Shown: positions 1 through 34,396 of the stretch, piece after piece | Layout: each line of letters starts with the position of its first letter | Numbering within the stretch: position 1 is the stretch's first letter | From: Chitinophagaceae bacterium | Lineage (GTDB): Bacteria; Bacteroidota; Bacteroidia; Chitinophagales; Chitinophagaceae | DNA length: 34,396 bases | Reading direction: 5' to 3' | Assembly (NCBI GenBank): GCA_019638615.1 | Contig: JAHBTL010000053.1 | Location: 1-34,396, forward strand | Notes under the pieces: model-generated | The model's database searches: none | What the model saw: only the letters and a program-made list of their open reading frames with translations | Told to the model about the DNA's origin: nothing | Made by a program: the position numbers and the translations under genes

Positions 1-541
1 TTACCAGGTAATCGCCCACTTCTTTGCCGAAGCCCATGTGTACCACTTTCGCCGGCTCATCAAAAAGCTCGTATGCCATGCCAGCGGGGCAGGTGTGTAC
101 AAAGGGGATTCACCTGCCGATATACTTTTATACAGCAAGCTCATCCGCTCGCTTATAAAAGCCGCCTGTGCTTTGAAGCATAAAAAACACCGCGCGGTTA
201 CCATTAAAAAAGAAGAGCTCTTCAATAAGAAATACTATTGCAGCCATTATGTTAGCGCTGATGTGTGGAAGGAGCTTCCGCGCTGCCTGTCTGAAAAAGA
301 ATATAGTGACCCCTACCGGGTATTTCAACAGTTTTTCAGCTATCAATCGCTCGGCAACTGGCTGCAGTGCTGGGAGCAGGTAGTAGAGAACGCGTTTTGC
401 AGTGATAATACTTCTATAGAAGCCCCGTTAACAGTATACACCCATTTAATAAAGCTGGTAGAAGCCGCGCACCTGGTGGATGTAAGGGAGGTAACGCATG
501 TGGGTGAATGTTTGAAGAACGGCAGGTTGTTATCATTATGA
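1..541 (+). CDS. Conserved hypothetical protein, C-terminal part (cut by window edge)
   Basis: The frame is open from base 2, so the gene starts outside the window and about 179 residues are visible. I do not recognise the family. The product is basic and soluble-looking, with scattered Cys, Trp and His residues, no obvious membrane segment, and the C-terminal motif THVGECLKNGRLLSL. A GTG at 38 could be read as a start, but uninterrupted coding upstream makes truncation by the window edge more likely. The last 40 codons plus 26 bases past the stop are nearly identical to 1573-1702, and a diverged copy of the last codons sits at 6798-6849. The gene is therefore one member of a small paralogous family whose 3' ends are scattered here. 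Function is unknown. Confidence 0.6.
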   Translation, partial: YQVIAHFFAEAHVYHFRRLIKKLVCHASGAGVYKGDSPADILLYSKLIRSLIKAACALKHKKHRAVTIKKEELFNKKYYCSHYVSADVWKELPRCLSEKEYSDPYRVFQQFFSYQSLGNWLQCWEQVVENAFCSDNTSIEAPLTVYTHLIKLVEAAHLVDVREVTHVGECLKNGRLLSL

Positions 542-564
542 TCTTCCCCAAAAGGAGCGGCGCT
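435..564 (+). repeat. Gene-tail direct repeat, copy 1
   Basis: This 130-bp stretch covers the last codons of the first gene, its TGA stop and 26 further bases. It matches 1573-1702 with about five substitutions and no gaps. Similarity stops abruptly at 564/1702 on the right and fades gradually to the left. The KilA-N gene lies between the two copies. Confidence 0.85.
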
Positions 565-673
565 ACCCTAACGGTCGTTTAATAACCGAAACTGAATTTC
601 ATAATTATAAAGGTTGAAATGCTGTATAATTTGCACTTTGGTTTTTGTAAATTTACTATTCACGAAGTAGAAT

Positions 674-1491
674 ATGGCAAAAGGAAGAGTTCTGCAAGTA
701 AAGCAATCAAGCATTACGGTTATTACCGAAAATGACACCGACTTTATTAGTCTGACTGATATGACTGCAGGCTTCAGGGAAGGAAGCGGTTTAATTGGCA
801 AATGGATTACCAATAAAAATACTTTGGAATATTTGGGCGTTTGGGAAAACATCAAAACCCCAAATTTTAATTACCCCGAATTCGGGGTAATTAACCAGGA
901 AGCGGGCGTAAACAGGTTCATAATGTCTGTAGGACAATGGATTGACCGAACAAAAGCAATTGGCCTGATTGTGAAAGCAGGGCGTTATGGAGGAACTTAC
1001 GCCCATAAAGACATTGCTTTTCATTTTGCAATGTGGTTAAGTCCAGAATTTCAAATTTACCTTATCAACGAATTTCAATGCTTAAAAGACGATGAAAATA
1101 ATCGGCTGAAATTAGAATGGAATTTACAACGGACATTAGCCAAGGTAAATTATCAAATTCACACAGACGCAATAAAGGAAAACCTAATACCTAAAGAGAT
1201 TACGAAACAACAAGCAAGTTTTGTTTACACCAACGAAGCGGACTTACTGAACGTTGCTCTTTTCGGAGTTACAGCCAAAGAATGGCGGGACAACAACACT
1301 GACAAAAGCGGAAATATCAGGGATTATGCGACATTGGAGCAGTTGGTTGTTTTAAGCAATATGGAAAGTATAACGCTTTGCTTATCCGACAAGGTTTGAC
1401 ACAGAGCGAACGACTAAAACACCTTAACAGAGTCGCCATCACCCAAATGAAATCCTTACTTGAAAGTAATGCGATAAAAAAACTAAAATAG
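674..1491 (+). pseudogene. KilA-N domain protein with a late frameshift
   Basis: The first 235 or so codons encode a KilA-N protein of the chromosomal Bacteroidota type. Recognisable blocks are ISLTDMTAGF near residue 25, the GRYGGTYAHKDIAFHFA block near residue 110, and LSPEFQIYLINEFQCLK. KilA-N is a DNA-binding domain best known from phage and large DNA viruses. The frame ends at 1399 with an atypical tail. If one base is restored near 1373, reading continues as NALLIRQGLTQSERLKHLNR to a TAG at 1489-1491, giving about 271 residues, the usual length for such proteins. I therefore call a single-base frameshift, or a sequencing error. The gene is alone between two gene-tail repeats and contains a 28-bp palindrome. 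Confidence 0.75.
867..894. repeat. 28-bp perfect palindrome inside the KilA-N gene
   Basis: The left half TTAATTACCCCGAA is followed directly by its exact reverse complement, with an EcoRI-like GAATTC at the centre. It encodes residues around NYPEFGVI, so it sits in an otherwise conserved coding stretch. Confidence 0.9.
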
Positions 1492-1550
1492 ACAGGCGGA
1501 AAACAACTAATCACCAACATCCGGTTTTTCGCAAGCGCGACTGACGGAAT

Positions 1551-1702
1551 ACTATAGCAGATCCGCTAGCGGTATGCACCCATTTGATAAAGCTGGTAGA
1601 AGCCGCGCATCTGGTGGATGTAAGGGAGGTAACGCATGTGGGTGAATGTGTAAAGAACGGCAGGTTGTTATCATTATGATCTTCCCCAAAAGGAGCGGCG
1701 CT
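1551..1702 (+). pseudogene. Gene-tail fragment, copy 2 of the first gene's 3' end
   Basis: In frame this reads about 45 codons homologous to the end of the first gene, ending in GECVKNGRLLSL and a TGA at 1677-1679, then the same 26 bases past the stop. An in-frame stop lies just upstream of about 1548, and no start is visible. Similarity is weak at the left (1551-1572) and about 96 percent from 1573. It is the remnant of a paralogue, or a duplicated integration target. Confidence 0.8.
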
Positions 1703-2130
1703 GCTCTCCAGGAATCTTTTCCGGTGGCTTATTCCAAACTTTTTTAAAGCTTCGATGACATTTTGGAACGAATGGGGTATAAGGCTCAGGAGGAATTACC
1801 TATTTCAGCGTTTTTTGTGGCTCGATTGCCGTTGTATATATGTAGTTACCCTGCGTATAGTTCCTGTCTCACGTGTCTCACGAACCACGGCGGCTGAAAG
1901 TATAAGCAAATGTTAGGACATAAAACTTACTTACTACAGAACATTATGCAAAGATTTTAGACAGCAAAGTGAGGGATAATATAAAGGTTTTAAAAACAAA
2001 ATTATTAGTCCATGAAGGCAAGAATACACACAAAATGCTTTCCTCTAAGTAGTCAAAAATACTCAATAATAATATTAAAGATTTTCAATAACCTCCCTTT
2101 ATATTTGTTTTTCAACTGGCATATTGATTT
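1703..2130 (+). promoter_or_regulatory. 428-bp gap with a -7 box for the AraC gene
   Basis: I see no convincing gene here. The best structure is TATATTTG at 2100-2107, an exact match to the Bacteroidota -7 consensus TAnnTTTG, placed to give a leader of roughly 18 bases before the ATG at 2131. No good -33 TTTG lies 19-21 bases upstream. A short open stretch around 1755-1895 is not recognisable. Confidence 0.45.
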
Positions 2131-3285
2131 ATGAGTTATTTTTTTATCACTGGTATTTCTATTGCATTATTTCTGATAGCAATTTTGTTAACAAAAGAAA
2201 GAAAGTCTACTACTGATTTTATTCTTGCCGGACTGTTATTTTTTGCAGCCCAAACTATTTTCAATACATTTTTGGTTATAACGGGATTGTATTTAACCTA
2301 TCCGGATTTATTGGTTCTTGGTTTCTCGAGCCCAATAATAGTCAGCATATTCTTATATTTATATACCAGGTACCAAACCAACAACATCCCGTTTCAATGG
2401 CGGGAGCTATGGCATTTCGTCCCCGCGGCGATTATCTTCCTGATTTATGTCCAATTTTTCTTTTTGAGCCATTCTGAAAAACAGGCTGTCATGCAATCGG
2501 AAGGAGCAGGTTATGAAGTTGTAAATTTGTTAAGAATAGCGGTAATTTATTGCTCTGGAATTATCTATTGTATTTTGTCCCTCCGGATTTTATATAAATT
2601 CCGCAGGAATATCAAAAACGAATTTTCGAATACTGAGCGGATTGAATTCAACTGGCTGGTGTTCCTCCTGATCGGCATGCTTGCAATATGGCTGATAGTT
2701 TTGTTCAGACAAGACGATAAAATAATTTCGGTATCATCTACAATCTTTGTGATTTTGCTTGGTTATTTCGGTATCACGCAGGTGAATGTTTTTGGAACCA
2801 AAGCTGTTTCTATCCCCAATGTGGTTTTTATAAATGATGATGAAGAAAAGGATAAAGAGCTTGATACATCATCTCGCCCGGTGAAATACCAATATTCCAA
2901 TTTAAGCGATAATGAGTCTTTGCAGATACATAATCAGTTGTTGAAAATTTTGGAAAGCGAAAAGCCATTTTTGAATCCGGAGCTGACCCTGGCGGAACTG
3001 GCAAAGCTTATTCCTACACATCCCAATAAATTATCCGAGGTTATCAACAAATACGAGCAAAAGAATTTTTATGATCTCATTAACGGGCGGCGCATTCACG
3101 AATTTTTCAGACTTCTGAATATGCCTGAAAGCAAGCAATATACCCTGATATCGCTTGCCTATGATTGTGGCTTCAATTCAAAAGCCTCATTCAACCGGAA
3201 TTTCAAGAAATATACCGGAAAAACACCAAGCGAATATCAAAACAACCAGGATGATGAAAATATCAATAGTGTCAATCCTCACTAA
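2131..3285 (+). CDS. Membrane-anchored AraC-family regulator
   Basis: The 384-residue product starts with about seven hydrophobic helices (roughly residues 1-222). An acidic linker (DDEEKDKELD near 235) follows, then an AraC/XylS helix-turn-helix pair at about 275-375, with ELTLAELAKLIPTHPNKLSE as the first HTH and ISLAYDCGFNSKASFNRNFK as the second. This seven-TM plus AraC layout is common in Bacteroidota, where the membrane half probably senses an envelope or extracellular signal. No ligand can be read from the sequence. It precedes a same-strand set of membrane and secreted genes (3432-6773), which are plausible targets. An exact -7 box lies at 2100-2107. Confidence 0.85.
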   Translation: MSYFFITGISIALFLIAILLTKERKSTTDFILAGLLFFAAQTIFNTFLVITGLYLTYPDLLVLGFSSPIIVSIFLYLYTRYQTNNIPFQWRELWHFVPAAIIFLIYVQFFFLSHSEKQAVMQSEGAGYEVVNLLRIAVIYCSGIIYCILSLRILYKFRRNIKNEFSNTERIEFNWLVFLLIGMLAIWLIVLFRQDDKIISVSSTIFVILLGYFGITQVNVFGTKAVSIPNVVFINDDEEKDKELDTSSRPVKYQYSNLSDNESLQIHNQLLKILESEKPFLNPELTLAELAKLIPTHPNKLSEVINKYEQKNFYDLINGRRIHEFFRLLNMPESKQYTLISLAYDCGFNSKASFNRNFKKYTGKTPSEYQNNQDDENINSVNPH

Positions 3286-3431
3286 GAAGTATCAACTCTC
3301 ACAGTTTATTTATTATCAACAATTTGTAACGGAAGGATCATTTGTATCACGGTAACCATTGAGACCTTGCATTAATATTGCCGGGCGATTTTTGCTTTCT
3401 GTTTCTTTCAAACTCTTTCAAGAAAAGAAAT

Positions 3432-4127
3432 ATGAACACAAGTAAAAATACGGCAAGAGCTGCAGGTTTTATTTACCTGGCTGTAATAATTACCGGAATG
3501 TTCAGCCTGGCCTATATTCCTCAAAAACTTATTGACTGGAATAATAGCAGGGTAACATTCAATAATATTACTGCTTCTCTTTTCTTATTCAGGTTTGGCA
3601 TTTACGGCAGCGTACTTTGTTATGTGGCTTTTACCTTTTTGCCACTTGTCTTATACAAGCTTTTGAGAACAGTTAATGAGTCTCACGCAAGGGCAATGGT
3701 AGTATTAGCTTTATTAAGTGTGCCTTTGTCGTTGAATAATCTGCAACATAAATATGCAGCACTAACACTGACCGGGAAGAAATCCTTTCTACAAAATGTT
3801 GCAAGAGAAGATTTACAAAGCAAACTAATGTTTTCCCTTCATCAGTATAATGATGGGATTTTGCTTGCAACAGTGTTTTGGGGGCTTTGGCTTTTCCCGT
3901 TCGGATTACTGGTTTATAGGTCAGGGTTTATACCGAAATTTTTGGGCATTTTATTGATGTTAGGTTGCGCTGGCTATTTGATAAATTTTACCAGCAATAC
4001 TTTAATTGAAAATTACTCAAAAATAGGGATAGGAAAATATATGGGTATGCTGCCGGCAGTTGCAGAAATCAGTGTATGTTTTTGGCTGCTATTTTTTGGT
4101 TTACAAACAAAGAGAAATGAAAATTAA
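3432..4127 (+). CDS. DUF4386 family integral membrane protein
   Basis: The 231-residue product has six to seven hydrophobic segments and the DUF4386-type start ARAAGFIYLAVIITGMFSL, followed by a long loop and ASLFLFRFGIYG. The function of DUF4386 is not established. The ATG at 3432 is chosen over an upstream in-frame start at 3378 because AAGAAAAG precedes it and the family begins here. The gene overlaps the next one by 11 bases, indicating co-transcription and probably translational coupling. Confidence 0.8.
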   Translation: MNTSKNTARAAGFIYLAVIITGMFSLAYIPQKLIDWNNSRVTFNNITASLFLFRFGIYGSVLCYVAFTFLPLVLYKLLRTVNESHARAMVVLALLSVPLSLNNLQHKYAALTLTGKKSFLQNVAREDLQSKLMFSLHQYNDGILLATVFWGLWLFPFGLLVYRSGFIPKFLGILLMLGCAGYLINFTSNTLIENYSKIGIGKYMGMLPAVAEISVCFWLLFFGLQTKRNEN

Positions 4128-4557
4128 GAAATTGCAATACGAAGATTTTAAAATCAATGTCAAACTGATCCTATCAGCACTTTGGACTTCCGTAATGTTT
4201 CTTTATATCTATGGTGACTATTTTGAATTATACGTTCCTGAAAAAGTTGAAGATCTGCTTAATGGGCAAAACATATTGAATACTCCTTATAAATTGCTTT
4301 TTGTAGCAATCATTTTGACACTTCCTTCATTGATGATTTTTCTTTCACTTTTGATGAAGCCAAAATGGAACAGAGTTTTAAATATTTCAATTGGCGTATT
4401 TCTAACGCTTTTCACTTTGCTTGCGGGGATTTCATCTTTTACTGAATGGAGAATATTTTATGTGATACTGTCATTTTTAGAAAGCATTATTACATCAATT
4501 ATTGTATGGAAGGCTTGGCGCTGGCCGAAGAGTCAGTTTGATAAAGAATACAGCTAA
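4117..4557 (+). CDS. DUF6326-like four-helix membrane protein
   Basis: The 146-residue product begins MKIKKLQYEDFKINVKLILS and has about four membrane helices, with the acidic loop YGDYFELYVPEKVEDLLNG after the first. This pattern resembles the uncharacterised Bacteroidota family DUF6326. That assignment is from memory of the family pattern. The start codon lies inside the end of the DUF4386 gene, which favours this ATG over one at 4060 lying deeper within that gene. No function is known. Confidence 0.65.
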   Translation: MKIKKLQYEDFKINVKLILSALWTSVMFLYIYGDYFELYVPEKVEDLLNGQNILNTPYKLLFVAIILTLPSLMIFLSLLMKPKWNRVLNISIGVFLTLFTLLAGISSFTEWRIFYVILSFLESIITSIIVWKAWRWPKSQFDKEYS

Positions 4558-4624
4558 ATACACTGAAGCAACTAATAAATTTAAATCAATTACTCTTTTA
4601 TATAAAATATCTAAAATTAAAAAA

Positions 4625-5002
4625 ATGAAACTACTTAAGACATCTCTTTTTGTTGGACTATTGACATTGCTTTTTATCTCTTGTAAAAAATCAGATGCTG
4701 ATACCGGCAATTCTTATCCTAAACAAGTTAATATCACCTACAGGATTAGCAGCACAACAACTAATAGCCTGGTATCAATAACGTATGATAACGAAACCGG
4801 AGAACAGACCAGTACTGATAATTCTGCATTACCATTCACAAAAACCATTACAAAGACTGTAAACAAATACAATATTATAACCCTTGGATATTTTGTTAAT
4901 CCTGCTCAAACCGTAAAGCTGGAAATATTAGTCAATAACCAGGTTGTAAAGTCCGAAGTATATACCTCCCCTAATTCTGCAATGTCATATACTTTTCAAT
5001 AA
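4625..5002 (+). CDS. Small lipoprotein, possible MmpS-like beta fold
   Basis: The 125-residue product has a lipoprotein signal: a basic start, a hydrophobic core and the lipobox LLFISC near residue 20, followed by KKSDAD. The mature part is Thr- and Ser-rich with alternating beta-prone segments (VNITYRISSTTTNSLVSITY). The layout recalls small Bacteroidota lipoproteins with an MmpS-like or transthyretin-like fold. That is inference, and the function is unknown. The ATG at 4625 follows an A-rich leader and starts exactly at the signal peptide, so the longer upstream reading from 4502 is rejected. Confidence 0.7.
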   Translation: MKLLKTSLFVGLLTLLFISCKKSDADTGNSYPKQVNITYRISSTTTNSLVSITYDNETGEQTSTDNSALPFTKTITKTVNKYNIITLGYFVNPAQTVKLEILVNNQVVKSEVYTSPNSAMSYTFQ

Positions 5003-5046
5003 CAAAGAAAGGCGGACTTAATATCAAAACAAAAAAAGTACATAGC

Positions 5047-6081
5047 ATGAAAATTTCGCTCAGAATTTATTTAACCTTCATAATCTTTTCAGTATTCTCC
5101 TTTTCCTGCAGTAAAGCAAGGTACATTGATGAACCTGGAAACTTAGTGCCCAAAACGGTTGACCAGGATGCTACGCTTCCTTCGATTTCAGTTAACGGTG
5201 CGTTGCTACATTCCGAAGCCTTTGGCCCGGAAGACAGCACATTAATTATATGTATTCATGGCGGGCCTGGCGCAGATTACCGTTACATGCTTAATTGCAA
5301 AACCCTCGCAACAAAAGGTTATAGAGTTGTGTTTTATGACCAAAGAGGAGCCGGACTCTCTCAAAGATTTCCCAAAAGTTGGTATAAATCCCAAAGCAGC
5401 GATGCTATCAATAAAATATTTTACGATGAATTGAGAGGCGTTATAGCTCATTATAAAACATCTGCTTCGCAAAAAGTAATTCTATTAGGGCAATCCTGGG
5501 GAGCTATGCTAGCTACAGGCTATACTGGTAAATACCCTGCCGATGTTTACGGCTTAATCGTAGCGGAACCGGGTGGTCTAAAATGGGATGATGTGGTTGA
5601 TTATATTTCCGAATCCAGGTCTTTCAAGTTATGGAGTGAAGCATTAAATGATGCTACCTATATAGACCAGTTTATGACTGGCAAAGAAGACCAACACGAA
5701 ATTTTAGATTATAAAGCGGGCTTGATGGGCTCTACCAATGCAATAGTTGGCGACGTAGGTTCTGATTTAGGTAATAATGCACCTTCTTATGTTGCTTCCC
5801 GAAGCGGTGCAGTTGTTAATGCTGCATCGTATGAATTGGGCCAAGATTTCAAGCCCGATTTTTCGGCTGGTATCAATAATTTTTCTACCAAAACACTTTT
5901 TATATATAGCTCTAACAATAAAGCTTATCCTGATAGTTGGGCGGCAAGGATTGCTGCTGCTTATCCAAACAAAGAGATTTTTAAAGCACAGGGAGTAGGT
6001 CACTCAGGAATGTTCGACCATGTGAATTTCTGGACAACAACTATGGAACCTAAGATTATTTCTTATATACAATCATTATAA
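5047..6081 (+). CDS. Alpha/beta hydrolase lipoprotein, S33/proline iminopeptidase-like
   Basis: The 344-residue product carries a lipobox (SFSFSC, Cys21), so it is probably anchored in the envelope. The core is an alpha/beta hydrolase with the oxyanion motif HGGPG at 71-75, DQRGAGLS at 98-105, the nucleophile elbow GQSWG with Ser150, and a C-terminal GHSG with His319. HGGPG is typical of proline iminopeptidase-like S33 hydrolases. The acid residue is less clear, probably within the segment around KAYPDSW. The substrate cannot be told. It lies in a run of same-strand envelope genes, 45 bases after the lipoprotein gene and 8 bases before the next. Confidence 0.8.
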   Translation: MKISLRIYLTFIIFSVFSFSCSKARYIDEPGNLVPKTVDQDATLPSISVNGALLHSEAFGPEDSTLIICIHGGPGADYRYMLNCKTLATKGYRVVFYDQRGAGLSQRFPKSWYKSQSSDAINKIFYDELRGVIAHYKTSASQKVILLGQSWGAMLATGYTGKYPADVYGLIVAEPGGLKWDDVVDYISESRSFKLWSEALNDATYIDQFMTGKEDQHEILDYKAGLMGSTNAIVGDVGSDLGNNAPSYVASRSGAVVNAASYELGQDFKPDFSAGINNFSTKTLFIYSSNNKAYPDSWAARIAAAYPNKEIFKAQGVGHSGMFDHVNFWTTTMEPKIISYIQSL

Positions 6082-6089
6082 CAACAGAC

Positions 6090-6773
6090 ATGAAGGTTAT
6101 TACTCTAAAATCCATTATAACAATTATTGCTTTTTCATTTTTTCAAAATAAAATGTACGCACAAGCTGTTAATTGGGAAAATACGTCTAAACAAAACAAA
6201 AACCTGTTACATGCTAATATAGGAGCAGAATATGGCGTAACGGCTGGTTTGGGCTATCATCACTTAATACCAGTTAAAAGGTTTCCCTTATGGATTGGGG
6301 GCGAATTCTCTATACCTGCTGGAAACGAGTTGGCAGATGATTTTAAGGTTAGGTTAGGTACACAAATAAGGATTGCGGGATTAAACCATTTTCAATTTTC
6401 AGCAAGAGTTCAAGGTATAGCAAGGCGGTATCACAATCAGTCGGTTACACTTTTCAATTTTGGAAGTGATTTTGCCGGAACGCTGGGCTATTATCGAAAA
6501 CATTGGTTTTTGGGAGCTGAAGCTGGTTTTGATAAAGCCATTGTTATACACTTTAAACATAGTGATTGGTACAAAAAGAATATCTATGATAATGTTCAGG
6601 ATGGCTGGTATGAGCCTGCAACGGGAGGCAATTTTTATTATGGATTACAGGGAAGCTATTCCATAAAAAAAGTAGATATTACTATTAAGGCCGGTAAGAT
6701 TTTGCAACAGGATTTTAAATCGCAGCCATTGCTTCCTTTTTATGGGCAATTGGGTATAAATTTTAGATTTTAA
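6090..6773 (+). CDS. Probable outer-membrane beta-barrel protein
   Basis: The 227-residue product has a signal peptide ending near KMYAQA (about residue 25). The mature part alternates aromatic and glycine-rich strands (for example LGYYRKHWFLGAEAGFD) and ends in the aromatic residue of NFRF, a usual beta-barrel C-terminus. The family is not recognised. It follows the hydrolase lipoprotein by 8 bases and is probably co-transcribed with it. This makes the pair an exported hydrolase with a candidate pore or surface partner, by inference. Confidence 0.7.
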   Translation: MKVITLKSIITIIAFSFFQNKMYAQAVNWENTSKQNKNLLHANIGAEYGVTAGLGYHHLIPVKRFPLWIGGEFSIPAGNELADDFKVRLGTQIRIAGLNHFQFSARVQGIARRYHNQSVTLFNFGSDFAGTLGYYRKHWFLGAEAGFDKAIVIHFKHSDWYKKNIYDNVQDGWYEPATGGNFYYGLQGSYSIKKVDITIKAGKILQQDFKSQPLLPFYGQLGINFRF

Positions 6774-6797
6774 AATGACAAGAATAAACCTCACAAC

Positions 6798-6861
6798 ACA
6801 TGTGGGTGAATGTATAAAGAATGGCAAGATGTTATCATTATGTTCTTCCTCTACCTGTTAA
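6798..6861 (+). pseudogene. Gene-tail fragment, copy 3
   Basis: In frame this reads THVGECIKNGKMLSL, matching the end of the first gene and copy 2. DNA identity to copy 1 is about 80 percent over 50 bases. The stop has changed from TGA to TGT, so reading runs six codons on to a TAA at 6859-6861. No upstream part of the gene remains. Confidence 0.7.
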
Positions 6862-6895
6862 AAAAATGTAAGAAAAGAGAATTGTGCAGTGTTGT

Positions 6896-7789
6896 TTATT
6901 TACTTGAAGTTGTTTGCGTAACTGTATAAACACCCCCGATGACCAACAATGTTGCCAGTACCTTATCCCAACTGAAAAAATCCTGCCCTATAATAATAGC
7001 GACTGCCGATGCCACAATGGGTTGCAGGTTCATAAAAATACTGACCGTACTGGCTTTCAGTCTCCCCAATGCAACAGGCATCAGGAAAAAGGCGATAAGC
7101 GTTGAAAAAATCAGTGAGAATACCAATAAACCGATAGCCGGTATTTCTGTTTCAGCTCCGAAGATTGGTTGCCGGAATACACCGCCTGACCCGAAAGGAA
7201 GAATGATGAGAAAAGCAAAGAGGAACATCCATTTCACAACCGTTACCGGGCCGTATTTTACAGATACGTTTCGGGTCAACATCATATAGGCAGCATAGGA
7301 CAGCGCACAGATCAGCGCTATTGCAATACCCAAAAGGTCATTTCTACCTTGTGCGCTACTGCTGCCGTAAAGGATGATCAGCGCGGCCCCTGAAACGCTC
7401 ATCGAAATCCCCATCAATTTCTTCCACCCGATTTTTTCTTTCAGGAACAGAAACGACAGTACCAAAACGATAACAGGTGTGAGTGCCATCATCAGGGCAA
7501 AATTTACGGGCGTGGTATATTGCAGGGCAAGTGCAAAGGTAAACTGTGTAGCCACGAAGCCGAGAAACCCGCCAAGTGCCATTATCAGCATATCTTTTGA
7601 GGTCACCTTTTCGGATTTGCGCAACAAGCCGATGAACCAGAACACCAGTGACCCGAAGAGCATCCTGATCAGGGTATAACCGGTCGGTGTCATCCATCCC
7701 GAAACCAACGCTTTGGTAACAGGTATATTCAACCCGAAAATAGTATTGGCGCATAGAATCGCCACTACACCTTTTGTTTTGCTGTTCAT
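6896..7789 (-). CDS. EamA/DMT-family transporter
   Basis: The 297-residue product has ten predicted membrane helices in two EamA repeats. The first begins AILCANTIFGLNIPVTKALV, and the second follows SSAQGRNDLLGIAIALICAL near residue 150. DMT exporters of this type move small metabolites, amino acids or toxic compounds out of the cell; the substrate is not predictable. It is the last gene of the minus-strand oxidoreductase operon, 27 bases after the aldo/keto reductase, so it may export a product or toxic intermediate of those enzymes. Confidence 0.88.
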   Translation of the reverse strand: MNSKTKGVVAILCANTIFGLNIPVTKALVSGWMTPTGYTLIRMLFGSLVFWFIGLLRKSEKVTSKDMLIMALGGFLGFVATQFTFALALQYTTPVNFALMMALTPVIVLVLSFLFLKEKIGWKKLMGISMSVSGAALIILYGSSSAQGRNDLLGIAIALICALSYAAYMMLTRNVSVKYGPVTVVKWMFLFAFLIILPFGSGGVFRQPIFGAETEIPAIGLLVFSLIFSTLIAFFLMPVALGRLKASTVSIFMNLQPIVASAVAIIIGQDFFSWDKVLATLLVIGGVYTVTQTTSSK

Positions 7790-7816
7790 CTACTTATTTC
7801 AAATAGTTACCGGGCA

Positions 7817-8677
7817 TTACTTTGTCCAAAAGACAGGAAAGTTGCTTGCTTCGCCGTAATCTTTTATCTGCTCTATATTTTTCAGCATTTTCATATCATC
7901 TGCTGATATTTTAAAGTCTACATCCGCATTGTTTTTCATATTTTTCGGATTGGCTGTTTTGGGTAATGGCAACAATCCTAATTCAAGGCAGTAACGGATG
8001 GCCAATTGCGGTACGCTTACATCATATTTTTCCGCCATTTTTATTACTTCCTTATTCTTCATTAATTCCCCGTGTGCTATTGGCGAATAGGCTTCTACAA
8101 GGATGTTGTTTTGTTTACAATAGTCTACCAATTCAAACGGCGTATTGCTGATATGCGCTAATACCTGGTTTACCATCGGCTTAACTGTACCGCCTGCCAC
8201 TATATTTTCAATATCCGTTTGCTGGAAATTTGATACGCCGATGGCCCGCAGCTTTCCTGCTTTATAAGCATCTTCCAAAGCCTGCCATGCTTCCCTGTTG
8301 CCGTCAAAGTGGCGGTCTTCCTTTCCATATTCCGCCCAGGGTTTCGGACTGTGGATGATCATCAGGTCTATATAATCAAGTCCCAATAATTTTAATGAGT
8401 TGTCAATGGAAGCAACCGCCTGTTCATACGATTTAACTTCTGCAGCCAGCTTTGTGGTTATAAATAGTTCTTCTCTTTTTACACCACAAGCCTTAATGCC
8501 TTCGCCGATACCTCTTTCATTGCCATAAGCCTGTGCGGTATCAATATGCCTGTACCCGATCTCCACGGCATCTTTTACTGCCTGTGCTACGGTTTCATCG
8601 CTGATAAACCAGGTTCCCAAGCCTATTTTCGGAATTTCAACCCCATTTAAGAGGGTATAGCTTTCTTTTAAAATCAT
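7817..8677 (-). CDS. Aldo/keto reductase, AKR5-like
   Basis: The 286-residue product has the AKR motifs GLGTWFI, GYRHIDTAQAYGNE (catalytic Asp and Tyr), TTKL (catalytic Lys) and IHSPKPW (catalytic His), plus the late NADPH-binding block LPLPKTANPKN. It should reduce aldehydes or ketones with NADPH in the cytoplasm. The length and spacing match the 2,5-diketogluconate reductase-like group. The ATG at 8677 gives the canonical MILKESYTLLNGVEIPKIG start; a longer reading to 8725 would run into the SDR fragment and is rejected. It lies in an operon with a Tat-signal alcohol dehydrogenase and a transporter. Confidence 0.9.
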   Translation of the reverse strand: MILKESYTLLNGVEIPKIGLGTWFISDETVAQAVKDAVEIGYRHIDTAQAYGNERGIGEGIKACGVKREELFITTKLAAEVKSYEQAVASIDNSLKLLGLDYIDLMIIHSPKPWAEYGKEDRHFDGNREAWQALEDAYKAGKLRAIGVSNFQQTDIENIVAGGTVKPMVNQVLAHISNTPFELVDYCKQNNILVEAYSPIAHGELMKNKEVIKMAEKYDVSVPQLAIRYCLELGLLPLPKTANPKNMKNNADVDFKISADDMKMLKNIEQIKDYGEASNFPVFWTK

Positions 8678-8702
8678 CTTTTTTATTTTATTAATTTGCT
8701 GA

Positions 8703-8867
8703 TTATTGTATGGTGTATCCTGCATGAATGAGGGTTACCTGACCGATAATAAAACTTGCCCCATCACTGCAAAGGAAAAGAACAACGGGTGCAACTTCTT
8801 CTGCACGACCCAAACGCTTTATCGGCACAACTTCTATCAGATCCTCCATAGCTTTTTTTATCACCAC
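8703..8867 (-). pseudogene. Short-chain dehydrogenase C-terminal fragment
   Basis: On the minus strand this reads IEVVPIKRLGRAEEVAPVVL followed by FLCSDGASFIIGQVT and a terminal GYTIQ with a TAA stop. These are the canonical last blocks of classical SDR enzymes (PxxRxGxPEEVA, then SDxASFITGQ, then the GGY end). The Rossmann fold and Ser-Tyr-Lys site are missing. The fragment begins directly after the stop codon of the alcohol dehydrogenase, so the junction looks like a deletion or recombination that fused an old operon member onto its neighbour. Confidence 0.8.
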
Positions 8868-10118
8868 TTATATGGTTGCGCCATCAATCACATACCTGTA
8901 ACGGGCCTCTTTGTTTACCACCTTATCCCAGGCATCATTTACTTCTTCGGCTTTGATGATTTGTATCTGCGGATAGATTTTATTTTTAGCACAATAATCC
9001 ATTACTTCCTGTGTTTCGGGTATGCCGCCAATCAGCGATCCGTTAAAATTAACACGGTTAAAGATCATGTTGAAGTTGTTAATGGTAAGTTCTCCACCTA
9101 TTGGCTGTCCTACCTGGGTGAAAAAACCGTAAGGTTTCACACAGTCTGTGTAGCTGGACATCTCATAAGCATAGGGAACGGTAGAAATCATATAATCCAG
9201 CTTACCCATCCAGGGCTTTAATTTTTCTTTTATTTGTGCAGCAACTGCTTCACCAGCCAATGTTGCACTGCCTGCTGTTACTTTTGAATTATCTCCTTCG
9301 CCTACTACAATTACCTCCTTAGCACCGAAGCGTTTGATATCGTTTACTTTTGACGGTGAAGTGGTAAAAGCATACACTTCTGCACCTTTTGATACTGCCA
9401 GTTGTATGGCCATGTGACCTAAACCACCGATACCCACTACGCCTACCTTGTCGCCTTTTTTCATACCGTATTTCATCAAGGGCGAATATGTTGTTATCCC
9501 TGCACAAAGCAAGGGGGCAGCGTATTCCAGGCCTATGTTGTCTGGGATTTTAATGGCAAAATGGTCTCTTACTACAATATTATTGGAATACCCCCCTTGT
9601 GTGATGCCTGATGGCGAAGACTTTTCCGGAGCACCGTAAGTGCCTGTAAAACCAGTTGTTTCGCAATGGTGTTCTTCGCCATTCTTACAACTCTCACATT
9701 GCATGCAACTGTTTACCATACAGCCAACCCCGGCTTTGTCGCCAACCTTGAATTTGGTTACATTTTTGCCTATGGCAGTTACAATTCCTGCTATTTCGTG
9801 TCCGGGAACCTGCGGATATTGCTGTTTTCCCCAATGCCCCCTGATTGTATGGATGTCTGAATGACAAATGCCCGAATATTTGATTTCGATCAAAATGTCG
9901 TTATCGCCAACGGGTCTGCGTTCAAATGTCCAGGAACTTAACTTGCCTGTTTCATTCCTTCCGGCATAACCTCTTGATTTAATATTGTTACTCATACGTT
10001 CTGAATTGTTGGATTGCGAAAAAATATGCAAAGGGCTTGCAAGCACTATACCTGTGCCTGTCAAAGCTGTTTGCCGGATGAATTTTCTTCTTGACGGTTG
10101 TTTATTGTTATCAGTCAT
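8868..10118 (-). CDS. Tat-signal zinc-dependent alcohol dehydrogenase (MDR family)
   Basis: The 416-residue product joins a twin-arginine signal (PSRRKFIRQTALTGTGIVLA, residues about 8-27) to a complete medium-chain dehydrogenase of the cinnamyl-alcohol/YahK group. Visible are the catalytic zinc ligands GICHSD and GHE, the structural zinc cysteines in CMQCESCKNGEEHHC, and the NADP loop VGIGGLGHMAIQLA. It should interconvert alcohols and aldehydes, probably reducing them with NADPH. Export of an NADP-dependent enzyme by Tat is odd, because free cofactor is scarce outside the cytoplasm; Tat would allow folding and zinc loading before export. A second Met (MSNNIKSRGYAG) would give the ordinary cytoplasmic length. 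Confidence 0.88.
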   Translation of the reverse strand: MTDNNKQPSRRKFIRQTALTGTGIVLASPLHIFSQSNNSERMSNNIKSRGYAGRNETGKLSSWTFERRPVGDNDILIEIKYSGICHSDIHTIRGHWGKQQYPQVPGHEIAGIVTAIGKNVTKFKVGDKAGVGCMVNSCMQCESCKNGEEHHCETTGFTGTYGAPEKSSPSGITQGGYSNNIVVRDHFAIKIPDNIGLEYAAPLLCAGITTYSPLMKYGMKKGDKVGVVGIGGLGHMAIQLAVSKGAEVYAFTTSPSKVNDIKRFGAKEVIVVGEGDNSKVTAGSATLAGEAVAAQIKEKLKPWMGKLDYMISTVPYAYEMSSYTDCVKPYGFFTQVGQPIGGELTINNFNMIFNRVNFNGSLIGGIPETQEVMDYCAKNKIYPQIQIIKAEEVNDAWDKVVNKEARYRYVIDGATI

Positions 10119-10142
10119 AATGAAGCTGTTTTAATTTTATCC

Positions 10143-10529
10143 TTATCTCGGAATTATCCTTATGGTGGCTGCCTTTGCCCGCTCTCCAATCATGGAAGCG
10201 AGATATGGACTGCTGCTGTACTTCGTTCTATAAGCCTCATCAATCTTAGTGTTCAGCTCTTCATTTTGTAAAGGTGCAAAATTTACTTCCCGGATCATAC
10301 CTGCTGCATCTATGCGACCAGCTTTTTGTTTAATAGCCGACTGATACCAACGACTGCTTTTACCATTATAAGCACGTACATATAACGCTCCATCCACCAC
10401 CACTTCCCATATCCAGGTGGGCGTACCGTAAGAAACACCATCTGCACGGAATGGCGATATTTTTAAATCATTTGCCCTGTCAATATTTTGCAGTTCTTCT
10501 GTTGAAAATTTTGTATTTCCTGTGCTCAT
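10143..10529 (-). CDS. DUF2255 family protein
   Basis: The 128-residue product matches the DUF2255 pattern: FSTEELQNIDRANDLKISPF, a central WEVVVDGALYVRAYNGKSSRW and QSAIKQKAGRID. The fold resembles small pyridoxamine-oxidase-like or split-barrel proteins, but no function is established. The ATG at 10529 is preferred to an upstream TTG at 10535. The gene starts 6 bases past the stop of the preceding gene in the operon, so coupling is likely. Confidence 0.8.
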   Translation of the reverse strand: MSTGNTKFSTEELQNIDRANDLKISPFRADGVSYGTPTWIWEVVVDGALYVRAYNGKSSRWYQSAIKQKAGRIDAAGMIREVNFAPLQNEELNTKIDEAYRTKYSSSPYLASMIGERAKAATIRIIPR

Positions 10530-10535
10530 TTTCAA

Positions 10536-11258
10536 TTATTTTTTAGATACTGTTTTTGACAGTATGTTTTTTGCATCGTCTGCCTGCTTTTTACCGATGT
10601 GTTTTTCTATCAGATCAAAAGCCTGTATCAACTGGCTTTCCGTAAGGCCTGTATTCATTCCCATTCCGATATGTGCCTGTAATTGTCCTGCTGTTCCCGA
10701 CATGGAAGCTAATGCTGCAATCGTAACTAATTCTCTTTGCTGAAGGGTAAGCACATCGCTCGCAAAAATATCGGCAAACAAATGTTCTTTTAAAAATGCG
10801 TCAATACGGGGTGCAAATTCCCCGAACCCGGGTGCAGGTTTGGATTGAGGCGTTTTTGTCAATGTTTCCAACACTTTTCTGCCCTGTTCGTATTTCTCAG
10901 CAACATTGGTTTCAATTACAATTTCCTTTCCCTCCTTATCTGCAATGCCTTTGGCTTTTCTTTCGCTCAATACGGACTGAAATGTACCGAGCGCATTCAA
11001 ACTTCTCGGAAAACCGCAATAGGCATAGAGCTGTACCAATGCTTCTTTTATTTCGTTAACGGTAACTCCTGCATCCAATGCCGCGTTTAACTGGATTTTT
11101 AAGTTTCCCAGATCTCCCGTTGCCGTCAATGCTGAAATAACTGCTAAACTTTGTTGCTGCGCATTGAGGCTGTCGGCGTTATTTTGTGCATTCATCGTAT
11201 ATACGTTTAGGATTAAGACAAAAAACAATTTCCATTTTACAAATTTGCTTTTGCTCAT
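10536..11258 (-). CDS. Secreted two-domain carboxymuconolactone decarboxylase-like protein
   Basis: The 240-residue product has an N-terminal signal peptide (KLFFVLILNVYTMNAQ) and two CMD/AhpD-like helical domains, about residues 30-115 and 150-235. Each has the family pattern of helices: ELVTIAALASMSGTAGQLQA in the second, and EIKEALVQLYAYCGFPRSLN in the first. Members are decarboxylases or peroxidase-like proteins; AhpD-type activity needs CxxC, which is absent, and only one Cys is visible in the first domain. The export signal suggests periplasmic action. The ATG at 11258 is chosen over a GTG at 11261. It sits between the cupin and DUF2255 genes in a tight operon. Confidence 0.85.
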   Translation of the reverse strand: MSKSKFVKWKLFFVLILNVYTMNAQNNADSLNAQQQSLAVISALTATGDLGNLKIQLNAALDAGVTVNEIKEALVQLYAYCGFPRSLNALGTFQSVLSERKAKGIADKEGKEIVIETNVAEKYEQGRKVLETLTKTPQSKPAPGFGEFAPRIDAFLKEHLFADIFASDVLTLQQRELVTIAALASMSGTAGQLQAHIGMGMNTGLTESQLIQAFDLIEKHIGKKQADDAKNILSKTVSKK

Positions 11259-11269
11259 CACTTTCAGGT

Positions 11270-11779
11270 TTATTTTGTATTCACTTCGTTAAATTCTTCG
11301 TCCGTTACAGGCTTTAACCATGTTACATTTTGCTCTCCCTCGTAATTGGTAAGGGCAATATGTACCATTTTTGTATTGGCAGTGGCTCCGTGCCAATGCT
11401 CTACGTTTTCGGGAATATTTACCACATCACCTTTCTTAATGCGTTGTGCAGGTTTTCCTTTTTCCTGGTAGAAGCCCTCGCCCTCTGTGATAATTAAAAC
11501 CTGTCCTTTGGGGTGGGTATGCCAGTGGGTTCTTGCTCCTGCCTCAAACGTTACGCTGCCCAAAGCAAAGTCGTTGTTTTTATCCCTTGCCAGTAATGGT
11601 TGTAAAAAGGCATTACCGCTAAACCAATCGTTCGATAGCTTTTCTCCTTTCGGAAAAAGAGAAGTGTTGTTCTCGTTCATTTTATTTTGATTTTTATTGT
11701 TATTACAGGATGTTGCTGCAATCGCGCCTGCTATAAGCATTACAAATGCCGTTGCTTTTATGGTTGTTTTTATTCTCAT
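11270..11779 (-). CDS. Cupin-domain lipoprotein
   Basis: The 169-residue product has a lipoprotein signal (IAGAIAATSC, Cys about 25) and a single cupin barrel. Motif 1 is ARTHWHTHPKGQVLIITEGEG, giving three metal-binding His; motif 2 is GDVVNIPENVEHWHGA. These are the residues of a metal-dependent cupin. Such proteins neighbour CMD-like and AKR genes in many bacteria, and the roles suggested are quinone, aldehyde or organic peroxide handling. The substrate is unknown. It is 11 bases upstream of the CMD-like gene. Confidence 0.85.
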   Translation of the reverse strand: MRIKTTIKATAFVMLIAGAIAATSCNNNKNQNKMNENNTSLFPKGEKLSNDWFSGNAFLQPLLARDKNNDFALGSVTFEAGARTHWHTHPKGQVLIITEGEGFYQEKGKPAQRIKKGDVVNIPENVEHWHGATANTKMVHIALTNYEGEQNVTWLKPVTDEEFNEVNTK

Positions 11780-11787
11780 TTCTTACG

Positions 11788-12258
11788 CTATTTATCTAAT
11801 TCAAATTTAGCAATTATTGTACCGCTGACTTTAAAGGCTTCCAAACCCGACGTGATTTTTCCCAATGAGATCAATCCGTTGGAGTACCCGAAATCTTTAT
11901 AAAATAAAGCGATGTTGCCCCACGGTTCATAATAGGTAATATCTCCGACTGACGGATCAAAACCGCTTGGGGCATCTTTGGAAGTAAGTTTTTTGGGTAG
12001 CTGATTGATCTTTTCGGTACGGTTATAATCTTCCATTTCCAATGTCAAAGGAAACGAAGTCACAAAATCCCTGCTGGTGGGATTGTCGTACAGTATAGCC
12101 GTAGCGGTTTTTTGCCCGATGGTTATTTTTACTTTTATACTGTCCATTTTTGAAACATTATTTATGTTATTTTTTTCGGTTGGGTTATCATTTCCATTAC
12201 TGGCATAAAGCTGTGTGCAGATGAGCATAAGCAATAGGTAGGATATTATTTTCATCAT
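11788..12258 (-). CDS. Secreted cyclophilin-like fold protein
   Basis: The 156-residue product has a signal peptide ending around QLYASNG. A cyclophilin-like domain follows (KVKITIGQKTATAILYDNPT, then PSVGDITYYEPWGNIALFY and LGKITSG). The pattern belongs to the small bacterial cyclophilin-like family whose members lack clear proline isomerase residues. It is the first gene of the seven-gene minus-strand operon and is followed by the cupin lipoprotein after 8 bases. The operon promoter should lie in 12259-12360, where a 39-bp repeated element is found. Confidence 0.8.
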   Translation of the reverse strand: MMKIISYLLLMLICTQLYASNGNDNPTEKNNINNVSKMDSIKVKITIGQKTATAILYDNPTSRDFVTSFPLTLEMEDYNRTEKINQLPKKLTSKDAPSGFDPSVGDITYYEPWGNIALFYKDFGYSNGLISLGKITSGLEAFKVSGTIIAKFELDK

Positions 12259-12318
12259 ATCTTTTCTATTTTGGATTAAAATGATACTGCAAAGTTCGGC
12301 AATGTTGTTTGTACCCTG

Positions 12319-12357
12319 TTTATACAGAATACTGTTCTTTTTACCAGTTTTACGGAT
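12319..12357 (+). promoter_or_regulatory. 39-bp regulatory element, copy A
   Basis: The element reads TTTATACAGAATACTG followed by TTCTTTTTACCAGTTTTACG and GAT. It matches copy C (32688-32726) at 34 of 39 positions and copy B (13246-13282) almost as well. Two TTTTACC/TTTTACGG half-sites lie 10-11 bases apart, one helical turn, as expected for an AraC-type tandem site. It lies 61-99 bases upstream of the operon start; a weak -7 box (GAACTTTG on the minus strand) is at 12290-12297. Confidence 0.7.
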
Positions 12358-12461
12358 GTAGAACTTTGAGATAATGCTATTGGTGGTAGTTGAGCTATTT
12401 GTATAAACTTGTTGGATATATAATGCAAGTTGCAGGTGGTGCGAGGCGGCAGAGCTAACAG

Positions 12462-12577
12462 CTATTTCCCAACAATTTCATTTCTAAAATGAATGCCCCA
12501 TTTCAGAAACTCATCTAAAAGTTTGTCCGTTGACCTGCCAGGCGGAGTTAAAGAATATTCAACGGTTACAGGAAATG
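12462..12577 (-). pseudogene. HxlR regulator C-terminal fragment
   Basis: The minus strand reads PVTVEYSLTPPGRSTDKLLD followed by EFLKWGIHFRNEIVGK and a TAG at 12462-12464. This is almost identical to the end of the intact HxlR protein at 29570-29914. An in-frame TGA precedes it and the DNA-binding part is missing. It lies upstream of the oxidoreductase operon in the same orientation. The other parts of 12259-12701 hold element A and no further gene. Confidence 0.88.
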
Positions 12578-12701
12578 TATCTGTTCAAAGGAGAAAGAAT
12601 CAGCATATTTGTGTAAATTTATCTATATTCAAATAATATCCTTTTAAGTAAGCACGTATAGAAGCTTTGGGATTGATGGAAAAAATTGACCTTCAACTAA
12701 A

Positions 12702-13181
12702 ATGGATAATATGGAAAATTCAATGAACAAGGAGAATTATAAAAAACTCCTGCTGATGCTCTTTATATCATTTTGTGTTATGTATGCTGTGATGTTTCTT
12801 AATGTAGATAAGCTTGATCACGTTTATTTAAGTTTAACCAGGATGTATATGTCATTACTTATGGTAGCTCCAATGGCGGTATTGATGCTGATATTAATGC
12901 GAAAAATGTATTCAAACAAAAAAGTAAACACACTTATAATTTTATCGGGGGTTGCTGTCTTTATTATATCTTTGACGTTGTTAAGAACGCAGACCCCAAT
13001 AGGAGACAGGCAATACATGAAGGCAATGATACCTCATCATTCTTCTGCTATTTTGACTAGTAAACACGCAGATATACAAGATGCCGAGGTAAGAGAGCTT
13101 TCAAGGAAAATTATTGCATCCCAAGAAAGAGAGATACTCCAAATGAAGGCAATTTTGGAGAGGATGGAGAATGAAAAGTAA
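12702..13181 (+). CDS. DUF305 family membrane protein
   Basis: The 159-residue product has three membrane helices (about residues 15-35, 47-67 and 76-95) followed by a soluble DUF305 tail with the signature MKAMIPHHSSAILTSKHADI and the final block SQEREILQMKAILERM. DUF305 is a ferritin-like helical domain whose paired His are thought to bind metal, often near copper or metal resistance genes. Several Met codons (1, 4 and 8) could start it; the first is used. It stands alone between two decayed stretches. Confidence 0.85.
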   Translation: MDNMENSMNKENYKKLLLMLFISFCVMYAVMFLNVDKLDHVYLSLTRMYMSLLMVAPMAVLMLILMRKMYSNKKVNTLIILSGVAVFIISLTLLRTQTPIGDRQYMKAMIPHHSSAILTSKHADIQDAEVRELSRKIIASQEREILQMKAILERMENEK

Positions 13182-13245
13182 AGACTGTAACACCGCTTCA
13201 TTAAAAGCAAGCGACAAGCTCCTTCTTTTGTACACAGTTTACTTT

Positions 13246-13282
13246 TTGTACAGAACATAGTTCTTTTTACCGTTTTACGGAT
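13246..13282 (+). promoter_or_regulatory. 39-bp regulatory element, copy B
   Basis: The element reads TTGTACAGAACATAG then TTCTTTTTACCGTTTTACGG and AT. Relative to copies A and C it lacks one base between the two TTTTAC half-sites. It is followed by no convincing gene; the nearest downstream start is the receiver gene at 13522. The whole gap 13182-13521 holds only this element and a few short unsupported reading frames, so it may have lost its target gene. Confidence 0.6.
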
Positions 13283-13521
13283 CGATGACTTTTGATACGT
13301 CAATATGAGTGTCTTCAGATTTCAAATGAGCTAACCGGTACCCTTCATTTTTTGCAAGCCAGGGAAGTATTATCGGAAAGAATGCATTTGTTATTGTTGT
13401 GTAATTTCTACAAACATGTTTTAGGCATTCCGAAAGAAAAGCGGGAAAATCATTTTTTTAAGAATTGGCATTTAATATAAAAATTTTTGTTTTAACCTTG
13501 CGACCTTATCCCGTTAACTTT

Positions 13522-13917
13522 ATGCTGCAAGAAAAAAAGAAAATTATCCTGCTGATTGAACCCAACTCATTATTAAGAGAAGCCTACGCAAAATTTTTAA
13601 CCATATATGGTTATGAAGTAATCCAAAACAGCATGGGAACAGACATAGACGATTTACGTCAAACAAAAAAAATAGATATTGCGATAGTCAACGTTCGGCT
13701 AAATAGTATTTCAGGCATAGACGTAATTAGAACCATCAAAAACATAATGCCCGAAGTTAAAGCCGTTGGTATATCCTTCACCTTCCAGACCAGCTATGCT
13801 AAAGATTTAAAAGCCGCTGGCGCAAATGCATATTTACTTAAAGGAACGGATGAAAAAACTTTGCTATGCGTATTGAAGGAAGTATTTGATGATAAAGAAT
13901 ATTTTGTTACTCAATAA
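13522..13917 (+). CDS. Stand-alone receiver-like protein lacking the phospho-Asp
   Basis: The 131-residue product is a single CheY-like receiver domain with no output domain. The beta-1 strand IILLIEPN is followed by helix 1. The beta-3 strand IDIAIVNVRLNSISG places Asn57 where the phospho-accepting Asp normally sits. The N-terminal acidic pair is reduced to Glu13-Pro14, while Lys107 (YLLKGT) and the GANAYL turn are kept. The domain is therefore probably not phosphorylated and may work by protein contact, or be inactive. The ATG at 13522 is chosen because the domain begins right there. No kinase gene is nearby. Confidence 0.8.
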   Translation: MLQEKKKIILLIEPNSLLREAYAKFLTIYGYEVIQNSMGTDIDDLRQTKKIDIAIVNVRLNSISGIDVIRTIKNIMPEVKAVGISFTFQTSYAKDLKAAGANAYLLKGTDEKTLLCVLKEVFDDKEYFVTQ

Positions 13918-14489
13918 TACCCACCCGCACCGGTCAGTGTTTTCCACTTTCCCATTCTTGTTCTTCCAAATAATAATTGTCTTAACTCCTCATAAGCTAA
14001 ATTATTTTTCTTAAAGGTTTCACTGCCGATTCCTCTTTTCCCGGTCACTTATGCAGCAAAGATAGTCCGGTTTGCTGGACCTGTAAAGGCCAGATAAAGC
14101 GAATGCCTTTCGCATGCCAACTTGTGTTCGTTTACTGCACAATAAGGCTCTCTTTCATCCAACGATTACTTTATTGTGTTTGATATAATATTCGAGCTCC
14201 CGAAGCTTTTTAGTCATTTCATAATCCATATAGGTAATATTCTAACGAAAGAACGGCAGATATCTGACTACAACGCGGCTATTTTCCCCAAACTCATTAT
14301 TGCTAACGATCCATACGCACTGCCATTCATTGCACTGCAATCAGGACCGTACTTCTCCTGAGATATAAATTGGTGTCTTGCTTTTGACATATTCCCTAAA
14401 TTTACCGTAACTAAATTGAATTACATTTCTGCTCACTTTTTAAGGCAAAGCAAATAAATAGCAGAGAACTAACTTTTTAAAAGTAGCGC
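13918..14489. other. 572-bp gap without a convincing gene
   Basis: Only short frames are present. A minus-strand frame of 44 codons (13911-14048, GTG start, ending in KTLTGAGGYY) overlaps the end of the receiver gene, and a 61-codon plus-strand frame lies at 14176. Neither has a recognisable family, a good ribosome site or a signal. The promoter of the BCCT gene must lie near the right end. The stretch looks like decayed sequence. Confidence 0.4.
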
Positions 14490-16505
14490 ATGATAAAGTT
14501 TTCAGGAATTAGAACTACATTAAGCAAAGGAGTTGTCGTTCCGAGTTTGATTTTCATTATCGGAATTTGCCTGTTGTCTGCCCTTTACCCAAGGCTCACA
14601 GAAAACCTGCTCAGCTCCGTTAAGGATTTTATATTTGTTAACCTCAACTATGTCTATGTTTGGTCGGTAACGATTTTTGTCCTGTTCCTGATTTATCTGA
14701 TGTTCAGTAAATACGGTAATATCCGGTTGGGAAGAAATGACAGCAAACCGGATTACTCATTCTTTTCGTGGATTTCGATGCTGTTTGCTGCGGGTATGGG
14801 TATCGGGCTTATGTACTTTAGTGTTGCCGAGCCGATGCAGCATTATTCCAATGAAATATTTTCGGGAAATACCGCTGTCAAACGTGCTAAAGATGCACAG
14901 TTATACACTTTTTTTCATTGGGGTATTCATGCCTGGGCGATTTATGGGATTGTAGGATTATCGTTAGCCTACTTTGCTTATCGCTATCGCCTGCCGCTCT
15001 CTCTCCGGAGTTGCTTTTATCCATTATTGAAAGATAAAATCAAGGGTAAATGGGGTAATGCCATTGATGTGTTTGCGCTCTGCAGTACATTTTTTGGGAT
15101 TACCACTACGTTAGGATTTGGCGTGGTTCAAATCAATTCGGGGCTGGAAACTTTGGGAGTTTTACCAGGAAGCAGCTTTATGTATCACGTATTGATTGTG
15201 GCAGTGTTGGTTTCTCTTTCCATTATTTCCGCCGTAAGCGGTGTAGATAAAGGGGTAAGAATATTGAGCAACATCAACATTATAAGTGTTGTAGTTCTAT
15301 TGCTGTTTGTTTTACTTCTGGGTCCTACCGTATATCTGATAGGAAGCTTTACCGAAGGCATAGGAAGTTACATCAACAACTTCTTCAATCTTACATTCAA
15401 TACACACGTATATGAAGCAGAAACACAACCGTGGTTTTATAACTGGACAATACTGTATTGGGCGTGGTGGATTTCGTGGTCGCCTTACGTTGGGTTATTC
15501 ATCGCCAAGATTTCCAAGGGACGAACGATAAAGGAGTTTGTAGCAGCCGTTTTAATCATTCCTACCTTATTTAATTTTATCTGGATGTCGGTTTTTGGAA
15601 ACAGCGCGATATGGTTTGACCAACATATCGCCAACGGAGCATTGAGCCAGCTTGCAAGTAATCCTGATGCACTGATGTTCCGCTTCTTAGAATACCTGCC
15701 TTTAGCCAAAATAATCAGCTTTTTGGTTATTGCTATTATTATTATTTTCTTTGTTACCTCTGCCGATTCGGGTATGTTCGTGATGAACAGCATTGCTACA
15801 AAAAATGCCCGGATTTCCCCCAAATGGCAGACTATCGGATGGGGTGTCTTACTCGCAGTACTCGCCCTGATGTTGCTGAATGCCGGAGGGTTAAACGCCC
15901 TACAAAGCATGACACTGATAACTGCTTTACCATTTTCAATTATTATGCTGCTTTTCATCGTCAGTTTGGTCAAAGCATTATCCATTGACAGAAATTATTA
16001 TGAACGGGACTTTTCGGTGACGACTATTCCATGGTCAGGAGAGTCTTGGAAAAAGCGTTTGAAACAAATAGTCTCGTTCAATGATGCTCAATCTGTTAAT
16101 ATTTTTATCGGTACAGCGGTAAAAGAAGCATTTTTGGAATTGCAACAGGAATTTGCCAAAAACAATATTGAAACGAAAATCAATTCTTACGAAAATCCGC
16201 AAAGAATTGAAATTGAAATCCCGTACAATATCGTAAATAATTTTGTGTACGGTGTAAAAAATGATTCAAAAATAATATCTGATTACCTGCTCAGTGAAGA
16301 TAATCTGCCAGAGGTAGGAAATAACCGGACGTCCTTTCCGAAATCTTATTTTGGCGACGACAGAGAGGGATATGATGTCCAACTTTTTACGAAAAACGAA
16401 CTGATATCCGATGTACTGAAACATTATGAACGGTTTATAGAAATTATTTCCGAAGAAAGAAATAAAATATTTATCAGCAGCGATACTAACCGGAATATGA
16501 GATGA
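14490..16505 (+). CDS. BCCT-family transporter (betaine/choline/carnitine)
   Basis: The 671-residue product has twelve membrane helices and the BCCT signature: the glycine-rich stretch FAAGMGIGLMYFSVAEPMQH near residue 105 and the tryptophan-rich helix WTILYWAWWISWSPYVGLFI near residues 318-337. A cytoplasmic C-terminal tail of about 170 residues follows, similar in size to BetT-like proteins, where it takes part in osmotic control. It should import a quaternary ammonium compatible solute such as choline or betaine. No choline dehydrogenase is in the window, so a role as osmolyte uptake is more likely than catabolism. Confidence 0.92.
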   Translation: MIKFSGIRTTLSKGVVVPSLIFIIGICLLSALYPRLTENLLSSVKDFIFVNLNYVYVWSVTIFVLFLIYLMFSKYGNIRLGRNDSKPDYSFFSWISMLFAAGMGIGLMYFSVAEPMQHYSNEIFSGNTAVKRAKDAQLYTFFHWGIHAWAIYGIVGLSLAYFAYRYRLPLSLRSCFYPLLKDKIKGKWGNAIDVFALCSTFFGITTTLGFGVVQINSGLETLGVLPGSSFMYHVLIVAVLVSLSIISAVSGVDKGVRILSNINIISVVVLLLFVLLLGPTVYLIGSFTEGIGSYINNFFNLTFNTHVYEAETQPWFYNWTILYWAWWISWSPYVGLFIAKISKGRTIKEFVAAVLIIPTLFNFIWMSVFGNSAIWFDQHIANGALSQLASNPDALMFRFLEYLPLAKIISFLVIAIIIIFFVTSADSGMFVMNSIATKNARISPKWQTIGWGVLLAVLALMLLNAGGLNALQSMTLITALPFSIIMLLFIVSLVKALSIDRNYYERDFSVTTIPWSGESWKKRLKQIVSFNDAQSVNIFIGTAVKEAFLELQQEFAKNNIETKINSYENPQRIEIEIPYNIVNNFVYGVKNDSKIISDYLLSEDNLPEVGNNRTSFPKSYFGDDREGYDVQLFTKNELISDVLKHYERFIEIISEERNKIFISSDTNRNMR

Positions 16506-16537
16506 GTTTTAAAGGCAATAGTTTCTGATCTACTTAG

Positions 16538-16567
16538 TGTATACAACTTTTTACAAAAACGTATACA
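16538..16567. promoter_or_regulatory. Inverted repeat between BCCT and CE15 genes
   Basis: TGTATAC at 16538-16544 and GTATACA at 16561-16567 form a perfect 7-base inverted repeat with a 16-base spacer. There is no T-run after it, so an operator is likelier than a terminator. Confidence 0.35.
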
Positions 16568-16724
16568 TCAATCCCTTTGCCGTCAAAGGCTCTTTCCACG
16601 ACCCAGCTTCAGCATAAATTCAAAACAAACAGGATAAATTTTAATTTTGACCGGAATTATATAGTTAGTAGCTTGAATATAAATACCCTTTCAGGAGAGT
16701 TTCAATTAAGCTGAAAATTAAACT

Positions 16725-17930
16725 ATGACCAGGATGAATTGTTTTACAATTTTATTTCAGGCGTTCTTAATAATGTCGCTTCTGCATCCGGTGAAAGCAT
16801 TACTGGCACAGAATAAGAATTCCATGTCAATCCCTGTACACGAGTTACCTGAGATTGAAGAAATGCCTGATCCCCTTACCATGAATGACGGAGCAAAAGT
16901 TACCACATCAGATCAATGGCAAATACGTCGCCGGGAGATGATTCGTATTCTTGAAGATTATGAATACGGACATATGCCTCCACCCCCCGGAAATGTGAAA
17001 GCTACGATTATAACAGCTCAGTCTCGCGTTTTCGCAGATAAAGACAGCACTCTTGAAGCTAATTATCGTAAACTACACCTCACATTTGGTCCCGATGCAG
17101 CATGCGGATTTGATCTTGGTATATTTACACCGGGGGGAACGTCTAAAGCAGGATATCCCGTATTAATATCACTTGGTTTTAGCGCCGATAGTAAGAGTAT
17201 CTTTTCTGCTGCTGAGGCATTGAAACGCGGATATGCGGTGGTCACAATCCCTTATAATGAACTTGGCGCTGATGCTCAAAATTGGCGGGAAACGGCATTT
17301 TTTCCACACTATCCGGGATACGACTGGAGAGATTTCTCTGCATGGGCATGGGGTATATCCCGTGCTGTGGACTATTTGGAGACTGATTCAACTATTGATA
17401 AAGATAAAATCATTATAACCGGCGTTTCGCGCAATGCCCAGGCTGTAATGCTTGCAGGCGCTTTCGATGAGCGTATTGCCATGAGCGCCCCGGTAGCAGG
17501 AGGCATGGCATTACGTTTTTCAGGTAAGGAGATGGGGAACGGACTTGGCCAGGGGATTACTGAAGTTATTGATCAGAACACCTATTGGTTTGGACCTAAT
17601 TTCGAAAAATTTAGAAATCAAACCCCAAGACTTCCCTGTGACCAACACTGGCTTCCTGCGCTCACAGCGCCCAGGCTCTTTATCATGTGCAATGCCTATA
17701 GCGATCAGTATGGCAGGGCTTATGCGGCAATACAAACATTTTTAGGCGCCAAGCCTGTGTATGAAATGTTCGGCGTTAATGAAAATCTTGGTATGCATTT
17801 CCGTGAAGGCAGGCATGGCAGGACACAGGAGGACTGGGATGCATTACTGGATTTTGCCGACCAAAAACTACTGGGGAAAGCTGGCACAAGGATATTCAAT
17901 GAAATTCCACCGCAGGAGAAAACGCCATAA
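16725..17930 (+). CDS. CE15-like glucuronoyl esterase family protein, secreted
   Basis: The 401-residue product has an N-terminal signal (FLIMSLLHPVKALLAQ) and a CE15-type alpha/beta hydrolase. Visible family blocks are MIRILEDYEYGHMPPPP, the nucleophile elbow GVSRNAQA with Ser235, the substrate-side block DQHWLPALTAPRLF, and the catalytic His in GRHGRTQEDW (His364). CE15 enzymes cleave ester bonds between lignin and glucuronic acid on xylan. The usual GCSRxGK is altered here to GVSRNAQ: the Cys and the Lys are absent, so activity or substrate may differ. A 77-bp part around the nucleophile is duplicated at 28446-28521. Confidence 0.82.
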   Translation: MTRMNCFTILFQAFLIMSLLHPVKALLAQNKNSMSIPVHELPEIEEMPDPLTMNDGAKVTTSDQWQIRRREMIRILEDYEYGHMPPPPGNVKATIITAQSRVFADKDSTLEANYRKLHLTFGPDAACGFDLGIFTPGGTSKAGYPVLISLGFSADSKSIFSAAEALKRGYAVVTIPYNELGADAQNWRETAFFPHYPGYDWRDFSAWAWGISRAVDYLETDSTIDKDKIIITGVSRNAQAVMLAGAFDERIAMSAPVAGGMALRFSGKEMGNGLGQGITEVIDQNTYWFGPNFEKFRNQTPRLPCDQHWLPALTAPRLFIMCNAYSDQYGRAYAAIQTFLGAKPVYEMFGVNENLGMHFREGRHGRTQEDWDALLDFADQKLLGKAGTRIFNEIPPQEKTP

Positions 17931-18182
17931 AAAGTTATCAATAATGGCTATGTGGATTGATAATTGAGTTTATTGAACACGATCATCCCCCGTTACCTAC
18001 GTGCTGTTGCAAGCTGAACCACTATACTGGAATATTGAAAAAAGTGAAGGTAATGGCAAAATAGTTGCTTATTCAGGCAGCATTTCATTGCTGCAGGTAT
18101 TTTCAGCGAATCTGTAAACAGATCAAAAGCGAAATAGCGAAAAAGCCCAAAGGCAAAATCGTAGTCAGCCCTTTTAAAAAAA

Positions 18183-18536
18183 TTATTTCCCGATAACTTT
18201 TTTCCTGTGCAGCATTCCCCAATTTCGTAAAGCATCTAATACTTTATCTAAGGTCCTGGCGTGTGCCGTAAGCTCATACGTTACAGTTGGCGGAAACGAT
18301 TCAATAACCGTTCGCTTTACAAAGTGATTAGCTTCCAGATCTTTTAATTCTTTGGAGAGCATTTTATCGCTGATGCCTTCTACCTCGCGGGCAATTTGTT
18401 TAAACCGTTTAGTGCCGCCCGACAGAGAAACTAAAATCGGGAGCTTCCAGTTCCCGTTCAATGCTTCCATAGCATCTCTCACGGCCCGAATACCGGTGGC
18501 ATCGCATTTAGCTTCCGCTTTTTTCTGTGTTATCAT
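18183..18536 (-). CDS. HxlR-family redox-type regulator 1
   Basis: The 117-residue winged-helix protein has the HxlR blocks VRDAMEALNGNWKLPILVSL, RFKQIAREVEGISDKMLSKE and VTYELTAHARTLDKVLDALR. A single Cys near the N-terminus (AEAKCDATG, Cys11) is in the position used for thiol sensing in the QorR, YodB and YtfH group. The gene is divergent from an SDR quinone-reductase-like gene, as in the ytfH/ytfG and qorR/qorB pairs, and three tandem palindromes fill the gap. A minus-strand -7 box TAGTTTTG lies at 18546-18553, so the mRNA would be nearly leaderless from ATG 18536. Expected role: repressor released by quinones or electrophiles. Confidence 0.85.
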   Translation of the reverse strand: MITQKKAEAKCDATGIRAVRDAMEALNGNWKLPILVSLSGGTKRFKQIAREVEGISDKMLSKELKDLEANHFVKRTVIESFPPTVTYELTAHARTLDKVLDALRNWGMLHRKKVIGK

Positions 18537-18556
18537 AATTATATGCAAAACTATAA

Positions 18557-18607
18557 CTTACCGAAAGGATAGCACTAACCTACAGGTAAGTACTAACGTA
18601 TGGTTAG
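18557..18607. promoter_or_regulatory. Three tandem HxlR operator-like palindromes
   Basis: The sites are CTTACCGAAAGGATAG (18557-18572), CTAACCTACAGGTAAG (18575-18590) and CTAACGTATGGTTAG (18593-18607), at 18-base spacing, so all face the same side of the helix. The shared pattern is CTWACC-N4-GGTWAG. Site 1 adjoins the regulator's -7 box, and site 3 lies where the -33 region of the SDR promoter should be. The same pattern occurs twice at 29930-29963 before the other HxlR gene. Confidence 0.75.
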
Positions 18608-18617
18608 CAAATATAAA

Positions 18618-18625
18618 TAACTTTG
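18618..18625 (+). promoter_or_regulatory. -7 box of the SDR-DoxX-SDR-pirin operon
   Basis: TAACTTTG is an exact match to the Bacteroidota -7 consensus TAnnTTTG, 34 bases before the ATG at 18660 and just downstream of the third operator palindrome. Confidence 0.6.
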
Positions 18626-18659
18626 TACCAGAAAAATCGCTTCACGCAAAAAATATAAA

Positions 18660-19544
18660 ATGAGCAACATCTTAATTACGGGAGCATCAGGGCGCCTTGG
18701 AGAATTGGTTATCTATTCACTTCTGGAAAAAGGCATCGAAGCCAATCAGATTTCGGCATTGGTAAGAAACCCGGAAAAAGCCGAAGCTTTGAAGAATAAA
18801 GGCGTGAACTTAAAAATTGGAGATTATGACAATTACGCATCATTGGTAAATGCGTTCAAAGGAGCAGACAAGTTGTTGTTTGTTTCGGCAAACGATATGA
18901 ATAAACGTGTATCCCAACACGAAAATGTGGTAAAAGCTGCAAAAGAGGCTGGGGTAAGGCACGTTGTTTACACCAGTATTGAACGGAAAAATGAAACTGA
19001 AAAATCTCCTTTATGGGTGATTACGGAAGCGCATCTGAGTACGGAAAAATGGCTGAAAGAGAGCGGGCTAACCTATACTATTCTCAAAAACAACCTGTAT
19101 ATGGATTATATTCCTGTTTTTATTGGCAATAAAGTGTTGGAAACGGCAACCATTTATCTGCCTGCAGGAAACGGAAAAGTGAGCGCTGCCCTGCGTTCTG
19201 AATATGCAGAAGCTACAGCCAATGTGCTTACTTCGGAAGAACACGAAAACAAAGCCTACGACTTTACAAACGTGGAAGCGTACAGCTATAACGATGTGGC
19301 AAAATACATTTCCGAAATCACGGGAAAAACCATTCAATACGTTTCGCCAGGTGCAGACGAATTTATGCAGGCACTTACCGATGCAGGTGTTCCTGCCGAA
19401 GGCATCGGGGTGTTGTTGGGTTTTGCGGTAGCACAAGACCAGGGTGATTTGGATTTTATAAGCAAAGATTTGGAAAACCTGCTGGGCAGAAAACCAACCG
19501 CATTGAAGCCGTATTTGGAAACCGTTTATTCATCTGAAAACTAA
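18660..19544 (+). CDS. NmrA/QorB-like SDR oxidoreductase (quinone reductase type)
   Basis: The 294-residue product is an atypical SDR with the NAD(P)-binding motif ITGASGRLGE at 6-15, the strand ISALVRNPEKAEAL, and VVYTSIERKN near residue 104. It ends with an extended C-terminal substrate domain (DFISKDLENLLGRKPT). The length and blocks fit the YtfG/QorB group of NADPH quinone oxidoreductases. Divergence from an HxlR gene with a sensing Cys supports the assignment. It should detoxify quinones in the cytoplasm. It leads an operon with DoxX, a second NAD(P)-binding protein and pirin. Confidence 0.87.
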   Translation: MSNILITGASGRLGELVIYSLLEKGIEANQISALVRNPEKAEALKNKGVNLKIGDYDNYASLVNAFKGADKLLFVSANDMNKRVSQHENVVKAAKEAGVRHVVYTSIERKNETEKSPLWVITEAHLSTEKWLKESGLTYTILKNNLYMDYIPVFIGNKVLETATIYLPAGNGKVSAALRSEYAEATANVLTSEEHENKAYDFTNVEAYSYNDVAKYISEITGKTIQYVSPGADEFMQALTDAGVPAEGIGVLLGFAVAQDQGDLDFISKDLENLLGRKPTALKPYLETVYSSEN

Positions 19545-19549
19545 AAATT

Positions 19550-19948
19550 ATGACATCAAAAACCTGGAACATTATCCTTTGGATTCTACAAATTTTAGTG
19601 GGCGGTATGTTCACCATGGTAGGGTTTATGAAAACAGTAACGCCTCTCGATGGGTTAATAAAAATGGGAATGACCTGGATAGAATGGTCGCCAATTTTAC
19701 CTCGTTTTGTGGGTATCTGTGAACTGTTGGGAGGTTTAGGTTTAATCTTGCCGGCATTACTTCGCATTAAGCCAAACTTAACAATAGTTGCGGGTTATTG
19801 CCTTGCTTTTGTAATGGTATTGGCTGTAATTGTTCACTTTATGATAAACCAAGCCTCTACTATCGGAATGCCTGTTTTATTGGGAGTTCTTTCTTATTTA
19901 ATTGCTTGGGGAAGAAGTAAAAAAGCACCTGTTCTGGCAAAAGCATAA
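19550..19948 (+). CDS. DoxX-family membrane protein
   Basis: The 132-residue product has four membrane helices and the DoxX pattern: VGGMFTMVGFMKTVTPLDGL, RFVGICELLGGLGLILPALL and a basic C-terminus. DoxX-like proteins are linked to quinone or thiol redox in the membrane. It starts 5 bases after the SDR gene, so it is co-transcribed. A related DoxX protein follows the second HxlR gene at 30023. Confidence 0.87.
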   Translation: MTSKTWNIILWILQILVGGMFTMVGFMKTVTPLDGLIKMGMTWIEWSPILPRFVGICELLGGLGLILPALLRIKPNLTIVAGYCLAFVMVLAVIVHFMINQASTIGMPVLLGVLSYLIAWGRSKKAPVLAKA

Positions 19949-19964
19949 TTTAAGTTTGTAAAAA

Positions 19965-20597
19965 ATGAAGATAGCAGTTATTGGTGCTTCGGCAGGAATT
20001 GGCCTGGAAACCGTGAAAAGAGCATTGGACAGAAGCCATAGTGTAACCACGCTTTCCCGTTCAAAAATTGGCATAGCGGACAATGAAAATCTGACCCAAA
20101 TAAACGGCAGTGCCACCAACAAAGCCGACCTGCAAAAAGCATTGGAAAATGCCAAAGCGGTATTGGTCACGCTCGGCACCGGCAAAAGTATAAAAGCGAC
20201 CACTTTATATTCGGATTTTGGAAAATTGTTGGTTGAAATTCAACGGGAAAGCAAGCTTGATATTCCTTTTATTATCGTAACCGGATTTGGTGCAGGCGAA
20301 AGCATAAAATACGCCCCGTTTTCGGCAAAATTGATGATGAATCTTCTGTTGAAAGCCGTTTATGCGGACAAAACCAAAATGGAGGAAATGATTGCCGGCT
20401 CGGATATGAACTGGACAATCGTGCGTCCCGGTTTTTTGAAGAACGGTACCTTAACCGAAAGCTATACGGTTGAAAACCGCTTATACAAGGGCATTAAGAT
20501 GGGAAAAATAAACCGTGCGGACGTAGCGGATTTTTTAGTCAAACAAGCTGAGCAAAATACCGAAGCGAAAAAGTATGTTACCATTCGTGCGAACTGA
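19965..20597 (+). CDS. NAD(P)H-binding SDR-like protein
   Basis: The 210-residue product has the dinucleotide motif VIGASAGIGLETVKRAL at the N-terminus, TLGTGKSIKATT near residue 68, and the late blocks WTIVRPGFLKNG and INRADVADFLVKQ. These are typical of the NAD(P)-binding family related to biliverdin or flavin reductase B-like and NmrA proteins. It lacks a Ser-Tyr-Lys site, so it may be a reductase with an atypical site or a redox sensor. It is 16 bases after DoxX, and a paralogue with the same layout lies at 27377-28021. Confidence 0.8.
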   Translation: MKIAVIGASAGIGLETVKRALDRSHSVTTLSRSKIGIADNENLTQINGSATNKADLQKALENAKAVLVTLGTGKSIKATTLYSDFGKLLVEIQRESKLDIPFIIVTGFGAGESIKYAPFSAKLMMNLLLKAVYADKTKMEEMIAGSDMNWTIVRPGFLKNGTLTESYTVENRLYKGIKMGKINRADVADFLVKQAEQNTEAKKYVTIRAN

Positions 20598-20608
20598 AAC
20601 AGGAAAAA

Positions 20609-21367
20609 ATGTTGCAAAAAATAAATGATTCGAGAATTGACCTAGGGTTCATCTCAACGCTCTATCCCGGTTTGGCGGTTTCGAACAACGAGACGGGCAT
20701 TGGGAGCATCGGGCAGATTGACCACCCAAAAGCGTCCCGGAACTTGTTAGTGCCAATGCATCCGCACGAAAATGATGAAATCCTTTCATACTTCCGCACC
20801 GGGAAATGTGAACATAAAGATTCGGAGGGGTTCGTCGAAAATATCGGAGGCAAGAAACTGATGTTGATGAAAGCAGGAAAACGGTTTTATCACGAAGAAC
20901 GAATTTCGGGCGAAGAGGAAGAATTTGAGGGATTGCAGATTTTTATCCGTCCCGGCAAAAAAGATATGAAACCCGAAGTCGTTTTTTTGAACCTGGAGCA
21001 AATGCACAGCGAAAACCAATGGCGTTTGCTGGCTTCACCAACCGGAGAAACAACCTTTCGGTTCAGTAGTCAAACCTGGATTTATGATATGAAATTATTG
21101 GCAGGATACGAAACGACATTACCGGAATTAGTACGGGAAAATCTGACCTGTTTGTTATACGTGTTTCAGGGAAATGCAACCATAAAATCAGAAAACCGGG
21201 CAGATATTTCACTTGCCAAAATGGAAAGTGTTGTTATCAAAAACGAACCGATTGCCATAACCACCGATAAGGACACCGAATTAGTGCTGTTCGTTACCGA
21301 TGAGCAAGCCGAAGTTTTTAAGGACGGAATGTTTAGTGGAAATAAAATTGCTTTTGTACGAAGCTAA
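20609..21367 (+). CDS. Pirin-like bicupin protein 1
   Basis: The 252-residue product is pirin-like. The metal-site block VPMHPHENDEILSYF (about residues 49-63) gives HxHxxxE, and GKRFYHEERISGEEEEFE supplies the later His and Glu. The C-terminal half is a second, degenerate cupin. Pirins bind iron, and some have quercetinase activity. It is the last gene of the SDR-DoxX-SDR operon, 11 bases after the NAD(P)-binding protein. The 175-base gap after it suggests the operon ends here, although no clear terminator is visible. Confidence 0.83.
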   Translation: MLQKINDSRIDLGFISTLYPGLAVSNNETGIGSIGQIDHPKASRNLLVPMHPHENDEILSYFRTGKCEHKDSEGFVENIGGKKLMLMKAGKRFYHEERISGEEEEFEGLQIFIRPGKKDMKPEVVFLNLEQMHSENQWRLLASPTGETTFRFSSQTWIYDMKLLAGYETTLPELVRENLTCLLYVFQGNATIKSENRADISLAKMESVVIKNEPIAITTDKDTELVLFVTDEQAEVFKDGMFSGNKIAFVRS

Positions 21368-21542
21368 ACTATATGACAAAACTGAAGAATACTGCTAATA
21401 ATATAGTTGAACCCTTAAAAAGTTAAGGGAATTAAGGAACGTTAAGGAAACAGCCACGAACCACTTAACGTATCTTACGCCCTAATGGTTTTTATGGAAG
21501 ATCATGAAGCAAATGCAAATTGACAATTTAAAAAAAGAAAAC

Positions 21543-22250
21543 ATGAAGGTAGAAATCTGGAGTGACGTGATGTGTCCGTTTTGCTATATCGGAAAGCGAA
21601 AATTTGAAACGGCATTAGCACAATTTGAACATAAAGATAAGGTTGAAGTTGAATGGAAGAGTTTTCAGCTTATGCGTGATTTGACAACGAAACCTAACCA
21701 AAGCCTTGCCGGATTTTTGGCAGAAAACAAGGGGATGAGCATGGAAGAAGCGAAGGATAACCTGGCTTATGTATCGCAAATGGCGGAGCAAATCGGCTTG
21801 AAATACGATATGGATAAAGCCATTCCGGCGAACAGTTTCAATGCTCACCGTTTTGCCCATTTTGCCAAAGCCAACGGAAAGCAGGACGAAGCGGAAGAAA
21901 AGCTGTTTCAGGCGTATTTTACCGAAGGAAAAAACATTGATGATTTTTCCACGCTTCTTTCACTGGGAAAAGCAATCGGTTTGGACTCCGGTACCTTAAA
22001 AATGGCTTTGGAAAACGGAAGTTATGCTGGGGATGTACGTACTGATGTGTATGAAGCTCAACAAATTGGCGTGCGAGGTGTTCCGTTTTTTGTATTCAAC
22101 AGAAAACAAGCCGTTTCAGGAGCACAGGAATCGCAGACATTTTTGCGTGTGTTGGAAAGATCTTTTGCCGAATGGCGAAAAGAAAATCCCGAAGCAGCGC
22201 CGGGAGTAATTGACGGACAGTCTTGTGCTTCGGATGGAAAATGTAATTAA
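21543..22250 (+). CDS. DsbA-family oxidoreductase, FrnE-like
   Basis: The 235-residue product is a cytoplasmic DsbA-like protein of the FrnE group: WSDVMCPFCYIGKRKFE with the active CPFC at residues 11-14, and the late cis-proline loop GVRGVPFFVFN. There is no signal peptide. Family members isomerise disulfides or act on polyketides and S-conjugates; in Deinococcus FrnE is linked to oxidative stress. The C-terminus ends CASDGKCN with two more Cys. The ATG at 21543 starts exactly at the fold, so the in-frame ATG at 21504 is not used. YceI follows in 33 bases. Confidence 0.88.
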   Translation: MKVEIWSDVMCPFCYIGKRKFETALAQFEHKDKVEVEWKSFQLMRDLTTKPNQSLAGFLAENKGMSMEEAKDNLAYVSQMAEQIGLKYDMDKAIPANSFNAHRFAHFAKANGKQDEAEEKLFQAYFTEGKNIDDFSTLLSLGKAIGLDSGTLKMALENGSYAGDVRTDVYEAQQIGVRGVPFFVFNRKQAVSGAQESQTFLRVLERSFAEWRKENPEAAPGVIDGQSCASDGKCN

Positions 22251-22283
22251 ATCAAATATCAATTAACAAATAAAACAGGTAAA

Positions 22284-22859
22284 ATGAAAAAAGCAGGATT
22301 AATTTTATCAGCATTTGCAATGCTGGTTTTGACAGCATTTACTGTACAGAGTCCCTGGAAGTCAGATCCTCCGCATTCAGAATTAGGATTCAGCATCACT
22401 CATATGGGCATCTCCGATGTTACGGGAACATTCAATGATTTTACGGCAACTGTAAGCAGCAGTAAAGAAGATTTCAGCGATGCCGTAGTAGAAGCTACCA
22501 TTAACGCAGCTTCCATTAACACACGGGTTGAAGCACGTGACGGGCATCTGAAAGGCCCGGATTTCTTTGATGCCGAAAAATATCCTCAAATTACTTTTAA
22601 AAGCACGGGGATAAAAAGTATTGGAAAAGGCAAATACAAACTCACCGGAAATCTTAGCGCAAAAGGCATTACCAAAATAGTGGAAATGGAATTGTTTTAC
22701 AGAGGAACAATTGAACACCCGCAAACCAAAAAACCGGTCGCAGGGTTTAAACTTTCCGGAACGATCAAGCGTTCAGACTTTGGAATCGGTTCGGCATTTC
22801 CCGCTCCTATGCTGGGCGATGAAGTAGCCATCACTGTAAACGCGGAATTTCAGCAGTAA
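22284..22859 (+). CDS. YceI-family periplasmic lipid-binding protein
   Basis: The 191-residue product has a signal peptide (LILSAFAMLVLTAFTVQ) and the YceI lipocalin-like barrel: HSELGFSITHMGISDVTGTF, INAASINTRVEARDGHLKG, and TGNLSAKGITKIVEMELFY. YceI proteins bind isoprenoid chains such as polyprenyl or quinone tails. Placed among quinone-related genes, it may carry a quinone or isoprenoid in the envelope, by inference. It ends 19 bases before the flavin enzyme. Confidence 0.9.
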   Translation: MKKAGLILSAFAMLVLTAFTVQSPWKSDPPHSELGFSITHMGISDVTGTFNDFTATVSSSKEDFSDAVVEATINAASINTRVEARDGHLKGPDFFDAEKYPQITFKSTGIKSIGKGKYKLTGNLSAKGITKIVEMELFYRGTIEHPQTKKPVAGFKLSGTIKRSDFGIGSAFPAPMLGDEVAITVNAEFQQ

Positions 22860-22878
22860 TCGTTTCCCTTTCAAAAGA

Positions 22879-23925
22879 ATGGCAAAAAAATTCGAATTCG
22901 GCATTTCCACTTTTGCCGATGTAATGCCCGACCCGCACACAGGCAAAACAATTTCACAGGCGGAACGCATCCGGCAGGTAGTGGACGAAATTGTTTTAGC
23001 CGATGAGCTGGGCATTGATTTTTATGGTGTAGGCGAACATCACCGAGCCGATTTTGCCGCCTCTGCTCCTGCCATTATTTTGGCTGCGGCTGCGGGCAAA
23101 ACCAAAAGCATCCGGTTGGGAACTGCCGTCACGGTTTTATCTACAGACGACCCTATCCGTGTGTACCAAAACTTTGCTACACTTGATGCTATCAGCAACG
23201 GCCGTGCAGAGTTGATCGTGGGCAGAGGTGCGTTTACCGAAACATTCCCGTTGTTCGGTTACGACCTCGGTCAATATGATTTATTGTTCAAAGAACGGAT
23301 AGATTTACTGCTCAAAGCACGGGACAACGAGTTTGTAACGTGGAGTGGAAAAACACGCAGCCCTATACGCAACCTTGGCGTATATCCACGCACCGAAAAA
23401 CCGCTGAACATCACTATGGCATTAGGCGGAACGAAACAAACGGTGATAAACGCCGCAAGATTAGGTTTACCCGTGGTGCTTGCGGTATTAGGTGGATATT
23501 TACCCAACTTCGGTCAGTATGGTCAGTTGTACCGCCACGTGGCACAGGAAAGCGGACACGACATCAGCAAACTGAAATTCGGTGTACAGTCACACGGTTT
23601 TGTACTCGGCAACAGCAAAGAAGCTGCGGACAGCTTTTTCCCCTATGCGGAACTTTACCGGAATCGTTTGTGGAGTGAACGGGGTTTCCCGCCTTTTACC
23701 AGATATGAATTTGACAATGCCCGTGCTCCCGGAAACGGATTGTTTGTAGGCAGCCCGCATGAAGTGGCTGATAAAATTTTACTGCTTCGTGCACACCTGG
23801 GTATTGATCGGTTTATCATTCAGTTTACAGGAACAATGCCACCCGGTTTGGTGAAAGAAGCTATCCGTGTTTATGCCACACAAGTTGTTCCGCTTGTAAA
23901 CAAAGCGCTTGAAAATGAAGTATAA
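22879..23925 (+). CDS. LLM-class flavin-dependent oxidoreductase
   Basis: The 348-residue product is a luciferase-like monooxygenase family TIM barrel with FGISTFADVMPDPHTGK, DFYGVGEHHRADFAASAPA, the FMN-region block LDAISNGRAELIVGRG and the late FVGSPHEVADKILL. Such enzymes use FMNH2 with oxygen or reduce substrates with F420 or flavin. It needs reduced flavin, which could be supplied by the FMN reductase encoded at 25148-25690, by inference. It is followed 20 bases later by glutathione peroxidase. Confidence 0.88.
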   Translation: MAKKFEFGISTFADVMPDPHTGKTISQAERIRQVVDEIVLADELGIDFYGVGEHHRADFAASAPAIILAAAAGKTKSIRLGTAVTVLSTDDPIRVYQNFATLDAISNGRAELIVGRGAFTETFPLFGYDLGQYDLLFKERIDLLLKARDNEFVTWSGKTRSPIRNLGVYPRTEKPLNITMALGGTKQTVINAARLGLPVVLAVLGGYLPNFGQYGQLYRHVAQESGHDISKLKFGVQSHGFVLGNSKEAADSFFPYAELYRNRLWSERGFPPFTRYEFDNARAPGNGLFVGSPHEVADKILLLRAHLGIDRFIIQFTGTMPPGLVKEAIRVYATQVVPLVNKALENEV

Positions 23926-23945
23926 CGCCACAGCAATAATTTGAT

Positions 23946-24419
23946 ATGACATTCTATGATTTTGAAGCCCAACAACTCAACGGAGCAAATGTGGGCATGA
24001 ATGAATACAAAGTGAAAACCGTGGTGGTGGTAAATACTGCCAGCAAATGCGGGTTTACACCACAATACGAAGGACTGGAAAAACTATATAAAAAGTACAA
24101 AGACCGGGGGCTGGTTATTTTGGGGTTTCCGTGTAATCAGTTTGGGAAACAGGAATCAGGCACATCAGATGAAATTCAGGAATTTTGCCGGTTAAACTAC
24201 GGAGTGAGTTTTCCTATGTTTGAAAAAATTGAAGTGAACGGAGCAAACGCACACCCTCTTTACAAATTTCTGAAATCCAAATTGAGTGGGATTTTCGGAC
24301 GTAGAATCAAGTGGAATTTTACAAAATTCGTAATTGATAAAAACGGCAATCCCGTGAAACGATTTGCGCCTTATACCAAGCCCGCAAAAATGGAAACGGT
24401 TATTCAGAAATTGCTGTAA
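23946..24419 (+). CDS. Glutathione peroxidase-family thiol peroxidase
   Basis: The 157-residue product has the GPx tetrad: Cys35 in [15 protein letters not shown], Gln in [11 protein letters not shown], and Trp-Asn in [13 protein letters not shown] Cys occupies the selenocysteine position. The Cys in GFPCNQF and a third in the helix EFCRLNYG offer resolving thiols, which suggests thioredoxin dependence, as for most bacterial GPx. It reduces hydrogen peroxide or lipid peroxides. It is the last gene on the plus strand before a hairpin and the convergent heme oxygenase gene. Confidence 0.92.
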
Positions 24420-24465
24420 TAGCTAAAAACAACAGACGCTGCAAGGGTTTGACGTAATATGCACT

Positions 24466-24488
24466 AAATGACGATTACAACGTCATTT
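24466..24488. terminator. Bidirectional stem-loop between convergent genes
   Basis: AAATGACG and CGTCATTT form a perfect 8-base stem around a 7-base loop (ATTACAA), with T-rich sequence after it on the plus strand and a short A/T-rich stretch on the other side. It lies between the convergent glutathione peroxidase and heme oxygenase genes. Confidence 0.65.
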
Positions 24489-24535
24489 TATTCAATATTC
24501 ACTGCTAAATATATCTGTTCCGCATTTAATATTTA

Positions 24536-25105
24536 TTACCCGACAGCAATGATTTGCTGCCCAAATATATTCCCGAATTGCCGGAATGTCAGCAACGCTA
24601 CATCGAGCGATTGGCGTTTATCTGCTTCGTTCTCCGTTAGCGCATCTAAATATTGTGTAAATGCTGCCCATTTTTCTTCTGCTTTATCTCCATAACCCGA
24701 AAAAAAAGAAAATCCTTTTGAAATGCCGATCTTTTTCAGCATTTCAACGATGTACGGACCACCGATGACCGAGCCCTCCAATACATATAATGCAGACATA
24801 GCCTGCAAGCTGTTTTCTATTGCAGGTGGATTTGGAATTGGCAACGCATCTGTTTCACCGCCCAATTCGTATATGTCAGTCCGGATATAAGAAGCATTAC
24901 GGCGTTCGGTATAATCCGGCAGGATCTTATCGGTTATATAAGGTGCTGCCGCTTTTTCCACCGCTGCAAAATATGCATAGAAATACTTCAATAAATCAAT
25001 ATAATCTTCATCAGTCCTGATTGACTTAATGCGGAGAACTACGATTTTCTCCACTTCCTGGTGAATCTTTCTTGTTGATTGTTTTAAAATCTCACTTGGT
25101 TTCAT
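24536..25105 (-). CDS. Biliverdin-producing heme oxygenase
   Basis: The 189-residue all-helical protein fits heme oxygenase: His15 in STRKIHQEVEK is the likely proximal heme ligand, and YVLEGSVIGGPYI near residue 107-119 is the glycine-rich distal helix. LTFRQFGNIFG forms the end. It opens heme to biliverdin, releasing iron and CO. It is the last gene of the SOD-FMN reductase-heme oxygenase operon; the neighbouring flavin reductase could be its electron donor, by inference. Confidence 0.85.
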   Translation of the reverse strand: MKPSEILKQSTRKIHQEVEKIVVLRIKSIRTDEDYIDLLKYFYAYFAAVEKAAAPYITDKILPDYTERRNASYIRTDIYELGGETDALPIPNPPAIENSLQAMSALYVLEGSVIGGPYIVEMLKKIGISKGFSFFSGYGDKAEEKWAAFTQYLDALTENEADKRQSLDVALLTFRQFGNIFGQQIIAVG

Positions 25106-25147
25106 AATGTTTGTAACTGATTCTTTTAAAAATGGTGAGCCTGCCTT

Positions 25148-25690
25148 TTATCCCGCCGATCGCTGTACGATAATGTCCAATAGTTTCTCGAAACGGGCCC
25201 TGTATTTTTCAGTTATCACTCCTTTGTCATCAAAAAGCTCACTTCTTTGTATCGGTATGCTCAGGGGTGCTGTCCATGCTCTTAATGATTTGGCAACTGC
25301 GTCCATTGCGTTGATGCCCTGCATTGCCTGCACACCGTCTGCCCAGCATACCAGGCCTATTATTTTTCCCGTCAGATAAGGCTGGGGCAGTTTGGCGCTG
25401 TATTCCAGCCAGTCCAGGCAGTTTTTCATCACACCCGTCATACTGCCATGATAAAGCGGCGTAAGCCATATGTGCACATCGGCTTCACGGAAGATGTGGT
25501 TCATTACCACAACCGAATGGGGTGTATTTTTTAGCGTAATATCAAACAATGGTATCCCCGATTCAGCAATTCTAAACACGTTCGTTTCAACCCCCAGCCG
25601 GGTAAGCTGTTCCTTTAAAAAATCCGAAAGACGTTCGGAAGCAGCATTTTCTCTCCGTTCCAATGCACCGTTAAATATCAACGCTTTCAT
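25148..25690 (-). CDS. NAD(P)H-dependent FMN reductase
   Basis: The 180-residue flavodoxin-fold protein has IFNGALERRENAASERLS at the phosphate-binding loop and TPLYHGSMTGVMKNCLDWLE, the signature of the NADPH-dependent FMN reductase family. GIINAMDAVAKS-like sequence follows. It should supply reduced FMN. Its ATG overlaps the stop of superoxide dismutase by one base (TAATG), so the two are translationally coupled, and heme oxygenase follows after 42 bases. Confidence 0.87.
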   Translation of the reverse strand: MKALIFNGALERRENAASERLSDFLKEQLTRLGVETNVFRIAESGIPLFDITLKNTPHSVVVMNHIFREADVHIWLTPLYHGSMTGVMKNCLDWLEYSAKLPQPYLTGKIIGLVCWADGVQAMQGINAMDAVAKSLRAWTAPLSIPIQRSELFDDKGVITEKYRARFEKLLDIIVQRSAG

Positions 25691-26316
25691 TATAGTTTTA
25701 TTTTCGCCAGAACTTCTTCATATTTTTTTTCTACGGCAGCCCAGTTGAGAACAGCCCAGAAAGCATCTAAATAATCAGCGCGTTTGTTTTGGTATTTCAG
25801 GTAGTAGGCGTGCTCCCAAACATCAACACCCAATATCGGATAACCCTGGTTGGTCAAATTAGTATCCATTAAAGGATTGTCCTGGTTAGCCGTAGCCGAA
25901 ATACTTAATGTACCGTTATGTTTGACCAGCAGCCAGGCCCAGCCTGAACCGAATTGTGTCAAACCTGCTTGTTTTATTTGAACTTTCAACTCATTAAGGT
26001 TCCCGAAAACCGTATTGATCTCTTCCGCCAGTTTTCCTTCCGGAGCAGTTTTAGCCTGAGGCGATAAAATCTCCCAAAACAACGAGTGGTTGTAATGCCC
26101 GCCGCCATTATTTCTTACGGCAGCGCTGTACTTGCTGATGTTACGTAGAAGATGCTCCAATGTTTCTTTCTCCGCATCTGTTCCTGCAATGGCCTTGTTC
26201 AGGTTGTCAACATAAGCCTGATGGTGTCGTTGATGGTGGATCGTCATCGTTTCTTTATCAAAATGAGGCTCTAATGCATCATAAGCGTAAGTCAACCCAG
26301 GTAATGTGTAACTCAT
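25690..26316 (-). CDS. Superoxide dismutase, Fe/Mn type
   Basis: The 208-residue product carries all four metal ligands: His27 in MTIHHQRHH, His in GGHYNHSLFW, and Asp and His in DVWEHAYYLKY. The block GSGWAWLLV is present, and GGGHYNHSLFW with QDNPLMD leans to manganese or cambialistic use. It removes superoxide in the cytoplasm. The start has a strong ribosome site (AAGGAAG). It heads an operon divergent from a cysteine-rich regulator, with a 28-bp inverted repeat between them. Confidence 0.95.
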   Translation of the reverse strand: MSYTLPGLTYAYDALEPHFDKETMTIHHQRHHQAYVDNLNKAIAGTDAEKETLEHLLRNISKYSAAVRNNGGGHYNHSLFWEILSPQAKTAPEGKLAEEINTVFGNLNELKVQIKQAGLTQFGSGWAWLLVKHNGTLSISATANQDNPLMDTNLTNQGYPILGVDVWEHAYYLKYQNKRADYLDAFWAVLNWAAVEKKYEEVLAKIKL

Positions 26317-26367
26317 TTCTTCCTTTTTTTAAGATTATGAATGTTGCAAATTTAGAGAGCTATCTCA

Positions 26368-26395
26368 AATAAACCAAGTAAATGATTGGTTTATT
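26368..26395. promoter_or_regulatory. 28-bp operator-like inverted repeat, sodA-regulator gap
   Basis: AATAAACCAA at 26368-26377 and TTGGTTTATT at 26386-26395 are perfect 10-base arms with an 8-base spacer, 52 bases upstream of the superoxide dismutase start and 107 bases upstream of the regulator start. The size and symmetry suit a dimeric winged-helix regulator, most simply the divergent SufR-like protein. Confidence 0.7.
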
Positions 26396-26501
26396 ATTTT
26401 AAACAAAAATGCAGAAATGCTATTCAGCAGGCAGTTTTCCCCGGCATTTTCTATATTTGTTTAACTTTACAATCCTGATAAAACAACTTATTTGTTGTAT
26501 A

Positions 26502-27146
26502 ATGAGAAAAAATACCTCAGACAAAATACTGATGATTTTAAAAATGCGGGGCGAAGTATCCGTAGCATCCTTAGCAACCGAACTGGGTATTACCAAAGAA
26601 GGTGCCCGTTTACATTTACTCAAGATGACGAAGGAAGGCTGGGTGCAATCCACGTCCAAAAGTGCGGGCGTGGGAAGACCTGTAGCCTGTTATTCTATAT
26701 CTGAGAAAGGATTATCAAAGTTTCCTGACACGCATGCCCAGATTACAATAGAACTTTTACGGTCGGTAAAAAAGCTTTTAGGAGAAAATGCGCTGGATTT
26801 ATTGATCAGTGACAGGGAAACACAGGTATATCAACGTTACCAGGAAAAATTAAAAGGTGCTTTAACAATAGAAAAGTACTTGAGCCGGTTGAGCCAGATC
26901 CGTTCCGATGAAGGTTATATGGCAGAATGGAAAAAAGAGAGAGGCGAATACTTTTTGATAGAAAATCATTGCCCTATATGTGCCGCTGCTACCGAGTGTC
27001 AGGGGTTTTGCCGTAGTGAACTGAAAAACTTCAAACAACTTATAGGCGATAAATTTGAAGTGGAAAGAGTGCAACATATTGTTTCGGGTGGGCAGCGATG
27101 TGTGTATCGGATAAGATCAATGCGCAGTAAAACCGGCTCTGAATAA
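26502..27146 (+). CDS. SufR-like winged-helix regulator with a cysteine cluster
   Basis: The 214-residue product has an N-terminal winged HTH (LMILKMRGEVSVASLATELG, then GITKEGARLHLLKMTKEGW and VGRPVACYSISEKG). The C-terminal half has HCPICAAATECQGFC and a later Cys in GGQRCVYRI. That cysteine set resembles the iron-sulfur ligands of SufR-family sensors. It is divergent from superoxide dismutase, so the protein probably senses iron-sulfur damage or iron and controls the SOD-FMN reductase-heme oxygenase operon. ATG 26502 is chosen because the upstream in-frame region from 26409 is not HTH-like and runs through the promoter gap. Confidence 0.85.
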   Translation: MRKNTSDKILMILKMRGEVSVASLATELGITKEGARLHLLKMTKEGWVQSTSKSAGVGRPVACYSISEKGLSKFPDTHAQITIELLRSVKKLLGENALDLLISDRETQVYQRYQEKLKGALTIEKYLSRLSQIRSDEGYMAEWKKERGEYFLIENHCPICAAATECQGFCRSELKNFKQLIGDKFEVERVQHIVSGGQRCVYRIRSMRSKTGSE

Positions 27147-27376
27147 GAAACGAACACTGTGCTGCAAAGGGAGCAGGGTATTATGAAAGTGATATCAATA
27201 ATCTGCCTGCGGTTGATAGAATTACCGTTTAGCCCATACCATAAAAGTAACTAAACCGGAATTTTAAAAAGCTTATCCCGATTTCTATTATGCTATCATT
27301 CCTTATGAACATTGCGTCAGGGAAAAGTTGGTTGCTTAAGAGAATATATAAAAAACTACTAAACGCCGCATAAAAA

Positions 27377-28021
27377 ATGAACATCTTTCTTTTGGGTGCA
27401 ACGGGAAATACCGGGGGTGAGATCTTAAAGAGGTTAATCCCTGAAAAATATACCATAAAAATTTTGGTTCGCAATCCTGCAAAGCTAAATCTTACAGAAC
27501 TTAAGCAATTCAATCAGGTAGAACTTATACAAGGTGATGTTTTTGAACCTGGCAAATTAATGAAACATTTCAAGGGAAATGATTTAGTCATTTCCGCTTT
27601 AGGTACAGGAAAGGACAATAGCTATACTGAAATCTATTCGCAAGGCGGTAAAAATATACTGTCGGCAATGCGGATCAATGGGATCAGAAAGCTCATAACC
27701 ATTACATCGGGCCTGATTGATATGAGCGACCCGTCAACAGACAATTTTTTTATGAACCGTATTATTCGGCCTAACTACAACAAAGTATACTATGATCAAA
27801 CCCGTTGGGAAACTATATTGGACAATACAACAGATATTGATTGGGTTTGTGTTCGACCTACAAACCTGCTTAATAAGCCGTTTACAGGAAAATACAGAAT
27901 TAACCTGAACCATTGCCCAAAAGGCGGTTGGAAAATCGGCCGGGCTGACCTTGCGGATTTCATAATAAAACAAATAGATTCAAATGAATTTGTGCATCAA
28001 AAACCTGTAATAGCATATTAA
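27377..28021 (+). CDS. NAD(P)H-binding SDR-like protein, paralogue
   Basis: The 214-residue product has the N-terminal motif LLGATGNTGGEILKRLIP, the block VISALGTGKDNSY near residue 72, ITITSGLIDM near residue 109 and IGRADLADFIIKQ near the end. The layout parallels the protein at 19965-20597. It binds NAD(P)H and may reduce small electrophiles; the substrate is unknown. It is not in an obvious operon; 230 bases on its left hold no gene I can recognise. Confidence 0.8.
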   Translation: MNIFLLGATGNTGGEILKRLIPEKYTIKILVRNPAKLNLTELKQFNQVELIQGDVFEPGKLMKHFKGNDLVISALGTGKDNSYTEIYSQGGKNILSAMRINGIRKLITITSGLIDMSDPSTDNFFMNRIIRPNYNKVYYDQTRWETILDNTTDIDWVCVRPTNLLNKPFTGKYRINLNHCPKGGWKIGRADLADFIIKQIDSNEFVHQKPVIAY

Positions 28022-28194
28022 CCGTAAAAAACTATTCATTCCTGGACTTGCTTTTCGTTTCCTGTAATAAGGCTTGCATTAAAATATGCAGATACTATGT
28101 TTAGGACAGCAATAGAGCGCGATTTTGTATTGCTAAAGCATTTTCCATGCTTTTGCCGGGGTATGGGATTTTTTTTAAAAATCATTAAACAACT

Positions 28195-28404
28195 ATGGTA
28201 GCTGTATTCAAAACAACTGTAAATAATAAGAAAGATGCTAAAAAAGTATTAGGGACTTTAGAAACAGTATTTACATCCGCCAGGATAAACTTTGATCTGG
28301 AAGATTGCGACAATATTTTGAGGGTTGAGGCAAACAATATTGATATAGAATTGGTGCAAAAAGTATTGTTTCAACATGGACATCATTCAGAATTGCTTGT
28401 TTGA
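28195..28404 (+). CDS. Small 69-residue ferredoxin-like-fold protein
   Basis: The product is 69 residues: VFKTTVNNKKDAKKVLGTLE, INFDLEDCDNILRVEANNID and a C-terminal HGHHSELLV. The beta-alpha-beta spacing and size recall HMA-like or ACT-like small domains seen widely in Bacteroidota, but the CxxC metal motif of HMA proteins is missing; one Cys and a terminal His cluster remain. Function is unknown. It is monocistronic, with the CE15 fragment downstream. Confidence 0.65.
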   Translation: MVAVFKTTVNNKKDAKKVLGTLETVFTSARINFDLEDCDNILRVEANNIDIELVQKVLFQHGHHSELLV

Positions 28405-28445
28405 TTATTTAATGCATCCGGGAAATTAACACGTGTGAAAAAAAA

Positions 28446-28521
28446 CCGTGCTGTAGACTATTTGGAGACTGATTCAACGATTGATAAAGTAAAATCATTA
28501 TAACCGACGTTTCGCGCAATG
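28446..28521 (+). pseudogene. CE15 esterase fragment (copy of 17360-17436)
   Basis: These 76 bases match 17360-17436, the part of the CE15 gene encoding RAVDYLETDSTIDK through GVSRN, with three substitutions and one deleted base that shifts the frame. Similarity ends sharply on both sides; an SDR fragment follows. Confidence 0.9.
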
Positions 28522-28539
28522 ATAGGTTTACCTGATCAA

Positions 28540-28709
28540 TTTCCTGCTCCTGCAAAGCGCTTTTCACACCCAAAGAAATAGCTCAAATCATTTATAAAGC
28601 CATAACTGACGGCAAGAACCAATTGCGTTGCCTTAAGGCAAAACCACAGTAACACGCTATGCAAGGCGATGGAAATAGGTGCGGAAGAATTTAGAAAGAA
28701 AACCAAACA
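28540..28709 (+). pseudogene. Short-chain dehydrogenase C-terminal fragment
   Basis: Plus-strand reading gives TPKEIAQIIYKAITDGKNQL near 28570-28626. After a frame change, AMEIGAEEFRKKT appears near 28670-28700. These are the terminal blocks of the Bacteroidota SDR group ending EIAQxIYKAVTDGK...RLEIGAEAFRKE. The fold and active site are absent and at least one frameshift is present. Confidence 0.75.
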
Positions 28710-29217
28710 ATGGAAGTATTTGTAACAGGAGCTTCGGGCTTCATAGGCGTTGCGATAGTAAGAGAACCAATAAATGCAGGACATCAGGTGATTGATTTAG
28801 CAAGTTCGGAAAAATCTGCAAAAGCAATCAGCGCAGCAGGTACAGAAGTATTAAATTGCGATCCTGAAGATTGGGAAACCTTAAAACAGGGTGCTTTGCA
28901 GGCTGACGGTATTGTTCACACTGCTTTTTGTCACGACTTTACGCAATTCGTAAAATCCAGCGAAATGAACAAGAATGCCGTTAGCGCAACAGGCGAAGCG
29001 CCGGAGAAAAAAGAAAAACCAATAGCTGTAACTTCTAAAATGTTGGAGTTGCCGCTTATCAACGGATTTGTAACGGAAGATAGCTCTACGCAAAATGCAG
29101 TAAGAGTTTCGGAAGTTAGGCGTTGGTGTTGGCACAAGTTTCAAAACACAGAAACAATTAGGTTGGAAACCTGCACAAATCGGTTTATTAGACGATATGC
29201 AACAAAACTATTTTTAA
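28710..29217 (+). pseudogene. NAD-dependent epimerase-like gene with an internal deletion
   Basis: The start encodes VFVTGASGFIGVAIVREPIN, HTAFCHDFTQFVKSSEMNK and LPLINGFVTEDSS, an extended-SDR N-terminal half of about 145 residues. After RVSEV the frame shifts, and LGWKPAQIGLLDDMQQNYF, the true end of this family, appears in another frame with TAA at 29215-29217. About 150 residues of the middle are missing. The reading frame that runs on to 29432 joins it artificially to the next gene. Confidence 0.82.
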
Positions 29218-29219
29218 TT

Positions 29220-29432
29220 ATGAGTAAAAGTATTCAGCACAAAAAAACATTTTTAACGTGGCTTGCCATTTACCCTATAATAACTATTTTGCTTTGGCTG
29301 TTTGGCGAGTATCTTTTACAAATTCCGTTACCGTTAAGAACATTGGTGCTGACATTGGTTTTAGTACCGTTGCTTTCTTATGTGGTACTACCTTTTTACA
29401 ATAAGATTTTTTCAAAATGGTTAAACAAATAA
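29220..29432 (+). CDS. Small two-helix membrane protein
   Basis: The 70-residue product starts MSKSIQHKKTFLTWLAIYP and has two membrane helices (about residues 11-31 and 37-60) and a basic end (FYNKIFSKWLNK). The pattern, with its LRTLVLTLVLVPLLSYVVLP helix, is common in small uncharacterised Bacteroidota membrane proteins. Its ATG follows the TAA of the epimerase pseudogene by 2 bases and is in frame with that gene's first half, which explains the false fused frame. Function unknown. Confidence 0.65.
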   Translation: MSKSIQHKKTFLTWLAIYPIITILLWLFGEYLLQIPLPLRTLVLTLVLVPLLSYVVLPFYNKIFSKWLNK

Positions 29433-29450
29433 AAAATATGAAATACCAAC

Positions 29451-29486
29451 GCCGCCACAAACGTCAGGCTGACAGACGTTAGCGGC
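29451..29486. repeat. Nested inverted repeat after the small membrane gene
   Basis: Outer arms GCCGC and GCGGC enclose inner arms AACGTC (29460-29465) and GACGTT (29475-29480). There is no T-run, so a plain terminator is unlikely. It resembles the structured element at 31605-31812 in position after a single small gene. Confidence 0.45.
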
Positions 29487-29569
29487 AATAGAAGGACGAC
29501 CCCACAAACCCTACTGACCAAACTCTGACTGACAAGCACTCCCCGACATCAAGAACCGGGCTATTTTAT

Positions 29570-29914
29570 CTATCTTCCAACGATTTCATTTCTAAAATGA
29601 ATACCCCATTTCAGAAACTCATCTAAAAGTTTGTCCGTTGACCTCCCAAGCGGGGTCAAAGAATATTCAACAGTTACAGGCATACTATCATACAAAGTAC
29701 GACTGATGATTTTATTTTCCTCTAACGCCTTTAATTCCTGCGACAACATTTTAGGAGAAATACCAATCTCTCTTTGAATTTCTCCAAAACGCTTATCCTC
29801 ATCAGTGAGAGAAATAATAATTGGAATACGCCATTTGCCCTGAAGCACTTCCATAGCATCTTTTCCCGCCATTAATCTATACTGACAAGTTTCTTTTTTA
29901 ATTGCTTTTGCCAT
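29570..29914 (-). CDS. HxlR-family regulator 2
   Basis: The 114-residue product has a redox-type Cys near the N-terminus (KKETCQYRL, Cys10) and the HxlR blocks AMEVLQGKWRIPIIISLTDE, KRFGEIQREIGISPKMLSQE and VTVEYSLTPLGRSTDKLLDE. It is divergent from a DoxX gene, with two tandem palindromes between them. The C-terminal part is nearly identical at DNA level to the fragment at 12462-12577. Role expected: thiol-sensing repressor of the DoxX-pirin genes and of itself. Confidence 0.87.
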   Translation of the reverse strand: MAKAIKKETCQYRLMAGKDAMEVLQGKWRIPIIISLTDEDKRFGEIQREIGISPKMLSQELKALEENKIISRTLYDSMPVTVEYSLTPLGRSTDKLLDEFLKWGIHFRNEIVGR

Positions 29915-29929
29915 TGTTTTCCAGATTTA

Positions 29930-29963
29930 CTTACCTGAAGGTAACTACTTACCACAAGGTAAC
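29930..29963. promoter_or_regulatory. Two tandem HxlR operator-like palindromes
   Basis: CTTACCTGAAGGTAAC (29930-29945) and CTTACCACAAGGTAAC (29948-29963) each hold a perfect TTACC-N4-GGTAA and are spaced 18 bases apart. They match the three sites at 18557-18607. A possible plus-strand -7 box (TACTTTGG) lies at 29991-29998 before the DoxX gene. Confidence 0.75.
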
Positions 29964-30022
29964 AACTATATTTTAGAAAGCTAAAATAACTACTTTGGCC
30001 GAAATAATTAAATAAAAGAAAA

Positions 30023-30388
30023 ATGAAAAAGAACAAAATCATTTATTGGACAGCAACCGTATTAATGTTGCTTAGCGGAGTATCAACAGCTCCGATGTAT
30101 TTTACCAACCCAATGCTTATAGAAACAATTCGCCATCTGGGTTTTCCTGATTATTTCAGAATTGAATTAGGTATATTCAAAATAATCGGTGCGGTTGTAT
30201 TGCTGTTACCAATTATACCGACAAAATTCAAAGAATGGGCTTATGCAGGTTTTGCAATCACATTTATTTCTGCATTTATAGCGCATTCTGTAATAGATGG
30301 TTTCCCAGCTTCTATCTTCCCATTAATACCACTTGCGTTTTTGGTAGTGTCTTACATTTATCTTCATAAGAACATCGCAACAAAATAG
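30023..30388 (+). CDS. DoxX-family membrane protein 2
   Basis: The 121-residue product has four membrane helices: WTATVLMLLSGVSTAPMYF, LGIFKIIGAVVLLLPIIP, WAYAGFAITFISAFIAHSV and IFPLIPLAFLVVSYIYL. The order and the ETIRHLGFPDYFRIELG loop fit the DoxX-like family. It is divergent from HxlR 2 and parallels the DoxX gene at 19550, suggesting a duplicated membrane redox module. Confidence 0.85.
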   Translation: MKKNKIIYWTATVLMLLSGVSTAPMYFTNPMLIETIRHLGFPDYFRIELGIFKIIGAVVLLLPIIPTKFKEWAYAGFAITFISAFIAHSVIDGFPASIFPLIPLAFLVVSYIYLHKNIATK

Positions 30389-30490
30389 TGTGCAAAATCA
30401 TTCCCGGAGACGCGTCTTATGCATACTCTCCTGGAGTACCAGATCAGCATTTGGCTTGCCCAGATTCATTTTGCAAAAAAATTATTTTCA

Positions 30491-31321
30491 ATGAACAAAA
30501 AAGTAATAAAAAAGACCGATACAACATTTAATCTCATTGCAAAAGGACTTATTGGCACGGGCTTCTTTGAAAAGGATTTTCCTATTGAACCCTTTTTGCT
30601 CTTTTCAGAATTTCGGATGTGGGACCAGGTTTTCGGGCCACATCCACACGCAGGCGTTTCGGTTATGACCTATATGCGACCTGACAGTAAAGAAAGTTAT
30701 ATAAACAGAGATAGTTTGAGTAGTATGAGCTTTATTGAACCCGGTGGCTTACAAATTATGCAAGCAGGAAGCGGGATGCACCACGATGAATTTCCAAAAG
30801 TTCAAGGTGTAGAAACAAGTGGGTTTCAAATTTGGTTTAATCATTCGGCTAAAAATCGTTTGGTAACGCCCAAATCCATTCACGTAGATGCAAAAGATGT
30901 TCCCGAAGTAACATCAGAAAATGCTTTGGTAAGAATAGTTCACGGGACTTATGGCGGTAAAAGCACCGCACACAAAATGGTAACAGATGTTGACCTTTTG
31001 CACGTTTATCTGAAACCGCACAAGAGCATTACGATACCTACCAAACCAATGGCTTTTGTATATGGTATGGAGGGCAGTGGGACGACAGAAAACGAAAAAA
31101 TATTACCCAAAACAATGATTAATTATTCACTGGACGGAGATAATATTACTATAAAGGCTGGTCAGGACGGGTTGGAATTTATGCTTGGAAGTGGTAGCCC
31201 ACATAATGAACCGATAGTTTACGGTGGGCCATTCGTAGCTACTACATCCGAACAGTTAGAAGAAATACAGCGTAGATATTCACGAGGCGAAATGGGAACA
31301 TTAGAACCTTATACATATTAG
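30491..31321 (+). CDS. Pirin family protein 2
   Basis: The 276-residue product has the classical pirin metal site: FGPHPHAGVSVMTYM (HxH) and the later GSGMHHDEFPK (His and Glu). A conserved FQIWFNHSAKNR and a C-terminal GGPFVATTSEQLEEIQRRYS follow. It binds iron and may act as a quercetinase-like dioxygenase or redox sensor. ATG 30491 is chosen since the domain starts there; the in-frame ATG at 30419 would add an unrelated leader. It lies 102 bases after DoxX 2. Confidence 0.9.
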   Translation: MNKKVIKKTDTTFNLIAKGLIGTGFFEKDFPIEPFLLFSEFRMWDQVFGPHPHAGVSVMTYMRPDSKESYINRDSLSSMSFIEPGGLQIMQAGSGMHHDEFPKVQGVETSGFQIWFNHSAKNRLVTPKSIHVDAKDVPEVTSENALVRIVHGTYGGKSTAHKMVTDVDLLHVYLKPHKSITIPTKPMAFVYGMEGSGTTENEKILPKTMINYSLDGDNITIKAGQDGLEFMLGSGSPHNEPIVYGGPFVATTSEQLEEIQRRYSRGEMGTLEPYTY

Positions 31322-31389
31322 AATTATATTCCCAATCCTCATTTTGGTTATGTAATACCTCATTCCTGTTATTTCTTTTCTTGCCGGGC

Positions 31390-31405
31390 GATGCAAATTT
31401 GCATC
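31390..31405. repeat. 16-bp perfect palindrome
   Basis: GATGCAAATTTGCATC is its own reverse complement. It lies 16 bases before the ATG of the NmrA fragment at 31422, where an operator or hairpin could sit. Confidence 0.6.
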
Positions 31406-31421
31406 AATAAAAATCAGGGAA

Positions 31422-31574
31422 ATGAATATTGTATTAACAGGTTCTTTAGGGAACATAGGAAGGCCACTTACAAAAGCATTGGTAGAAAAAGGACACACGG
31501 TAACTGTAAAATGGGCTTTTACAATGGTTGGGGCTCAGCGCTTAACAGACTTGAAGAGCTATTGCCGTCATTGA
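31422..31574 (+). pseudogene. NmrA-like SDR, N-terminal fragment
   Basis: The frame opens with MNIVLTGSLGNIGRPLTKAL and VEKGHTVTV, the complete N-terminal dinucleotide-binding unit of NmrA-type proteins. After about 30 residues it runs into unrelated sequence (WAFTMVGAQRLTDL) and stops at 31572-31574. Only the first beta-alpha-beta unit remains. In the paralogous module at 18660 an SDR gene of this type is next to DoxX and pirin, so this may be the remnant of the matching gene. Confidence 0.78.
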
Positions 31575-31604
31575 CGAAATAGAAAGTATTGGAATAAGCC
31601 GACT

Positions 31605-31812
31605 AACGAATAGCGTATGCTGCTATCGTTTTTGCGTAATGGCGGGTTAAGTACGAACTTCAACTTTTGTGCTTCTATCCCGCCAATACTTTTTTGTATT
31701 GGCTCTTTTTTTTAATTTAGCCAACGAAAAAATGCATTGGCTAAAGTAGTGCTAAATTGAACATTTATGCTTCGATTGCCGATACTACGCAAAGCCGCCG
31801 GCTGTTACCAGC
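31605..31812. repeat. Structured noncoding element with nested inverted repeats
   Basis: The 340-bp gap 31575-31914 has no gene but at least five inverted repeats. These are AACGAATAGC/GCTATCGTT (31605-31630), TTTGCGTA/TACGCAAA (31631-31638 and 31786-31793), TGGCGGG/CCCGCCA (31640-31646 and 31679-31685), GCCAATAC/GTATTGGC (31682-31703) and TTTAGCCAA/TTGGCTAAA (31716-31745). The arms are nested or serial, as in a folded RNA or single-strand recombination site. Confidence 0.6.
31682..31713 (+). terminator. Intrinsic terminator for the plus strand
   Basis: A perfect 8-base stem (GCCAATAC/GTATTGGC) with a T6 loop is followed by TCTTTTTTTT. It would end transcription from the pirin gene and the fragment after it. 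Confidence 0.75.
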
Positions 31813-31914
31813 AACCCTACGAACCAACAGCTTGTCCATGCAGAACAGCAACATAAGCTCTTTCATATTTTGTTGTTGTTATTTTTTGTTGGTTGCGTCA
31901 TCAAAGAGAAAAAA

Positions 31915-32394
31915 TCAGTCTGTAGCTTCCCACAACTGCACTTTATTTCCTTCTGCATCGAGAATATGGACAAATTTGCCATAGTCATAGGCTTCTATTT
32001 TGTCCACAATGATTACGCCTTCTTTTTTCAGCTCTTCAGCAAGCGCTTCCAGGTTTTCAACCCGGTAGTTTATCATGTAATCCTTGTCAAAATATTTTGA
32101 GTCTTCCGGAAAAGGAGTCCATTGCGTCTGGGCTTTTTTGGTTTTTTCGCTGTCTTCGTACCATTCAAAAGTTGCTCCGTAAGGATTGGTTTCCAGTCCT
32201 AAATGTTTTTGATACCATTCGTTCATTTTTTTCGGGTCTTTGCATTTAAAGAAAATACCACCGATTCCAGTTGCTTTTTTCATGTTATTGTTATTATCTA
32301 TTGTTAAGGTTTTAAATTTAAATCCGAGGCAGAAAGTCAGGATAAGCAATCCGCCGGTTAAAATTTTTCGTTTCATTCTTTGATTATTTGTCAT
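31915..32394 (-). CDS. VOC-family (glyoxalase-like) protein with a membrane anchor
   Basis: The 159-residue reading has a signal or anchor segment (MKRKILTGGLLILTFCLGF) and a VOC domain starting GIGGIFFKCKDPKKMNEWYQ. It has FVHILDAEGNKVQLWEATD at the end, which supplies the metal-binding Glu. VOC proteins are glyoxalases, dioxygenases or resistance proteins. Most homologues of this type start at the internal Met before KKATGIGGIFF (32283), so the exported form is a choice: either starts at 32394 or 32376, or the cytoplasmic form at 32283. The 32394 start overlaps the stop of the NTF2-like fragment (ATGA). Confidence 0.75.
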   Translation of the reverse strand: MTNNQRMKRKILTGGLLILTFCLGFKFKTLTIDNNNNMKKATGIGGIFFKCKDPKKMNEWYQKHLGLETNPYGATFEWYEDSEKTKKAQTQWTPFPEDSKYFDKDYMINYRVENLEALAEELKKEGVIIVDKIEAYDYGKFVHILDAEGNKVQLWEATD

Positions 32395-32492
32395 TTATTT
32401 GTTCTGCAAGACTCAAAGGCTTTTCGTGATTGTCCTTCGGAAGTAAGTTTCAAAAAGGCTTGTGCAATTTCTTTCTTTGTCGGCATATCCAT
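32391..32492 (-). pseudogene. NTF2/SnoaL-like protein, N-terminal fragment
   Basis: The minus strand reads MDMPTKKEIAQAFLKLTSEG then QSRKAFESCRTNK and TGA at 32391-32393. The start is the usual beginning of small SnoaL-like (nuclear transport factor 2 fold) proteins of about 120-140 residues, but only 33 remain. Its stop overlaps the first possible ATG of the VOC gene, so it could still be translated as a short leader peptide. Confidence 0.65.
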
Positions 32493-32687
32493 TTGTGTTT
32501 AGTTACAAATTTAAAAACTCTATTTTTTTATCAGCTTTGCATAAGGCAAGAAATTGAATGCTGCTTTTGAAGCTAACAGGATTATTCTTTTTTGGTATCA
32601 TAAAATCACACAAATATTTCAATCTGTTAGTTGTTTACCTCTCGCCTTGCCAAAGGGGTATCGCTTGCATTTTCCTGTTACCCCCGG

Positions 32688-32726
32688 TTTATACAAAACA
32701 CATTTCTTTTTACCACTTTTACGGAT
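32688..32726 (+). promoter_or_regulatory. 39-bp regulatory element, copy C, upstream of AraC gene
   Basis: TTTATACAAAACACATTTC continues as TTTTTACCACTTTTACGGAT and matches copy A at 34 of 39 positions. A -7 box TAAATTTG lies at 32764-32771 and a weak -33 box TCTG at 32740-32743 (20-base spacer), so the element is centred about 70 bases upstream of the predicted transcription start. This is a usual place for an AraC-type activator site. Confidence 0.7.
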
Positions 32727-32763
32727 TTTGCCTTTAATGTCTGAATGAGGCATTTATGTTTGC

Positions 32764-32771
32764 TAAATTTG
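32764..32771 (+). promoter_or_regulatory. -7 box of the AraC gene
   Basis: TAAATTTG matches the Bacteroidota -7 consensus TAnnTTTG exactly, 18 bases before the ATG at 32790. It decides this start over an in-frame ATG at 32745, which lies upstream of the promoter. Confidence 0.6.
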
Positions 32772-32789
32772 TATCGTAATCATCATGAT

Positions 32790-33686
32790 ATGGAACAGGT
32801 AGAAAGAATAGACACCGTAAAGCAATATAACGACTATGCAGGGGTAGATACGCTGCATCCGTTAGTAAGCGTGGTAAATTTTGACGAAGTGCCTGCTATT
32901 CAGCTTTTCAGGAGGTATATGGGCGTTTATGCCGTATTTCTGAAAAACATAAAATGCGGAGATATGCTGTATGGCTGCCATCCTTACGATTATGAGGACG
33001 GCACTTTGATTTTCGTTTCTCCGGGGCAGGTGTATGGCATTGACAGCAAAGGCGTGGCTACGAAACCGTCCGGCTATGCCCTGATCTTTCACCCCGATCT
33101 GATCAGGGGAACACCTTTGGGCAAAACAATAAAAGACTACACTTTCTTTTCTTACCAGGTAAACGAAGCCCTGCACCTGTCAAAGAAAGAGCGAAAAACA
33201 ATCGTTGCCTGCCTGGAGAAAATTTCCGAAGAAATAGAACAGAATATTGATAAGCATAGTAAAACGCTGATCGTTTCCAATATTGAGCTTTTGCTCAATT
33301 ATTGCATGCGCTTTTATGACCGCCAATTCATTACCCGGAGCAATGCCAATAGCGATATTCTCATACGTTTTGAAAATCTGCTGAATCATTATTTTATATC
33401 GGGCAAACCTATTGATTTAGGATTGCCAACAGTGACCTGGTGCGCCGAAGAACTACATCTTTCCCCTAATTATTTCGGCGATCTTATCAAAAAGGAAACA
33501 GGCAGCACGGCACTGGATTACATACAATCAAAATTGATTGATGAAGCTAAAACAAAGATGTTTGATACCTCCAAAACCATCAGTGATATTGCCACGGGAT
33601 TAGGATTTAAATACCAGCAGCATTTTACCCGCCTTTTCAAACAAAAAGTGGGTGTAACGCCGAATGAGTACAGGAATTTGAATTAG
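32790..33686 (+). CDS. AraC-family transcriptional regulator
   Basis: The 298-residue product has an N-terminal cupin-like sensor (residues about 20-150, with FVSPGQVYGIDSKGVATKPS and FHPDLIRGTPLGKTI). A C-terminal AraC HTH pair follows at about 200-297: LPTVTWCAEELHLSPNYFGD and TISDIATGLGFKYQQHFTR with GVTPNEYRNLN at the end. Regulators of this type commonly sit beside aldo/keto reductase and alcohol dehydrogenase genes in Bacteroidota. Copy C of the 39-bp element is upstream, and copy A is upstream of the oxidoreductase operon at 12258. This makes this protein the best candidate to bind both, by inference. ATG 32790 is used because a -7 box lies between it and 32745. Confidence 0.88.
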   Translation: MEQVERIDTVKQYNDYAGVDTLHPLVSVVNFDEVPAIQLFRRYMGVYAVFLKNIKCGDMLYGCHPYDYEDGTLIFVSPGQVYGIDSKGVATKPSGYALIFHPDLIRGTPLGKTIKDYTFFSYQVNEALHLSKKERKTIVACLEKISEEIEQNIDKHSKTLIVSNIELLLNYCMRFYDRQFITRSNANSDILIRFENLLNHYFISGKPIDLGLPTVTWCAEELHLSPNYFGDLIKKETGSTALDYIQSKLIDEAKTKMFDTSKTISDIATGLGFKYQQHFTRLFKQKVGVTPNEYRNLN

Positions 33687-33827
33687 CGTTATAAGTTCCG
33701 TAGCCAGGATAAAATGTAAGCAGGGTGCAAATGCGTTTCGCGCAAAAGTGCTTGGTAAAGGGCTGTTGCCGTTAAAGGTAAGATGAGGCGCTGCGCCTTT
33801 AGGGTTTTACTAAAATTAATGTTTCAT

Positions 33828-34034
33828 TTAGTCGAACTCGAAATCCAGCAGCTTCTTAGGGTGAAATTTTATTGCCAAGGTTAAAGCTGCAAGAGTAGCA
33901 ACGGTAGGACCTTGTCCTTTTATTTCTATCAGATAAATTTGCTTGGGCTCAATGCCGGCCATTGCTCCAAGAGTTTCTCTTGATAGCTTTTTTAGATTTT
34001 TACCAGCCGCTATATCATATTCGGAATTTCTTAC
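33828..34034 (-). pseudogene. Truncated XRE-family HTH protein
   Basis: The minus strand reads AAGKNLKKLSRETLGAMAGI then EPKQIYLIEIKGQGPTVATL and FHPKKLLDFEFD with TAA at 33828-33830. This is a single XRE HTH domain of the Bacteroidota type. No ATG or GTG start lies in frame before an upstream TGA, and a short stretch between helix 1 and helix 2 looks deleted (LSRETLG in place of a longer LRKEKGLSQEELG-like linker). It lies 25 bases downstream of an intact XRE gene in the same direction. Confidence 0.7.
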
Positions 34035-34059
34035 GCTGACGAGACAAGGTCAAGTTTGG

Positions 34060-34299
34060 CTATTTTGGTAATTTTCCTTCATAATTGAACAGTTCTATTA
34101 GCTTTACTTTAAGAGCAATTGAAAATTTTATTAAAGTGATTACTTCAATATTTTTCTTTCCATTTTCTATCCTGCTAATATCTGAATTGGGAACTCCGGA
34201 GGCTACTTCGAGATCAAGTTGAGTAAGTTTTCTGTGCTTTCTCAATTGATGCAATCTTTTTCCAATTGCAATTAACTCATTATCAATTCGACTTTCCAT
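34060..34299 (-). CDS. XRE-family HTH regulator
   Basis: The 79-residue product is essentially one helix-turn-helix domain: IGKRLHQLRKHRKLTQLDLE, then GVPNSDISRIENGKKNIEVI and TLIKFSIALKVKLIELFNYE. It binds DNA, and small proteins of this type act as autoregulators, sometimes as antitoxins; no toxin partner is visible. ATG 34299 is chosen because the upstream in-frame extension (to 34389) is hydrophobic and lies over a 24-bp palindrome. Its usual operator would be that palindrome. Confidence 0.8.
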   Translation of the reverse strand: MESRIDNELIAIGKRLHQLRKHRKLTQLDLEVASGVPNSDISRIENGKKNIEVITLIKFSIALKVKLIELFNYEGKLPK

Positions 34300-34333
34300 T
34301 GATAAAATGAAGATCAAAAAAAATATTAAAATA

Positions 34334-34357
34334 GAATTTGTGTTATAACACAAATTC
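34334..34357. promoter_or_regulatory. 24-bp perfect palindrome upstream of the XRE gene
   Basis: GAATTTGTGTTA is followed directly by its exact reverse complement TAACACAAATTC. It lies 35 bases before the XRE start codon, a good position for autorepression. It also contains an ATA/TAT-rich centre typical of promoter overlap. Confidence 0.75.
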
Positions 34358-34396
34358 ATTACCTTTAAAATGTCATTGATAATTGACATTATTTTT

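Follow-up and report, generated by a model that had tools for sequence, protein, structure and literature searches.

The locus described here raises the question of how a regulator could act on an operon that lies 20 kb from its own gene. The window (the whole stretch of DNA analyzed, 34,396 nt from a Chitinophagaceae bacterium, GenBank assembly GCA_019638615.1, contig JAHBTL010000053.1) carries a 39-bp element near a redox operon (copy A), after a DUF305 gene (copy B), and before a gene for an AraC-type protein (copy C). In the initial annotation, it was proposed that the AraC protein encoded at 32790 controls both itself and the distant operon. This proposal is favored by the present analysis. 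With a probability of roughly 0.8, the element is the operator of this protein, and a shared divergent promoter was split such that A remained with the operon and C with araC, B being a decayed copy.

The three copies and their rarity

Element A, predicted to serve the redox operon as its AraC operator, occupies positions 12319..12357; element B, a degenerate copy, 13246..13282; and element C, the predicted autoregulatory operator of araC, 32688..32726. All three are on the + strand. The coordinates and letters reported earlier for these copies were exact, as were the counts of 34 equal bases out of 39 between A and C and of one base deleted from B relative to the other two. The operon beside A comprises seven genes (6896..12258, - strand; assigned from ORFs and Pfam/NCBIfam matches), encoding a cyclophilin-like protein, a mandelonitrile-lyase-type cupin, a CMD-family protein, a DUF2255 protein, a Zn-alcohol dehydrogenase, an aldo/keto reductase, and an EamA transporter. 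Copy C precedes araC (32790..33686, + strand), as had been noted; the intervening distance, earlier given as about 70 bases, was measured as 63 bp between C and the ATG.

A weight matrix was trained solely on nine elements from other genomes and tested against 200 first-order Markov random windows. Scores of 55.0 for A and 47.9 for C were obtained, compared to a random-window maximum of 20.5; with column 28 or 29 removed, B scored 46.0 or 42.0 (random maximum 17.3). A 39-bp model whose training set contained A and C, not B, was then applied to the window's genome (7.18 Mb). It returned 49.3 bits for A, 43.3 for C, and 27.9 for B, and the next best site scored 14.3; these three were the only matches at E up to 0.01, all inside the window. 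When the core TTTTTACCNNTTTTACGGAT was sought in the same genome with at most two mismatches, it was found at A and C only (the backwards control pattern gave three chance matches), and the crowd of copies beside unrelated genes that would have marked a dispersed repeat was not encountered. Because A, B, and C are the sole strong copies in 7.18 Mb, a dispersed repeat or MITE was excluded.

The short core was itself considered as a marker for the element and was rejected. Allowing one mismatch, it yielded 17 matches, spread over 15 of 195 genomes of the family, and the full 39-bp element was recognized by eye at five of these (A, C, and sites in genomes G123, G006, and G189). Among 15 contig records with the exact core, just one, that of G123, combines the full element with an adjoining araC. 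Since few core matches carry the full element, the core alone is not diagnostic.

Across the nine other genomes, 24 columns of the element are invariant. A retains all 24 and C 23. B retains 21, having lost A4, C14, and one base deleted from its second box; B is thus most likely a relic, i.e. a decayed third copy. It may, as suggested earlier, be the trace of a third target since lost, but such a target would be indistinguishable from a lost araC promoter.

The AraC group and the layout of its element

The protein encoded at 32790 (298 residues) was assigned to the AraC/XylS regulators by Pfam, a predicted model, Foldseek, and its orthologues. Its C-terminal double helix-turn-helix (HTH) was matched by PF12833 (E 9e-19) and PF00165 (E 2e-15), both above gathering, with the HTH_18 domain at residues 219-296. 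The N-terminal domain had no Pfam match. In the predicted model (pLDDT 83, pTM 0.63; 27 of 30 AraC proteins were used for the prediction), Foldseek aligned the N-domain fold with the regulatory domains of RhaR (target TM 0.70-0.74) and AraC (1xja/2arc; target TM 0.60-0.66). The protein therefore has the double HTH of this family together with a predicted AraC-type ligand/dimerization domain.

AraC matches at E 1e-40 or better were present in 206 of 394 Chitinophagaceae genomes, and ten orthologues had 73-100% identity to the 32790 protein. A comparison of element presence with AraC homologues, which had been recommended, bore out the association: the element lies before 10/10 orthologues at or above 73% identity, and in every one of these loci 102-104 bp separate its first base from the araC start codon on the 3' side. 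The next 20 homologues, at 62% identity or less, have a distinct, related variant at the same place (element 2; variant letters GTATACnGATTACTG...CTACCAATATTACTGAT). In the AraC tree, which was rooted at the midpoint only, a single branch with support of 100/100 parts the ten proteins from the 20. One fixed difference separates the two groups within the DNA-binding domain, viz. residue 276, which is Q in 10/10 and P in 20/20; further fixed differences (e.g. at 239) that were seen with 24 of the 30 proteins disappeared when all 30 were included. Residue 276 opens the last (second) recognition helix in the predicted model, and Q276 aligns with the first Q of the MarA segment ESQQTLTR, a residue that contacts DNA in MarA.

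A search of the 394 genomes with the 39-bp model at 30 bits or above yielded 14 matches, of which 11 were training sequences. Thirteen lie before an araC homologue, and the fourteenth is A. The three matches from outside the training set (in G106, G305, and G263) all precede araC homologues, although that in G106 is a 27-residue remnant. At E up to 0.01, matches occurred in 70 genomes in all; the sorting by neighboring gene covered those of 30 bits or above.

The internal layout of the element was examined in separate alignments of element 1 and element 2, the latter containing 17 elements from ten loci. Self-matches at shifts of 7-27 bp were scored, and the best was a 21-bp shift in both alignments (column permutation, p = 0.006 for element 1 and below 0.001 for element 2, uncorrected for the 21 shifts). 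Shifts of 19, 9, and 15 gave p of 0.03-0.04, in one alignment each. Taken by itself, element 1 would not give a significant 21-bp period after correction for the shifts tried; it is element 2 that carries the period. Information peaks at positions 1-16 and 22-37, and the gap between is poor (21.5, 3.0, and 24.5 bits, respectively, in element 1). Two direct half-sites about 21 bp apart, the arrangement of AraC-type tandem operators, were thus found, and the element is, judging from these alignments, a pair of boxes in tandem with a spacing of two helical turns. It had been supposed that the half-sites were the TTTTAC strings, spaced by one helical turn. Only 9 bp (8 in B) separate these strings, both of which fall inside one box, and the actual repeat period of 21 bp corresponds to two turns. 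An inverted-repeat reading was discarded, as no good palindrome was present at any center scored. According to an excerpt of PMC9723621, direct repeats are recognized by symmetric dimers of AraC-family proteins because their domains are joined flexibly. In the mechanism proposed here, a dimer of the AraC protein would bind the two 16-bp boxes placed 21 bp apart.

Probable division of a shared divergent promoter

The nearest relative is G123, a genome of the same genus whose AraC protein is 97% identical. There, one element lies between araC and a homologous divergent redox operon, in which six of the seven genes were recognized (the alcohol dehydrogenase gene is missing, the aldo/keto reductase is in two frames, and the EamA gene is truncated). 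Likewise, in G189 and G187 a single copy separates araC from a divergent operon that is a homologue of the window's; in G006, the gene across the single copy from araC is a homologue of the window's CMD gene. Homologues of the window operon are directly adjacent in only four of the nine other element-1 loci, which counts against the proposal. A divergent ORF is present in 9/9, and the element has the position of the shared operator in a divergent AraC module. Since relatives have a single shared element, the divergent promoter is the likelier ancestral state (by parsimony over the ten genomes), and the orientation of A would be ancestral as well.

A comparison of G123 with the window using blastn located the division. 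Operon-side homology ends at the last base of A, and araC-side homology begins at the first base of C. In ungapped comparisons with G123, the left flank of A was identical at 33 of 45 positions and the right flank at 16 of 75; for C, the corresponding values were 13 of 45 and 68 of 75. In G123, the operon and araC are not separated by the segment that lies between A and C in the window (12358..32687, 20.3 kb by the blastn boundaries).

The promoter boxes are distributed in the same way. The predicted -7 box of the operon, GAACTTTG (12290..12297, - strand), is 21 bp from A, and a similar box is found in 9/9 other loci; the predicted -7 box of araC, TAAATTTG (32764..32771, + strand), is 37 bp from C, and the same box recurs in 9/9. 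Expressed as patterns, which were written after the aligned flanks had been seen, the leftward box is [GT]AnnTTTG, at a distance of 20-21 bp from the element, and the rightward box is TAnnTTTG[TC]A, at 37-38 bp; both are present in all nine other loci. A retains the left box only, C the right box only, and B neither. A TTTG about 41 bp to the right of A was not counted as a decayed promoter because its TAnn part is missing, and a search for a leftover araC to the right of A or B found none. An excerpt of PMC9723704 places the flavobacterium sigma-A box TAnnTTTG at -12 to -5. On the basis of that position, A is predicted to span about -34 to -72 relative to the operon start site, and C about -50 to -88 relative to that of araC. 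It had been remarked that A adjoins the -33 region of the operon in the opposite orientation; both points hold, and the backwards placement would be the ancestral orientation, to judge by the relatives' layout.

We infer the following course of events. An ancestral single operator in the divergent promoter would have served both the redox operon (from beside its -33 region) and araC (from farther upstream). This promoter would then have been split, with 20.3 kb now between the halves; the operon would have kept A together with its -7 box, araC would have kept C together with its own, and B would be a third copy that decayed. Such a split explains both the 20-kb distance and the opposite orientation of A. 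Because each half kept an operator and a -7 box, the regulator could still act on both, presumably by activating the operon and by regulating its own gene. This dual control is favored by the tandem layout, by the absence of dispersal, by the single shared copy in G123, G189, and G187, and by the agreement of the element with the AraC clade in 10/10 cases. As to the signal, the enzyme families hint weakly that the inducer is perhaps a reactive carbonyl or another electrophile.

Alternative readings, cargo setting, and known systems

One objection to the proposed dual control concerns copy A. None of the 394 genomes besides the window's has two copies above 40 bits, including the other nine element-1 genomes. 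The split layout is thus not independently conserved, and A could be a leftover, i.e. a silent remnant of a lost divergent araC promoter next to an operon that is now regulated otherwise. The right flank of A, with no recognizable promoter box or araC remnant, is in keeping with this. However, none of the 24 invariant columns has changed in A, the -7 box on its operon side stands at the ancestral distance, and A is nearer to the G123 element (38/39) than is C (34/39, one of the five differing positions being position 16, which is invariant in the nine others). A silent A is therefore judged unlikely. The element might also be the operator of another regulator, with araC at 32790 merely a target. 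The window's genome has three AraC-family matches at E 1e-40 or better, the 32790 protein included, and another AraC-type gene lies in the window at 2131-3285; this gene or the paralogues (at least two) might bind the element. Against this, the element variant follows the clade of the adjoining AraC, and on contig 66 one variant element precedes the paralogue there and another precedes the neighboring CMD gene, making control by a different protein quite improbable.

A reading with no regulatory role at all was also weighed, namely that the three copies represent attachment-site or recombination repeats, with a duplicated core on either side of an integrated 20-kb segment. The breakpoints of this segment fall at the edges of A and C, which form direct repeats, and in G123 the module is carried as cargo next to genes for a relaxase and a tyrosine recombinase. 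Nevertheless, the element is kept before araC in 9/9 other loci, at least in G123 without an insert, and each copy loses homology on one side only. Pfam recognized a recombinase or transposase domain in 0/23 main ORFs of the A-C segment (one ORF, 26409-27146, had no Pfam match). The attachment site of an integrated element would call for a recombinase between the repeats and a repeat confined to the junctions; neither was found, and this reading is considered very improbable. A variant of the preferred split was entertained in which the operator is a seam of cargo modules: recombination between copies would split or fuse regulator and target, and B would be a failed third joint. This is doubtful; if it were true, regulons could be rearranged without loss of control, as each half would carry a working operator.

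The locus appears to belong to a mobile setting. In G123, the module adjoins relaxase, NikA/MobC-like, primase-like, and HTH_17 genes and a tyrosine recombinase, and it is, to judge by these neighbors, mobile-element cargo. The window's first bases fall in the same neighboring gene as in G123 (90.9% identity over 700 bp). Contig 20 of the window's genome has a second such mobile element, with a 5-kb backbone that is 89% identical, and terminates in the same gene in which the window begins. Most of the 23 main ORFs of the A-C segment belong to redox/stress Pfam families (HxlR, NmrA, DoxX, pirin, DsbA, YceI, luciferase-like, glutathione peroxidase, heme oxygenase, FMN reductase, SOD, and glyoxalase). 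A sampled part of this segment, 18000-24500, matched the 11 genus-mates in short stretches of at most about 600 bp, and 12358-13500 gave fragments only.

In E. coli, araI1-araI2 consists of two tandem half-sites near the -35 region, at about -35 to -70. The present system is like AraC/araBAD in its tandem half-sites near -35 and in the predicted N-domain fold; it differs in that the element sequence is unrelated and that redox genes are found here, sugar catabolism there. In Pseudomonas aeruginosa, an AraC-family gene, cdhR, is divergent from a catabolic operon (caiX); CdhR sites have direct 6-bp half-sites with a 15-bp spacer (a 21-bp period), and CdhR lowers the expression of its own gene (excerpts of PMC5806209). 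The divergent AraC-family gene and the 21-bp direct-repeat period are shared with our locus; the phylum, ligand, and site sequence are not, and a split of regulator and operon is not described for CdhR in these excerpts. Among the literature matches listed, all from open-licence PMC articles, neither the element (in the excerpts given) nor an AraC group common in Chitinophagaceae is described.

Further close parallels are the element-2 relatives (G359, G239, G310, G279, G030, G086, and contig 66 of the window's genome), which resemble the window in the position before araC and in the 21-bp period. A second copy is found in the same locus in seven of ten element-2 loci; in 6/7 it stands before a neighboring divergent gene set and, like A, points away from it. 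Exactly two copies were present in six of eight chosen genomes scanned, all six being training-set sources, and none in G123 and G189. These frequent second copies indicate that separate operators for regulator and operon are common among relatives. The differences are in the variant letters and in spacing, their two copies being 0.2-4 kb apart and A and C 20.3 kb. The window appears to attain the relatives' state of one operator each, over a longer distance.

The module is thus of a known kind; its history in mobile-element cargo is unusual. It offers a testable set of operator, regulator, and target for an AraC group common in Chitinophagaceae, an operator known in two variants for which residue 276 is the one candidate determinant of specificity, and a natural experiment in which the halves of a shared divergent promoter came to lie 20 kb apart, each retaining the operator. 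Short direct duplications were also observed in the window at 414-569/1552-1707/6795-6849, 12462-12572/29570-29680, and 17360-17436/28446-28521; these would fit repeated rearrangement of the cargo.

The cargo-border gene and mobilizable elements

The window starts inside a gene (1-701) that, in the nearest relative, G123, adjoins the cargo of a mobilizable element. That element (L063 5494-18873) encodes a relaxase, a NikA/MobC-like protein, a primase-like protein and a tyrosine recombinase. A second element, with a backbone 89% identical over 5 kb, was located on contig 20 of the window's own genome (L129, L130), and the end of that contig is also formed by the cargo-border gene. The 3' end of this gene (window 414-569) is repeated twice downstream, at 1552-1707 (156 bp at 92% identity) and at 6795-6849 (55 bp at 89%). 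The arrangement of these repeats looks as if cargo had been inserted serially at the 3' end of the border gene. The second AraC-type HTH gene of the window is situated at 2131-3285; judged by eye, the N-terminal half of its product is apparently membrane-spanning.

Gene fragments duplicated within the window

A short way to the right of element A, one of the three copies of the predicted AraC operator, a fragment at 12462-12572 corresponds to the final 39 codons (29570-29680) of the HxlR gene (29570-29914), with 92% identity at the DNA level. A 77-bp piece (17360-17436) of the glucuronyl-esterase-like gene (16725-17930) is duplicated 11 kb away, at 28446-28521, with 95% identity; no longer copy of this gene was present among the matches.

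Apparent decay of the regulator and its neighbors

In G106, another genome of the family, the element is retained 5' of a 27-residue araC remnant (L117 9718-9900; 63% identical). This remnant is a decayed copy of the AraC regulator encoded at window 32790. The redox operon seems to be decaying in G123 (L063 6967-8577): the alcohol dehydrogenase gene is missing, the aldo/keto reductase gene is split over two frames, and the EamA gene is truncated.

To the left of element C in the window, a short frame on the minus strand (32395-32494) is followed by a glyoxalase-family gene. By visual inspection only, a SnoaL-like gene seems to begin with this frame, and the frame may represent the remains of a former divergent partner of element C.
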